Shown piece by piece: positions 1 through 64,000 of a stretch of DNA of 64,000 bases. The stretch lies in NCBI RefSeq assembly GCF_000186865.1, contig NW_008705564.1, positions 1,510,675-1,574,674 on the forward strand, written 5' to 3'. The number at the start of each line of letters is the position of its first letter. Positions within the stretch are counted from its first letter, which is position 1. The translations under genes and the position numbers were made by a program. Under the pieces are notes generated by a model. It made no database searches. It was given only the letters and a program-made list of their open reading frames with translations, and was not told the origin of the DNA. This stretch comes from Aureococcus anophagefferens. Lineage: Eukaryota; Sar; Pelagophyceae; Pelagomonadales; Pelagomonadaceae.

Positions 1-256
1 CCGAGCGGTTGCGCGAGTTTGCGCCGAGCACGACGTTCGCGTCCGCCGAGCGTTGCAGGTCGTCCGCGCCCGCTAGGAGTCATTCCCGATCGCTTCGTGG
101 AGATATTTGGCCGCGAAATCGATCAAGTCCGGGGGCACGGACCGCGGCCCCCGCGCGCCGGCCGCCGCAGAGCGGCGCCCGAAACCGCCGCCGAAACGGG
201 TTCTGGGGTCATGAACGGCGATGTGGCGGATTTGACGTGATCTGTCGGGCCACGGC

Positions 257-316
257 TCACCCGTAGTGATAGACGAGCTGCACGAGCCACTTCGCCGACG
301 GGAACTCGCGCAGATC
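257..316 (-). other. possible terminal exon of an unseen minus-strand gene
   Basis: Reading the minus strand from an AG at about 317 gives about 20 codons that look like a protein C-terminus (ending KWLVQLVYHYG and a TGA at 257-259), with aromatic and hydrophobic content unlike the Arg/Ala-rich shadow frames around it. No upstream exon could be joined with confidence, and no family is recognised. The rest of 1-799 shows no convincing gene. It may hold the promoter and 5' UTR of the lectin gene that starts at 800. Confidence 0.25.
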
Positions 317-799
317 TAGCCGCGGTCCGCGCCTCGAACGTGTCGTCGGGACCCGTCTTCGGCCGCGCGCCGCACCACGACCACGGCCTCGGCCGACGCA
401 GTTGAGCGCGCGCCGCATCTATGCGCAACATGGACGGACCGCCGCGACGGTTTACGGACCCGCGGCGACCTCCGGACGCGTCCAGCGCCGCCCGCTGCTC
501 GGCCGCTCCCGCAGGCGGTTTCCGAGGCCGTGTGCGCCGTCGCGCGCACGCCGTTTCCAGCGCTCAAAAGTGGCACGCGACCGCGCAGGGACTAGTAGAC
601 GCGGACGGAAGCGGCGCGGGGGTCACAGGCGGCCTCATACGGCCTGTGGCGCGGCGCGAAGGCCATATTGAGGCTAATCGTCCGAGAGGTTTGGGTGTGG
701 GGAGAGCTTTTGAACGAGTCAGTGATGCTCTGCAACGAGCTGCCCCGACTTGGCGCCGAGCGGAGAAGCTGCCCGGCCGCGGCGGTCGTGGCAGTCGCG

Positions 800-2466
800 A
801 TGGCCCCAGCCGGGCTGGCGTGGCTGGCGACGGCCTGCATGTTCGTCGCCGCCGCGGCGCAGGGCCGGGCCTGGGGCAAGGGCAGCTGGGCCGCGGCCCA
901 CGGCTTCGCGAACCGCAGCGCCTACCAGGCCCAGGCGCCGGTCTGCGATTTCTACGCCGGCGGCCACTGCTACACGCTCTGGGGCGAGGCGCTGAGCATC
1001 GACTCCATGGAGCTCAAGTGCCAGGCCGACGTCGGCGGCCACCTCGCCATCGTCGAGACGAGGGAGCAGTACGTCGCCGTGCGCGACTTCCTCGACGACC
1101 GCGTCGACGACGAGGGCGTCGCGGTCCGCGTCGGCGCCTACAAGCTCGGCGAGCGCGTCCGCCCGCGCCTTCTTCTTCGAGCGATGTCACACACACGCAC
1201 ATCTTTTTTAGGAACTCGGCCTGGAAGTGGCGCGACGGGTCGAAGACGTTCTTCAAGAAGGTGCAGGAGGACAGCAGCAGCAACCACGGCTGCGGCTTCC
1301 TCTGGCTCTTCCCCTGCGACTGGCACGAGGGCTGCGCCATCTGGTGGCAGGACGACCCGTCCCAGCCCCTCTTCGACTTCCAGTGCCACGACGCGGCGTC
1401 GGGCTACTCGAACCTCTACCTCTGCTCGCACGATAAAGTCCCCTCGCCCGCGCCGACACCGCGGCCCAGCGGCGTCCCGACGCCGGCGCCGCAGGCGGAG
1501 AAGACCGACGACGACGACGACGGGTTCCTGGGCGTCTCCGCGGCGGGCGTCGACTCGCGGACGGGCGCCGTCGCGGGCCTGGCCGTCGTCTTCGCGTCTT
1601 TGGCGCTCTACGGCGCCGCGCGCTGCCTCCGGGGCGGCAAGCGGCGCCGGCAGGAGCCCGTCGTCGCGCGCGTCGCGGGCCTGGCGCACGTCGCCGAGGC
1701 CGTGCCGACGAGCGACGCCACGGAGCTCGAGATGGCGCAGGTGACGTCGCTCCTCCCCGACGACGGCAGTTCGGGGAAAGACCCGCCGCTCTGCGAGGCG
1801 ACGGCCGTGACGACGGCCCTGCCCGTGGGCTACAGCCCCCTCGGGCTCGGCCCGCCCCTCCGCGCGCCGCGGCGGCCGCCGGACCTGCCGCGGCCGCCGG
1901 GCGTCGTCGCCGCGGCGTCGGCGGGCGGAGGCGCCGCGCCGCCGGAGCCCGAGGCCGCGCCGGACGCCGCGTCGCCCGCACCGCCGGAGCCCGAGAGCTC
2001 CGCGCCGGAAGCCGAGCCGACGCCGCCGCCGCCGCCCGAGGAGGCTCCCGCGACAGAGGAGGCAGCGGCTCCCGCGCCGGAGGACGATCCGGAGCGAGCG
2101 GCTCCGACGCCACCAGCGGAGCAACCTACGCCGACAGAGGAGCAAGCGGCTCCCGCGCCACCAGAGCAACAATCGGTCCCCGCGCCACCACCGCCGGAGC
2201 AAGCGGCTCCGACGCCACCGGAGGACGAGGCGGCTTCGACGCCGCTCGAGGCGGCTCCCGCGCCGCCGGAGGACGAGGCGGAGACCGCGCCGCCGGAGGA
2301 CGAGGCGGAGACCGCGCCGCCGGAGGACGAGGACGCTCCCGCGCCGCCGCCAGAGGCCGCCGCGCCGCCGCCGGCAGCGCCGGAGGCGGCCGACCCCCCG
2401 CTCGAACCCGACGACGACGAGAGGAGTCGGCCACCCGACGACGCCGCGACGGGGCTCCTCTCCTAA
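800..2466 (+). CDS. C-type-lectin-like type I membrane protein with Pro/Glu-rich tail
   Basis: Exons 800-1152 and 1212-2466 (535 aa) join across a 59-bp intron whose best in-frame donor is GC, with the acceptor after a T-rich tract. The protein starts with a signal peptide (about residues 1-22). A C-type-lectin-like domain follows (about 45-205) with paired Cys residues, a GGHLAIVET motif, and the WKW and CAIWW stretches typical of the fold. A Pro/Ala linker leads to one membrane helix (about 237-258, GAVAGLAVVFASLALYGAA) and a basic stop-transfer. The cytoplasmic tail of about 270 residues is rich in Pro, Glu and Ala, with a repeated APPEDEAET unit. The start was chosen as the ATG directly before the signal peptide; upstream in-frame codons look non-coding. 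A cell-surface glycan-binding or adhesion role is inferred from the fold; the ligand is unknown. Confidence 0.8.
2268..2340 (+). repeat. 27-bp tandem repeat in lectin tail
   Basis: About 2.7 copies of a 27-bp unit encode the APPEDEAET repeat of the cytoplasmic tail. The copies are nearly identical, which suggests recent slippage expansion. Confidence 0.8.
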
Positions 2467-2481
2467 CGATGTTTGTTGCAT

Positions 2482-3660
2482 CTAGCCGATGTCCGTTACG
2501 ACGTTCGCGTAGACGGGCCGCGACTGGACGCCGTTGTCGTGGAGAAAAAGTCCGAAGGCCGCGAGCGGGCGATCCAGATCCGTGTCGCGCACGGCGCCGT
2601 ATTTCGCGGGGAGGAAGCCGCCGCGCAGGTAGGTGCCGACCTTGCCCGCGGCGCGCTTCACGAAGCCGAGCTTCGGGGCCTTGGTCGCGGGGCCGAAGTG
2701 GATCGTCACAGTGGCCTCGTCGCAGCGCGACCGCCGCGCGGAGAGCACGCGGGCCACGAGCTTGCGCAGGAAGCGGACCGTCGCCGTCTTCTCGTCGATC
2801 TTGAACGTGAGCCAGTCGTCGAGCTCCGGGCCCATGGTCTGCACGACGACGCGGCCCTCCAACGCCGTCGGCGCGTCGCGCAAACCGCGCGTCGACACGG
2901 ACGCGACCGCGCCGCCGCCGCCGAGGACCTCGACGGCGTCGCCGGAGGCGGCGTCGACGCCGCCCGTCGGGAAGCGGACGAAGGGCCGCGCGTCGCGCGG
3001 CACGCCCGAGAACGCCACCCCGAGATCCCTCGCGCCGAGGAAGAAGCGGAGCTCGCCGCCGAAGCCCAGGCTGAGGCCCACGCGCTCCCCGGCGCCGTAG
3101 CGATACCCGTAGGCGACGGCGCCGTCGACGCCGTCGTCGCAGCGCCGCTTCGCCACGGCCCGCCCGGCGCCGTCGACGAACCACTCGCGGATCTCGCCCC
3201 GCACCGTCGCGGCGACGCCGACGTGGAGCTCGAGGCTCCGCATGGCGGCGATTCGCACGCGAAACAGGAAGTAGGGGCTGAGGGCCTGGGGCACGTAGAC
3301 GACGCGGCCGAGCGACATCCACCGCGGGTCCGCCACGAGCGAGTTCCCGCGGATCGCGACGCCGCGCGCGGGAAACGCCGGCGGCGCGGCGCAGGTAAGG
3401 TACGCGGACTCGAAGGCGCGGGCGCCGTCGCGCGCGCCGAAGCGCCGAAGGTGACGGCGGAGGTCCTTGCAGGACGAGGCGGCGCCGTGCACGGCGCCGA
3501 CGTCCAACAGGATCCAGATGCTGTCGAGCAGCTCCTGCGGCAGCACGAGGAGGGGTGTCGGCTTTCGCACGCGCGGCGGCGCCGACGTCGAAGCCCGGGA
3601 CCGCGGTGGTCGCGCAAGTGCCCGGCGCGGCGGCGCCGAGCGGCCCCGGCGGGTGAGCAT
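2482..3660 (-). CDS. F-box-like/SPRY-domain protein
   Basis: Single-exon ORF of 392 codons from an ATG at 3660-3658 to TAG at 2484-2482. After a basic N-terminus, a short helix-rich segment (LPQELLDSIWILLDVGAVHG) resembles an F-box-like start. A SPRY/B30.2-like region follows with the telltale KEWFVDGAG-type, YGAGERVGLSL and LGVAFSGVPRDARPFV strings. It is a clear paralog of the next gene (2.2 kb away on the same strand), with long near-identical blocks such as MGPELDDWL and GVPRDARPFVRFPTGG and the same C-terminal DNGVQSRPxYA ending. SPRY domains bind protein partners, so a substrate adaptor role is possible but unproven. Confidence 0.75.
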   Translation of the reverse strand: MLTRRGRSAPPRRALARPPRSRASTSAPPRVRKPTPLLVLPQELLDSIWILLDVGAVHGAASSCKDLRRHLRRFGARDGARAFESAYLTCAAPPAFPARGVAIRGNSLVADPRWMSLGRVVYVPQALSPYFLFRVRIAAMRSLELHVGVAATVRGEIREWFVDGAGRAVAKRRCDDGVDGAVAYGYRYGAGERVGLSLGFGGELRFFLGARDLGVAFSGVPRDARPFVRFPTGGVDAASGDAVEVLGGGGAVASVSTRGLRDAPTALEGRVVVQTMGPELDDWLTFKIDEKTATVRFLRKLVARVLSARRSRCDEATVTIHFGPATKAPKLGFVKRAAGKVGTYLRGGFLPAKYGAVRDTDLDRPLAAFGLFLHDNGVQSRPVYANVVTDIG

Positions 3661-3732
3661 CCCGTCAGAGAAGGATTCTCAAAGGCACAACCATGCCTTG
3701 CACTGTGTCGAGTGCATGAGCCGGTCGTGCCG

Positions 3733-4171
3733 AAGGGGCCCCTAGGCAACGTTGCGTCTTGCAGACGCGGCCTTACGCGGGAGACGCGAGTTCCGGGACG
3801 CGGCAGGACGCGGCCAAGACGCCCCGGGACGCGGCCGAGACGCGCCGGAGACGCGGGACGCGGCCGGGACGCGAAAAAAAAGACGCCAGAGACCACCCCA
3901 GGACCGAACCCACGACACAGTGCACGACCACGAAAGACGACCCCGGGACCGAAGCCAGACCCGCGGGACGCGAGAGACGCGCGAGAGACGCAGCCCAGAC
4001 GCGGGACGCCGGCCCAGACGCCGGCCAGACGCCGCCAGACGCGGCCGAGACGCCCCAGACGCGGCCAAGACGCGACTTCCGAGACGCGCCGGAGACGCCG
4101 GAGGACCTGGCGGAGACTGCCCGGGGACTTAGCGAAAGACGCCCAGACCGCGCGTTGCCTAGGGGCCCCTT
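3733..4171. mobile_element. putative TIR element filled with GACGC-type low-complexity repeats
   Basis: A perfect 19-bp inverted repeat, AAGGGGCCCCTAGGCAACG at 3733-3751 and its complement at 4153-4171, bounds 439 bp. The interior is a degenerate purine/GC array of GACGCGG, GAGACGC and GGGACGC units, with no coding potential that makes sense. The element sits exactly between two tandem paralogous SPRY genes. A 4-bp GCCG occurs next to both ends, which may be a short target duplication. It looks like a non-autonomous DNA transposon (MITE-like). Secondary structure or a duplication breakpoint are alternatives. Confidence 0.55.
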
Positions 4172-4245
4172 GCCGAGCAATTGCAATTCAACGACGCCGC
4201 ATGCCCCTCAACACTGCCTCCGGCACATACAAGCAAGTTACTTTC

Positions 4246-5679
4246 TCAGCTGATGTCGACGTCGACGCTCGCGTAGATGGGCCGCGACTGGACGCCGTTG
4301 TCGAGGAAGGCGACGCGGAAGTCCGCGAGCGGGCGATCGAGGTCCGCGTCGCGCGCCGCTCCGTACGCGTGGCGGCCCGCGCGCGTCGCCGTCGCCGGCG
4401 GGGCCGCGCGGGGCTGGAGCAGGGGCCCGAAGTGCATGATGATGCACTCCTCGTCGACGGCGGAGCCCTGGCGCTCCGCGAGCGCCGCGGCGACGCGCGA
4501 GCGGAGGAAGCGGACCGTCGCGGTGCGCGGGGACAGCCCGTTGCCGGGCGCGAACGCCTTGAACGAGAGCCAGTCGTCGAGCTCGGGCCCCATGAGCTGG
4601 ACGACGAGGTGGCCGTCGATGGCGCTCGGCGCGTCGCGGGCGCCGTCCGGCGACGTGCGGACGAAATCGCCCTCGCGGCCGTCCAAGATCTCGACCGCGT
4701 CGCCGCTCTCGCCCGAGTTGCCACCCGTGGGGAAGCGCACGAAGGGCCGCGCGTCCCGCGGCACGCCCGAGAACGCCACCCCGAGATCCTTGGACCCGAG
4801 GAAGAAGCGCAGGGCGCCGCCGCCGAGGCAGAGGCCCACGCGCTCGCCGGCGCCGAAGCGGTGCCCGTAGGCGAACGCGACGTCCGAGCGCACCGAGTGG
4901 TCGCCCCGGATCTTGACGACCGCGCGGCCGGCGCCGTCGACGAACCACTCCTTCGTCCGGCCGCCCGCGTCCGCGGCGACGCCGATCTCGAGCGTCAGGG
5001 ACCGCATCGCGCGGACCCTGACCCGGAACATGAAGTAGGGGCTCAGCGCGACGGGCACGTCGACGACGCGGCCGAGCGACATCCACCGCGGGTTCGCCGC
5101 GAGGACGCCGCCGGCGATCGCGACGCCCCGCGTCGGCGACGGCGCCGGCTCCGCCGCGTGGCAGGGCAGGTAGCGGCCGTCGCCGAAGCGCCGCGCGTGC
5201 CGGAGCAGGCCGTCGCAGACCGCCGCCGCCGCGTGCACGCCCGCGACGTCCAGGAGGACCCAGACGCGGTCGAGCAGATCCGTCGGCAGGGCCGCGAGGG
5301 CATCTCCGAGCGCGTCCGGCTCCGCGGCGTCGCCCACGGTGGCCGCGTCGTCGGGCTCGTCGCAGAGCGTGCCGATCGCGTAGTCGCGCAGCATCTTCGT
5401 CTGGTGCTTGTCGTGCGTCTCCGCGAACTCGTCGGTGCAGTCCGACCCGAGCACGCGTTCGATGGCCAACGCCGTCGACGTGGACCCGCCGAAACTCCAC
5501 CCCGGGTGGTTCTGCACGAAGTTCGTGATGTCGTAGACGACGCCGTCGACGACGATCCAGCCGTCGTCCCGCGTCGCGTGCTTCGCGACCTCGCTCAGGG
5601 GGATCTCCGCTTGTGTTGTGGGCGGCCGGCTGGGCCGCTGCGCCGCCGTGACCGAGCTCACGGGCCGCAGACGGATCAT
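4246..5679 (-). CDS. cytochrome b5-SPRY fusion protein
   Basis: 477 aa from ATG 5679-5677 to TGA 4248-4246. Residues about 25-105 form a cytochrome b5 domain. The first haem ligand is H58 in NHPGW (canonical HPGG with the second Gly replaced) and the second is probably H89 in AETHD; the VVYDITNFVQNHPG block is typical. The remainder is the F-box-like plus SPRY architecture of the upstream paralog (2482-3660). The cytochrome b5 domain is absent from that paralog, so it was either gained here or lost there. No membrane anchor is visible, so a soluble haem protein is expected. Electron transfer to a SPRY-recruited partner is conjecture. Confidence 0.8.
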   Translation of the reverse strand: MIRLRPVSSVTAAQRPSRPPTTQAEIPLSEVAKHATRDDGWIVVDGVVYDITNFVQNHPGWSFGGSTSTALAIERVLGSDCTDEFAETHDKHQTKMLRDYAIGTLCDEPDDAATVGDAAEPDALGDALAALPTDLLDRVWVLLDVAGVHAAAAVCDGLLRHARRFGDGRYLPCHAAEPAPSPTRGVAIAGGVLAANPRWMSLGRVVDVPVALSPYFMFRVRVRAMRSLTLEIGVAADAGGRTKEWFVDGAGRAVVKIRGDHSVRSDVAFAYGHRFGAGERVGLCLGGGALRFFLGSKDLGVAFSGVPRDARPFVRFPTGGNSGESGDAVEILDGREGDFVRTSPDGARDAPSAIDGHLVVQLMGPELDDWLSFKAFAPGNGLSPRTATVRFLRSRVAAALAERQGSAVDEECIIMHFGPLLQPRAAPPATATRAGRHAYGAARDADLDRPLADFRVAFLDNGVQSRPIYASVDVDIS

Positions 5680-5846
5680 GGCTCGACGAACTCGGCGTCT
5701 GCGTCGCGACGCTCCTCAATGACGAGGCGCCCGTCGGCTCGCACGTGAGCCCACGAACGAGCTTGCGCCGCTCGCCGAAGGCATCTTGGGCCAGGTTGAC
5801 AAGCGCACCGCCGCCTGCTCGTCGTCGTTCGCGGCCGGCACACCCA

Positions 5847-6785
5847 ATGCGCCTCCCGTCGCTCCTCCTCGTCTCCACGACGGCCAACGCGCTCTTCGTC
5901 GCCGCGCCGCGGCGGTCCACGCATCTCCGCTCGTCCGCCGACGACGGCGGCCAGAGCCTCGAGGGCCTCGAGAGCGAGTACTGGAATTCGCTGTCGTCGA
6001 CGGAGAAGACCATCCTCACCAAGAGCCGCGCCGGCGGCGAGTACCTCAAGCTCGGCCAGCTCGAGGACGCGCTCGCGTGCTACGACGTCGCGCAGGACCT
6101 GAGCGGCAACGACCGCTACGAGTGGCACCGGGGCCTGGCGCTCTTCTACCTCGGCCGCGAGGGCGACGCCGCGGCGGACCTGCTCGCGAACGCGGCGCGC
6201 TTCGAGGCGCGCTTCGACGAGCCGGCGACGGAGGAGCGCATCTTCGCGGCCGCGGCCGCGATGCGGTCCGCGCCGGCGGCGCCGCCGCGCGTCGCCGAGT
6301 CGCCGCTCCGCGAGTCGCGGCCGGTGCTCCGCGCGGCGCGGGACCTCTTCTTCGCCGGCGGGGGCGACGCGCCGACCATGGCCTGGAAGCTCGACGAGCT
6401 CAAGGCCGCCTGCCGGTCCCGGGGCCTCAAGGTCTCCGGCCGGAAGGCCGAGCTCGTGGCGAGGCTCGCCGACGCGCCCGCGGCCGACGCCGGCGACGCC
6501 GTCGCCAGGGCCTTCGACTCGCTGCGCACGCTCTGCGCCGCGGCGACGGCCGGCGATCCGCTCCGGCGCCGGCTCTTCGGCCACTTTTACGCGGGCCTCT
6601 ACCACGAGGCGGACGGCGACGAGACGCGCGCCGCGGCGCACATCGCCCTCGCGCACCGGCGCGCGGGCGAGGAGGCGGCCGACGACCTCACGGTGAAGCT
6701 GCCGCAGATCCACGCGGACGCGCGGGGCTGGGTCCTCGGCGACGTGCCCCCCGCGGACCTCGCGCGCGCGGAGACGTTCCAGTAA
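5847..6785 (+). CDS. plastid-targeted TPR/SAP-domain protein
   Basis: 312 aa. The N-terminus is a signal peptide ending ANA|LFVAAP followed by a Ser/Arg-rich stretch, the bipartite leader of secondary plastids. Residues about 50-120 contain TPR-like helices (GEYLKLGQLEDALACYDVAQ). Residues 178-212 are a SAP domain (WKLDELKAACRSRGLKVSGR, then KAELVARL), which binds nucleic acid. A role on plastid DNA or RNA is plausible. The ATG at 5847 was chosen because it begins the signal peptide; earlier in-frame codons encode nothing leader-like. The 3' end lies in a local duplication (6769-6852). Confidence 0.75.
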   Translation: MRLPSLLLVSTTANALFVAAPRRSTHLRSSADDGGQSLEGLESEYWNSLSSTEKTILTKSRAGGEYLKLGQLEDALACYDVAQDLSGNDRYEWHRGLALFYLGREGDAAADLLANAARFEARFDEPATEERIFAAAAAMRSAPAAPPRVAESPLRESRPVLRAARDLFFAGGGDAPTMAWKLDELKAACRSRGLKVSGRKAELVARLADAPAADAGDAVARAFDSLRTLCAAATAGDPLRRRLFGHFYAGLYHEADGDETRAAAHIALAHRRAGEEAADDLTVKLPQIHADARGWVLGDVPPADLARAETFQ

Positions 6786-6852
6786 CTCGCCGGCGCGGAA
6801 CATCTCGGAGACGTTCCAGTAGGACTTAAAACTCGCCGGCGCCGAACATCTT
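6769..6852. repeat. local direct duplication at a 3' end
   Basis: GGAGACGTTCCAGTA occurs at about 6769 and again at about 6808. Each copy is followed by ACTCGCCGGCGC and a GAACATCT block; the second copy carries a 9-bp insert. The unit repeats the last codons (AETFQ stop) of the SAP gene. On the minus strand it repeats an MFxAGE string that could be the end of a convergent gene. Confidence 0.6.
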
Positions 6853-6997
6853 CGCGCCGCCGGCGTGGTAGGTCGGGTACCGCAGGGTCGGCATGCCCAG
6901 CGCCCGCTTCAGGGCCGCGTTGCGGCCCCGGGCCGCGCGGTGGGCCCGCGGTCCGGTCGGCGCGGTCCGGTTCGCGCAGAAGGCCGCCGCGTCGTCG

Positions 6998-7013
6998 CCC
7001 TTGTGCTGCCCAG
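6998..7013 (+). mobile_element. isolated 3' terminus of a family-A introner element
   Basis: CCCTTGTGCTGCCCAG is identical to the 3' end of the family-A intron at 8951-9150 in gene orientation, including the terminal AG acceptor. It is directly followed by a GC-starting exon in phase 1. The rest of the ~190-bp element is not recognisable upstream, so this is a decayed copy, a recombinant, or a misjoin. Confidence 0.5.
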
Positions 7014-8709
7014 GCACCGAGAAGGCGTTCTACGACAAGGAGCGGCCGACGTACGCGCGCTTCGCGACCGCGGGCGGGACCGCGCTGCGCCTCGAGCTCG
7101 TCGACGTCTTCTCCGACGACGTCGTCTACCGCCACGCCTTCGGCGACGGCGACGCGGTGGCCTGGGACGGCGAGGACTCCAAGTCCAAGGGCCTCGCCGT
7201 CGACGCGACGGTCGACGCGACGATCGCGACGGAGGACTGGGCGGCCTTCGAGTCCGTCCAGGCCTTTTTGAGCAACAAGAACGTCGACGACGACGCCGGC
7301 GGCCAGATCCTCGACGACCTCGCGTACTACCTGCCCGCGTCGACGCGCGTGCGCTACGACCGGCGCCTCGCGCGCGGCGCGATCGGTGACCCCAACGTCG
7401 TCGGCGGCGTCGTGGCCTTCTGCGCCTACCAGCCCGACTCGTCGAAGATCCGCATCGCGCTCTGCGCGGAGATCGGCCTCACGGACGGCGCGCTCGCGAG
7501 CGTCGCGGTCGTTCCCACGCCGAACGCGTCGACGGGCGTGAGCCTCGACGAGGTCCACCTCGACGCCTTCAAGCCCCTGGGCCCGAACACGTACGTCGTC
7601 TCGGGCAACAACAAGGACAAGGGCTCGGGCTTCACCTACAAGTGGGAGGGCGACGCGTTGACGCCGACGCAGGACGACTACGACGTCGACTCGCACGACG
7701 TCCAGGTCGACTGCGAGCACAGCGACCAGCTCTGGGTGCCGTCGTCGAACGCGACCTTCAGCATCAGCCAGGTGCGGCGCGACACGGGCGAGACGATCCG
7801 CGCGCTCCGCTTCGACGACGTCGACGGCGTCTCCGTCGAGGACTTCTGCGAGGACGTGAACCACGCCCAGGTCGTCGGCCAGAACGAGTTCGCCATCCTC
7901 TCGTGCCGCCTCAGCGACTCCATCGTCAAGCTCCGGCTCGACGACGGCAGCGTCGAGTGGGTTTTAGGGGGCAACGAGGGCCAGTTCGCGCTCGTCGACG
8001 CCGACGGCGAGGCGTTCCCCCCGGGCGCCAAGCTCTGGTACGGCCAGCACAACGTCGAGTACGTCGGCGACGGCCTCATCTACATGTTCGACAACCAGTT
8101 CAACAAGACGACGAACTCGCGCGCGATCGCGGTCCGGGTCGACGAGGCCGCGAAGGTCGCGACGGTCGAGTGGGAGTACACCTTCGGCGAGGGCGCCGCC
8201 TACCCGACGGGCTACTCCAAGGTCTTCGGCGACCACGACCGCCTCCCGACGTCCAACCACCTCGCGGTCTGGTGGCCCGGCAACAACACGGCCTTCCGAG
8301 ACGGCGCGAACGCCGAGATCCTCGAGCTCACCGACGACAAGGCGCACGTCCTCGAGATCGACATCTACGGCGAGACCGACGTCCTCTCGACCATGTACAA
8401 GAACTGGAAGATCTACGCCGTCGAGCGCGTCTACGCGCGGCCCCTCGTGTGGGACGCGCGCTGCGACGGCGACGAACTCTCCGCGAAGACCGTCAACACC
8501 TACAAGGAGAGCCACCTCCGCAACGGCACCCTCGAGTTCCTCGACGCCACGGGCGCCGTCGTCGCCAGCGAGGCCTTCCAATGGGACGCCTTCTGGAGCC
8601 CGACGACGTCGCCGCGCCGCCCGCGGCCGCCGTCGACGCCGGGGCCGCGAGCCTCCGCGTCCTCAACCAGCACGGCCAGACCTCGCGGGCCCTCCCGATC
8701 TCCTGCTAG
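7014..8709 (+). CDS. arylsulfotransferase-like protein, 5' end unresolved, frameshift near 3' end
   Basis: From 7014 (after an IE-type AG acceptor) one frame runs for over 520 codons. It contains WVLGGNEGQF, YGQHNVEYVGDG, MFDNQFN and EWEYTFGEGA, the repeated blade and histidine motifs of the arylsulfate sulfotransferase (ASST)-like beta-propeller family. A paralog lies at 47529-49871. ASSTs move sulfate between phenolic esters and phenols; the eukaryotic members are little studied. No start codon or leader is convincing: an ATG at 6893 would prepend an Arg/Ala-rich stretch. Near 8600 the sensible C-terminus (AASLRVLNQHGQTSRALPIS, then C and stop at 8709) is in another frame. One missing base after TGGAGCCC would join them, so this is a real frameshift or a sequencing error. 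Confidence 0.6.
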
Positions 8710-8753
8710 GCTGTCCTCTTTATGTTTAACCTCTTGAATGTCGATCCGCCCCC

Positions 8754-10797
8754 TCACGCCGCCGCCGCGTCGTCGATCTCGTCGTGGACGTCGAAGGTCG
8801 CGACGGGCGACGCGTTCTGGACGTAGAAGGTCTGGCGGTGGGGCACGTAGGCCGGCGGCTTCTCGAAGGGCGCGTTGATCTTGTCGAGCTGGACGCTGTC
8901 GAAGATCTTGACGTCCGCGTTCGCGAGGGCCACGGCCAGCGTCCTCCGGCCTGGGCAGCACAAGGGTGATTCAACGTCGCGTCAACGTGAGTGTTCCGCG
9001 CGCGCGCGTTACGAAAAACACATCCACGCTTCGAGACCGTTCCGAGGGATGATCGCTCGTCCAAAAATCAGCCGAAACGAGTGGAAAACGGCCGAGATCG
9101 GAGCCTTTGAAGTTGGGAATTTCGCTCTCTTGTGCTGCCCGTCCTCCGGCGGTCGCAGGCGGCCCGCCAGTCCCTGTCCGCCGCGTCGACGGCGTCGATG
9201 AAGTAGTTCGGGTCCTGGATGGACTTGAGCGGCTCCGCGCGCCAGAGGTGGCGGTGGAGCACCGCGCCGATGGGCAGCGCGCGCGTCGGGTCCTCGGCGA
9301 CGCGCGCGTCGACGATGTGCGCGTCGTCGGGCAGGATGTGGTCGTCGAAGAAGATCTGGTGCACGCGCACGTCGCCGACCTCGACGAAGAGGGGCTTGCC
9401 GCCCCGGGCCGTCGCGCCGCTCCGCTCCCACCCGGAGAACGAGTCGCGGAGCGCGAGGGTCGTCCGCTCGTTCGGGTCGTGGAGCAGGCTCCGCAGCGCG
9501 TCGCGCGCGGCCTCGGGCGTCGCGTAGACGGACGTGACGGCGTCGCCTTTTGTTTCTTCGTACCAGGCGAGCGCGTCCGCGACGGTCGCCGACCGCGCGG
9601 GCGGCGGCTGGTCGAGCGTGCCGAGGATGAGCGCGACGCCGTCGCCGCCGTCGCGGAAAAAGGTGCCGCAGCCCGGCGCGCCGTCGCAGACCTTGATGCG
9701 CATGTCGACGTCGCCGTCGGACCCGTCGAGGACGATGTCCTCGTCGCCGGGGAACCTACCGGATGCGTCGGTGGTTCCATCGTGTTCCCGGTCAAAAGCT
9801 CTCGTACGTCGTCGCGGCCGCGGGACGCCGCGGCGCGCTCGGAGTGCGCGTTCCGGCAGAGGTCGTTGAACTCGTCGGCGATCTTCCCGAGATCCTTCCC
9901 GAAGGTCCGGAACGTCACGGAGAAGGACCGCCGCCGCTTCTTGAGTTGGCGCAGGCAGTGGAGGAAGGACTGGAGGAGCAGGGTCCGCGTCGGGAGCTGC
10001 GCGCGCAGGAGGTCCATGTTCTCCGCGAGGGAGTGGCCCGGCGCGCCCTCGCCCACGAAGCCCCGCAGCAGCTTTCGCCGCGCGTCCTTGCAGCCCCGGA
10101 CGTCGTCGGTGATGGGGATGCTCGCCGTGACGAAGGACGAGTAGGTGACCGCGGCGTCGTTCAACGGCGGCTTCTCCGGCCCGACGACCGCGGCGGGGTC
10201 CAGCGTCCACGTGCCGTCCTCCACGGACCCCCAGGCGTTGTTCGCTAAAACCGTCGCGAGCATGGCGTCGGCGTCGCTGCCCGTGGCCGAGTCGAGCATA
10301 AGCACGGTTTGATTTACGTCGAAGTTGAGGACGAGATGCGGCAGGTGGGCCGCGTCCGGCGCCGGCGGCGCCCGCAGCAGGCTCGCGAACTCGTCGGGCT
10401 GGATCTCGCCGTCGCCGTTGGCGTCGCACTCGCGGATGAGGGCGTTGACGGCGTCGACGTCCAGCGACGCGTCGCCTAAACGCAGCAAAGCCACGAGGAG
10501 CTCCGACGCGTCCAGCGCGCCCGACTCGTCGAGGTCCAGGTGGTTGAAGATCTTTTTGAGGTGGTCGCCGGCGCCGGTGCCGCTCAGCAGCGCGCGCGGC
10601 GACGCGAGCGCCGCGGCGGCGAGCAGGTCCTTGGCCTGCGACCGCGTCACCTCCTCCTGGCCGACGAAGGCGGCGTCGAAGCGCGTCAGCAGCGGCGTCG
10701 GGCACTTTTCCCGGAGCGTCATGATGGGCACCTTCGTCGCCTCATCGGCGAAGCAGCCCTCGAGCGCGTCGGCGCTGGCGGAGGCGGCGGCGCCCAT
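8754..10797 (-). CDS. EF-hand protein with HAD-like region
   Basis: Exons 10797-9839, 9755-9151 and 8950-8754 give 586 aa in one frame. The first intron (9756-9838) has a likely GC donor; the second is a family-A introner element. The chosen ATG gives MGAAAS, a possible N-myristoylation site. EF-hand loops lie at about 88-99 (DLDESGALDASE) and 125-136 (DANGDGEIQPDE), both with good Ca2+ ligands. From residue 155, VLNFDVNQTVLM resembles a HAD-type motif I (DxNxT), followed by SFSVTFRTFG, which could be motif II. The second half (GDEDIVLDGSDGDVDMRI, IFFDDHI) is conserved-looking but I do not recognise it. Ca2+-regulated phosphohydrolase is a hypothesis only. Confidence 0.7.
8951..9150 (-). mobile_element. 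introner element A1 (intron, 200 bp)
   Basis: Family-A element inside the EF-hand gene. The target duplication GCCGGAGGAC (minus strand) lies at 9150-9141 and again at 8950-8941. The element ends are GGGCAGCACAAG and CTTGTGCTGCCC(AG). The donor is the GC that opens the first target copy; the acceptor AG is the element's terminus. Splicing leaves one copy of GCCGGAGGAC and keeps the frame (phase 1). Confidence 0.92.
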
Positions 10798-10938
10798 CGA
10801 CGTCGGGGCAGGCGCTGGATGCGATTGGTGCGGCACCGTAGAAGGATGAAGACTTCATTGAAGTCACTTGTGTTGCTCTCGTAATCGACGTGTACTCGGC
10901 TCCGCCAAGCTCGTCGACGCGTGCCATCTCCACGCGCG

Positions 10939-11814
10939 ATGGCTCCCTTCGGCTTCGTCGGCATCGGCATCATGGGCGAGGGCATGGCGACGTGCCTGCT
11001 GAACGACGGGCGCAGCCTCGTCGTCTGGAACCGCGACGCGTCCAAGAGCGAGAAGCTCAAGCTGGCCTTCCCGCGGCTCGTCACGGTCGCCGCGACGGCG
11101 GCGACGGTCGTCGAGACCTGCGCCGTGACCTTCTCCATGCTCAGCACCCTCGAGGCGTCGCAGGCCGTCTTCCCGGCGCTCGTCGGCGCCGTCAAGGAGG
11201 GCAAGAGCATCGTCGACTGCGCGACGCTCACGCCGGAGCGCATGCGCGACATGCGCGGCGCGGTGACGCTCGCCGGCGGCCGCTTCCTCGAGGCGCCCGT
11301 GTCCGGGTCCAAGGCGCCGGCGGCCCAGGGCGCCCTCATCTTCCTCTGCGGCGGCGACGCGGCGCTCTACGCGGAGGTCAAGCCGGAGCTCGCCGTCATG
11401 GGCAAGGCCGACTTCCTCTTCGGCGACGTCGGCGCGGGCACGAAGATGAAGCTGGTGGTGAACATGGTCATGGGCGACATGATGGTCGCCCTCTCGGAGG
11501 GCCTGAGCCTCTGCGGCGCGGCGGGCCTGCCGGGCGACGCCGAGGCCGGCCTGCTCAAGGTGTTGGATTTGGGGATCATGTCCAACGGCATGTTCCGCCT
11601 CAAGGGGCCCAAGATGCTCGCGGGCGACCACGCGCCCAACTTCCCCCTGAAGCACGCCCAGAAGGACATGCGCTTCGCGCTGAATCTCGGGGACCAGGTC
11701 GGCCAGGCGCTGCCCGTGTCCGCGGCCGCGAACGCCGCGTTCCTCGCCGCGCGCGCGGAAAGCGGCGACGACGACTTCTCCGCGGTCTACGAGCAGCAGA
11801 AGGCGGCGAAGTAG
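10939..11814 (+). CDS. GLYR: glyoxylate/succinic semialdehyde reductase (beta-hydroxyacid dehydrogenase family)
   Basis: Single-exon gene, 291 aa, close to plant GLYR length. N-terminal Rossmann motif GFVGIGIMGEGMA for NADPH, with WNRDASK after strand 2. The substrate-binding signature is EAPVSGSKAPAAQGAL. The catalytic Lys is in GAGTKMKLVVNM, and the second conserved Lys is in FPLKHAQKDM. These match the GLYR branch rather than 3-hydroxyisobutyrate dehydrogenase, which lacks the SGSKxPA and PLKHxQKD forms. The enzyme reduces glyoxylate to glycolate and succinic semialdehyde to gamma-hydroxybutyrate, a detoxifying step linked to photorespiration and GABA metabolism. No targeting leader is visible, so a cytosolic form is likely. 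The ATG at 10939 directly precedes the Rossmann strand. Confidence 0.9.
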   Translation: MAPFGFVGIGIMGEGMATCLLNDGRSLVVWNRDASKSEKLKLAFPRLVTVAATAATVVETCAVTFSMLSTLEASQAVFPALVGAVKEGKSIVDCATLTPERMRDMRGAVTLAGGRFLEAPVSGSKAPAAQGALIFLCGGDAALYAEVKPELAVMGKADFLFGDVGAGTKMKLVVNMVMGDMMVALSEGLSLCGAAGLPGDAEAGLLKVLDLGIMSNGMFRLKGPKMLAGDHAPNFPLKHAQKDMRFALNLGDQVGQALPVSAAANAAFLAARAESGDDDFSAVYEQQKAAK

Positions 11815-11868
11815 GGCCGTAACGCGCCGCGGGGTCGCTCCCGCTATGTACGCAGGGGGGGGGCGATG

Positions 11869-14126
11869 CTAGGGGACGAGGAGCACCGCGGCGAGGATGG
11901 CCGCGGCGAGGAGCACGGGCGCCGCGGTCTTGCAGCCTTGGACGGTCGCCGGGTGCGTGAGGCAGGCCCAGGAGGGCTTCGTGCGCCGCTCGCGGAGGTC
12001 CTTGGCGACGCCGTAGACCGTGAGGAAGTAGGACACGCCGAGGCCCTGCCAGGCGGCGTTGAAGGCGTACTCGAGCCACGCCGGCGCGGTCCTCGCGGTC
12101 ACGAAGTTGTGGTGCACGAGGCCGAGGCCCGCCGCGGCGACGGCGACGGCGGCGACGGCGCCGCGCTTCGGCGTCGCGTCCACGAACACCGTGAAGACGG
12201 CGGCCTGGCACAGGACCGTCAAACCGCAGGCGAGGTAGATGACCGTCTCGAGGCGCGCGCGGAGCTCCCGGACCCGGGCCCGCTCGCTGTCGCCGACGTG
12301 CGACGCGCCGCCCGCGCCGGCCGTGAGCAGCACGAGGCTCGCGAGCTCGAGCGCGACGACGACGACGGCGAGCGTCGCCGTCGCGTCGAGCAGCACGCCC
12401 ACGTTCCGCGACTGCGCGATCTCGTCGAGCTCGTCGTGGATCTCGCCTGCGCGAAACTCACATCTTCCACCCGACTTCAACGTGAGCGTATGCGAAGGGC
12501 TCGACGCGAGCGCTTCGGCCCTGCTTCGAGAAGAGCGATCGATGCGTCCAAACATCGGCCGAATCGACGTCGACGTGGCCGAGCGAGAGGTTTCCAAAGT
12601 GTGGTCGGGACGTCCCAGACCGGCGGTTGAGTTCCACGCGGGATCTCGCGGCGCACGGCGTGGTTCCAGCGCACGAACGCGTGGATCGTGTGCTCGCCGT
12701 CGCTCGGCGACGGCTCCATGGCCACGCCCAGCGCGTCCAGGTCGGGCCGGTGGCGGACCGCCTCGCGCGGCCGCGCGCCCCGGCGGCCGCGGACCGCGCC
12801 CGCGACCTCGGCGGCCCCCGGGGCCCGCGCGGCCACGGCGACGCCGTCGCCCGCGCCCGACGGCACGAGCGCGTCGCCGCAGTCGACGCCGCCGCGGACG
12901 CGCACGGGCACCTGGCCCAGGAAGGCCACGAAGGCCCCCCGCGCGGCGACGGCGCGGTCCACGGGCATGCCCGCGGCCACCGACGGCGACGTCGACACGA
13001 TCATGCAGGGCCCGTCGCCGGACGTGTCGAGCGTGAGCCGCTGCTCGGGCGACCGGAGCTGGACGACGCTCCCCGGCGGCGGCGCGGCGAGGGCCGGCGG
13101 CGCCGGCGCGACCTTGCCGCCGCCGTCCGGCGGCGGCAGCGCGTCGGTGGACCACGCGAACCACTCCGCGTAGTCCGCGGCGTGCGGCGGCGTCGCGAGC
13201 TTTCCGTAGACGACGCCGTCGACGTGGACGTCGCCCGCGACGCGCAGGTCCTTGCGGAACGTCACGCAGTCGTCGTCGTCCCCGAGGGAGACCGCGCCCG
13301 CCTCCGACGCGCCCTCGCCCGGGGGCGCGTCGGCGGCCGGCGTCGCCCACGCGTGCATGATCGCCGCGTCGCCGAGCGTCGCGATCCGCGCGTCACCGTC
13401 GCCGCGCCGCGGGCGCTTGCGCGTCGCCGCGCCCGCCGGCGCCGCCCGGGGCTCCTTGGTGACGAGCGCGTAGAGGCGGCCGCGGTAGCCGTGGGGCACG
13501 GACTTGCCCGTCCGCGACGCGACGCCGTCGGGCCCCGCGACCCAGGCGCGCGCGCTCCGGCCCATGGGCCGCGCGACGACGCCCAGACCCGCCACGGGCG
13601 ACCACCAGATCTCGCTGTTGAGGATGGACTGGAACGTCACGGAGATGTCCGAGGGGCCGCTCGCGCAGTCCTCGACGTCGCCCGCGCGGCAGAGGCGCCG
13701 GCAGACGACGTAGCTCAGGGACCGCGCCGGCGCCAGGGGCGACGCGGACGGGCGGCGCGGCAGGCCCTCGAGGGCGACGGGGCTCTCCGCGCGGAGCGCT
13801 AAAAGCGCGTGGAACACGTCGGCCAAAGGCGCGGGCTCCGCGAGGCCGCCGCGGAGCTTCGCGACGGTGTCGGCGGCGACGCCCGCGTCCCAGGACACGC
13901 CCGCGGCCTCGGGCGAAACGTCCCGGGCGTCCTCGGCGCGCGCGTCCGTCGCCGCCGACGACGCGCCGCCCGACGCGCCGCCGCCCGGCGCGTCGTCGTC
14001 GTCGAGGAACTGGAGGATGTCCATGTCGTCGTCGATGGGGAAGTCGTCGAGCCCCGCCTCGAGGTCATTCGATGCGTCGACCACCGTCGTCGTCGTCGGT
14101 TCTTTGGCGCTGAAGCGGGGACGCAT
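11869..14126 (-). CDS. membrane protein with peptidase G2-like (tailspike-type) autoprotease domain
   Basis: Exons 14126-12650 and 12446-11869 (684 aa) join across a diverged family-B introner element. The N-terminus is acidic (DDDMDILQFLDDDD), like an activation region. The middle (about 110-260) is of unknown fold. Residues about 310-480 read RVAGDVHVDGVVYGKL, then PPHAADYAEWFAW, MIVSTSPSVA and FLGQVPVRVRGG, then CGDALVPSG. That is the layout of the peptidase G2/intramolecular-chaperone domain of phage tailspikes and is comparable to the autocleaving ICA domain of MYRF. The second exon encodes about five hydrophobic helices, ending LLAAAILAAVLLVP. Inference: an ER or other membrane-anchored precursor that trimerises and cuts itself to release its N-terminal part. 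Catalytic residues could not be assigned by eye. Confidence 0.62.
12447..12649 (-). mobile_element. introner element B5 (diverged family B, 203 bp)
   Basis: Target duplication GCGAGATC (minus strand) at 12649-12642 and 12446-12439. The donor GC belongs to the first copy, and the acceptor is GCGCAG at the element end. The interior is recognisable as family B (TTCAACGTGAGC, GATCGATGCGTCC, GTGGTCGGGACGTCCCAGAC) but with many substitutions relative to the copy at 20590-20800. Phase 1, frame restored. This is apparently an older insertion. Confidence 0.85.
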
Positions 14127-14350
14127 CGTTCGGCATTCCACGCTCCAAAGGGCTGCCGAAGTTGGCTGGGCGGTTGTTGATAAAGGAAACCTTGGTGCAT
14201 CGACGGCCGGGAGCTCCGCAGAGGTCTCGGCCAATTCGCGAACCGGAGCGCGCGAACGCTCGCGCGCAACGCGACGGGCCCGCAGCGCGCGACGCGACGA
14301 CGCGACGCACCCGCAACGCTCATCACAAAGCACACCTGCGACCGAGCAGC

Positions 14351-17207
14351 ATGGACGCCGAGCTCCGCGCGACGCTCGCGGCCCTGGGCCACGTCGTCCA
14401 CGACGAGGCCGACTGCGTGAAGCGCGTCCGCCGCCTCGGCGTCGAGGAGGTGGACGAGAGCGACGACGACGACTACTTGCGGCCCGACGTCGAGTGGGTC
14501 GCGGCGACACTGGCCGGCGAGGGCGACGCGGCCGCGCAGCGGCGGCGCGCGGCGCAGCGCGACCGCGCGGCCGCCGGCGTCGAGATCGGCGTCGACGACG
14601 CGCCCGTCGACCTGAGCCGGCCGCTCGAGTCTCGCGCCGACGCGGCGTCGTTCTTCGTCAACGACGTGCGCACGGACAGGCGCGCGGCGCGGTCCATCGA
14701 GACGCGCGAGACGATGCCGCGGACGCTCTGGGGCACGCCCCTGCGGCGCGTGATCGTCAGCAGCTTCATGGACCCCGTGTCGAACGGCCAGTTCTTTCGG
14801 GACTGGTTCCTCCACTGGGACACGGACGACCGCATCCCCATCGTCGTCCTCGCGCACGCGACCAAGGCGCCCTACACGAGCGTCGTCGCGAACGACGGGT
14901 CCAGGCGGCCGGTGGGCAACTACGAGGCGGACCCCGAGGGCCGCTTCGTGCGCGACGCGAGCGCGGAGTGCTTCTCGGTCCCGCGTCCCTCCGGCGACGA
15001 CGCGCGCACGGTCTTCTTCGATGCGATCGAAGGGAAGACCGACGACGGCGACGCGATCCCCTGGGCCCTCGCGAACGCGACGGTCTGCCTGCCGCCGCTG
15101 CCGACGCCCAAGGAGGCGCACCACTACGAAGGGTCCGCGCCGGCGTCCGAGTGCGCGTCCGCCCTTCGCCACGCCCGTCGTCCTTGATAGGTGCCAGCAC
15201 GTGAAGCTCTTCGTCGCCGAGTACGGCGCGGGCGTGCGCGTCTGCGTCTCGTCCGCGAACCTGTGCGAGGGCGAGCAGGTGTCGCAGCTCGAGGTCTGGT
15301 TCGTCCACGACTTCCGCTTCGCCGCGGAGCGGCCCCTGCGCTCCCTGGTCCTCGACGACGACGCGGCGCGCCTCGCCGCGGCCGCGGGCGACGGCGGCCG
15401 CCGGCCGCTGACCTTTGGCGCAACCCTCGTCGACTTCCTCGCGCGCATGACCGAGGGCCTCGGCGACGAGGTCTGCGTCGACGGCGACACGCTCGGCAAT
15501 TGGCGCTCGCGGCTCCTCGCCTGCGACACGTCCACCTGCGACGGCGTCCAGCTCGTGCCGACGGCGCCCGGCGTCCACTACTACGTCCCAAACAAGCCGC
15601 GGCGCGACGACGACGCGTTCCTCGGCTTCGCGCGCTTCGAGCTCCGCGACGTCGAGGGCGGCGAGGCGGCCTTCGACGCGAGCCCGAAGCGGCTCACGCG
15701 CTCGAAGAAGGCCGAGTGCGTCCAGCTGAAGGACGCGACGTTCGAGGACGGCGAAACCTTCCGCGACGGCTCGGTCGTCGCGCCCGGCGGCTTCCGCGGC
15801 TTCTTCCCGAAGCCGCTCGCCGCGGCGATCCGGAGCCTGCGGGCGGCCGGCACGCGCGTGCGCGTCGAGCTCGCCTGCGTCTTCTCCGGAGCCCGGCTGC
15901 TCCCGAAGGCCGGCGAGCGAGGCGACGCGGCCGTCGACGACCGGAAGCCCGCGCACGAGACGTGGCGCGCGTCGTTCCGCGTCGCCGTCGACGCGTGGGG
16001 GCCGACGACCGACGCGTCGACGTCCGCGTTCGCCGTGCTCCTCTCGTCGCTGCGCACGCCCCAGGGCTACCAGGCGCTCCGCGTCGCGCTCGACGGCGAG
16101 GGCGTCGACTGGTGGACGCACGCGGCGGCGAACCGCGAGCTCGCGTTCTTCGCGTGGTCGCCGGAGTGGTCGCGCGGCGGCGCGACGGCGATCTGCGACG
16201 ACATCGCCTGGGCCGCGGGCACGTCGCCGACGCGCGTCGAGGCGGCGCTCGCGGACCAGAACGTCGCGCGCGCGCGGCGGACCGGCGCCGTCGTCGACGT
16301 CGAGGGCCCCAAGTGCTGGAACCCGACGCGGCGGCCGGCGACGCTCACGCGGGACGACCTCCTCTCGAAGCAGAACCAGGCGAAGCTCGTCGCGCACGAC
16401 CTGGCCTACGACCGCGCGCCGCCGCCGGGCGAGGAGGCGGCGCGCCGCCGCGGCGGCGCGCTCGTGGAAGCGCACGCGAAGTTCATCTACCGCCTCTTCC
16501 TCGACGAGGCGTCGGGCGAGACCTTCGGCTGGGTCTACGTGGGCAGCCACAACTTCAGCGCCGCGGCCTGGGGCGCCGGGCCGCGCTGGGGCTACTGCCG
16601 GACGACGAACTGGGAGCTCGGCGTCGTCCTCCAGCAGCCGCCGGGGCGCCCGGCGCCGGCCGGCGTGCCGCCCTTCCACCGGCGCTACCCCCTGCCCTAC
16701 GTGCCCGGCGCGCCCGCGGACCCCGACACGCTGCTGAACAAGGACCAGTTCAAGGATCGAAGGCACACGGCGCGCGACGCCGACGACGCGGCTCTCCAGC
16801 AGGGCATCGCGAACAGCCTCGGAGTCGTCGGCGGCGGCGACGCGGAGCCCGCGTTCGCGCCGGAGCCCGACCGCGACGACGCGGCGCTCCGGCGGGCCAC
16901 GGCGATGAGCCTCGAGGCGTCGGCGGGCGGCGACGACGACCTCGCGCGCGCGCTCGCGGAGTCGGCCCGCGATGCCGCCGCCGCGCGCGCGCGGGACGCC
17001 GAGCGTCACGAGCTGGCCCGCGCCCTCGAGCTCTCCCGCCGGGAGCGGCCCGCGGCCGACGCCGCGCCAAGCGACGCCGACGACGAGCTGGCCCGCGCCC
17101 TCGAGCTCTCCCGCCAGGAGCGACCCGCGGCCGACGCCGACGTGGCCCGCGCGATCGCGCTGTTGTCGCCCGGCGCCCGCGAGGCCGAGCCGATCGATCT
17201 CACGTGA
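14351..17207 (+). CDS. tyrosyl-DNA phosphodiesterase 1-like protein with C-terminal UIMs
   Basis: Exons 14351-15132 and 15191-17207 (932 aa) are separated by a 58-bp GT-AG intron. Two HKN motifs mark the Tdp1 branch of the phospholipase D superfamily: H264-V-K266 with CVSSANL downstream, and H689-A-K691 with VGSHNFSAAAWG and the TNWELGVV block. Family members remove topoisomerase I peptides and other adducts from DNA 3' ends through a His-phospho intermediate. The last ~170 residues carry about six ubiquitin-interacting motifs (DDAALRRATAMSL, DDDLARALAES, and ELARALELSR twice), an addition absent from the human enzyme. The first intron falls just before the first catalytic motif. Ubiquitin-guided recruitment to damage sites is inferred. 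Confidence 0.85.
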
Positions 17208-17352
17208 CTCTTCGCTGCTCTGCCTCTAGCGCGTTAGTAGACGGGCGCGTCCACGGGCGCGGGCAGCTCTTGGGGGCGCGTGTCGCGGCCCGGCGGCGGC
17301 TTGGGGGGTCGGGCCGCGCGGGCTCTTGGCGATCTCGCGGCGTTCGCGGGGC

Positions 17353-18302
17353 CTACGCAAGCGCGGCGACGGTCGAGGCGCCGCAGAAGCACCCGGGCGT
17401 GAAGGAGCAGTCGCGGGACGCCCCGAACATCTCCAGGCGCTCGGTGGTGCACTCGCTGTTGAAGTTGAGCTCCGTGTTGTGCGGCTGGGTGCAGTTCGAG
17501 TCCTTGTACATGTAGTAGTGGTACGAGCCGTCGGAGGGGTCGGCCTTGAACTGCCACCACAGTCTCATGTCGCCTGGGAGCTGCTCGCACGCCTTCGTCG
17601 CGTCCGGGACGGCGAGGCCCAGGGCGCCCGCGAGGACGAAGAGCCCCCCCGGACCCTGCACGCCCGTGAGGGCGACGGCGTCGTAGCAGGACTCGGGCGC
17701 GCACGTCGAGTCGGAGCACGCGTACATGGCGTCCTCCGTCATCTTGAGGTACGTGAGCGACACGTCCGCGGAGATGGGCGTCGCGGGGCAGGCCTCGTGC
17801 GCCGCGGGCGACGGGTGGTCGATGCGCTGGCACATGTCCTCGTAGCACGCGTTGCACGTCTCCTTGCACGCGTGGACCGGGTACTCCAGGCCGGCCAGGC
17901 CGCAGCGGCCCGCTGGGTCGTCCGCGACCCAGTTGCAGTCGTAGTCGCGGGGGTTCGTGTTCGTGGAGACGAAGTGGGACGACCAGTCGGCGCCGTCCGG
18001 ATTGAGGCGCCAGCCGGGGCTGTCGAAGCCGTGGCCGGTGCACGTGCGCGCGCACCCGACCGTAGACGAGAGCGTGCCGAGCTTCTTGTCCTGACTCTTG
18101 CGGGCCTTCCAGTCGCCCCCGGTGTAGAAGCAGTAGTTGTCCCGCTTGTTCGGCTTCAAAGCGATCTTCGCGGCGATCTCCGCGCAGCCGCGGGGGCTAT
18201 CTTGCCCGTGATCGCGAAATCGGGGTCGTCTTCGCACGTGGGCGTGCGTTGGCCGAGGGCGACGGGCGTGAAGAGGGCGAGGGCGACGATGATGGCGTTC
18301 AT
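17353..18302 (-). CDS. secreted Cys-rich protein, apparent one-base frameshift
   Basis: ATG at 18302-18300 opens a signal peptide (MNAIIVALALFTPVALG) followed by TCEDDPDFAITG. The continuation, RGCAEIAAK onward to TAG at 17355-17353, is in another frame. One extra C in the run of Cs around 18192-18196 would join them. The body (about 290 aa) has some 25 Cys residues in spaced pairs (CNACYEDMC, CAPESCYD, CFCGAS), consistent with an extracellular disulfide-bonded protein. The N-terminal CEDDP...GCAEIA spacing recalls ShK-like repeats of algal secreted proteins, but I cannot assign a function. Convergent with the Tdp1-like gene, about 145 bp apart. Confidence 0.6.
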
Positions 18303-18996
18303 GATGATGGTGTACCTAGTCGGGAGTGAGTCGGTTTGGGTTTGGAGCGGTCCTCGGGGGCGGGGGTCGGGGCTTGGGGAATGACGGAGGGTCCGCCCGG
18401 CCAGGCGCCGGGGTCCGGCGACCGATCCGATCGGCGGCGGTCGATCGGCGGTGGTCGCGCCGTTTTCGGGGGCCGGGGACGGTTGAGGGGGGGTTGTCCG
18501 GGTCGCCGCGTCGTTCGTCCCGGGATGAGGGGGGGGCTCATGGGGGGTAGGGCCGGACGGAGACCATCGGTCGTCGAGCCTCGGGCGGAAACGGCGAGCG
18601 CGCGCCAAAACTCTCTAAACTCGCGATGCAGGTGTCGAAAAGTCCGGGGTTTGGGCCCTCGGGGCGGTCGAAGGGTCACACGATACACGGGGAAGAAGTA
18701 GGGAGGCCGGGACGCACTTGTCAGCGCGTGCGGATCGAGGGGCGAGGTTGTCGGCGAGTTGAGGTACTCGACGTGTTGGCGGTCGACGCACGAGGTGTGA
18801 CATAAGTTACAATCCAATTGCGGACCCCCGGCCAACTCGAAAAAATCCTCCCCCTAGCTCGACGGGGTCCGCAGGGGCGTGACTGCGCTAGTAGACGAAC
18901 ACCTCAGGGAGCCGTTCTCTCTTTCGCGCCTCACTTCCGGTTGTAATGTACACGAAACGCGATCATCGGTTTTCCTTATTTCCCTCCCCACCTCCT
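18303..18996. other. intergenic region, no gene seen
   Basis: Lies between the start of the Cys-rich gene and the end of the oxidase gene, both on the minus strand. G/T-skewed text such as GGGGGTCGGGGCTTGGGG near 18356 may belong to the promoter of the Cys-rich gene. No tRNA, ORF of convincing composition or introner element was seen. Confidence 0.5.
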
Positions 18997-21181
18997 TTAC
19001 CTCTTCACGCCGCCCGTCCCGATGTCGAACTTGTGCTGCATGCCCAGGTCGGAGTGGGAGAAGATGTGGCAGTGGGCGAGCGAGGGCCCGTCGTAGTCGG
19101 CGGCGCGGAAGCGGATCTTCACCCAGCCCGGGGTTGGGAGGGTGATGGTGTCGCGCCAGTCCCCCACGGCGTAGTCGACCCCCTCGCCGTGGGACAGGTC
19201 CACCTGTGTGCAAATCAACCAGTGAGCTGGGACGTCCTGACCAAACTTTGAAATTCTCTAGCTCGGTCAAATCGAAGTCGATTCGGCTGATTTTTGGACG
19301 GATCGATTGCTCTCGACGAGTCTCACACTGCAGTCGGGTTGAATATTTGATTTGCACACAGAGGTCGACGATCTGGAAGTGGTTCGTGTGCAGGTGGAAG
19401 GGGTGGTTCGTGTCCTCCGGTCCGCCGTGCTTGACGTCGTTGTGCAGCGTCCACTCTACCACGTCGCCGACGTCGACGGATCCGTCGCCGTCGACGACGC
19501 GGAGGCCGTAGTCCGTGTAGGCGTTGCCGTCGCGGACGACAGACGCGCCGTCGTAGTACGCCAGCGTCGCGACGCGATCCGGCCGCTCACCGAGGAGCGA
19601 CCGGAAAAGCCGCGGAGGCGGCGCGTCGAGGCGCGGCGCCGCGGACGCGTCCGGCCGCCGCGAGGGCGTCGGCACCACATCCAAGATCTCGCCGTCGAAG
19701 ACGTCCGAGCCGCCGCCCAGGTAGTACGCGAGCGCGCCGCGCTTCGCGCTTCGGAGCGTGGCGGGCGCGTCGCAGCGCGCGAAGAGGTCGACGCGCGACC
19801 CCGGCGCGAGCACCTGGGCAGGAAAAGGGTGATTCAACGTCGCTTCAACGTGAGTGTTCCGCGCGCGCGCGTTCCGGGAAAAGTATCCACGCTTCGAGAC
19901 CGTTCCAAGAGATGATCGCTCGTCCAAAAATCAGCCGAAACGAGTGGAAACCGGCCGAGATCGGAGCCGTTGAAGTTGGGAATTTCGCTCTCTTTTCCTG
20001 CTCTGGCGAGCACGAGGGGCGCCGCGAAGGCGGGCCGCGGCTCCGGCAGCGCGACGCCGTCGCGCGCGACGACGGACGCCTCGCAGGCCGTCGCGTCCGA
20101 CAGCTCCAGCGACAGGATGTCGTTCGACCCGCCGTTGACCACGCGCCAGCGGAGCCACGCGCCCGCGGGCGGGCGGAACGTGGGCCGGAGCTCGCCGTTG
20201 ACCGTGAAGAAGCTCGCGTCGAGGGGCGCCCGCAGCTCGTCCTTGAGCGCCGCCGCGGCTTTCGTCGCGTCGGCGCCGACGGCGCCGCCGGCGACGACGG
20301 GCAGCCGGCTCCCGGACGCGACCGACGCCCAGGCGTAGTTCCGCGCCTTGCCGGCGACGAGGTTCGTCGACGCCAGGAGCATGACGACGTCCTCGGGGAA
20401 CCGGCCCGGGTCCGCGTCCGCGACGACGACGGCGCCGAGCATGCCGTAGGCCTGGAGGCCCGAGCTCCCCTGCGCGTGCGGGTGGTACCAGTAGGTGCCC
20501 GGCGCGTGGTCCGCGGGCAGGTGGTAGTCGTAGCGCTTCGACTCGCCCGGCGCCACGAGCGAGAAGACGTCGTCCTCGCGCGGCGACACCTGTGTGGAAA
20601 TCAACCGCTGGTTTGGGACGTCCCGACCAAACTTTGAAATGCTCTCGCTCGGTCGAATCGAAGTCGATTCGGCTGATTTTCGGACGGATCGATGGCTCTC
20701 GTCGAGTTCTCGAAGCACGGCCGAAGAGGCTGGTCCGAACCGTTCGATTACGCGCACATTGAAGTCGGGTTGAAGATTTGATTTGCACGCGGGGCGACGC
20801 GTGCCAGCCGTGCATGTGGAGCGACGTCGTGTTCGGGCGCCGGAGGCTGTCGCGCGCGCGCGCCGCGCCGTCCTCGGCGCCGAGGCCGTTGACGACCTCG
20901 ACGGTGACGGCGTCGCCCGGCGCCACGACGAGCGTCGGCCCGGGCGTCGACCGCTCGTAGCGCCGGCTCACGACGCCGAACGCGTCCGGCCCCGCGCCGA
21001 CGCGGAGCCGCGTCCGCAGCGCGCCGCCGCGCGACCGCCGCAGCGGCGCCTGGCGCAGGCCGTAGCGCCGCGCGAAGGGCGTCGTGCTGTCGACGCGCAC
21101 GTAGCTCAGCGTCATCAACGCGACGACGACGGCGAGGATCACGGCCGCGGCCGCGACGCCGCGCGCGAGGGCCGGGCGCAT
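18997..21181 (-). CDS. multicopper oxidase (laccase-like), membrane-anchored or secreted
   Basis: Four exons, 21181-20801, 20589-20014, 19813-19370 and 19203-18997 (381, 576, 444 and 207 nt, all phase 0), give 535 aa. Every intron is an introner element. All four copper motifs are present: HMHGWH (122-127), WYHPHAQG (HPH 163-165), HPFHLH (about 456-461) and HCHIFSHSDLGM (511-522, with the axial Met of the type 1 site). The family oxidises phenols or metal ions and reduces O2 to water at the trinuclear centre. A hydrophobic segment at residues 8-25 could be a signal anchor. A cell-surface phenol, Fe or Mn oxidase is likely; the substrate cannot be told from the sequence. Divergent from the LYR gene, with ~320 bp of shared promoter space. 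Confidence 0.9.
19204..19369 (-). mobile_element. introner element B1 (intron, 166 bp)
   Basis: Third intron of the oxidase. Target copies GTCGACCT (donor side, 19369-19362) and GTGGACCT (exon side, 19203-19196) differ by one base. The donor is the GT of the first copy. Terminal repeats CTGTGTGCAAATCAA and TTGATTTGCACACAG. Relative to the gene the shared core runs in reverse orientation. Confidence 0.92.
19814..20013 (-). mobile_element. introner element A2 (intron, 200 bp)
   Basis: Second intron of the oxidase. Target duplication GTGCTCGC at 20013-20006 and 19813-19806; the donor GT opens the first copy. Ends read AGAGCAGGAAAAG and CTTTTCCTGCCCAG. Nearly identical in its middle to element A1, 10 kb away. 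Phase 0. Confidence 0.93.
20590..20800 (-). mobile_element. introner element B2 (intron, 211 bp)
   Basis: First intron of the oxidase. Target copies GCGTCGCC (20800-20793) and GTGTCGCC (20589-20582): the donor copy now reads GC where the retained exon copy reads GT. Longest family-B copy in the window, with an extra internal segment around 20710-20750. Reverse core orientation. Phase 0. Confidence 0.9.
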
Positions 21182-21503
21182 GGTGTCTTGGTCGCGCGCC
21201 CTTCGAGCGATGCGCACGCTTGCGCCTGGGATTGGCGATGCGAATGAAGGTGCGTGCGCGCTCGGCGGCGCGCGTCAACGCGGAGCGCTCTTGCTCAGGC
21301 CGTGGACCTCAAGCTTGCGGCAATTCCAGTTCACCCAGCCAAAGTTGCAGCTCGCCGCGCGCAGAGCCGCGCACGCAGAGCCGCGGCCAGCACGCACAGA
21401 CCGCGAACGCATCGCCTGGGACCTCCTCGACACGGCTCGAGCCCAGAAAACGGTCTTTTAAAACGCCCCGGACGCGCCGTCGCCAAACCAGACGCCACAA
21501 ACC

Positions 21504-21851
21504 ATGCCGCTCGGCGACCTGCGCACGATCCTGCGCCACCTCGGCAAGTGGCCGTCGACGAAGCCGCGCGACTCCATCTACCGCGCGCACGTCATGGGCG
21601 AGTACCGGAGGCACGCGGGCGAGGCGGACCCCGAGGCGCTCGTCGCGCTGCGGCGGCGCGCGACCGACTACGCGAACCTGCTCACGGGCGTCGAGGAGCA
21701 GAAGCGGCTGCGGGCCCTCGACACGGGCGCGGAGATGTCGACGAGCATCAAGGAGGCCGCGCGGCGCTCCGCCGTGCGCTCGGGCCTCCTCGCGCCCGAG
21801 GAGTCGGACGCGCCGTTCGACGACGTCTTCAAGAAGCCCCTGAACGGGTAG
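21504..21851 (+). CDS. LYR-motif protein, possibly FMC1-like
   Basis: 115 aa, single exon. The N-terminus LRTILRHLGKWPSTKPRDSI followed by YRAHVMGEYRRH has the Leu-Tyr-Arg-type helical pattern of Complex1_LYR assembly factors. The middle (YANLLTGVEEQKRL, ALDTGAEMS) and the late GLLAPE segment recall the FMC1 family, which helps assemble mitochondrial ATP synthase. The match is by eye and weak. The length fits the family, and many LYR proteins lack a cleaved presequence, as here. Other LYR factors (complex II or Fe-S assembly) are equally possible. Confidence 0.55.
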   Translation: MPLGDLRTILRHLGKWPSTKPRDSIYRAHVMGEYRRHAGEADPEALVALRRRATDYANLLTGVEEQKRLRALDTGAEMSTSIKEAARRSAVRSGLLAPEESDAPFDDVFKKPLNG

Positions 21852-22033
21852 CGCCTGTAAATAACTCGTCGCGCGTCTCTGGTTTTACGTAGTGTGGTGT
21901 TAGAGCACGGCTCGGCGGCGTCGACTCGACCGAAAGCCGCACCTTGAATGCCACGTGAACTCAATGTTGTACTTTACCGCATGCTCTTCGGGGCAGCGCG
22001 GCCGCTTGCTCTCCGCTCGCTGCCTTCTCCGCC

Positions 22034-23553
22034 ATGCGCGCGCTCGCCCTCCTCGCATTGGCAGCCGTCGCCGACGCCTGGGATGTCAACGCGACGGGCG
22101 CGTCGGCTGGCTGCGGCAGCGCGCCGCCGGTCTATCCCGGCGCTCCCGCGGCCAAGCTCGCCATGTGGGCGCCCGACGCCAACCCGCTGTTCCCCGACGG
22201 CTACGCCCAGCGCCACTACTTTTTGTGGGTGCCGCCGACCTACGACCCGAAGCAACCGGCGTCGCTCGTCGTCGACTTCCACGGCTTCTACGACAACGCC
22301 GGCGACGAGGTCGAGGAGTCCGGGTTGATCGCCGTCGCGACGGCCGCGGGGTTGAACTACGTCGTCGTCTACCCCGTGGGCTCCGGCGGCGGCGGCAGCG
22401 GCGACTCGAGGTCGTGGAACGTCGACGGCAACGGCCTCAACCGCGACGACGGCCCCGGCGGGCCCGTGTGCCGACTGCCGCGCGCGGCGTCCCGCGGCCG
22501 CGACGATTTTCGAGAGATTTGGGGTGGGCAAAACAATGAGGAATCGTGACCGTCATGCTCGGTAGGCCGCGCACGAAGGACGACGAGTACGTCTGCTACG
22601 AGTCGTGCAAGGTGACGCCCCGGGGCTGCGACGAGCGCCGGGGCTGCGACAGCGCGAGCTGCATGGCCGACTCGGCGTTCGTCACGGCGCTCCTGGCGAA
22701 GCTCAAGGGCGAGCTCTGCGTCGACCTCGGCGCCGTGCACCTCGCGGGCATCTCCGCCGGCGGCATGATGGCCTACCAGGCGGCGCTGGACAACCACGCG
22801 CAGATCGCGTCCGTCGCGCCCGTCGCCGGCTCGCGCTNNNNNNNNNNNNNNNNNNNNNNNNNNNNNNNNNNNNNNNNNNNNNNNNNNCCGCCGTCGCGGC
22901 GGACGCGGCGCGGCGTCGGCGCGGCGTCGGCGCGGCGTCGACCGCCCACGGCTCCGGAGGGCCGGGGCTGCAACAGCGCGAGCTGCATGGCCGACTCGGC
23001 GTTCGTCACGGCGCTCCTGGCGAAGCTCAAGGGCGAGCTCTGCGTCGACCTCGGCGCCGTGCACCTCGCGGGCATCTCCGCCGGCGGCATGATGGCCTAC
23101 CAGGCCGCGCTGGACAACCACGCGCAGATCGCGTCCGTCGCGCCCGTCGCCGGCTCGCGCTTCGTCGGCTTCAACGTTGCGCCCGCGTCGCCCGTCGCCG
23201 TCCTGTCGTCGCACGGCTACGCGGACTGGACGATCCCGGCGAACGCGTCCAACGGCGAGCCGGGCCCGAAGCCCCGGGGCGTCGCGGAGAGCTCGGACCA
23301 CTTCTTCTACGTCGAGGAGCCCGACATCCTGCGCAAGTTCTCCCGGAACTGCGACGGACGGACGGCCAAGTACCCCACGAAGTACGACGGCGCGCGCGAG
23401 CTCCAGTGCGTCCGGCCCTTTGGGAAGTGCGAGAGCGACATCGTCATGTGCGTCGGCCAGTGGGGCCACACGTGGCCCCTGCACAAGGAGTACCCGGAGG
23501 CCTGGGCGTCGTTGGCCCTCGACTTCTTCGCCGCGACGAAGCGGAGCGCCTAG
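22034..23553 (+). CDS. secreted PHB-depolymerase/feruloyl-esterase-like hydrolase, interrupted by assembly gap
   Basis: Exon 22034-22461 starts with a signal peptide (MRALALLALAAVADA). A 104-bp intron with a probable GC donor (22462-22565) follows, and the rest runs to TAG at 23551-23553. The alpha/beta-hydrolase landmarks are an oxyanion-side VVDFHGFYD, nucleophile elbow LAGISAGGMMAY, acid HGYADWTIP and base GHTWP, as in the LpqC/PHB depolymerase esterase family. Many Cys residues fit secretion. The segment 22637-22837 is repeated at 22961-23161 across a 50-N gap, so the protein probably contains it only once. Extracellular ester hydrolysis of polyesters or feruloylated polysaccharides is inferred. 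Confidence 0.8.
22637..23161. repeat. 201-bp duplicated segment flanking a 50-N gap
   Basis: 22637-22837 and 22961-23161 are the same sequence with two visible substitutions. The 50 Ns (22838-22887) begin exactly where copy one stops. This pattern suggests unmerged contig ends rather than a genuine duplication of the catalytic elbow. Confidence 0.85.
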
Positions 23554-23584
23554 TAGATCCCGACGTTTCGGCCCCCGCCCGGCG

Positions 23585-23721
23585 CGCGCCGCCTCGGCCC
23601 GCGACGGGCGGCAGCCACGCCGACGCCCGCGTAATACCGATGTTCGAGTACGAAACACACCTGTCGCACGCGCCGCCTCGGCCCGCGACGGGCGGCAGCC
23701 ACGCCGACGCCCGCGTAATAC
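23585..23721. repeat. 53-bp direct repeat in intergenic spacer
   Basis: 23585-23637 and 23669-23721 are identical copies of a 53-bp GC-rich unit separated by 31 bp. The whole lies between the 3' ends of the esterase and the following minus-strand gene. No coding sense is apparent. Confidence 0.85.
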
Positions 23722-23762
23722 TCCACTGGATGTCCACACAAACGTCCACTTACTAGTACGAC

Positions 23763-24380
23763 TCAGGAGCCGTAGGCCGACAGCCGCAGGTCCGCGACCG
23801 AGAGGCTCGGCTCGTCCGACGGCACGTCGCGCGCGTAGGCGAGCTCGTCCTCGGACTCGCTCTGGTACTCGTCCTCGTAGGGCGCGCAGGGGTGCGTGCA
23901 CGTGGCGATGAGGCTCGTCGACGCGTAGGAGGGCTCCGGGAGCCGCCGCGCGTTCGCGAGGCCGCTCGAGCTCTCGAGGGTCTCGACCGCGGCGTCGAAG
24001 TTCGCGAAGTTCGCGCCGAAGCCGAAGGACGTGACGCCGCAGCTCCAGCCGAGGCAGCTCAGGCCGCACATGTCCGGCTCGGGTCCGAGCGAGAAGCCCT
24101 CGCGCGGCCGGAAGTCCTTCGTGACGACGGACTTGGGGCCCGGGCGCACGAACTTGCGGTAGGTGCGGGGCCGCAGGTCCTCCTGGGGCGCCAGGCCGTC
24201 GGGATGCTCCCGGGGCGCCGGGTCGTCGGGCTGCTCGCCCTTGTTCAGCTCGCGGAGCTCCGTGGCCGACTCCGTGCGCTCCACCTGGCCCTCCTCCGCA
24301 AAGTCGCCGACGCAGACCTCGGGCGGCGACCCCGTGCACAAAGCCCCCGTGCACAAGGCCGACGGCTCGCAGCAGGCCAT
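23763..24380 (-). CDS. hypothetical protein with Cys-rich segments
   Basis: 205 aa in one exon from ATG 24380. The N-terminus contains a duplicated ALCTG (ALCTGALCTGS). An acidic/Pro linker follows, then a basic-aromatic stretch (RTYRKFVRPGPKSVV) and a CGLSCLGWSCG cluster. The C-terminus is acidic. No signal peptide or membrane helix. Not recognised. It is divergent from the large gene at 24459, with only ~80 bp between the starts, so the two may share a promoter. Confidence 0.5.
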   Translation of the reverse strand: MACCEPSALCTGALCTGSPPEVCVGDFAEEGQVERTESATELRELNKGEQPDDPAPREHPDGLAPQEDLRPRTYRKFVRPGPKSVVTKDFRPREGFSLGPEPDMCGLSCLGWSCGVTSFGFGANFANFDAAVETLESSSGLANARRLPEPSYASTSLIATCTHPCAPYEDEYQSESEDELAYARDVPSDEPSLSVADLRLSAYGS

Positions 24381-24458
24381 GGCCGGAGGACGCAGCCCAG
24401 GTCCACGCGGGCAATCTAGATAATCGGCTCAACATAGAGTGAAACGCGCTATTCATGC

Positions 24459-27400
24459 ATGGATATTGCACCGGTAGCGCTGCCGCTCGTCGATGGAGCT
24501 CTAAGCGGCGGTCCCGCGATGGGCGACGGCGACTTCGACCCGGCGACGACGGCGCGGGTCTACGTGCCGCCGCCGAAGCCCACCGGCAAACAGCTGCCCG
24601 GGTCGACGGCGCTCACGGACCGGGGCCGCCAGCAGCAGGCGCAGCAGAAGCAGTTCCTCTACGGCCTCGCCGCGAAGCAGGCGAAGCACGCGCGCGAGGT
24701 GCCGCGGCGGTCGCGGGCGCGGCACCTGAGCCCCTCGGCGCGGCGCGACTGGAGCGACCCGCTCCTCGGCGGCGAGCCGCGGGAGAAGCGGCACTGGTAC
24801 GAGCAGCGGAGCCTGTCGAAGTCGACGAGCCGGCTGCCCGTGGGCGACGTGAGCCAGCTCGACGTGTCGCGGCCTTTGACGTGCCTGAGCCACGACTTCA
24901 AGGGCACCAAGGTCCTGGGCGCGGAGACGCCCTTCTTCGGGTCCAAAATCGACCCGGGCCCGCCGGTCTGGAGCGCCGTGCCCAAGGCCGTGCCGCCGGC
25001 GCTGCGGCTCCAGCTCGAGCGGAGTGGCAACTGGCCCCTGCCGGACACGCCGCGCTGCGCCGCCATGCTCGTCGCCGAGCGGGCCGCGCGCGAGGCCGCG
25101 GAGGCGAAGCGGAGGAAATTGGCGGAGATGGAGGCGCACTACCAAGCGAAAGTCCGCGCGCGCAAGTCGGTCATCGCCGTCATGGCGACGACGGGCATCG
25201 TCCAGGACGCGCCCCCGGCCGCCGCCGCGGACGCCGCCGCGGCCGAGGAGCCGCGGCCCGCGACGTCGCAGTCGGAGCAGAGCGCGGAGTCGCAGTCCGA
25301 CGCGGAGGTGTCGCCTACAAAGAAGGCGTCCGCGCTCGCGGCGCTCGGCGGCGGCTCCCCGAAAAAGGCCGTGGCCTTCGGGGGCGCGCCGAAGAAGAAG
25401 AAGGGGTCCATGCTCTCCAAGTTCAAGAAGGCGGGCCGCATGTCCGCGATGATGGGCCGCATGGTCGCGCCCGATCGCAAGGGCCACGCGGCGCTCCTCG
25501 AGCTGAAGATGATCCTCGCGGAGGAGGCCCACCGCCACCTGCTCTGGCACTGGCGCACGGTCGTGGCCATCTTCCGCGCGGAGGAGCCCGACGTCGAGGC
25601 GCTGCCGTGGCCCTACGCGCCCGCGTCCGCGATCATCGCGCTGCCCAAGGGCAAGCGCAGCTTCGACAACCGGAGCCCCATCGGCACGCTGCGCGCGAAG
25701 AAGATCGGCGACATGCTGCGCTTCACGGGCCTGAGCGACATCAACTGCGTCCGCCTCGTGGAGGCGCGGATCCACATGTGGGTCGACGCGATCTGCACGC
25801 GCGACGCGGACGGCGACGGCGAGGACGACGGCGAGTGGACCCTGCGCCCCCCCGAGAAGGAGGAGGACGAGCTCGACTGGGACGACGAGAGCGACGCGGG
25901 CGCGCTGCCCCGGGAGCAGCAGCCCGTGGCCTACGAGGTCTTCAAGAACTACATGTTCCCCTCGAAGGAGGACCTCAAGAAGATCTGGGACCACCACAAC
26001 GCCTGGGTCAAGCGCCAGGCCGCGGACAAGGCGCGGCGCGACGCGCGCATCGAGAAGCGGCGCAAGAAGCAGCGCGAGCAGCGCAAGTGGGCCCTCGCGG
26101 AGCTCGAGGCCGCGCTCGACGACTGGCCGCCGCGCATCCGCAAGGGCCAGCCGCCCTTCTCGACCAAGGAGCGCCACGCGGCGTTGGAGTTCGTCATGGA
26201 CGCGGGCCAGGGCGAGGGCAAGAAGGCGGGCCTCGCGGCCGCCGCGCTCGGCGCCGCGTCCGGCCTCCACCACGTCCGGCTCCGCGCGCCGGGCATGCGC
26301 GAGGCGCTCGTCAACTGCTGCCTCGAGGGCATCGGCTACGGCGGCCTGAGCGCCGTCGAGATCGTCGAGACCTTCCGCGTCTACTGCGTCGAGCGGCTCC
26401 AGGCCAAGTGGCGCGGCCGCGCGGGCGGGCGCAAGTTCGCGAAGGCGCGCGAGTTGTGGCGGCGCCGCGACCTCTACCTGCTGCGCATCGTGACGCGGGC
26501 CTGGCGCGAGGACGCGCGGAAGATGGCGCTGTTGCGGCGGGCCTGCCTGCGCAAGGTCGTCGGCTGGCGCTGGTGGGCGAAGGGCCGCGTCTACCGGAAG
26601 ATGCTCTTTCGGGTCTGCTTCTGGCCGTTGCGGACCTGGCGCATCATGGCGCGGGCGCGCCTCGTCGCGCGCGAGAAGGCCAAGTTCCTGCGGCTCGTCT
26701 GGCGGTCGCTCGTGAAGCGGCGCCACTGCAAGGCGTGGTTCGCGTACGCGTCCGTCCGCGTGGAGCGGAAGAAGCGCGCGGACGCGCACTACCGGTCCTA
26801 CTTGATGAACGAGGCGCGCCTCAGCGTGGCCTGCTGGCTCGACATGACGCAGCAGCGGCGGGCCCTGCGGCGCGCGTGGCTGAGCCGCCCCGTCGGGGGC
26901 GCGGCGCTGCTCCGGAAGCGGACGCGCGGCCGCGCGTCGCGCGCGCTGAGCGTCTGGAAGTACTGGACCTACCTCGCCAAGCACTGCCGCGTGCGCGCGG
27001 CGTCCTGGTTCCGGCGCATCAAGACGGACGACGACGCGCGGCGCGCGCTCGCCAAGGACGCGAAGCGCGCGCGCGGCGCGCGGCGCCGCGGCCTCCAGAA
27101 GGACCTGAAGGAGATGGACGACACGCGCGCCAAGCCGCCGCCGCTCCCGCTCCCCGACGACGCGACGTGCTTCGCGCCGGCGCCGAACCCGGACGAGGAC
27201 GCGCGGAAGGAGCGGCTCGCCGCGGAGCGGTCGGAGCGCGCGGACCGCGAGGCGCAGCGCAAAGCCGACTTCAAGAAGAAGTGCAAGCGCTTCGCGGCGC
27301 TCAAGACGAAGACGAAGAAGCAGCGCGCCGACGAGAAGCAGCGCCGCGAGGCCGAGGAGGACCGCGGCGCCGCCGTCGAGGCCTTCGAGGCCGCGCTGCT

Positions 27401-30400
27401 GCTGCTCGAGAAGCTCCGCGAGGAGCGCAAGCCCAAGTCGACGCTCTCCGAGGACGAGCGGCGCCTCTGTCTGCCGCTCATCGCCTACTTCGAGGGCAAG
27501 GCCTTCCCCCGGGAGCTCGCGGCGTGCTGGATGCGCTACTGGCGCTGCGGCCAGGCCGCGCTCTCGGAGCTCAAGGAGTTCGCGCACGAGAAGCGCAAGG
27601 ACAACCGCGCGGACTTGTTGTACGCCAAGCACGTGCGGCGCCGCGTCTTCAAGGCCTGGATCGGCGTCATTTTGGAGGAGCGCGCGGAGGCCGAGGCCGA
27701 GGCCGCCGCGCACGCGAAGATGCTCGAGCGCGCCAAGGAGAACGCGAAGAAGCAGCGCCTCAAGGACAAGCACGAGAAGGAGCAGGCGGAGAAGGCGGAG
27801 AAGGAGAAGCAGCAGCACCTCCTGCTCAACCCGCCGCCGCCGCCGGACAAGAGCCGCAAGTCGTTCACCGCGAAGCAGATCTTCGGGAACCGCGTCACGA
27901 CCGGCCACGTGCAGAAGGACAAGGGAACCGTCGCGCCCATCGACACGGGACACACGGCCGCGACGGGGTCCACGTCCCCGACGTCCGGCGGCACGCTCGA
28001 GACGGCGAGCCACGCGGAGCCCGCGTCGCCGAGCCACCCGGCGCCCGCGGCGCACCACGGCGGCGGCCACGGCCACCACAAGAAGCACCACAAGCACCAC
28101 CACAAGAAAAAAAAGTCGAAGAAGGAGGAGGAGGCGGCCTTCGACCCCTACGCCGACGACCGGAACCAGCGCGCGCTCCAGGCGAAGCGCGTCGAGGCGT
28201 CGCTCGCGCACGCCAGGGCAGCAAAAGAGAGCGAAATTCCCAACTTCAAAGGCTCCTATCTCGGCCGTTTTCCACTCGTTTTGGCTGACTTTTGGACGAG
28301 CGATCATCTCTCGGAACTGTCTCGAAGCGTTGATGCTTTTTTTGGAACGCGCGCGCGCGGAAAACTCACGTTGAAGCGACGTTGAATCACTCTTTTGCCG
28401 CCCAGGCGCACGCGCGCGAGCTCGCGACGCGCGTCCGCGCGACCGCGTCCGTGGAGCGCGAGGCCGACAAGCGCAACGACCGCTTCAAGAGCGCGGAGCA
28501 GGCGGAGATCCAGGCCTTCTTGAACGACAAGGACGAGCAGCTCGCGTCGGCGAAGGAGAAGGCGGACCAGCACATCTCCGAGTTCGCGGAGCACGCCGCG
28601 CGGAAGATGGTCGAGACCGTGCACCGCATCCGCCGCGAGGCGGCCCTCGCCTACGACCGCCAGCTCCTGAAGCACGCGTTGCGCGTGCTGCGGCTGCCTT
28701 GGGCGGAGAAGCGGTCCGCGGCGCTCATGCGGCGCCAGATTTTGCGGAACCGGCTCGCGATCTGCGCGCGCTACCGCCAGCTCGACCGGGGCATGCCGCG
28801 CTTCCGGCGGTTACGCGTCAAGTGGGTCGTCTGGAACACGTGGCTCAAGTTGTTGAGCAACCACTACGTCTTCCGGAGCCCCCACATCAACTCGAAGCTC
28901 GTCCGGCGGCGCGACGTCGCGCTCCGGGCGACGGCGCTGCTCCGCGAGCGCGGCGCGGCGCGCGCGCGGACCATCCCCGGCGACGCCTTCGCGGACCTGC
29001 GGGGCTGCTTCTGCCGCTGGGCCTGCTACGTCATGAACCGCATCCGGTGGCGCGAGATGCGGACGCTCGGGGAATTGCGTTTGGACCTCCGCACGAAGAC
29101 GATCTGCTTCATGGCCTTCCGGCGCGAGGCGGGCTTCGGCGACGCCGAGGGCCGGAGCCCCCTGCTCCGGCGCTGCGAGGCGGATTTATGCGAGTACGCG
29201 GCGCGCTTCGTCGCCACGCGGCGGAAGCGCGACCTCCTCCGCCAGCTCCAGGGCAGGACAAGAGAGCGAAATTCCCAACTTCAAAGCCTCATATCTCGGC
29301 CGTTTTCCACTCGTTTCGGCTGATTTTTGGACGAACGATCATCTCTCGGAACGCTCTCGAAGCGTGGATGCTTTTTCCGGAACGCGCGCGCGCGGAACAC
29401 TCACTTTGAAGCGACGTTGAATCTCTCTTGTCCTGCCCAGGCCAGCTCCGCGCGTCGAACGCGATCCACGCCAAGGCCGTGCGCGACAAGGCGCGCAACG
29501 GGCCGAGCTTCCGCAAGTTCCTGGGCACCGTGCGCAAGGAGACGGAGCTGCGCCTGCTCTTCGAGCAGAAGCTCCTGCTCGACGCGTTCGAGATCCGCGG
29601 GACCGTGACGTGCGAGGACCACGACGTGCCCATGGAGCTGCCCATCAACGGCGGCGGCGAGCTTTTGTTCAAGGACCCCGTCGCGCCGCCGGGCTCGAAG
29701 ATCGGCGCCATCGCGGTCTTCGCGAAGCGCGGCCACGGCGTCCTCGGCATCGGCGCGACGGTCCAGGCCGACGGCGACGCGGCGACGATGCCCTTCCACG
29801 GCGGCAGCAGCGGGTTGAAGGAGACCTTCGAGCTCAAGCAGGGCGAGGCCCTGAGCGCCATCGAGCTCACGCTGTCGCCGAGCGTCATCGAGGCCGTCCG
29901 ATTCGAGGCGTCCGTCTTCGGCAACGTCGCCGCGAACAAGAAGACGGGCGGCATCATCGCGACCATGTTCGAGAACAAGCGCTGGATGGGCCTCGCGAAG
30001 ACGAAGAGCCGCTGGAGCAAGTGGTTCGGGTCGTCGGTGTCGTCCGACGCGCGGACCGTCGTCGTCCGGGGCCCTCCCGAGACGGCGATCGTCGCCCTGC
30101 TCGGCACGGCGACGACGTCGCGCGTCGTCGGCCTCGGCGTCGTCTACCGCACGATCCAGCAGGAGGGCGTCTTCTCGCCCTACTGGACGGCGCCTTTACG
30201 GTTGAGCCGCGCGGACGCGGCCACGGCGCTGCCGCCCATCGACGGCAAGGAGAAGCCGGCCGCGGCGCCGCCGCGCGCGCGGTCGTCGAGCCGCGAGAAG
30301 CAAAAAATCGTGAGCCACGCCCTCGAGGACGGCGGCGTCGCCACGGGCGAGGAGCAGCACGTCCTCGAGTTCGTCACCGTGCTGCGCTACCGCCGCGTCG

Positions 30401-31332
30401 ACGCGTTGAACGCCGTCGCGCGCGCGGAGATCTTCGCGCGGCGCGTCTGGAGCAGCCGCATCGTGCGCATGCGGCGCCACCTGAAGCCCCTCTGCACCAT
30501 CACCATCGTCATGGGCCTCGCGAAGTGGCTCTTCAGCGCGCTCGCGGCGCCGCTCGTGCCCCTCGCGCCGGAGAACGACGACGTCGCCGCGCAGCTCGAC
30601 GCCGCTTTCAAGCGCATCTTCGAGGCGGAGACGGCCAAGACCGCCGCGGCGAAAAAAGAGGCGTTTGTGCTCGCGCGCATCGCCACGCACAACCGCATGG
30701 TCGACGAGTCCGCGCGGCGGCCGCGGACGCCGAAGCAGCGCATGCTCAACGCGTCGCGCGTCATGATGTCGCCCCAGTGGCGCACGCAGGAGACCGTGCG
30801 CCTCCTCAAGGACGACCACGACCTCGCCACGGCCGCGTCGGACCACGCTTTGGCATGCGTCGAGGCCGAGGCCGGCGTCCGCGACACGTACGCGGCCAAG
30901 GCCAAGGCGATCCGCGTGGACCCGCGCGCGCCGCGCGTGCGCCGCTGCTACACGCGCCTCGTCGCCCTCGCGCGGCGCCAGCTCCAGCTCCAGAAGGACT
31001 GGGGCGCGGACCACTTCCTCGACACGCTCAACGCGACGACGGTCTCGGAGCAGGGCGGCGCGATGCCCCGCCACGTCTTCGAGGCCGTCATGGAGACGCT
31101 CGTCGTCCGGAAAGCCAACGAGGACGCCCAGCGCGAGCGCGACGCCGAGGAGGAGGCCGCCGCGGAGCTCCGGCGCCTAAGCGCGCCGGACCGCGACGAC
31201 GACGAGGACTCGCTCCACGACGCCGCGTCCCTCGACGACGACGACTCCGACGACGACTCGGGCACGCACGACACCGCCGCCGAGGCCGCGTTCCAGGCGG
31301 CGCTCGTCACGGACGAGCAGGTGCTGAGCTAG
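24459..31332 (+). CDS. large Trp/Arg-rich repeat protein (2,157 aa), possibly Sfi1- or IQ-like
   Basis: Exons 24459-28205, 28406-29240 and 29441-31332 keep one frame across two family-A introner elements of exactly 200 bp each. Large parts are helical and basic, with Trp spaced about every 20-35 residues (FRVCFWPLRTWRIM, LVWRSLVKRRHCKAWF, ALSVWKYWTY), reminiscent of Sfi1/centrin-binding or IQ-type calmodulin-binding repeats. Charged coiled coils follow (27230-27830), then a His/Lys run (GHHKKHHKHHHKKKKSKK). Exon 3 begins with a globular region (GVLGIGATVQADG, MGLAKTKSRWSKWF) and ends acidic. A cytoskeletal or basal-body scaffold is a guess from composition. An internal ATG at 24519 (MGDGDFDP) is an alternative start. 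Confidence 0.75.
28206..28405 (+). mobile_element. introner element A3 (intron, 200 bp)
   Basis: Target duplication GCGCACGC at 28206-28213 and 28406-28413. The donor GC is the first two bases of copy one, and the acceptor is CCGCCCAG. Splicing gives an uninterrupted SLAHAREL reading (phase 0). Confidence 0.93.
29241..29440 (+). mobile_element. introner element A4 (intron, 200 bp)
   Basis: Target duplication GCCAGCTCC at 29241-29249 and 29441-29449. Donor GC from copy one, acceptor CTGCCCAG. Phase 1; the spliced reading is DLLRQLRASN. Very similar to A3, about 1 kb upstream in the same gene. Confidence 0.93.
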
Positions 31333-31413
31333 TAAGGAACGGCTTTTAGGAGGGTTTCGGCGCGATCGGCGGGGCCCGCGCGATCGGCGTCGTCCGTATG
31401 TGTCACTCCGGGA

Positions 31414-31505
31414 CTCGCTCGAGCGCGTCGGGGTCCGGGCTCTCGCTCGAGCGCGCCAGGAATCGCTCGAGCGCGTCGGGGTCCGGGGACTCACTCGAGC
31501 GCGTC
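31414..31505. repeat. short tandem repeat around TCGCTCGAGCGCGTCGGGG
   Basis: Three to four imperfect ~28-bp units each contain the palindromic CTCGAG core and a GCGCGTC string, extending into the last codons of the minus-strand gene that ends at 31491. Confidence 0.7.
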
Positions 31506-31973
31506 GTCCGAGTCGACGGCTTCGTCGGGCTCGCGCGACCGCGACCGCGACCGCTCCCAGCGATCGGACCGCCGCCGCGACCAGGGCGACTCCGGCCGGT
31601 CCGCGCAGCGCTCGTAGTAGACCCAGCAGTCCTGGCACAGAAGGCACAGGCCGTCGTTCGAGTAGCGATCCTCGAAGTTTGCCGCTATGCGCTCGTCCCG
31701 CTGCCGGTTCACGAACGCTCGCAGCGCCTCGGTCGGCGCCGCCTCGACGCCGTCGTCGTCGTCGAGCGTCTCGTGGCAGGCGACGCACGTGTCCGGCAGG
31801 CACTCGCGACACCACCCGCCGATCAGGGACGGGTTGTTGCTCAGGTGTTCGCCGCATTCTTTGCAGAAGTTATCGACTACTTGCCGTCGACTCCACGGGT
31901 CGTTTATCGCGAATGAGAACTCCTCGTAGGACGTGTCCGACTCGGAGTCGCTATACCGACTGTCGGCGTCCAT
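31491..31973 (-). CDS. small zinc-binding-like Cys-rich protein
   Basis: 160 aa from ATG 31973. Three Cys clusters, FCKECGEHL, WCRECLPDTCVACH and CLLCQDCWVYYERC, suggest two or more zinc knuckles. The C-terminus is an Arg/Ser/Glu-rich tail (RSRSREPDEAVDSDD). No known zinc-finger family fits exactly. A nucleic-acid or protein adaptor role is possible. Divergent from the HMG-box gene at 32130. Confidence 0.6.
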   Translation of the reverse strand: MDADSRYSDSESDTSYEEFSFAINDPWSRRQVVDNFCKECGEHLSNNPSLIGGWCRECLPDTCVACHETLDDDDGVEAAPTEALRAFVNRQRDERIAANFEDRYSNDGLCLLCQDCWVYYERCADRPESPWSRRRSDRWERSRSRSREPDEAVDSDDALE

Positions 31974-32011
31974 TTTTTTGTCGCGAACGCGGGCCGAGAA
32001 CCGCCTCAGCA

Positions 32012-32045
32012 CTCTCTCTAGCGCATTAGGCGACGCACCCCGCCT
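32012..32045. repeat. 34-bp dispersed repeat, copy 1
   Basis: Identical to 60861-60894, almost 29 kb away. It contains CTCTCTCTAGCGCATTAGG. Both copies sit in spacers upstream of a gene start. Nothing else flanking the two copies matches. Confidence 0.85.
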
Positions 32046-32129
32046 ACGCGCCTACCTCAGCACTGCTCAGCTGCCACAATTTTTGCCACTTCGAGTCCAT
32101 CTTTGCGGTGCGAGTCCGCGCGAGAGGCG

Positions 32130-33903
32130 ATGTCGTCCCAAGGCGAATTCGATGTAACTTTGCGCATTTTTTACGGATCAGATGGAGTCATGAATGACGT
32201 CGAGACGACGGTCGTAGTTCAACCCTGCTCCGTCTTGCATGTTTTTCTCCAATATAATTTAGATCTACGATCCTCCGACTTTAAGCGACGGCTGGAAGAG
32301 ATGGGAGGAGCGCCAATAGAGGATTTAAAGCAGGCGTTGAAGGAGACCTGGGTGGCATATCAGTCGTTCGACGGCGACGCTGCGGTGGACGGCGCGGCCG
32401 TCGAACTCGACGCGGTCGTCGCGGGACCGTCGACTCTGACTTTGCGAAAGCGCGTCGCCGACAAGGACGCGGTTCTGCTCGTTGCGTATGCATCTGAGAC
32501 ACAAATCATTGACATTAAATGGGCCAAACTACCCCTGACCGCCGTAGTTACAGTCGAGCATACCAGCTGCTTCCGGTTCATGATGAGTCTTGCGCGACAG
32601 AAAGGTTCCATGCAGCCGCTGAGTGAATTGAGACCAGGGACCCTCGATTTCTTTGTGATGTCAGGGTATAGTCAACAGGACGTGACCCAAGCCACCTCCT
32701 CGCTGATCGATGACTACAACGCAGGTCGCTTCGTCCCCGTGGACGCATCCGCGAAAGTCTCCGAGGTCGTCGAGTCGCAACGCGGCCGACGCCGGTGTCA
32801 TGTGCTTCTCGTTCATGCGGCGCGTAAGGGCCCCTTGGTCTCTCGCGACGGCGCTCCCAAGCGGGCTCTGAAAGCGTACACGATCTTCGCGTGGGAGCGT
32901 CGACCGGCGCTGGAGAAGCAGGGCATGTCTCTCGGCGAGATTGGTCCGCCGCGGCGTCCGGTCGAAGGGGCGTTTCTCGCGCGCGAAGCCCTCATTTCCC
33001 GCAGGTAGAGCACTCGGCGAGGAGTGGAGCGAGCTCAGTCAAACAGATCAGGAGTACTATGAAGAATGTGCTTACACGGACAAGCGTCGCTACGAAGCGG
33101 AGCTGGTCTTCGTCGCGGCGGGCGCTTCGCACCTCGACGCGCCGCTCTCTTGGCTCTACCCGTCCAGCGGCCCGAGGACCAACGCGGGCGACGGGATTTG
33201 GAAGATGGACGGTCACGCCGACTCCGAGCTCTTCGAAGCCGCCCTTTCCGCGACCGTGGGCCTGCGGGAATGCGCGCTGAAAGGCGGCAAGTGGTATTAC
33301 GAGATTACCATTCTAGATTTCTGTTCCGTTCCTCAGTTCGGCTGGGCGCTCTCCGGCCTCGCCCCGACTTCAATCAACGGCTGCGGCGACGACGGTAGGT
33401 CCTACGCCTGCGACGGCGACCGGTCCATGCTCTGGGGCCCCGGGGCGAACTGGTCGACGGAACGACACTTCTTCCCGAACCTCCCGTGGAAGGTGGGCGA
33501 CGTCGTCGGGTGCGCGCTCGACCTCGACTGCCGGGAGATCCGCTTCTCCGTCAACGGCGTCTACGACGGCGAAGAGCCCAGCTTCTGCGACATCGTCGAC
33601 GTCTCCGACGCCGCCGCTTACTTCCCCGCGCTCTCGATGCGCGCGGGCCAGGTCTCGGTCAACTTCGGCGGCGCGCGCGCCTTCCAGCACCTTCCGGACG
33701 GCTACGTCGCCGTCGACCGCGCCGCCGAGCCCGCCGCGGAGCCGCCGCCGCCGGCTCCGAAGCCGCTCACCGGCGCGGCCGCGCTTTTGGAGACGCTGGA
33801 CAAGTTCAAGGCGCAGAACGGCGGCGTCGACGACCCGTACTACGCCTGCATGCGCAGTGCGCTCGAGGAGCTGGAAATCGAGGAGCGCGAGGAGGGGTCG
33901 TAA
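32130..33903 (+). CDS. HMG-box plus SPRY-domain protein
   Basis: Exons 32130-32943 and 33005-33903 (570 aa) join by a 61-bp GT-AG intron that interrupts the HMG box (MSLGEI|GRALGEEWSEL). An N-terminal region of ~240 residues (VETTVVVQPC, LTLRKRVADKDAVLLVAY, FVPVDASAKVSEVVE) is shared with the next gene and is not a domain I know. The HMG box (about 250-310) ends SQTDQEYYEECAYTDKRRYE. A SPRY domain (about 340-470) has WYYEITILD, WKVGDVVGCALDLDCREI and FSVNGVYDG. HMG boxes bend DNA, so a chromatin adaptor is plausible. The first 600 bp are visibly richer in A/T than neighbouring genes. Confidence 0.8.
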
Positions 33904-34005
33904 TCCAGCTTTAGTCTTGGACGTCGCCGGAGTGCGCTCGAGGAGCTGGAAATCGAGGAGCGCGAGGAGGGGTCGTAATCCAGCTTTAGGCTCGGACGTC
34001 GTCGG
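33856..34005. repeat. 75-bp tandem duplication at the end of the HMG-SPRY gene
   Basis: 33856-33930 is repeated head-to-tail at 33931-34005 with a few substitutions. The unit includes the last codons (LEELEIEEREEGS) and the stop codon of the gene. The second copy is therefore untranslated. Confidence 0.9.
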
Positions 34006-34128
34006 AGGCCATCGCGATTGGCGAGCCAAGCTCCACAAGGCGGAGTCGAGTTTGCAGTCATTGCAGTCGAATGCGACCCGCTCTTGACGCGATATTCGCA
34101 CATCGCGCGCCAACGACTGCGACACAAC

Positions 34129-37100
34129 ATGCCCGGGCTAGGGGAGCAATTCGAGGTACTTGTGCGCTGGCTCCCGGCCGAGGAGCAAGCATCCGACGAC
34201 GGGCTCCTCAAGCCGGTCGCGTTCCGGGAAACGGCGGGTAAGACCGTGAAGAACTACGCGGACCGGCTCTTCAATAATGTTGGCGACGATCTCCCCGGCG
34301 GCGACGCGCGCGAGTTCTCCTCCGAGCTCGTGGCGTACCGAGGGCCGCTCGACGGCGACGCCGCGGAGGACGGCGCCGCCGTCGCGCTCGACGACGTCGT
34401 CGCGGAACCGTCGAGATTGACTTTGCGACCGCGCGTCCCCGAGGCGGGCGCCGTGCTCTTGGTCGCGTACCAGAACTCGCAGCAGATGTTTTATGACCTG
34501 GTTGATCTGCCCGTGGCCGAGTTTGGCGCGTTGAGCTGCCACGACGTCGCAAGGTGCGCCATGTCGGGCGGAGCGGTGGACACGTTTGACCATCTTAATT
34601 GGCAATTTTTCGTCGCGTCGGGATACAGCAGCCAAGACGTCGAGCTCGTGAAGGACGAGGCTGACTACGACGCAGATCGCTTCGTCCCCGTGGACGCGTC
34701 GGCGAGCGTCTCCGAGATCGTCGAGCCGCGCCGCGGCAGGCGGCACTGCCACGTACTCCTCTTCAAGGCTCTACGCAAGGACCTCACCGCGGCGCCCCTC
34801 GCGCGCGACGACGCCGTGCCGCCGCAACCGGCGAGCGGGTTCGTGCTCTACTTCCGCGCGAAGCACGAGACGAACCCGGACGTCGACGCAGTGAACGACT
34901 TCCCCACCGCTACCTTCGCGCGGGAGACGGCCGCTGAGTGGAAGGCGCTCGACGACGCGGGCAAGCAGCCCTTCTACGACGCGGCGACGAACCAGCGCGA
35001 GTTCTATGACCACCAGGTCGCCTTCTGCCAGAAGAGCGGGGACGCGCTCGTCGGCGTCCGCTTCCTCGACCACCGCAAGTCCGTGAAGGCGTGGGGGGGG
35101 GCGCGCGCGACAGTGACGGCCTACGACGCGACCCTCGAGACGGGCACGCGCACCGACGGGCCCTGCTACAGCATCGCCTACGACGACGAGGCGCGCCCCA
35201 ACGAGACCATCGGCCTCGCGGAGCTCCGAGCGCGCGTCTGCGGCGACGAGGAGAAGGCGAGCGAAGCCGCGGCCGCGGCCTCCGGCGTCGCCGCCGCGTC
35301 CGAGGTCGCCGCGCCGCCGGTCGCCGTCGCGGCAGCCTCGCAAGAGCCCGTGGCTGCGAAGCGATGCCTGGTGATGGTGTGCGCCGGCCCTAAGGGCTCG
35401 GTCGCGCACAAGTTCTTCGACATCGACGACACGCTTCTGGAAACGACGCAGGCGGAGCTCGCGTGTCGCACCATCGAGGCATTTCAGGCGCCGAGCCTCT
35501 GCGCGGACGACATCTTGAAGCATTCCGTGTTTCGCATGTCCGCGCGCTACGCGGACGAGCGCGAGGCCGACGACCGCCGCCTCGTCGTATCGGATTTGGG
35601 TCAATACGGCCGTTCTGATTTACTCAAGGGCGCCAAGCTCACGCTTGCGAGTGCCACTCTCCGCGAGGCGATGGAGACCATTCCTGAAGAAGGTTTCATG
35701 GTCTGCCACGCGAGTTGCGCCGCGCTGACACGCGCCTCCGAGTGTCTATCTACCGTGTCCGTCGTCGATGACCGCGGCAACTCCATGCTACAGAACACTG
35801 GATTCTCTCTGTTAGATTCCTCTGAGACGCAGTACGTCTCCATTTTAGAAGATATGGCGTCGGGCGTTCTGGAAGACGGCGAGTACCTGCGACCTAGGAG
35901 CCGTCACGAAGAAGCGAAACCGAAACAAGAGTGGCTGCTTGATCGGGTCCGAGACGCGACCTCCGAGGCCTTCGCATCTTGCAACGGCGAACCCATGCGG
36001 CCTATCTCCCTAGATGATACCATTGAGGAGGCGGAGGCGCGTCTCGGCGCTCACATCCGGCTCAAGATTGTCGTGCACGGCGTCGGGCTGAGTGACGCGC
36101 CGGCGTCTGACGAGGAGAAGTTTTGGCTGTGTCCCGAGCTCAAGTCCCTCGCGCGCGTGTGCTGGACCGCGCTGGCTGACGACGCCGCGACGGATGACTC
36201 TCAGCGCGCGACGAAGAAGCTCGAGGTCCTCGCGAAGCTCGACAATCAGTACGCGAAGGACGAGCTCGCGTGGTTCGACGGAAGCCTATCGCTGGGCATG
36301 GTTCCTCGACCCACGTCGATGACTCCGGAGGCTTACCGCGAGAAGAGCCTAGCTACGCTCGAAGCAAACTCGGAGCTCAAAGGCGCGCCCAGCTTTATGA
36401 TGAACTTCTCTACTTCATCGTGTCTGGACATCCTTGTCGCAAGTTACCCGAACGCGCGAGAGAGGACCGCCGCTTTGGACGCGTTGCAGATCCTGCGACT
36501 GAAGCGATGCAGCTGCTGGATTCGATCTTTGGCGGCCGAAGCCAAACAAAATACCAAGTCCGATCAACGATGCCGTAACTTCATTTGTAAGCTGGGATAT
36601 AATGCGCGCCAGAGTCTTTTGTACCACGACATGGGATCGCATCCGCATCTCGCCGTCGCGCATCTGCTTTTCGCTTTTTGGCTGCTCGAGGGCAAGGGAA
36701 AAAAATTGATGATGTTCGTGGACACAAAATACGAAAAAAAACAGTTCGGTAGCAACGACGACGAGGTGGTCGCGCGCGGCCTCTCCTTGGCCATTCTCCC
36801 CGCGCACGACTTCAGCGACTACGACGCGGAGTCCGGAGCGGACGTGCGGCGCGCGCTCGAGGATCTCGCGTGCCTCTGGGCGAGCAAGCTGCCGTCGTCG
36901 GTGCGGCACCTCGAGGTGGCGGCGGCGGCCGGCAACGCGCTCGCCGCGAAGGTCGTCGAGCGGCTGCGCGACGCATGGCCGTCGCGAAAGCTCGCGCGCC
37001 AGTACGACCTCACGACCTTTGGCGCGCCGTTCCTCGAGAAGCTGCCGCCGGGCCTCCAAGACCTCGAGAAGGTCATGTCGAAGTACCCGGTGCCCCAGCC

Positions 37101-37253
37101 CTCGGCCCCGGCCCCGGCCCCGGCGCCGCCCCCCGAGGAGGCGCCGCCCGCCGAGGAGGCGCCGCCGCTCTCCAAGGCGGAGATCGACCGGGAGGTCGAG
37201 GAGGCCATGGACGCCCTCGGTGATACCGCCGCCTCCGCTCCCGCGAAGAAGAA
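34129..37253 (+). CDS. large HMG-box protein, paralog of the preceding gene, 3' end in gap
   Basis: One open frame of 1,041 codons runs into the N gap. Residues 1-220 repeat the N-terminal region of the upstream gene (LTLRPRVPEAGAVLLVAY, FVPVDASASVSEIVE, then RRGRRHCHVLL), so the two arose by tandem duplication. An HMG box follows at about 225-300 (SGFVLYFRAKHETNPDV, ETAAEWKALDDAGKQPFYD). The next ~600 residues contain further segments resembling the same N-terminal domain, then helical regions with no match I recognise. The last part is a Pro/Glu linker (PAPAPAPPPEEAPPAEEAPP). The C-terminus and any fusion to the SAM/U-box exon beyond the gap cannot be judged. Confidence 0.7.
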
Positions 37254-37911
37254 NNNNNNNNNNNNNNNNNNNNNNNNNNNNNNNNNNNNNNNNNNNNNNN
37301 NNNNNNNNNNNNNNNNNNNNNNNNNNNNNNNNNNNNNNNNNNNNNNNNNNNNNNNNNNNNNNNNNNNNNNNNNNNNNNNNNNNNNNNNNNNNNNNNNNNN
37401 NNNNNNNNNNNNNNNNNNNNNNNNNNNNNNNNNNNNNNNNNNNNNNNNNNNNNNNNNNNNNNNNNNNNNNNNNNNNNNNNNNNNNNNNNNNNNNNNNNNN
37501 NNNNNNNNNNNNNNNNNNNNNNNNNNNNNNNNNNNNNNNNNNNNNNNNNNNNNNNNNNNNNNNNNNNNNNNNNNNNNNNNNNNNNNNNNNNNNNNNNNNN
37601 NNNNNNNNNNNNNNNNNNNNNNNNNNNNNNNNNNNNNNNNNNNNNNNNNNNNNNNNNNNNNNNNNNNNNNNNNNNNNNNNNNNNNNNNNNNNNNNNNNNN
37701 NNNNNNNNNNNNNNNNNNNNNNNNNNNNNNNNNNNNNNNNNNNNNNNNNNNNNNNNNNNNNNNNNNNNNNNNNNNNNNNNNNNNNNNNNNNNNNNNNNNN
37801 NNNNNNNNNNNNNNNNNNNNNNNNNNNNNNNNNNNNNNNNNNNNNNNNNNNNNNNNNNNNNNNNNNNNNNNNNNNNNNNNNNNNNNNNNNNNNNNNNNNN
37901 NNNNNNNNNNN
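37254..37911. other. assembly gap (658 N)
   Basis: Unknown bases. The left edge is a Pro/Ala/Lys-coding linker and the right edge a Pro/Arg linker, both highly repetitive in GC, which probably explains the break. Confidence 0.99.
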
Positions 37912-38740
37912 CGCCGCCGGGCGCCGCGCCGCGCCGCGAGCCGCCGCCGCCGCCGCCGCGCGACGGCGGCTTCGATCCGCGCGTCGAGGCCATCCTCGCG
38001 CGCTACCGCCCCGCGGCGGCCGTCTCGGGCGCCGACGAGGCGAAAGGCGCGGACTCCGACGACGCGATGGTCGTCGAGGTCCTCGCGTCGCTCGGGCTCT
38101 CGAACTACCTTCCGCTCTTCCGATCGCAGGAGATCGACGACGACGCGCTCCTCGGCCTCGAGGCCGGCGACCTCAGCGACATCGGCGTCGCGCCGGGCGC
38201 GGCCGCGCGCATCCTCGCCGCCATCGCCGCGGCGCGCCTGGTGCAGCGGCGGGCTCCGCCGCGCGCGGCTGATGCCGCCGCGGCGGACGCGGCCGTCGAC
38301 GACTCCGCGCGGCGCGTCGCGGAGCTCGAACTCGCGGAGCCGCCGGACGACCTGCTCTGCCCCATTTCCTTCGAAATCATGAAAGATCCCGTGATGGCCG
38401 ACGACGGCAACACGTACGAGCCTGTGTGCAAATCAACCACTGGTTTGGCCAAACTTCTCTAGCTCGGTCAAATCGAAGTCGATTTGGCTGATTTTTGGAC
38501 TCATCGATTGCGCACAGCGAAAGTGCTTGTTTCAAAACATTCGAATACGCGCCCATTGAAGTCGGGTTGAAGATCTGATTTGCACACAGGTACGAGCGCG
38601 CGTGCATCGAGGCCTGGTTCCGCAAGGGCAAGCGGACGTCGCCCGCGACGGGCGCGCCGCTCGCGTCGCCCCAGCTCCGGCCGAACCTCCTCGTCCGGCG
38701 GCTCACGGCGAGCTTCCTCGAGAGCCGGAGGGGCCTCTAG
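37912..38740 (+). CDS. SAM-domain/U-box protein (E3 ubiquitin ligase type), 5' end in gap
   Basis: The frame enters from the gap. Exon 1 runs to 38413 and exon 2 is 38590-38740, separated by a family-B introner element. A SAM domain (VVEVLASLGLSNYLPLF, LLGLEAGDLSDIGV) is followed by a U-box: LLCPISFEIMKDPVMADD, then GNTYERACIEAWFRKGKRT, then SPATGAPL and LRPNLLVRRL. The insertion sits inside the U-box between Thr and Tyr of the NTYER segment, and correct splicing is needed for the fold. U-boxes recruit E2 enzymes. It may be the C-terminus of the HMG-box gene at 34129 or a separate gene. Confidence 0.8.
38414..38589 (+). mobile_element. introner element B3 (intron, 176 bp)
   Basis: Target duplication GTACGAGC at 38414-38421 and 38590-38597. 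Donor GT from copy one, acceptor GCACACAG. Terminal repeats CTGTGTGCAAATCAA and its complement. Phase 2. Lies within the U-box coding sequence. Confidence 0.94.
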
Positions 38741-38835
38741 GGCGCCGCCGCATCTCCTTGGGCTTAAGTCTAGGCCTCCCCCAGCAGTAGCCGGGCCTGG
38801 CGAGTCCTAGGCGAGGTGCTAAGAAGATGGAGCCG

Positions 38836-40330
38836 CTACGCGCGCTCCCCCCGGAGCGCGACGAGCAGCCCCGAGAGCACGACGACGCTCGCCCCCGTGA
38901 AGGCCGCGGAGACGAGGAAGGCGGCGCCGTAGCCGTAGTCGTGGACGAGGAACGCGCCGATGGCCGCGGACCCCGCCCAGGTGCCCCGGTTCACGGACTC
39001 GACGGCGTTCCAGCGGCCGCGGCTCTTCTTCGCCGTGTGGTCCATGAGGACGGCCTTCTCGATGGCGCGCGTGCCGACGGGGACGCCGAGGTAGCAGAGG
39101 AAGGCGCCGCCGGAGACGCGGACGTCGCCGCTCAGCGCGAGCGCCGCGAGCGCCGCGGGCTCGATGAGTCGCACGAGGACCATCGTCGGCGCGCGGCCGA
39201 CGGCGCGCGCGAGCGCGTCGCAGGCGAGGGGCGCGCCGACGCTCAGGACCTGCGCGGCGAGGACGACGGCCGTGAGCGTCGTCGGTTTGAGGCCGAAGCC
39301 GTCCGCGAAGCGCACGGGGATGTACCTGCGCGGTCAGGGTTCCGAGCGGTAAAGGAAACGACGGCGCCGAAGCCGCGCCGCATCGTCGCGCCCTTGCCGA
39401 CGACGCGGAGCACGACGGCGCCGAGGATGATGAGCGACGGCCGCCGGTACCAGGGGACGCGCGGCGGCGCCGCGGCGCCGGCCCCCGGGAGCAGCGGCCG
39501 CGAGAGGTCCGGCTCCTCGGGCGGCGGGTCGCGGACGGCCGCGAGCAGGGCCACGCTCAGGCAGAGCACGACGCCGACGGCCATGATCTTCCGCAGGCCG
39601 CCGAGCGCCCAGTCGTCGCCGGCGACGGCGAAGAACGCGAGGTTCGCCGCCTGGCCTGTGTGGAAATCAACCACTGGTTTGGGGGGTCCTCACCAAACTT
39701 CAGAACTCTCTATCTCGGTCAAAACAATACGGTAACATTGAAGTGGGGTTGAAGATTTGATTTCCACACAGCGCCTGGCCCGCGACGTTGCCGAGGCGCC
39801 AGAGCGTCGACTTGGCGACGAAGGCGAACTGGCGCTCCGGGCCCCGGGCCGCGGACGACGCGAGCACCGAGTCCGTGAAGATGCCCTGGGCGGAGAGGAG
39901 CAACCCCCAGAGGCCGAGCGCGCCGTAGGTCGCGGCGGAGTTCGCCGCGTCCGAAACGAAGGGCCGCCGGAGCGCGCCGAGGACCGCGGCGAGCGCGACG
40001 ACGCCGACGGCCGACGGTGAAGTTGCGCGCGCCGCGCACGGACTCGGAGCGGTCGAACCAGGTCCCGAAGGCCGGCGCGGCCGCGAGCGCGACGAGGCCC
40101 TGGAGCGACTGCACGAAGCCGACGGATCGGCGGCCCATGGACTCGTCGAGGAAGACGGGGAAGACGTTGCGTTCCCAGGTGGACCAGCCCGCGTGGAACA
40201 GGAAGCCGTAGATGGCGATGAGTTTGCAGTTCTTGTGGAGACTCCGCCACTTGGCGCGAACCGTTCGGTCCGCGAAGTCGGGCTCGATGGTCGTGGGCAC
40301 GCGCAGGTAGTGGTCGGTCGCCTCGATCAT
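38836..40330 (-). CDS. major facilitator superfamily transporter-like protein, one-base insertion
   Basis: Exons 40330-39780, 39655-39382 and 39325-38836. The introns are a short introner element (39656-39779) and a 56-bp intron with a GC donor (39326-39381) whose removal gives GATMYIPVRFADGFG. About ten hydrophobic helices are visible (for example LIAIYGFLFHAGW, LQGLVALAAAPAFGTWFD, LLLSAQGIFT, AAIGAFLVHDYGYGAAFLV). Helix content and the helix 2-3 GTWFDR loop fit MFS permeases. Exon 1 needs loss of one base near 40005 (GGCCGTCGGC) to stay in frame. The lengths then agree exactly with the phases of both introns, so a sequencing error is likely. Substrate unknown. Confidence 0.7.
39656..39779 (-). 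mobile_element. introner element B4 (short, 124 bp)
   Basis: Target duplication GCCAGGCG at 39779-39772 and 39655-39648. Donor GC, acceptor CCACACAG. Both family-B ends are intact but the internal core (GGCTGATTTTTGGACGG) is deleted. Phase 1. Confidence 0.9.
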
Positions 40331-40502
40331 CGTTTGTGGCGTCGAACGCTCGCGCGCGTCGCGGAGCACGACCCGGTGGCGGATGAAGCCCGCGAGGCGT
40401 CGACGGCTTGTCGGCACGCGACGAGATGTGTGGCGTCTCACGAGTGAGATGTTGAGTTGTTCACCACCGACTCGAGCTCGAAACATCGCGCCGCAGCCCA
40501 CG

Positions 40503-42341
40503 ATGGACGACCAGGTGACGCTGCGCGTCTACTTCCTCGACGGGACGTCGCTGGGCATCGGTTGCACGCGCCTGTCGACGGTCGGCGAGGTGCGCGACCT
40601 CGTCGTCGCGAAGCTGCGCCTGCCGCCGGCGCACGCGGCGTGCTTCGAGCTCTACGTGGCGCCGGAGCGGGGCCCGCTCTGCGACGAGCTCGCGCGCGAG
40701 GCCATCGCCTCGGGCGTGGACCTGCGCGAGCGGAGCGCGGGCCCGCCGCGGCGCCTCACCTTCGCCGTGCGGCTCTACGTCGACGGCGCGACGCTCGGCG
40801 TGCGGCGGCGCAAGGCGACGCTGCGGCTCTGCTACGCGCAGGCCTGCAGCGCGGTGTCGAGCGGCGAGTACGCGGCGCCGTCGTCGGAGGCCCTCCTCGA
40901 GCTCGCGGCGCTGCGCTGCCGGGGCAGCCGCGGCGTCGGCGCCAAGGCCGGCGAGGCGCCCGCGGAGGAACTGCGCCGCTTCGAAGCCATCGCGCGCGAC
41001 ACGGCGCCGCGCTTCCTCCCGAAGGCGGCCCTCGACGCCATGCCGCTCGACGCCGTCGCCCGGGGCGTCGCGGAGCGCATCGCCGCGGGCCTCCGGCGGG
41101 ACGCGGCCAAGGACGGCGGCGACGGCCGGCCGCGCGTGCCGTCGATCGGCGACGCGACGCCGCGGCGACCGGCGCGCCACTGGGCCGCCGCCGACGCCGC
41201 CCGGGCCCAGTACCTCGACGTCGTCGAGCAATGGTTCTGCCACGGGCTGGCGCTCTACGACGCGTCGGCCGTCCGCGTCGCGGCGCTCAAGGCCGCGCCG
41301 CCGAAGGACCGCGAGGAGGCGCGCCGCACCTGGGCCCACGCGAAGACTTACGCGGGCGAGACGACGGCGCCGGCCTTCGCCGTGTCCCAGAGCGCCGTCG
41401 TCGTCTTTCTCGCCGGCGACGAGGCCTCGGCGGAACGGTCGCGGTCGTCGTATTTCGGGCCCCGCGCGCGCAAGGCCGCGGTGCCGCTGGCCAAGATCAC
41501 GCGCTGGGGCCACGCGCCCGACGCCTTCTTCCTCGAGGCGCGGGCCGAGGACGCGCAGGACGTGCTCCGCCTCGTCAAGGGCGACCGGAAGCGGACGTCC
41601 GTCTTCGGGGGCAAGCGCGACGACGCGCCGCGGGGCCTCGCGCGCGTCATCGTCGACACGCCGGACGGCGCGCACGTCGCCGAGCTGCTCCGGGACTACG
41701 CGATCCGCGCGCTCCGGCGGGCCGAGGACGCGGCCGGCGGCGGCGACGACGACTCGACGACGGACGACGACGGCGACGGCCACCGCGCGGTCGCGAAGCG
41801 CCACTGGCGCGCCGCGGCCGAGGCCGTCATCTTCGCGTCGTCCGGACGGCCCGAGACGCGCGCGCCGGGCCCCGCGGCCAAGGCCAAGGCCGCGACGCGC
41901 TGGAAGCACGTCCGCGCCGCGGCCACGGAGGACCTCGGCCCCAAGGCCCGCGCGGCCATCGGCGTCCAGGCGGTCTGGAAGGGCGCGGCGCTCCGCCGGC
42001 GCTGGGCGCGCGAGGACGCGGCCGCGCTCATCCAGTCGCTCGCGCGCGCGGCCGCGGCGCGCACGGCCCTCGTCACCGACGAGGCCGCCTGCCTGCTCCA
42101 GGCCCTCGCGCGCGGGCGCGGCGCGCGCGCGGCCGCGGCGTCGCCGCCGGTCGCGGCGGTCGCGGCGGTCGCGCCCGCGCCGCGCTTCGACGCCGCGGAC
42201 CTCCGCGCGGCGGTCCTCGTCCAGAGCCACTGGCGCCGCTTCCACGTGCACCGGGACCTCACGGACCTCGAGCAGAGCCTGGCCGCGGTGCATCTGCAGG
42301 CCGTGTTTCGCGGACATTTCGCGAGGGCGGAGATGGCGTGA
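40503..42341 (+). CDS. FERM-domain protein with C-terminal IQ motifs
   Basis: 612 aa, single exon. The start region (VTLRVYFLDGTSLGIGCTRL) is a ubiquitin-like FERM F1 lobe with a VGEVRDLVVAKL helix. The helical F2 lobe includes RRKATLRLCYAQACSAVSSG, typical of FERM cores. An F3/PH-like segment follows (TAPAFAVSQSAVVVFL, ITRWGHAPDAFFLE). The C-terminal 150 residues have four IQ-like motifs (AAIGVQAVWKGAALRRRW, AALIQSLARAAAART, VLVQSHWRRFHVHR, AAVHLQAVFRGHFAR). FERM binds membrane lipids or tails and IQ binds calmodulin or light chains, so a cortical cytoskeleton linker or myosin/kinesin-tail-like adaptor is likely. No motor domain is present. Confidence 0.8.
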   Translation: MDDQVTLRVYFLDGTSLGIGCTRLSTVGEVRDLVVAKLRLPPAHAACFELYVAPERGPLCDELAREAIASGVDLRERSAGPPRRLTFAVRLYVDGATLGVRRRKATLRLCYAQACSAVSSGEYAAPSSEALLELAALRCRGSRGVGAKAGEAPAEELRRFEAIARDTAPRFLPKAALDAMPLDAVARGVAERIAAGLRRDAAKDGGDGRPRVPSIGDATPRRPARHWAAADAARAQYLDVVEQWFCHGLALYDASAVRVAALKAAPPKDREEARRTWAHAKTYAGETTAPAFAVSQSAVVVFLAGDEASAERSRSSYFGPRARKAAVPLAKITRWGHAPDAFFLEARAEDAQDVLRLVKGDRKRTSVFGGKRDDAPRGLARVIVDTPDGAHVAELLRDYAIRALRRAEDAAGGGDDDSTTDDDGDGHRAVAKRHWRAAAEAVIFASSGRPETRAPGPAAKAKAATRWKHVRAAATEDLGPKARAAIGVQAVWKGAALRRRWAREDAAALIQSLARAAAARTALVTDEAACLLQALARGRGARAAAASPPVAAVAAVAPAPRFDAADLRAAVLVQSHWRRFHVHRDLTDLEQSLAAVHLQAVFRGHFARAEMA

Positions 42342-42484
42342 GTTGTCTAATCTGTGGAGGGACGACGGCGAGGGGCGCGCGGGAGGGGATGACGACTCGG
42401 ATGACTTTCCCGCAGATTCACAGTATCTTGAACTTCAAGTTGAAGACTTATCAGTCCACTTGCCAGTCCACTTCCTGCACGACC

Positions 42485-43095
42485 ATGTCGCGCAGTGGCA
42501 TCGTCAGGCCCGACGACCAGCAGGGCGCGGAGTTCAAGAGCATCGTCGGCCCCATCGAGAGCCTCGAGTTCCCCATGCCTACACTACTGAGAAACCCGCT
42601 CGACCGGCTCGAGGGCGTCCCCAGCCACGTGTCGCGGAACACGACGCTGAACGAGCTCAGCCAGATGGACTTCCACGGGGCGGACGTGGATCCGGTTGTG
42701 ATGAGCGACGACTTCCTCACGTCCGACGCCGCGAAGACGACGATCGGCGACCTCGGAGACTTCAATTCCACGCGCGGCCTCGCGGCGCTCCTCGACGGCT
42801 GCACGAACGAGCAGCGCGACTACGTGCGATTCATGGTGGCCAAGGCGCTGTACAAGATCCACAAGGAAGCGTGCCGCCGCGTCTTTGACTTCGCGCCGCC
42901 GCGCGACAGCGCGTCCCCCCGCAGGAAGAACCGGCGCTCCAGGCCGCGTACATCGAGAAATGCATCGCCAATCGGAATGGTGTTTTACAGCGACTCGAGG
43001 AGATCGGGCCCAGCGGGGGAGTGCCGAAGAAGACGACCGCGCCGAAGACGAAGGCCGCGGCGAAGACGAAGACCGTCTCGAAGAAGAAGAAGTAA
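42485..43095 (+). CDS. small protein with Lys-rich tail, unknown function
   Basis: Exons 42485-42880 and 42925-43095 (188 aa) join across a 44-bp GT-AG intron, the shortest in the window. Splicing gives HKEACRREEPALQAAYIEKC. The conserved-looking body (LRNPLDRLEGVPSHVSRNT, LAALLDGCTNEQRDYV, RFMVAKALYKIHKE) is helical. The C-terminus is a run of Lys/Ala/Thr (KTKAAAKTKTVSKKKK), as in chromatin or ribosome-associated proteins. No family recognised. Begins about 145 bp after the FERM gene on the same strand. Confidence 0.65.
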
Positions 43096-43221
43096 TAGGT
43101 CGGCGCCTGATACGAAACCCGTCCCCAGGTGCCGCGCCTTGTCTGCGGGACTCCCCGAACCCTCGCCCGCAGACGCCCCCTAAGACTCGTGCGCGCCTTC
43201 CGTCCTACGACCCGACTAGTC

Positions 43222-45719
43222 CTACTCCGCCCAGTAGTCGAAGTCGACGGCGCCCTCGTAGGGCTCGATCTCGTCCATGTCGTCCTCGTCCTCGTCGAAG
43301 TTGAAGTTGTGGCAGTCGAGGTCGTCGGAGACCTCGGGCTTCCAGGGGCTGCAGGCCGCGTCGAGCCGCTCGACGGCGGCGAGGTCGACGTTCGCTTTGA
43401 AGAACGCGTGGTCGAGCACGTCGTCCGCGCCGCGCTTCGACGCGCCGAGCCGGCCGTTCGCGTCGCGGTCCAGCAGCGCGAGGATGCAGTCCTTCGCGTC
43501 GGCGAGCGCCGGGTCGTCGAAGGTCGCCGGGATGACGGGGTCCTCCGACTTGATGGTCTTGAAGAGCAAGATCTGGTTGTACGAGCCGTCCTCGGAGACG
43601 AACGGCGTCTTCCCCGCGAGCATCTCGAACAGCAGGCAGCCGACGGACCAAAAGTCGGCGGCGAAGGCGTGGCCGCTGCCGTCGATGACCTCGGGCGCGA
43701 GGTACTCGGGCGTGCCGCACATCGTGTAGGACCGGAGCTCGTCGTCGCCGAGCCGCTTCCCGAAGCCGAAGTCGACGACCTTCAGGTAGCCGTTGCGGTC
43801 CACGAGCAGGTTCTCGGGCTTGACGTCGCGGTAGAGGACGCGCTTCCCGTGGGCGTACTTGAGCGCCAGGATGACGTTCGACGCGTAGAAGGCCGCGTCC
43901 TTCAGCGGGAGCCGGTTCCTCTCGTTGCCGTCGTCGCCGTGGAGCAGCCGGTGGAGCTCGCCGCCCATGACGACCTCCAGGATGAGATAGAGGCAGTCCA
44001 GGTCGTGGAATGTGCCGTAGCAGCGGAGGATCAGCGGGTGCCGGAGGCTCAGGAGCAGGTCCCTCTCCGACTTGACGTTCCGCGCCTGCCTCGTGAGCAC
44101 CACCAGCGACTTGGACAGCACCTTCAGAGCACACACGGTGTGCGACGCCTCGTGGCGCGCGAGGGACACGCGCCCGAAGCTGCCGACGCCGAGCGTCTTG
44201 AAGACCTCGAAGTCGTCGACGGCGGACGCGCGGAGCGCGATCGTGTGCGCGCGCGGCCGCGCGCCGCCGGGCTCGACGAGGAGGGACCGCGTCGACACGT
44301 TCACCGACGTCCGCCGCGGCGTCGTCAGGCTCGGCCGCTGCGGCGCCTCGACGGTGTCGTCGTCGGAGAGCGCGTCCGTTTTGACGGGCTCGACGACCTC
44401 CTCGTACTGCTTCCGGAACGCCTCGTCCGCGAGGGCCGCGGCGCTCAGCCGGTAGCAGGAGACGCTCTCGCTCTCGGCGACGACCGTGAACGCGTAGCAG
44501 TCCGCGTCGTCGTCCAGGGCCTCCTCGCCGCACGCGCCGCCGCGCTCCACGGGGACGAGCTTCGGCTTCGGCTTCCGCGCGAGCGGGTTCGACGACGGCC
44601 GCGCCTTGGCGGGCTCGACGCGGTGCGCGACGCCGCTCTTGACGACGAAGAGGTGGTCCGCCGGCTCGTCGGCGGTCGCGATCTCGTCGCCCTTGACGAA
44701 CGTGACGACGTCGACGGCCTCCGCCAGCCGCCCGAGGTCGAGGTCCTCCGCCCGGCCCGCGAGGGCGACTTCGAGGACGTGCGTCCGCAGGTTGTGCTCC
44801 AGGATGTCGCTCAGCATGCCCAGGTGCGCCTCGAAGACCTCGCGGGAGATCGCGAAGCAGCGCGTGTCCTCCTGCGTCGCGTCGACGTCCGCCGCGCGCG
44901 TGTCGTTGTAGAGCAAGGCGCGCTCGCCGAAGTGGTCGCCGGGCCCGAGGGCGACGTCCGCGGACTCGACGCGGCAGACGACGGCGCCGCTGTGGACGAC
45001 GTACATCGCGTCGCCGACGTCGTCGCGCCTAAAAGAACAATTCGACCTTCAAAAGCATCATTGAAAACGCTGCGCTCGCGCGTGATGATGCGCGCGCCGT
45101 TGCCGTAGCGCCGCAGGCTCACGAGCCGCGCGACGCGCCGCAGCTGGTCCTCCGTCAGCGCCGAGAGCAGCTCGACGCCTTTCAAGGCCGAGTAGGCCGC
45201 GTCCGCGCGCGCCTCGCTGAGCGACGCCAGCGCCAGCCGGAACGTCGCGCGGTCGAGGCTCCAGGCCGTCGTCGCCTCCAGGGCCGCGCAGGTCACGCGC
45301 CGCGTCGCGTCCGTCAGCAGCAGCGCCGCGTCGCCGAGCGTCTCGCCGGCCTCGAAGACGCAGGCCTCGGCGCTCTGCTCGTCGATGGCCGCGAGCTTGC
45401 CCGACTCGACGACGTAAAAGTGCTCCGACGCGTCGGCGCGGTGGAAGAGCAGCTCCTCGGGCTCCAGGTCCACGCGCGCCATCGCGGCCACGAGCTCGTC
45501 CGTGTGCATCTCGTCGACCTTTTCGAAGACGAAGTGGCCCCGGAGCGCGCGCCGCAGGAGGGCCGCGGTCGTCGCCGTCTTCTCGTGGGCGACGATCTCG
45601 AAGCTCGCGATGTCGGAGAGCTCCATGCGCTCGCCGAAGATCTTGCCGCCCTGCTTGGCATTGGTGGTCGTGTCGTCGACATCGTACTTGGAGTGGACGA
45701 GCGCTTCAAAAGCTGCCAT
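43222..45719 (-). CDS. cyclic-nucleotide-dependent protein kinase (PKG-like)
   Basis: Exons 45719-45082 and 45028-43222 (814 aa), with a 53-bp intron whose best in-frame donor is GC. Two cyclic-nucleotide-binding domains are clear (about 70-185 and 195-310; the phosphate-binding cassette FGERALLYNDTRAADV is in the second) and a third, degenerate one extends to ~430. The kinase domain spans 486-755: GVGSFGRV loop (493), catalytic Lys in CALKVL (515), YRDVKPENL, DFGFGK and CGTPEYLAPEV. It ends with an AGC-type acidic C-tail ending FDYWAE. The layout matches stramenopile cGMP-dependent kinases. All catalytic residues are present, so it should be active. Cyclic nucleotide specificity cannot be set by eye. 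Confidence 0.9.
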
Positions 45720-46058
45720 TTTGTGTCCTCGTGGTCCTCAGGGGCTCAAACGTTACTCCTCCGGTCTTTTCCGGGGCTTACTCCTGCCTATGCGACGTCC
45801 AGGGCTGCCATTGCCACTGCTCTAGATGTCGACGGAGGTACTGTGAAGTAATGATGCAGATTTAATCCTGATAACGCAAACGTCAAAGATTCATACCGCG
45901 CAAAATATTGGGTTTGTGAGCGAGCTCAGCCTGAAAAAAGCCGTGTGGTGCTTGTCGAGCGTCGCGTGTCGAAGCACAGCCCGAGGCAGACGCCCCGAAA
46001 TCCGCCGGATTTCGCACTTCTGTCTCTTCCACGGTCTAGCGCCCCGACGCCGACGACC

Positions 46059-47340
46059 ATGATGAAGTTCCTGACGGCAGCCCTTCTCGCGGCGCTCGTT
46101 GCGCCCGCCGCCGCCGTCTCCGCGGACGCGAACGGGGCCCCGCTCGCGGAGTTCCGCGCGTCGGACAACCTCAACATGGACGCGGCCTCGATCGAGAAGG
46201 AGGCGGCCCAGGCGCAGGTTCGCCCCGGCGTCGGAAAACACAGCCGCGCCGTGCGCGCGCTCCCATCCCTTCCGCTCGTCCCGTTTGGCCAACTCCCCCC
46301 CCCCTCGACCGAGTCGACCACCGCTGGCCGGGCCGCACCGTGCGCCCCACCGCCGCTGCCGCGCCGCCGTGCCCCGCCCCCGCCCCCCCTGGGCGCTGGT
46401 GCTGTGCGCGGCACCTGTGCGCCGCGCCGCGGGGCAGCCCCGGGCGCCGCGCCGCGTGTGCCGGCGCCGCCGTGGGGCAGCCCCCGGGCGCGCCGGTGCC
46501 CCGCTGCGGGTCGAGGGCACTGCCGAGCCGCGCCGCCGCGGGGCAGCCCCGGGCGCGCGGGCGCCGCCCGCGCCGGCTTCGGCTTCGGCTTCGGCCTTCG
46601 CCGCGGCCACGTGCCACCCACGGCCTTGGCCCCTTGGCACGCTACCTCGGCTTGGGTGCGGCGGACCTTGGCCTCGGCCCGGCGGGCCTTGGCCTCGGCG
46701 TGGCGGGCCTTGGCCTCGGCTCGGCGCGCCTGGCCTCGGCTTCGGCTTTGGTGTTCGCGGCCTCGGCTTCGGCCCTGGCGCTCGCCTGGTCTCTGCCTTG
46801 GCTTGCGCCGTTGCTGCGGCGCACGGCCTCGGCCTTCGCCCTCTGGCAAGCCGCCTGGGCCTCGACGCGGTCCCCTCACTTCAACTCGAACTTCCAATAT
46901 TCGACTCGAACTTCAACACTCGATTCGAACTTCCAATATTCAACCGAACTTCAACAAAAGTCGCACGGTCCCTTACTCGTGCTTTACTCGTAGGGGCGCA
47001 TGCAAGAGATGTTCCACGACGTGCGCCGATTGATGTACAGCTACGATTTCTCCTCCACGTGTGTCTCCTCCCTCCTGGCCTGCGTAGAGGAATCCGATTG
47101 CGGCGCAGACGAGACCTGTGCGTCCCCTGCGTCCTGTCTTGTTTTGCGCGGCGCGTGTGCGGCTGTCCTGATTCGCGCGTCGCGCGCAACCTCCGATGTT
47201 GAACTTCACTGTCGACTTCAACTTCAGGTTACTTCTCAAGTTCCAGGAAGAAGCGCCAGCTCAACGCCGCGTCCGAGGACTCTGCGAGCCGCAAGCTCCT
47301 CTTCGGCTCCAACGCCGTCGGCCAGTGCGTGTGCGACTAG
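46059..47340 (+). CDS. small secreted protein with a long repetitive intron
   Basis: Exons 46059-46217, about 46994-47121 and 47247-47340 give 126 aa in one frame (phases 0 and 2). A signal peptide (MMKFLTAALLAALVAPAAA) is followed by LAEFRASDNLNMDAAS and FHDVRRLMYSYDFSSTC, then CVEESDCGADETC, and a C-terminus NAASEDSASRKLLFG ending CVCD. Six to seven Cys suggest disulfides. Function unknown. The exon 2 acceptor could be TAG at 46993 or an AG a few codons later. Intron 1 (776 bp) is the longest in the window and consists of tandem GC-rich repeats. Confidence 0.65.
46420..46945. repeat. tandem repeats inside an intron
   Basis: Within intron 1 of the secreted-protein gene: about three GCCGCGGGGCAGCCCCGGGC units (46420-46570), an array of GGCCTTGGCCTCGGC units (46660-46760), and alternating TCGAACTTCAA/CCAATATTC units (46880-46945). 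No element ends or target duplications were found. Confidence 0.75.
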
Positions 47341-47528
47341 ATTGCCGCCGAAACCCGCGCGAGATGAGCCGCCCTCGCTGCGAGGTCGAACCACCCATTC
47401 CCGCCTTTCCACGCCCCTCCGCGTCCCGCCCTTCCGAAGTTCCTACCTGCCCCAGCCTTAAACTCAACACCATGAATATGCAAGAGATGCGCGCGCGCGC
47501 CCCAGGAGGCAGATTTGAAACAAAACAA

Positions 47529-49871
47529 CTAGCCGCTACCCGCCTCCAAGAACGGGCACACGTCCGTCTCGCCCCCGACGCTGTCCCAGGGCACGAGGCG
47601 GTAGGCGGCCTGGCGGTCCTGGTCCGCCTTGGGCGTCGGGATCGCGACGGTCGTCACCGTCGACCGCCCGTCGACGTTGACCTCGAACGCGAACGCCGTG
47701 CCCCGACTGTCGTACTTGTTCGTGTCGTCGAGGGACGTGAACGCGACGAGGTAGTCGCCGTTGGCGAGGGCCGCCGCGGAGCCGCCGACGAGGTTGTAGA
47801 GGTCGTCGGTCTTGAAGTTGACGTCGAGCGCGGACGGCCACTCGAACTGCCAGCGGACCCTGGCGACGCGCGCGGCCGCGTCGAGCTCGTAGGCGATGGC
47901 CCGCGAGTAGCAGCCGGACGTGTTCGCCGTCGCGCAGCCCGGGCGGTCGTCGCCGTCGTCGATGACGAGCAGGTCGCCGTTGGGCAGCTGCAGCGCCGAG
48001 TGCGGGTCGTAGAACTTTTCGTCGTCGTCCTCGAAGGCGTACCAGATCCCGCCGTCGCCGACGCCGGCGTCCGACGCGTTGAGCGTCGACGACAGGGTCC
48101 ACTGGGCGCCCGAGCCGTCGTGCGCGAGGGACCAGATCGTGTTGAGCGTCCGCGACGCGACGAGGACGTTCTCCTCGACGCCGACGGACACGGCACGTCN
48201 CTTCACGTGGGTGGTTCCACGTTCCATAAAAAGCATTAACGCTTCGCGAGCGCTCCGAGAGATGATCGCTCGTCCAAAAAGCAGCCGAAACGAGTGGGAA
48301 ACCGCCATGAGAGAAGTTCGCGCCCTTTTCCCGCCCCGGACGACGCGTGGTGGTACTCGACGCCCTCCATGGTCGCGTTGCCGCTGCACCACATGTCGAC
48401 GTCGTCCCAGTTCTTCGTGACGAAGGGCGTCGCCGACCCGGCCACGGGCTTGGCGAGGTCGAAGAGGTCGTAGACGACGTCGAGGCCTGGGCAGCAAAAG
48501 GGTGCGAAATTCCCAACTTCAAAGGCTCCTATCTCGGTCGTTTTCCGCTCGTTTTGGCTGATTTTTGGACGAGCGATCATCTCTCGGAGCGTTCTCGAAG
48601 CGTGGGTGCTGTTTCCGAAACGCGCGCGCGCGGAAAACTCACGTTGAAGCGACGTTGAATCACCCTTTTGCTGCCCTGGTCGAGGCCGGCCTCGGTCCAC
48701 CGCGCGATCTGCGACCCGAGGAACGCGTCGGCCTTGACGGTCGCGTAACCGCCGTCGTCGTCCGTGCCCCAGAGCAGGTCGACGCCGGGGATGCGGCGCG
48801 CGGCGTAGCGCGTCGTCCAGACGCCCGCCGCGGCGCCGGCGCCGCCCTTTTTCGCCGTCGCGCGGTCGACGCGGCACTCGTGGCTGACCATGTTGTAGTT
48901 CAGGGGCGAGCCCGCGCAGGCGCTGATGAACTGCTTCCGGATGTCGCCGAGGGGCGAGATCTCCTGGAGCTGCGAGTTGCCGTTGTACGTCCGCCCGTCG
49001 TCGCGGTACGTCTTCGCGCCGTCGAGCTTGGTCCCGTCGTCGCGGGCCACCAACACGACCCCGTTGTCGGGCAGGAAGTCCCAGGCCTCGAGGCTCCACG
49101 CGTGGTAGTACCACACGACGTACCCTTCCGCGTCGATGGCCAGCAAGCCGTCGAACTCCTTCGTGCGATTGTGCGTCGAGTTGTACTTGGACCTACGACG
49201 CCGCGTTCCCGGCCCGAATCTCTCGAAGCAACGGACGCCGAGCGCGACTCGTAGGGGTCGTCGAAGCCCAAATGGTCCTCCTGGACGGCCATGGTCAGCA
49301 CGTTCCAGGACGGGCTGCCGGCGACCGTCGCGTAGGCGCGGGACGTCGCGTTGCCGTCGAGGCCGCGCGGTCCCTCGTCGAAGGCCGCCCAGCCCGTGCC
49401 CTGCGTCTCGAAGGCGCCGCGCCACTCGATGGTCGTCGCGCCGTCGACGGACACGACCAATGCGACGTCGTAGAAGGTCGACGGCCGCAGGCGCAGCAGC
49501 GCGAAGGACGTCGCGGAGCAGTCCGACGAGAGCCAGAGCGGCGGCAGCGACGACTCCGCCGGGGCGTAGCGCGCGGCGACGGTGCAGCCCTCCGCCGACG
49601 CGACGTCGAAGGTGAGATTGGCGTACAAATTCATCTTCGCCGAGGCGGGCGGCGCGTGGAGCGCCGGCGTCGACAGGAGCAGCCCCCGCGCGTCGCCGAA
49701 GCTGCCGCAGGAGCCGCCCAGCGCCTGGAGCCGCAGCGACGCTTGCGACGGCGCGACAGTCACCGCGACGTAGGCGGCCACGGCGATGGCGGCCGCCACG
49801 GCGAGGACCCTGCCCCGCGCCGGCCCCATCATCATCCAATAGCCCGCGGCCGTATCTTCTTCACCATGCAT
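47529..49871 (-). CDS. arylsulfotransferase-like membrane/secreted protein
   Basis: Exons 49871-49246, 49192-48687, 48486 to about 48353, and about 48194-47529. An N-terminal hydrophobic anchor (VLAVAAAIAVAAYVAVTV) is followed by a lumenal fibronectin-like region, then ASST-like motifs: GYVVWYYH, NGVVLVARDDGTKL, SHECRVDRA, VLVASRTLNTIW, DPHSALQLPNGDLLVIDDG and SRAIAYELDAAARV. It is a paralog of 7014-8709 and has the fuller length. Introns are one 53-bp GC-AG intron and two family-A introner elements, the second degenerate and containing an N. Predicted to act outside the cytoplasm on phenolic sulfate esters; the catalytic His was not pinned down. Confidence 0.75.
48195..48352 (-). mobile_element. 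introner element A5 (degenerate, limits approximate)
   Basis: The core GATGATCGCTCGTCC, then AAAAAGCAGCCGAAACGAGT, and the end CCCTTTTCCCGCCC are family A. The other end (CACGTGGGTGGTTCCACG) has diverged and an undetermined base lies at 48200. No clean target duplication or AG could be placed. Surrounding coding frames imply it is still intronic. Confidence 0.7.
48487..48686 (-). mobile_element. introner element A6 (intron, 200 bp, reverse orientation)
   Basis: Target duplication GCCTCGAC (minus strand) at 48686-48679 and 48486-48479. Donor GC from the first copy; acceptor CTGCCCAG. Unlike the other family-A copies, its core runs antisense to the gene, so the opposite terminal repeat supplies the AG. 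Phase 1. Confidence 0.93.
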
Positions 49872-49936
49872 CGTAATCGTGCGGGGCGAATCAAAGGTGG
49901 TGGCGGGAGAGAGGCTGGGCGCCGCGGTTTAGCCCC

Positions 49937-52153
49937 ATGGGGAACGACGTCGCCAAGCAGGCGGTGTCGCCGCTCGTCGGCGCCGTCGCCGCCGTCCAGG
50001 GCAAGAACAAGCTGCGGTCCGTCTTCGGCTCCAAGCCCGCGGCGGGCTCCATCGTCTTCGTCGGGAGCCAGACCTTCCAGAACTGGGACTCCCTGAAGAA
50101 GGACATGCACGGCCTGCCCGTCGTCAACTGCGGCTTCGTCGGCGCCATGTCGAAGCACCTCGTCACGTACGCGCACCACGTCGTCGCGCTGCGGCCGCGG
50201 CTCATCGTCTGGTGCTGCGGCGCGGCGGACCTCGAGTGGGGCCGCGCGCCGGAGCAGCCCTTCGAGACCTTCAAGCGCGCGCTGCGCGAGTTCCGCGGCG
50301 TGCACCCGGAGCTGCCCGTGGTCTACGTGTCGCCGATCGTGACGCCGCACCACAAGGACCTGGGGCAAGCGCTCTGCCAGAAGTTCGCGCGCTTGCACCG
50401 CCTCGTGGCCGACTACGCGACGGGCGACGCGCTCCTCTACGTCGTCGACGTCAACGACAAGGCCTTCTCCACGGACGCCTTCAACTACGAGGTCGACCGC
50501 ACGCGCCTCACGGCCGGGGGCAACCGCCTCCTCGCCGCGGACGGCGCGGGAAAAGGGTGCGAGATTCCCAACTTCCAAGGCTCCTATCTCGGCCGGTTTC
50601 CACTCGTTTCGGCTGATTTTTGGACGAGCGATCATCTCTCGGAGCGCTCTCGAAGCGCATATGTTTATCCCGGAACGCGCGTGCGCGGAACACACACTTT
50701 AGAGCGACGTTGAATCATCCTTTTCCTGCCCAGGCCGCGGAGCTGTACCCGACGGTCGCGCGCGCCTACGCGACGTCGACGACGAACCTCCCCCACAGCC
50801 CCGACGCCAAGGCCAACGAGATCGTCATGGAGTGCCTCGACGACCACGTCGCCAAGCACGTGCCCGACGACGACGTGCACCACCACGTCGCGGAGCCGTC
50901 GCCGACCGCGCGGGAAGAGCGCGCGACGCGCCCGACTTCAAAGGCTCCTCTCTCGGCCGTGTTCCACTCGTTTCGGCTGATTTTTGGACGAGCGATCGGC
51001 TCTCGGAGCGCTTTCGAAGCGTCGATGCTCGCTTTGAAACGCACGCGCGCGGAACACTCACGTTGAACCACAATTTCCCCGCCCAGGTCGCCGAGCCGCG
51101 CGAACTCGCTGACGCGCGGCGGCTCGAACCGCGGGTCGACGGCCTTCACCTGCATGTCGCCCACGAGCGCCAAGGCCATGATCGACGTCGCCAAGGAGGC
51201 GTCGGAGTCGCGCGACGGCGCCGTCGACGCCGGCGCGGCCGCCGCGGCCGCGGCGAAGGCGGACGCGCCGCCGTCGCCCGAGGAGGAGCCCAAGGCGGAG
51301 CCGCCGGCGCCGCCGCCCGTGCCCATCGAGGGCCTCGAGTACGAGGAGCCCCCCGTCGAGGCGCCGGGCCTGACCATCGCCCCGCCGGCCGCGGACGAGA
51401 GCGAGGACCCGCGGGGGCCCGCGAAGGCCGCGGCGCCCGAGGAGCCGCCCCCGGAGACGCCGCCGTACCCGCTGGCCGCCGGCGACGACGACGACCCCTG
51501 GGAGGAGAAGTTCGACGAGCACTCCGGCCTGCCCTACTTCGTGCACCGCGTCACGGGCGAGTCCGCGTGGGACAAGCCGGGCGCGGAGCTGTGCCGAATT
51601 CAACAACTATTTGGGTTATTCCAGCCAAACTTCAAACCTCTCTAGCTCGGTCACATCGAAGTCGTTTCGGCTGATTTTTGGACGGATCGTTTTCTCTCGG
51701 CGGGTTCTTTTTAGACAGCGACAAAAACTATGTCAAAACCGTGCGAATACGGAAGTCGGGTTGAATATTTTTGTTTCCCGCCCAGGCACGGAGGACGCGT
51801 ACGCGGAGGCGCCCGACGGCGCGCCCCTCGACGACCTCGACGACCTCGGGTCCGAGGAGAGCGTCTACGAGACGACGACGGAGAACAACCCCGGCGCCTG
51901 GGGGACCGTCGTCGACTCGAAGCCCGACGAGGAGGGCGAGGACGGCATGGCGTCCATGCTCGGCGCGATGATGGCGCGCGACGACGACGCGGAGACGGTC
52001 GGGTCCGAGGAGAGCGTCTACGAGCACACGACGGAGAGCAACCCGGGCATGTGGGGGACCGTCGTCGACTCGAAGCCCGACGAGGAGGGCGACGACGGGA
52101 TGGCGTCCATGCTCGCGGGCATGATGGCCACCGGCGACGAGGGCAAGCCCTAG
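49937..52153 (+). CDS. SGNH-hydrolase-like (probably inactive) protein with WW domain
   Basis: Exons 49937-50533, 50734-50897, 51087-51580 and 51786-52153 (540 aa) are separated by three introner elements. MGNDVA may be myristoylated. Residues 38-215 align with GDSL/SGNH folds (block I FVGSQTFQNW, block II NCGFVGA, block III GAADLEWG, final DRTRLTAGGNRLLAA). The usual nucleophile Ser is Gln45, the block III Asn is Ala97 and the expected His is Arg, so catalysis is unlikely. A WW domain (about 405-440, WEEKFDEHSGLPYFVH, GESAWDKP) binds Pro-rich ligands. The C-terminus repeats a 51-residue unit twice (SEESVYE, WGTVVDSKPDEEG, MASML). Probably a scaffold. Confidence 0.75.
50534..50733 (+). mobile_element. 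introner element A7 (intron, 200 bp)
   Basis: Target duplication GCCGCGGA at 50534-50541 and 50734-50741. Donor GC, acceptor CTGCCCAG. Phase 0; the spliced reading is LLAAELYP. Confidence 0.93.
50898..51086 (+). mobile_element. introner element A8 (intron, 189 bp)
   Basis: Target duplication GTCGCCGA at 50898-50905 and 51087-51094. Donor GT, acceptor CCGCCCAG. Phase 2. The 5' portion has lost part of the AAATTCCCAACTTC block seen in other copies. Confidence 0.9.
51581..51785 (+). mobile_element. introner element B6 (intron, 205 bp)
   Basis: Target copies GCGCGGAG (51581) and GCACGGAG (51786) differ by one base. Donor GC, acceptor CCGCCCAG. The interior is family B (CTCTCTAGCTCGGTCACATC, GAAGTCGGGTTGAATATT), but the 3' terminus resembles the family-A end, so it looks like a hybrid. 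Phase 1, directly after the WW domain. Confidence 0.85.
51848..52130 (+). repeat. two copies of a 153-bp coding repeat
   Basis: 51848 and 52001 begin the same unit (GGGTCCGAGGAGAGCGTCTA), encoding SEESVYExTTExNPGxWGTV. The high nucleotide identity indicates a recent in-frame duplication. Confidence 0.85.
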
Positions 52154-52349
52154 GGAGGCCCCGGCGGGCGGCGGCGGCGCGGTTTCTTTGCGCCTCGTAA
52201 CGTGTGTCATCGTGGTCTTTTAAGGAGGCGTAGGTCGGAAAGCCTCGATGAACTTCAAGTTGAAGCCTGGTTGAATGGTGAACCCGGCCGCGAGCTTTGT
52301 GCGCATTGCAATGCTTGTCCGCCTCTAACACCGACCGCTGCACCCACCG

Positions 52350-53915
52350 ATGCGCCTGTCCGCCGTCCTCGAGGAGGGCTTCGAGCTGCTGCGATGGAGC
52401 GTGCTCGCGGCGAGCACCATCGGTCCCGGCACGGTGATCGTCTGCAGCAAGGCCGGCGCCGACTACGCGCTCACGCTGCTCTGGGCGCTGGTGTTGGCGT
52501 CCTTCGTCGCCTACGCGCTCCAGGAGGGCGCCGCGCGGCTGAGCCTGCTGGGCCGCACGACGCTCGGCCGGGCCATGCGCACCATGTGGGGCGGCGGCGC
52601 GGACGCGACGCCCGGTGGCTGCTACGCCGTCGCGGCCGGCGTGCTCCTCGGCAACACGGCCTACCAGGCGAACAACTTCGTCGGCGCCGCCGAGGCGCTG
52701 TACGCGCTGGGCGCGCCGCGGTCGGACCCGGGCGTGCGGTTCTTGATGCACCTGGCCTGCGGCCTCGCGGTGCTCGGCACGCTCTTTTTCGCGGACGTCG
52801 ACCGCGTCTCCGCGGGCCTCGGCGTCGTGTCCGTGCTCATGATCGTTACGTTTGCCTTCGCTTTGAGCCAGCTGGGCCTCGACGGCGGCGAGCTCGTGCT
52901 GGGGCTGCTGCCGTCGAAGCCGCCCCGGGGGTCGGGCATCGTCGCGGTTTCCATGGTCGCGACGACGGCGATCCCCTTCAACGCTTTTTTAGCGTCCTGC
53001 GCGGCCAAGCCCCCGGACGCCGGCGGGTCCCTGGGCGCCGCGGTGTCGGGCATGCGGCGCGGCGTCACGCTGGCGACGGCGATCGCGCTGGTTTTATCGG
53101 TGCTCATCGTCGCGACGGGCGCGGGCGTCGCGCGCCACGTCGACGACGACGGCGCCTTCTCCGTCGAGAGCCTCGTGGACGCGCTGCGCGCCGCCGAGGG
53201 CGGCTTCGCCGTGGCCTGCTTCGGGCTCGGCCTGTACGCGGCGGCGTTCTCGAGCGCGCTGACCGTCGCGCTCGGCGCGGCGCTCTGCTGCGCGTCGTTG
53301 CTCGCGCACGACGACGACGACCGGCGGTGGCGCCAGCCCGACGGGCCCTACACGCGCGGGGTCATCGTCTTCGTCGTTTTGGTCGCCGTCGTCGTCGGGT
53401 CGTCGGGCGCGTCGACGGTGGGCGTCGTGCTCATGGCGCAGGTCATCAACGGCGTGCTGCTACCAGTCGTCGCGCTGTGTTTGGTGCTCTGCTACAACGA
53501 CCCGGCCGTGCTCCGCGCGCCGCCGCCGGCCTTCCGCAACGCGTCCCAGGTCGCGTGCTTCTCCGCGACGGCGTTCCTCGCGACGAACGGCCTCCTGTCG
53601 AAGATTTTGAGCGACGACGCGAGCCTGGACGCGGCGTTCGTGATGGCGTTCCTCGCGACGGCCGCGGTCTGCGTCGTGCTGCGGCGCATGCGGGCCGCGC
53701 CGCGGGCCAGCGAGGTCGAGATGCGGCCGTCGGCGCCGTCGCGGGCGCCGGAGTCGCCGTCGACGGCGAACCCGCTCCGCGTGCGCACGGACTCCGACTC
53801 CGACGACGACCCGCAGCGGCGGCCCTCCGCGGAGACGCTCGAGCCCATGACGCCCCACGAGGCGTCCCGGATCTCCTCGGTCTTCCTCGAGGACGACGAG
53901 GACGACGTCGCCTAA
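52350..53915 (+). CDS. NRAMP-like transporter with altered metal-site motifs
   Basis: 521 aa, single exon, about 11 membrane helices. Helix 1 reads STIGPGTVIVCSKAGADYAL, matching the NRAMP helix 1 break, but GPGT replaces DPGN. Helix 6 reads MVATTAIPFNAFLAS where canonical members have an MPHN-type motif. ALQEGAARL and MAQVINGVLLPVVAL (helix 10) are family-like. The Asp, Asn, Met and His that bind Mn2+ or Fe2+ are therefore missing. It could carry another cation or no longer transport metal. The C-terminal tail (about 100 residues) is acidic and cytosolic. ATG 52350 directly precedes helix 1. Confidence 0.7.
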   Translation: MRLSAVLEEGFELLRWSVLAASTIGPGTVIVCSKAGADYALTLLWALVLASFVAYALQEGAARLSLLGRTTLGRAMRTMWGGGADATPGGCYAVAAGVLLGNTAYQANNFVGAAEALYALGAPRSDPGVRFLMHLACGLAVLGTLFFADVDRVSAGLGVVSVLMIVTFAFALSQLGLDGGELVLGLLPSKPPRGSGIVAVSMVATTAIPFNAFLASCAAKPPDAGGSLGAAVSGMRRGVTLATAIALVLSVLIVATGAGVARHVDDDGAFSVESLVDALRAAEGGFAVACFGLGLYAAAFSSALTVALGAALCCASLLAHDDDDRRWRQPDGPYTRGVIVFVVLVAVVVGSSGASTVGVVLMAQVINGVLLPVVALCLVLCYNDPAVLRAPPPAFRNASQVACFSATAFLATNGLLSKILSDDASLDAAFVMAFLATAAVCVVLRRMRAAPRASEVEMRPSAPSRAPESPSTANPLRVRTDSDSDDDPQRRPSAETLEPMTPHEASRISSVFLEDDEDDVA

Positions 53916-53971
53916 AGAGCCTAGAGCTCGCATGTCGACTCGGGATCTCTCCTCGGACGGTATGGCTTACC

Positions 53972-55921
53972 CTAGCCCGCGTTTCGCGACGCGGCCCGGG
54001 CCTCGTCGTCGACGGCCCTGGCCACGAAGTCCTCGACGTCGAGCGCGAGGGCCGCGTAGTCGCTCGTCGCGTCGAGCTTGCGCTCGATCCAGGCCGCGTC
54101 GTACCGCGCCATCTTGCGCGCCAGTGCTGGTACGGCGCGGGCCCGGTCGAGCGCCGCCGCGACGCGGCGCCGCGCGGAGGACCGCGGCGACTCGGGCGGC
54201 GGCGCCGCGGACCGGTCCTCGAGGGCCGGCTTCTTCCGCGGCGGCGGCGCGCCGCGCTCCGCGGCCATCTGCCGCTCGATCTCCTCGCGCAGGTCCCGGG
54301 GCAGCTCCGCGAGGGTGGTCGGGTCGACGTCCGCCGCGCGCGGCCGCGCCTCGTCGGGCGCCTCGGAGGGCCGCTTCCGCGGGCTCGCCTCGCGCCGCGG
54401 GCTCGCCTCGCGCCGCGGGCTCGCCTCGCGCCGCGGGCTCGCCTCGGAGGGCCGCGGGCTGGCCTCGGAGGGCCGCGTCTTCTTGAAGAGCGCCGTCACG
54501 GGCGTCGCCGCCGGCGCGGCGACAAAGTGCGTCGCCGTCAGCGTGAGCTTCGCGACGCGGCGGTCCTCGTCTTTGGACCACGACTGCAGCGCGGACGCGG
54601 CGGCGTCGACGATGGCGTGGACGCGCCGGTAGAGGCCCGGCGGCACGTCGTCGTCCGTGCCCCGCTCGCAGCCGGCCTTGACGCGCGCCGCGAGGTCCGC
54701 CTCGGCGGCCGCGGACGGCGCGGGCGCGAGCGCCGGGAACGCGACGGCGCGCGACGAGACGCCGCCGGCGACGTAGTTGCTCCCCGGCAGCGGCTCCGGG
54801 TCCGTGCCGCAGCCCTGGACGGACAGCGACAGCCTCGTCGGCCGCCGGCGGCCGTGGAGCGCGGCGTCGTGGCGGAGCCGCTCCTCGAGGTCGAGCGCGA
54901 GCGCGAAGAGGATCCAGAAGCGGCGCGTGTCGTTCGTCTTCAGGGGCGCGTCCGTCTTCGGGTGCGTCGCGAAGACCCAGGACCCGCCCTTCAATCGAGG
55001 AAACGAGAAGCCGTCGCCGTCCGTGCGGCAGAGGTCGCTCATGCGCGCGTGCGTCGTCCAGGACGTCACCGACGCCGACGCGGGCGGCTTCGCCGCGACG
55101 GCCGCGGCGTCGACGCCGCGGCACTTGGCGCGCGTCTTCTCGTCCTTCGCGACTTTGAAGTGGTCCGCGCAGGTGCCCTCGGCGGCGACGACGCCGGGGA
55201 GCCGCGCCGCGGGCGTCGCCGCGAGGAAGGCGGCGACGGCGGCGCCGCCGTCGAGGACCGTGACGGCGTCCGCGGTGCCCTTGGCCGCCGCCGACGCCAG
55301 TTTCGCGAGCAGCTTGTTCGGGCCGCAGCCGACCTACCGAGCGACGAATCGCGCGAAAAGGAACCACCGTCCGGACGCCGCGGCCGACGGACACGGTGAG
55401 CTTCGTCGCGCGCTCGACGGCCGCCTTGACGGCGACGCAGAGCGCGCGCGCGGCGGCCGCGCCGGTCGGCTCGACCTCCGCGTAGCCCTCGTCGATGGAC
55501 GCGCGCTCGACGACGGGCGACCGGCCGCGGAGCGCGTCCTCGAAGGCGGCGAAGAACTCGCGGCTCGCGGCGTTGTAGCGCGAGTAGTTGACGCGCGGGC
55601 CGGGCCAGTCGCGGCAAAACGCGTGCACGAGCGCGCCGCCGCGCGGCTCGACGAGCGGCCGCGCCTCGCCGGGCCGCATGTGCTTCCTCACGCCGCAGGC
55701 TTTGGCCGGGCGGTTCGCGCAGATCACGTCCTGGTATCTGCGAGCGGCGGCGGGCGCGTCGCGCGCGGCGGGAGGACGCGCGGCGGACGCGGGCGCTACT
55801 GCCAGAGCACCAGGGGCTTGGCGTCGTCGAGGCTCGGGTCCAGGCGCCGGTGCACGGCCAGGAAGAAGCTGTCGATGTCGACGTGGATGACGCAGCGGCG
55901 GGACAGGGCGTGCGGGTCCAT
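53972..55921 (-). CDS. Y-family translesion DNA polymerase with UBM (eta/iota-like)
   Basis: Exons 55921-55800, 55737-55389 and 55333-53972 (610 aa), with introns of 62 and 55 bp. Motif I HVDIDSFF (metal ligands D15, D17), the fingers region ANRPAKACGVRKHM, YSRYNAAS, motif III SPVVERASIDEGYAEV (D123, E124) and the SVGCGPNKLLAKLASAAAKG thumb junction identify a Y-family polymerase closest to eta/iota. After the little-finger region comes a Ser-Pro-Arg repeat (REASPR x4), then DPTTLAELPRDLREEI (about 500-520), which matches the ubiquitin-binding motif that recruits these enzymes to ubiquitinated PCNA. No PIP box was recognised. Function: error-prone bypass of DNA lesions. Confidence 0.88.
54379..54470. 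repeat. 18-bp tandem repeat in the polymerase linker
   Basis: About four copies of GGGCTCGCCTCGCGCCGC plus two variants encode the REASPR/PSEASPR linker. In-frame, so copy number may vary between alleles. Confidence 0.85.
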
Positions 55922-56120
55922 TCGTGCGATGTTGCGGCGTTCAGCGGCGCATGCGGCTCAGCGCGCAGCGGTCAAGAGGTGTTGTCGCGTCCAGCGGCGC
56001 AGGCCCAGCGCGCAGCGGGCAAAAAGGCTCCGCAAAAAGACCCATCCGGCGCGGCATCGCAGCCGATGTTTGCCTGCTCGTCCGAGAGTCGGCGCAGTCG
56101 GAGCAGTCGAGGTTGTCGAG

Positions 56121-56636
56121 ATGGGGCGCCGTCGACTTGCGTCATCGCTGTGGTTCGCCGCCCTCGTGAGCGCGTCGCTCACGGCCGCGTTCCAGGCGCC
56201 GCGGCCGCCGCGCGCGGCCACGTTCCGGCGAGTGGCGAAGCTCAGCGACGAGGTCGAGGACGCCGTGGAGAAGGGCGGCGTCGAGGGTGGCCTCTTCTCC
56301 ATCTTCAAGTCCGACGGCGACGGCGAGTCCAAGGGCGCCGACGCCAAGGCCCTCCTCGCGAAGTACGGCGCCGCCTACCTCGCCACGTCCATCTCCCTCG
56401 CGCTCGTGTCCTTCTCGATCTGCTACCTGCTCATCGACAGCGGCGTCGACGCGGCCGCGCTGCTGGCCCGGGTCGGCATCGACGCGACGGCGGCGACGGA
56501 GAAGGGCACGACCATCGCCATCGCCTACGCGGTCCACAAGGCCGCGAGCCCCATCCGCTTCCCGCCGACCGTCGCGCTGACGCCCGTCGTCGCGAAGCTG
56601 CTCAAGGGCGACGCCGCGGACGACGACGACGAGTAG
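56121..56636 (+). CDS. plastid-targeted DUF1279 (FAM210-like) membrane protein
   Basis: 171 aa. Leader MGRRRLASSLWFAALVSASL with TAAFQAP fits a signal peptide plus an A|F transit site for a secondary plastid. The mature part AKALLAKYGAAYLATSIS, FSICYLLIDSGVDA and AVHKAASPIRFPPTVALTP is the DUF1279 signature, with two membrane helices. FAM210 proteins in animals are mitochondrial; the plastid leader suggests an organellar membrane role here. Upstream (55923-56100) is a GC-rich spacer with a duplicated CAGCGGCGC...CAGCGCGCAGCGG unit. Confidence 0.8.
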   Translation: MGRRRLASSLWFAALVSASLTAAFQAPRPPRAATFRRVAKLSDEVEDAVEKGGVEGGLFSIFKSDGDGESKGADAKALLAKYGAAYLATSISLALVSFSICYLLIDSGVDAAALLARVGIDATAATEKGTTIAIAYAVHKAASPIRFPPTVALTPVVAKLLKGDAADDDDE

Positions 56637-56663
56637 GGCCCCTCCGGCGACATTGTGTGATAA

Positions 56664-57997
56664 TTAGAGGCCGAGGGGCTTCCAGATGGGCCGCCCGGGG
56701 CCGTCTCTCGGGCTGCCGATGCGGCCGACGTCGGCGGCGCCGCGCGCGTCGAGGGGCGACGCCGGCCGCGACCGGCTCCGCGCGGAGTGCTCGAGGTGGG
56801 CCACGCGCGACTCGTAGGCCTCGCGCAGCTTCATGGCCGTCGCGACCTCGGCGGCGAGGAGCGTCTCCTGCTCGATGCGCTGGCTCGTGAGCTCGCGCTT
56901 GAGCGCGGCGACCTCGCGCTCGGAGCCGCCGGACGCCCACGCCCGCTGCCGCTTCTTCAGCTTCTTCAGGGGCACGGGCAGCAGGCCGTAGGGCGCGAGC
57001 ACGTCCAGGTCGTCGAAGATGTCCGGGTCGAGCAGCTCGTCGAAGGACGCGGCGCCGTGGACGGCGACGAGGTGCGCCGCGAGGCCGCGCGCCTTCTCGT
57101 CGACCAGCTGGAGCTCGTCGACGAGCCGCGCGGCCATGTCGTCGGCGCGCGCGCGCTCCTTCGGGCTCAACGGCGCGTCCCCGGGCGGCGGCGGCGGCGG
57201 CAGCGGGTGCTGCTCGGGCGAGCCGTCGCTGATGTCGCTCGGCGACGACGCGCGGCGCGCGAGCAGCGCCGCGTGCGCCTCGGGCGCCTCCCGCCGCCGC
57301 GCGAGCAGCGCCTTGGCGACGCCCTCGTGGGTCCGCAGCCACTCGGACGCCTCGTGCTGCTTCTGGTCGTCGGCGTAGTCCTACGAACGTCGGACGCGTC
57401 GTCTCAGAGGCGCCTCTCTCTCCTCTCGCGGACGCCGCGCCGCGCCACGGGGAACTTGCCGTCGATGTCCCGCGCCGCGAGCATGTCGTGGCCGTCGCGC
57501 TTGAGGTTGCCGAGCATCTTCAGGGACACGAGCACGTCGACCCGCCCCTCCCACGCCGCAAAGTGCACGGCCGTGCGCCCCCACTTGTCCGCCGTCTCCA
57601 CGTCGACGCCCAGCTCCGTGACCAGGCAGCGCAGGGCGTCGATCTGGCCGTTGCGCGTCGCGACGTGGATGGCGCTCTCGCCGTGCGCGGCGCAGCCCGC
57701 GATCGGGTCCGCGCCCAGCTCGAGAACGAGGCACCGCAGGCTCTCGAGCTGGCCGCTCCAGGCCGCCCGGTGCGCCGCCGTCCAGCCGTCCTCGTCGACG
57801 TTGTCCACGGCCGCGCCGCACTCGAGCACGAGCACGCGCATGGCGTCGAGCTGCCCGTGCATGGACGCGCGGTGCAGCGCGCTCCAGCCCAGGGAGTCCT
57901 TGGCGTCGACGTCGACGCCGGACATGTTCAGGCGCCGCAGGCCCTCGACGTCGCCGTGCCGCGCGGCGGAGATGGTCTTCACGGCGTGCGTGACCAT
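56664..57997 (-). CDS. ankyrin-repeat protein with coiled-coil C-terminus
   Basis: Exons 57997-57449 and 57380-56664 (421 aa) with a 68-bp GT-AG intron. The splice joins GKFP to DYADDQKQHEASEWLRTH, completing a last ankyrin-type repeat, which supports one gene rather than two. Ankyrin repeats occupy about 10-185 (GWSALHRASMHGQLDAM, GWTAAHRAAWSGQLESL, GESAIHVATRNGQIDAL, GRTAVHFAAWEGRVDVL). The rest is helical, with a basic KKLKKRQRAWASGG patch, a coiled coil (EREVAALKRELTSQRIEQET) and a Ser/Arg-rich end. A protein-protein scaffold; partner unknown. Confidence 0.8.
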
Positions 57998-58171
57998 GGC
58001 CGCGGCGGCCCCGGTGGTGGATGGGCGTCGGGCTGCCCCAGTCGTCGTGTGCGATCGCGCTGACTGCAATCTGCGGGAAGCTTTGACCTTGATTGAAGGG
58101 GACGCGCGCTCGACCGGCGCCCGTCCGAGGGAGACCTTGCACGTCGCTAAACCCCGGCTAACGCGCGCGTG

Positions 58172-58777
58172 TTATCGGAGCCGCGACGCGGTGAAGGCCC
58201 GCCACGCGGTCAGCCAGACGACGACGTCGACGACCTCGACGACGTACTCCGAGACGTCGATGGGGCACCTGAGGACGGCGACCTGGCCCAGGACCAAGAG
58301 CGACCGGAAGTTCGCGGCGTTGACCGCCGCGTCGAAGGACAGCCGCGGCGCGACGTCCGGGACGACGAAGCCGCCGCGGTAGACCGCCGCGCCGATCCAG
58401 CAGAGGAGCCACGCGCTCGTCTCGGACACGAGGCCCGGCAGCGCGTCGAGGTCCGACGCGACGACGGGCGCGAAGAAGTCCGCGCCGCCGAGCACCTCGT
58501 CGACGAGCTTCTGCGACGTCAAGGCGCAGAGGATGACCGCGGCGTCGCCGGACAGGCGCGCGAACGCCTGCGGATCCTCGTCGATCTGCGCGCGCAGCGC
58601 CGCGCGAGGCAGCGGCCGCGCTGAGGCATGATGCAGCGGCTGCGAGGCGCGGCGCGGCAGCGCGAAGCCTGTTGTCGAGGTAGCGATGCGCGGCAGCGGT
58701 CGCGGCAGCGCGAAGCCTGTTGTCAAGGCAGCGATGCTGCACAGCTTGATGAGTGCGAGCGCCATGCCAGCGGACAT
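58172..58777 (-). CDS. plastid-targeted membrane protein, unknown family
   Basis: 201 aa from ATG 58777-58775. The leader has two copies of TTGFALPR (from a ~45-bp duplication at about 58640-58735), a signal peptide and a Pro/Arg transit region. The mature part (DAAVILCALTSQKLVDEVLG, SAWLLCWIGAAVYRGGF, SLLVLGQVAVLRCPID, VVDVVVWLTAWRAFTA) has about four hydrophobic helices. It may be a thylakoid or envelope protein. No family assigned. Divergent from the sulfatase, with ~190 bp between the starts. Confidence 0.6.
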   Translation of the reverse strand: MSAGMALALIKLCSIAALTTGFALPRPLPRIATSTTGFALPRRASQPLHHASARPLPRAALRAQIDEDPQAFARLSGDAAVILCALTSQKLVDEVLGGADFFAPVVASDLDALPGLVSETSAWLLCWIGAAVYRGGFVVPDVAPRLSFDAAVNAANFRSLLVLGQVAVLRCPIDVSEYVVEVVDVVVWLTAWRAFTASRLR

Positions 58778-58963
58778 CACGCTTCCTCGCGAGACGCGTC
58801 GGCGCGGCGCGACGACGCCGAGGCGCTCCGCGCGCAGCGCGTCGACGACGACGCGGCGGAGGCGCTGGCGCGCCGTGCAAAGGTCGTCGCTGATTGGCTT
58901 GTGGCAGAAAGTTGAGAACGAGCAGAGCAACAAGACCTCGAGCACCAAGAAGACCTCGGCGTG

Positions 58964-60694
58964 ATGTTCGTGCACCCCCTGCTCGCTCTGGCCCTCGTCG
59001 GCGGCGTCGCGTCGTCGACGAAGACGCGCGCAACGACAGCGCCGAAGAAAGACGCTCCGAACGTCGTGCTCCTCTTCGCCGACGACCTCGGCTTCGGCGA
59101 CCCCGGCTTCGCCGGCCACCCGAGCAACCTGACGCCGAACCTCGACGCCCTGCGCGCGTCGGGCCGGCGCCTGAGCACGTGGTACAGCGGCTGCCCCGTC
59201 TGCACGGGGAGCCGCGCGTCGCTCATGACGGGCCGCGTCTACAGCCGCGTCGGCGTGCCCGGCGTCTTCGGGCCGACGTCGCAATCGGGCCTGCCGCTCC
59301 GCGAGGTCACGCTTGCGGACCAGTTCCGCACGGCGGGCTACGAGACGGGCATGCTCGGCAAGTGGCACCTCGGCCAGCGCGAGGCCTACCTGCCGGCGTC
59401 GCGGGGCTTCGACAGCTACCTCGGCATCCCGTTCAGCGACGACATGGGCGCCGCGCGCCTCTCCGACTGCGGCAACGGGACGACGATCCCGGCGACGGTC
59501 ACGGGCGACTGGTCGCGCGCGGCCTACGCGGCCCACGGCTACACGCAGGCGCTTCGCTTCGAGGACGAGGCGTCGGACCGGGGCGGGCGGTTCCTGCCGC
59601 TGGTCTCGCAGTCCAAGGGCGCCACGACGGTCGTCGAGCAGCCCGTGGACCTGACGCACCTCCAGGAGAAGTACGCGGCCTTCGCGACGGATTTCATCGG
59701 GAGCGCGAAGAAGAAGTTCTTCTTCTACGCGGCGCTGTCGCACGTGCACACGACGCAGGGCAATCTGCCCGACAAGCAGTACGCGGGCTGCGCGTTTCGG
59801 GGCACGTCGATCCGCGGGCCCTTCGGCGACGCGCTCGCCGAGGCGGACGATTTGGTCGGCTCCATCGTCGGCGCCGTCGACGGCGCGGGGCTCCGGGAGC
59901 GGACGCTCTTCGTCTTCTCGTCGGACAACGGGCCCTGGATGGTCCAGGCCGAGTCCGCGGGCTCCGTGGGCCACCTCTACGCGCGGTCCGCGGGCTACTG
60001 GAACGTGGGCAAGGGCTCGACCTGGGAGGGCGGCATCCGCGAGCCGGCCTTCGTGTCGTGGAAGGGCGTCGTCGAGGAGAACTCCCAGTCCGCGGCCGCG
60101 GTGTCGTCGACGGACGTCTTCCCGACGCTGTCCGAGCTCATCGGCGCGCCGCTGCCGACGACCCTGACGTACAACGGATCCTCGGAGCCGGCGATCTACG
60201 ACGGCGTCGACCAGTCCTCGGTCTGGTTCGGCGGCGCGGGGACGTCCGCGCGCGACGAGGCGGGCGACTGCCTCTTCTTCTTCGGCGGGCCCCACGGCGC
60301 CGACGCGCCGTCGGCGGCGCGCTGCGGGCCCTACAAGCTCCACTACGCGACGGGGCCGGGCCTCGCGGGCTGCGACGGCTGCGAGAAGCAGTACTACGAC
60401 CCGCCGATGGTCTTCCAGGTCGAGGTCGACCCGAGCGAGCAGTTCCCCCTGACGAAGAACAACACGCGCCACTACGCCGACGCGGCGATCAACGACGTCC
60501 TGGCCATGGCCGCGAAAAGCCTGAAGGCGTACTCGGCGACCTACGCCGCGGGCGAGCTCACGCCGGCGAACGGCGGCGTCGCGCCCGACGCCGACGCGGA
60601 GGTCGTCAACGGCACGGCGCTCTACGGCGTCTGCTGCGACCGCCAGGCCGCCGACACCTGCGACTGCGACGGCAAGCCCTACCCGGGGCGCTGA
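58964..60694 (+). CDS. secreted sulfatase (arylsulfatase family)
   Basis: 576 aa with a signal peptide (MFVHPLLALALVGGVA). Metal-site aspartates lie in LLFADDLGFGDPG (D40, D41). The formylglycine motif is C80-T-G-S-R in GCPVCTGSRASLMTGR. GKWHLGQ, ALSHVHTT, SSDNGPW and KGSTWEGGIREP complete the type I sulfatase active site. The canonical core is CxPxR or CxAxR, and here Gly takes the Pro/Ala place, so conversion of Cys to formylglycine may be affected. The C-terminus is Cys-rich (GVCCDRQAADTCDCDG). Likely releases sulfate from algal or other sulfated polysaccharides or lipids outside the cell. Confidence 0.88.
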   Translation: MFVHPLLALALVGGVASSTKTRATTAPKKDAPNVVLLFADDLGFGDPGFAGHPSNLTPNLDALRASGRRLSTWYSGCPVCTGSRASLMTGRVYSRVGVPGVFGPTSQSGLPLREVTLADQFRTAGYETGMLGKWHLGQREAYLPASRGFDSYLGIPFSDDMGAARLSDCGNGTTIPATVTGDWSRAAYAAHGYTQALRFEDEASDRGGRFLPLVSQSKGATTVVEQPVDLTHLQEKYAAFATDFIGSAKKKFFFYAALSHVHTTQGNLPDKQYAGCAFRGTSIRGPFGDALAEADDLVGSIVGAVDGAGLRERTLFVFSSDNGPWMVQAESAGSVGHLYARSAGYWNVGKGSTWEGGIREPAFVSWKGVVEENSQSAAAVSSTDVFPTLSELIGAPLPTTLTYNGSSEPAIYDGVDQSSVWFGGAGTSARDEAGDCLFFFGGPHGADAPSAARCGPYKLHYATGPGLAGCDGCEKQYYDPPMVFQVEVDPSEQFPLTKNNTRHYADAAINDVLAMAAKSLKAYSATYAAGELTPANGGVAPDADAEVVNGTALYGVCCDRQAADTCDCDGKPYPGR

Positions 60695-61091
60695 GCTTCT
60701 CGCGCTTTTCTCCCTCTTTTTGTTTCCGAATTTTTACAAGACTACTTCCCGACACTGCTCTTGCGACGGACTTTCTCGTCTGTCGCCGAGGCTTCGCTGC
60801 GGGCGCTCGGTCGGCGTCGGATGGCGTGTTTGAAAATCTTGCGGCCGATTCGTGGTGGCTCTCTCTCTAGCGCATTAGGCGACGCACCCCGCCTGTTCGC
60901 CTTGGCCCAAGGCTTGGGCGGACGCGGGCACTGGGGGGCCCACTCAAGGCCTTAAGGCTCTCAAGTCCAGACATTCTCCCGTGAACACGCTGTGGAATAC
61001 CGGCCAGCGCGCGGCGACCAGTCCACCCGCGAACGTATCCGCTCGTCCAGACACGTCACGTGACCCCTCGACGACGCTTCGTCCAAAAACC
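60695..61091. other. intergenic region with 34-bp dispersed repeat (copy 2 at 60861-60894)
   Basis: The spacer between the sulfatase and the C2 gene is T-rich just after the stop (TTTTCTCCCTCTTTTTGTTT), which may be the 3' UTR. 60861-60894 repeats 32012-32045 exactly. The palindromic AAGGCCTTAAGG-type text near 60945 has no assigned role. No gene seen. Confidence 0.6.
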
Positions 61092-62155
61092 ATGGCCCCC
61101 CGCCTGTGGAAGATGCTCGTCGCCCTCACGCTTTCGGGGACGACATTCGCGGCCGAAAAGCACGGCGCGTCGCCACGACCCCGCCGCCGCCTCGCGAGCG
61201 ACGGCGGCGACTGCCCCGCCGGCGAGACGGAGCTCCGCATGGACATCTACAACGGCCGCGTCCGCGACGCCGACCCGAATTTCTTTTACGGCGAATCCGA
61301 CGCGTATCCGCCCGCGTCGAGAAACAAAGCGTCGCCAGGACCGCCACGCGACGTCGGCGCTCGTCGAGGCCGGCGCGTCGGTGGACTACCCGTCGCGTGA
61401 CGGGCTGAGCGCCATGGCGGTCGCGGCGAAGCGGGGCGACGCGATCATCCCCTCCCCCCGAAACGCCGGCGAGACGCGTCACCCCGAAACGCGCCGCTAG
61501 GTACTGCGTCATGAAGGTGCGCGGCGAGGAGCAGTCGACGCGCGTGTCGTCGACGTTCCTCGACAACAACAACCCGCCGTTCATGGAGTTCTACCACTTT
61601 GGGTGCCAGCCGCACGACGCGGCCATCGACTTCCAGTGCTTCGACTGGGACCGGCGCCAGGACCACGAGGTCGTCTTCACGGGCGAGACGCTCAACGCGT
61701 GGCCCGCGAGCAACGAGCAGTTCCGCTGGGACGACCGCGACGAGCCCAAGTACCACTTCAACGTCGTCCTCGCCTACGACGGCGACGGCGACTCCGCGAC
61801 GTCGTCGTCGTCGTCCAAGTCCACCCGCGAAGGCGACCTCACGATCGGCATCGTCGGCCTCGTCGTCGTCTTCCTCCTCGGGCTGGCCTGCGGCGGGTGC
61901 CTCCTCTACAAGAAGCGCGGGCCGAAGGGGCTCCCGACGACGGCGGCGGCGGAGGTCGTCGGCATGGAGATGGCCGAGGTCGTCGTCATCGACCGCGACG
62001 CGCAGCGATCGGCGGCCAAGCTCGCGTCCGCGCCGCCCGCGTCCGCGTCGTTCGCGTCCGCGCAGTCCGAGGCGGCCGAGGTCGATCGCGCGATCGCGCT
62101 CGTCGCCGAGGCGGAGCAGCGCGAGGCGCAGCCGCAGTCGCCGACCGTCGTCTAG
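61092..62155 (+). CDS. C2-domain type I membrane protein
   Basis: Exons 61092-61303 and 61501-62155 (218 aa) join by a 197-bp GT-AG intron, giving ESDAYCVMKVRGEEQSTRVS. A signal peptide (MLVALTLSGTTFAA) precedes a C2-like domain (ETELRMDIYNGRVRDADPNF, STFLDNNNPPFMEFYHFG, FQCFDWDRRQDHE). Acidic loop residues could bind Ca2+. One membrane helix follows (DLTIGIVGLVVVFLLGLACG), then a cytosolic Ala/Ser/Glu tail. A C2 domain on the lumenal or extracellular side is unusual. The intron contains a repeated CCCCGAAACGCCGG-type block but no element ends. Confidence 0.7.
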
Positions 62156-62425
62156 CGCGACACATGTCCCGTTCCCCGTCCGCCCCTGTCCATCCCTGTG
62201 CCCCCTGTGCAGCTGTACTAACTCCTGGATAGTCGCGCTACACGAAGTCCGCGCGGTCGAGGACCGCACGGCGCAGGGTGATCGCATCTTAGGACCACGA
62301 GTATCACCGGAGGCGTCTTTTCGAGACGCGGCGAGACGATCGAAGCCGCAGTGCAGCGCGCCGACGCGCGCGACGCGTGGTTCAACGAAGACTGCGACTT
62401 GACGTTGAAGCTCGACGGCGAGGCC

Positions 62426-62643
62426 ATGGCCATCATGCTGCCTCGAAGGTGTCTGTGGCTGCTCGCGCTGGGTTGCGCAACCGCGTTCCAGCTCGTCGCG
62501 GCGCCCCCGCGCCGCGCCCTGACGCCGGCGACCCGCTCGCGCGCCGCGGCGTCCGAGGAGCCCGCGGCGGCGGGCCCCGAGGACGGCGAGCTCGACGACC
62601 TCGCGGACCTGCTCGACGGCGAGGACGACCTGAGCGACCTGCT

Positions 62644-62678
<35 letters not shown>

Positions 62679-63310
62679 CCGCGCCGCCGCCGCCCGCGGG
62701 CGAGGTCGTCGCGTCGGCGCTGCTCGGCGGCCGCGTCGACGGCGCGCTTCCCGCCGCGCCCGGCGGCGGCGACGACGACGACGCGGGCGGCCTCGCGGAG
62801 CTGCTGCGCATGGGCGAGGCCGGCGGCGACGCGGCGTCGCTGGAGGCCGAGTGGCAGCGGCGCAAGGAGGAGATGGACTCGACCGCGGAGCGCAAGCGCG
62901 CGCGCGCGGAGAAGCGGCGCCGCGACGTCGAGGAGGACGAGCGCCTCGCGATCGAGAAGGGCCTCGGCGTGCTCCACAAGGACCCCCTCTGCCGGGGCGT
63001 CGTCGTCGCCATCACCTGCGGCACGCCCGCGGACAACGCCACCGTCGCCGAGCTCACGGCCGCGCTCAAGGGCGAGTTCGGGCCCCAGGTCGAGGTCGCG
63101 CACAACGTCGACCCGACGCCGGAGGACGACATGCCCCTCTTCGAGGTCTGGCTCGAGGGCTACCGCTACGTCGTGCTCCACTCGCGCAACTGGCACGAGG
63201 AGGGCGACCTCACGCCCGAGAAGATCGGCGCGATCGTCGACGTCGTCCGCGACGAGATCTCCGACGACGCCATGCTCGTCCTGGGCAGCTACCCGGACGT
63301 CGAGGGGTAA
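62426..63310 (+). CDS. plastid-targeted acidic protein, unknown function
   Basis: 294 aa. Leader MAIMLPRRCLWLLALGC followed by ATAFQLVAAPPRRA is a classic secondary-plastid signal plus transit peptide. An Asp-rich stretch (DDDDDDDDDAPAPPPP) and a helical segment precede a folded C-terminal region (LHKDPLCRGVVVAITCGTPA, VEVAHNVDPTPEDDMPLFEV, WLEGYRYVVLHSRNWHEEGD). The family is not recognised. The ATG at 62426 starts the leader, and the upstream 270 bp shows no other gene. Confidence 0.6.
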
Positions 63311-63358
63311 TAGAGATCGGTCCGTCGGTCGGGGGCGCCTGTGGAGCTTTGACTTAGG

Positions 63359-64000
63359 CTATACCCGCGCGTCGATGCGCGCGAGGTCTTTTATAGCACT
63401 CTCGTCGCCCTTGGCAGCGGCGCGCTCGAGCCAGTATCTGGCTTTGCCGAGGTCGACTTCCGTGCCGTCTCCGTCCCTGTAACAAATGCCAAGGTTGAAC
63501 TCTCCAAGGGTTAAGCCTTGGTTCGCCGCGAGCGCGAAGTACCAAAACGCTTCTCCGATTTTCTGCTCAGAGTAAAGTACAACCGCTAAATTGTTTTTTG
63601 CGAGCGCGTCGCCTCGATCTGCGGCCGCCCGATACAGCCGCTCCGCCTTCTTCTTGTCCAGCTTGACGCCGCTTCCAGTCTCATGCAATCTCCCAAGGTG
63701 CCTCACCGCTTCCACGGCCCCGAGCTCCACGGCGCGCTTCCAAATCTTCGCGGCTTTCTTATCGGATTTCACGAGGCCGTAGTGACCGAGGCGGTACGCG
63801 CTTCCCAAACACGTAATTGCTTCCGGCACCTCGTTCTCCACGTGGCGGCGCAGACGCGCGAGGTCTTCCGCATCGCTTTTTGCGCGCGGTACACGACAGA
63901 GGGGACACACGTCGGTGCCAATCTTGCCAATCTTGCCACTGCACGACTCGCAGACCTTTCGGCAGCAACAGACGCGAAGCACGCCCGGAGAATTCACGTC
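63359..64000 (-). CDS. RING-like/Sel1-repeat protein, 5' part beyond the window
   Basis: The frame continues past the right edge, so the true start is outside. CCCRKVCESCSGKIGK...VCPLC is a RING- or MYND-like zinc motif. Then come five Sel1-like TPR repeats (AITCLGSAYRLGHYGLVKSD, AVRHLGRLHETGSGVKLD, AKNNLAVVLYSEQKIGEAF, LGEFNLGICYRDGDGTEVD). Such RING-Sel1 proteins form large families in pelagophytes and haptophytes. The gene is clearly less GC-rich than its neighbours, like the HMG-box genes near 32-37 kb. Confidence 0.8.
   Translation of the reverse strand, partial: DVNSPGVLRVCCCRKVCESCSGKIGKIGTDVCPLCRVPRAKSDAEDLARLRRHVENEVPEAITCLGSAYRLGHYGLVKSDKKAAKIWKRAVELGAVEAVRHLGRLHETGSGVKLDKKKAERLYRAAADRGDALAKNNLAVVLYSEQKIGEAFWYFALAANQGLTLGEFNLGICYRDGDGTEVDLGKARYWLERAAAKGDESAIKDLARIDARV

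Follow-up and report, generated by a model that had tools for sequence, protein, structure and literature searches.

The window analyzed here, a 64,000-nt stretch of Aureococcus anophagefferens contig NW_008705564.1, carries eight copies of a short element, family A, distributed over five genes (four had been counted in the preliminary description). The element has the form CA/GGGCAG…CTGCCC/AG and is accompanied by an 8-bp target site duplication (TSD). The predicted intron begins with the upstream TSD, ends at the AG of the element, and measures 200 nt in six of the eight copies (8951, 19814, 28206, 29241, 48487, and 50534), one more than first described. The copies are as follows; A and S denote the two lineages considered in the last section.

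8951..9150, minus strand: S-lineage introner, 200-nt intron, frame closes; 10-bp repeat GCCGGAGGAC instead of the 8-bp TSD plus CA
19814..20013, minus strand: S-lineage introner in the multicopper oxidase gene; TSD GTGCTCGC, GT donor; site apparently empty in P0004
28206..28405, plus strand: S-lineage family A introner; TSD GCGCACGC, GC donor
29241..29440, plus strand: S-lineage family A introner in the same gene as 28206; TSD GCCAGCTC
48195..48346, minus strand: decayed family A introner in an arylsulfotransferase-like gene; splice sites uncertain
48487..48686, minus splice strand with the interior on the plus strand: A-lineage introner; splice-strand TSD GCCTCGAC
50534..50733, plus strand: diverged family A introner in a GDSL-type hydrolase + WW gene; TSD GCCGCGGA
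50898..51086, plus strand: diverged family A introner of 189 nt in the same GDSL-type hydrolase + WW gene; TSD GTCGCCGA

Seven of the eight copies show clear inverted-repeat ends, GGGCAG[C/G]A[A/C]AAG ... CTT[T/G]T[G/C]CTGCCC, and clear TSDs (the latter as had been proposed), with variation in the diverged ones. The exception is the copy at 48195, which has neither a 3' inverted repeat nor a TSD and carries an N at 48200; its donor is likely to lie at 48346. In the 48487 copy, the interior is reversed relative to its own splice strand. The frame shift between the open reading frames at 24438 and 28334 agrees with excision of 200 nt at 28206. A profile built from the eight copies recovers all of them as one family (E values of 1e-45 to 1e-77), a result that is circular by construction. 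The term "near-identical" proved too strong, since ungapped pairs within the window are 73 to 92% identical; closer copies (98%) were found elsewhere in the genome.

A related family, family B, occupies six places in the window, and a core sequence is common to families A and B.

12447..12649, minus strand: family B introner, 195-bp element plus TSD GCGAGATC on the splice strand
19204..19369, minus strand: family B introner, 158-bp element plus TSD, in the multicopper oxidase gene
20590..20800, minus strand: family B introner, 203-bp element plus TSD, in the multicopper oxidase gene
38414..38589, plus strand: family B introner, 168-bp element plus TSD GTACGAGC
39656..39779, presumed minus strand from its TSD alone: internally deleted family B introner, 116-bp element
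51581..51785, plus strand: family B introner in the GDSL-type hydrolase + WW gene

Across the genome, the string CAGGGCAGNAAAAG occurs 1174 + 1147 times with at most one mismatch, compared with 16 + 24 times for a reversed control, and exact left ends number 1114 (316 + 798). In this, family A behaves as introner elements do, with similar introns recurring in numbers at positions in genes that are unrelated to one another. A chromosome-scale strand bias, suggested by the dominance of one strand among the matches listed for contig C2, was rejected because an exact match on the opposite strand (L018) was absent from those matches and because the totals are even (1174:1147).

Splice boundaries and coding context of family A

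Genomic copies, mostly chosen by their similarity to query copies rather than at random, were examined for the features seen in the window. Family A has a 12-bp inverted repeat, and an 8-bp TSD with no more than two mismatches was present in 58 of 61 copies. A TSD was considered readable when its two copies differed at no more than two places; the other three copies, in which the register is shifted, were set aside. All 58 readable TSDs begin with G[C/T] in the exon-side copy. The donor-side copy begins with GY in 57 of the 60 copies tested, the exceptions being the three with shifted register; GY makes up 19% of coding dinucleotides. At the other boundary, sequence and frame place an AG at the acceptor end in 81/81 copies. 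The CA that follows the TSD is absent from 8 of the 61 copies. The next two exon bases replace it in four (L028:2460, the window copy at 9140, L008, and L020:1396), giving 10-bp target repeats; L025 possibly shows a longer version of this substitution, and three copies do not fit the pattern.

Sixty of the 61 copies had enough flanking sequence for the frame and strand test. Both flanks were clearly coding in 57, and in 56 of these they were coding on the splice strand; excision closed the frame in 54 of the 56 and failed to do so in 2. Among 4,000 random draws, 56.5% had two flanks that were coding on one strand, compared with 56/60 tested copies with both flanks clearly coding on the splice strand. 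The remaining four comprise two with weak flanks, one with a flank called on the opposite strand, and L025, whose downstream flank is noncoding. The suggestion that the copies lie inside coding sequence therefore largely holds.

Nine of the 61 copies have the same interior throughout the 162 columns compared. Together with the 19814 site, at which a 97%-identical sequence apparently has no insert, this supports the view that gain has been recent.

Two analyses addressed RNA structure. In one copy, the first 150 nt were folded, and their stability did not exceed that of shuffled sequences (z, 0.80); no Rfam match was obtained between 48100 and 51900, an interval with family A copies and one family B copy inside. 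It was also considered that the acceptor AG might be exposed in an RNA hairpin by a mismatch on the facing arm; this was dropped, as family B apparently splices with a matched inverted repeat. Exact matches to one family A string and one family B string were sought among viral contigs as a test of viral carriage, and none was found.

Intron-free sequences and public gene models

The multicopper oxidase gene has three introners (one of family A and two of family B). P0001, on a public contig of 1,683 bp, encodes the oxidase without them and agrees with the predicted protein at 533 of 535 residues, both differences falling within the last four. The spliced reading contains multicopper-oxidase domains, and a solved laccase (6w2k) aligns without a gap across two of the three sites, with a gap near the third (19204). 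The contig of P0001 might represent an allele that lacks the introners and not a cDNA. P0004 reads into family B sequence at both ends, yet it continues through the 19814 site with a single set of target residues; at the protein level, this 97%-identical sequence appears to be an empty allele, and it could also be partly spliced RNA.

Comparison of the same loci, as recommended at the outset, uncovered further sites without an insert at the protein level. P0124 is empty at both 48487 and 48195, with one target copy; P0126 and P0127 likewise cross the 48487 site without the insert, and relatives carry an uninterrupted VEYHHVSSVSVGVEEN or similar at 48195. At 50534, P0137 aligns across the site, while in models P0135 and P0136 the residues AADGAGKG derive from the element. 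The same two models read VAEPSPSRANS across the element at 50898. P0003, P0007, P0121, P0122, P0135, and P0136 apparently use donors inside elements or read into them, so that other donors are possible. Some public A. anophagefferens models appear to hold residues translated from introners, and we note this as a warning.

The introner reading of the preliminary description is supported because the anatomy (inverted repeats, 8-bp TSD, an acceptor within the element, and a GY donor within the TSD), the coding frame, the intron-free contig, and the apparent empty allele all fit.

Origin of the family A introns

These observations give us high confidence that family A is a nonautonomous, MITE-like cut-and-paste DNA transposon that becomes a spliceosomal intron upon insertion, with the target supplying the donor and the element the acceptor. 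According to this model, a transposase would make an 8-bp staggered cut in the target. Where the target on the coding strand starts with G[C/T], the upstream TSD copy would serve as the 5' splice site and the terminal AG of the element as the 3' splice site, and excision would restore the RNA exactly. The acceptor end of the element would thereby set the polarity of splicing. The existence of the transposase, the splicing of every copy, and the purging of unspliceable insertions are what we infer from this pattern.

A donor four bases inside the element (GG/GCAG) would add 12 nt (TSD plus CAGG) to the mRNA with each insertion. Frame closure cannot discriminate here, 12 being a multiple of three, and the P0003 annotation does have four-residue additions at family B sites (ASPR and PVWT). 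A 12-nt addition is also published for one family in an Aureococcus sp. metagenome-assembled genome, in the portion of Gozashti et al. 2022 (PMC9860276) drawn on here. We nevertheless regard an internal donor as improbable for family A: the GY rule at the start of the TSD (58/58) would serve no need, P0001 and P0002 have no additions at any of the three oxidase sites, and none occurs in P0124, P0126, or P0127 at the 48487 site.

Spread through RNA by reverse splicing would account for the location of most copies within sequence that is coding on the splice strand. Such a route should produce neither inverted repeats nor a duplicated 8-bp target, yet most copies have both, and family B lies in its genes in either orientation; we consider this route highly improbable. 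Ordinary unspliced MITEs that disrupt genes or reside in pseudogenes would explain why some public models read into elements, but the agreement of strand and phase, the intron-free contig P0001, and the multicopper-oxidase domains of the spliced reading leave this explanation with almost no credibility.

The superfamily of the transposon was sought through its protein and its ends. Neither MULE nor IS1595 profiles matched anything. Those for hAT (PF05699) and KDZ found nothing either, and since no control genome matched them, absence is not demonstrable from these two. A search for an autonomous partner, in which the inverted repeat would be adjoined by foreign bases at two tested positions, returned one place, compared with one in a reversed control; this place may be a mutated copy, and a search by ends passes over partners that share subterminal bases. 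Family A combines an 8-bp TSD with a CAGGG-like end, two features of hAT elements. The hAT target consensus is nTnnnnAn. A hAT origin had been considered from the first TSDs (GYnnnnRn) and the CAGGG-like ends, and it was rejected when the inner positions of 58 sites showed no such preference (at position 7, A 0.12, C 0.38, G 0.40, and T 0.10), in disagreement with nTnnnnAn.

Intron gain by transposons of this kind is already known in Aureococcus. Introner elements of A. anophagefferens were reportedly described by Huff, Zilberman and Roy in 2016 (Nature 538:533), a study also cited in PMC10228655 and PMC7789003, as short nonautonomous transposons with terminal inverted repeats and TSDs; one of their splice sites is said to belong to the element and the other to be co-opted from the duplicated target. 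The elements in the window agree with these in species, anatomy, and division of the splice sites, and we found no contradiction. The introners of this species insert in both orientations, according to a second-hand statement in the part of PMC10228655 used here. Judged by the descriptions in the relevant part of PMC9860276 (Gozashti et al. 2022), family 4 of Aureococcus sp. (TARA) shares the genus and the 8-bp TSD but has both splice sites in the element and adds 12 bp to the transcript, whereas family A takes its donor from the TSD and adds nothing. The introners of Symbiodinium resemble family A in that the element carries the 3' splice site and the TSD provides the 5' site (PMC9860276, Fig. 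2B legend); unlike family A, they have a 4-bp TSD and an unrelated host, as described in the same part of that paper. In Pelagomonas calceolata, of the same algal class, the excerpt of PMC9481584 used here gives an intron-length peak near 210 bp, a likeness to family B (203 + 8 nt) by length. The window offers a clean instance of a well-supported mechanism of mass intron gain, with signs that introns are present or absent between closely related sequences.

Polarity of splicing

Family B has AG at both ends and splices in either orientation (23 copies one way and 29 the other among 52). GY begins 49 of the 50 readable TSDs, and phase is kept in 50/52 copies and fails in 2/52. The acceptor AG is intact in 52/52 copies, and the terminal dinucleotide on the donor side is altered in 10/52 (P = 0.002). 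Family A, in contrast, is split into two polarity lineages that mirror each other, the acceptor of one lying at the end opposite to that of the other, which is possibly a new observation; none of 81 copies has CT…AG or CA…TG ends.

We tentatively propose, while giving it somewhat less than an even chance, that splicing polarity is an evolving trait, in which family A, with two polar lineages, represents the end stage of a path from a state such as that of family B, and in which interiors are exchangeable between end-pairs. After insertion, selection would keep the acceptor end alone and the donor-side end would drift; copies with a drifted donor-side end might then become the sources of later copies, giving rise to polar elements. 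Were this reading true, the element ends would preserve a trace of selection for splicing, which retains the acceptor and leaves the donor side free, and sequence alone would reveal some of the history of how introns are born.

Rare left ends were considered as proof of end switching. Among 15 S-ended copies fetched for a GGGTG left end, 14 have the standard length, and L109 alone is near the A-lineage consensus. The copies other than L109 are diverged and intermediate, with at least 10 differences from that consensus, and therefore most are not recent switches; the proof was abandoned. Two copies, L032 and L109, have A-lineage interiors within S-type ends. Such an interior could be swapped between end-pairs by gap-repair conversion or by inversion in place between the inverted repeats.

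Structure and abundance of family A

All eight repeats that the preliminary description had grouped together proved to be members of one introner family (family A). On the splice strand, the element reads CA-GGGCAG[C/G]A[A/C]AAG … CTT[T/G]T[G/C]CTGCCC-AG; it is usually 192 bp long, with an 8-bp direct repeat (target duplication, or TSD) on either side. The intron begins with the upstream copy of the repeat and ends with the element's AG, which makes it 200 nt (the 192-bp element plus the 8-bp upstream repeat). This length is seen in six of the eight window intervals, rather than in the five counted earlier, and the copies are spread over five genes, not four.

Window genes carrying family-A copies
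8951: unnamed gene, no Pfam match
19814: multicopper oxidase gene
28206 and 29241: unnamed gene
48195 and 48487: arylsulfotransferase-like gene
50534 and 50898: gene for a GDSL-type hydrolase with a WW domain

The 48195 copy, which adjoins an N, has decayed. At window 8951-9150, and at L028:2460, L008:1690, L020:1396 and L025:785 elsewhere in the genome, the left CA is swapped for the bases that come next in the right exon, and these copies thereby carry a repeat of 10 bp or longer. The loss of CA in these five copies looks like conversion of the donor-side end by the exon.

The genome containing the window is 49 Mb. Genome-wide, the inverted-repeat pattern (≤1 mismatch) had 1174 + 1147 matches and its reversed control 16 + 24. 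Exact 22-base left ends of family A were of the GGGTG type (316) or the GAGAG type (798). Two family-A queries gave 2002 and 1824 first-look candidates, and one family-B query (the related sister family) gave 1727; 40 were scored for each. The main family-A sample comprised 61 copies at a cutoff of ≥150 bits. The window supplied 6 of these, another 7 came from 200 kb sampled at even steps along one contig, and 48 were chosen by likeness to two query copies. Twenty extra copies with the rarer second base were taken from the first 100 listed for each left-end type. The family-B sample comprised 52 copies, 39 of them picked by similarity to one query.

Coding placement and splice sites

Enough flank for a coding test was available for 60 of the 61 family-A copies. 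Of these, 57 had clearly coding sequence on both sides (the flanks of L041, L043 and L025 did not reach the threshold), and in 56 of the 57 the AG end predicted the coding strand of both flanks; in L055, one flank was called on the opposite strand. Random draws (4000, taken from the window and from the contig sample) had coding-like flanks on a single strand in 56.5% of cases, and such flanks together with kept phase in 55.7%. Since 56 of 60 copies compare with 56.5% of random draws, placement in coding sequence is an enrichment. The reading phase closed over the excision in 54 of 56 copies (expected, one third; p about 1e-23), and both failures (L064 and L045) have register-shifted TSDs.

The exon-side TSD started with G followed by C or T (GY), half each, in all 58 copies whose two TSD copies differed at ≤2 places; no comparable rule was seen at the remaining six positions in this set. 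The donor-side TSD started with GY in 57/60 copies (30 GC and 27 GT), so that GC donors make up about half. GY accounts for 19% of coding dinucleotides in the background. An asymmetry of this kind would be expected of a 5' splice site co-opted from the target.

The best reading is a nonautonomous DNA transposon acting as an intron maker, in which the element would lend the acceptor and would borrow the donor. This mechanism was reportedly described in Aureococcus anophagefferens by Huff et al. in 2016, and the finding is therefore already known in kind and in species. Passages in PMC10228655 relate, second-hand from Huff et al. 2016, that A. anophagefferens introners insert in both orientations; part of PMC7789003 is likewise a second-hand source on those introners. 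Searches of an open-access library located no printed account of the two polarity lineages, of the asymmetry between donor and acceptor ends, or of the exchange of interiors described below. No partner transposase was found with the four profiles tried (hAT, KDZ, MULE and IS1595), two of them without a positive control.

Polarity lineages and the sister family

A tree of family A, built on inner columns with interiors aligned in one direction, gave two groups. One set of 38 rows held 37 S copies (support 91/80, left open); the other, of 22 rows, held 21 A copies (support 97/91). The S lineage has its acceptor AG at the 3' end of the interior and the A lineage at the other end, and the splice-strand ends are CA … AG in both. 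On the interior strand, 48 of 81 copies had CA…AG ends and 24 had CT…TG; the donor-side dinucleotide was changed (to CG, AC or TC) in 9, and CT…AG or CA…TG ends were found in none of the 81. The coding strand was the AG-end strand in 20/20 extra copies, as called by best-scoring strand (L124 without phase agreement).

Two copies mix the lineages. In L032, S ends enclose an interior that matches the A consensus exactly; L109 has S ends (its right end is also S-like) and an interior one position off the A consensus. Point mutation of both ends at once, with the interior unchanged, is unlikely. These two clear cases are better explained by gap repair that converted the interior, or by an inversion of the segment between the inverted repeats. 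Other copies fetched for rare ends were diverged.

Judged by sequence, families A and B are related: CGGCTGATTTTTGGACG is common to both, and the family-A profile picks up family-B copies with E values down to 1.3e-10. Family B occupies six places in the window. Its inverted repeat, CTGTGTG[G/C]AAATC … CACACAG, is symmetric, with an AG at either end. When called without the ends, the coding strand of the 52 copies was forward in 23 and reverse in 29; the phase closed in 50/52, and GY was present in 49 of the 50 copies whose TSD could be read. All 52 kept an intact AG on the acceptor side, and the donor-side dinucleotide was altered in 10 (p 0.002), the pattern expected if splicing were under selection at only one end. 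A family-B copy at L011:8073-8323 contains a tandemly repeated core.

Products, apparent empty sites and other repeats

With its three introners removed (one family A and two family B), the oxidase matched the public protein P0001 (535 amino acids, from a 1683-bp contig) at 533/535 residues without a gap, and P0002 at 97%. The matching products retain no extra residues at the three sites, and this speaks against donors located within the element. The P0001 contig may be a cDNA or an introner-free allele, and either origin requires exact removal. Introner-like residues (ASPR, WLICTQ, QGSKRVIQRRFNV and AADGAGKG) do, however, occur in six public A. anophagefferens gene models (P0003, P0007, P0121, P0122, P0135 and P0136) and stand against a simple picture; these are probably annotation errors, apparently of wrong donor choice.

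P0004 aligns with 59% of the oxidase query at 97% identity. Its most likely source is unspliced DNA, because the protein begins and ends in translated family-B introner: its C-terminal tail matches the family-B translation at 81% over 43 residues (E 2e-19), and its short N-terminal tail matches more weakly (E 8e-4 and 0.035). Across the 19814 site it reads …APLVLAPGSR…, without the family-A element and with the target residues once, and after VVEWT it carries a family-B element that the window gene lacks at that point. P0124, from an 11-kb contig, has no insert at either the 48487 or the 48195 site. We take P0004 and P0124 as protein-level signs of introner presence/absence variation at 19814, 48487 and 48195. 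The named close matches belong to A. anophagefferens.

A third repeated element, about 80 bp long and possibly another introner family, lies at window 22487-22566, L012:833-911, L012:4032-4110 and L014:5892-5972. It seems to have a direct repeat of 8 bp (GCCAGAAC at L012:833). Finally, a 205-bp repeat (99% identical; window 22633-22837 and 22957-23161) flanks a 50-N gap at 22838-22887 and may be an assembly artefact.
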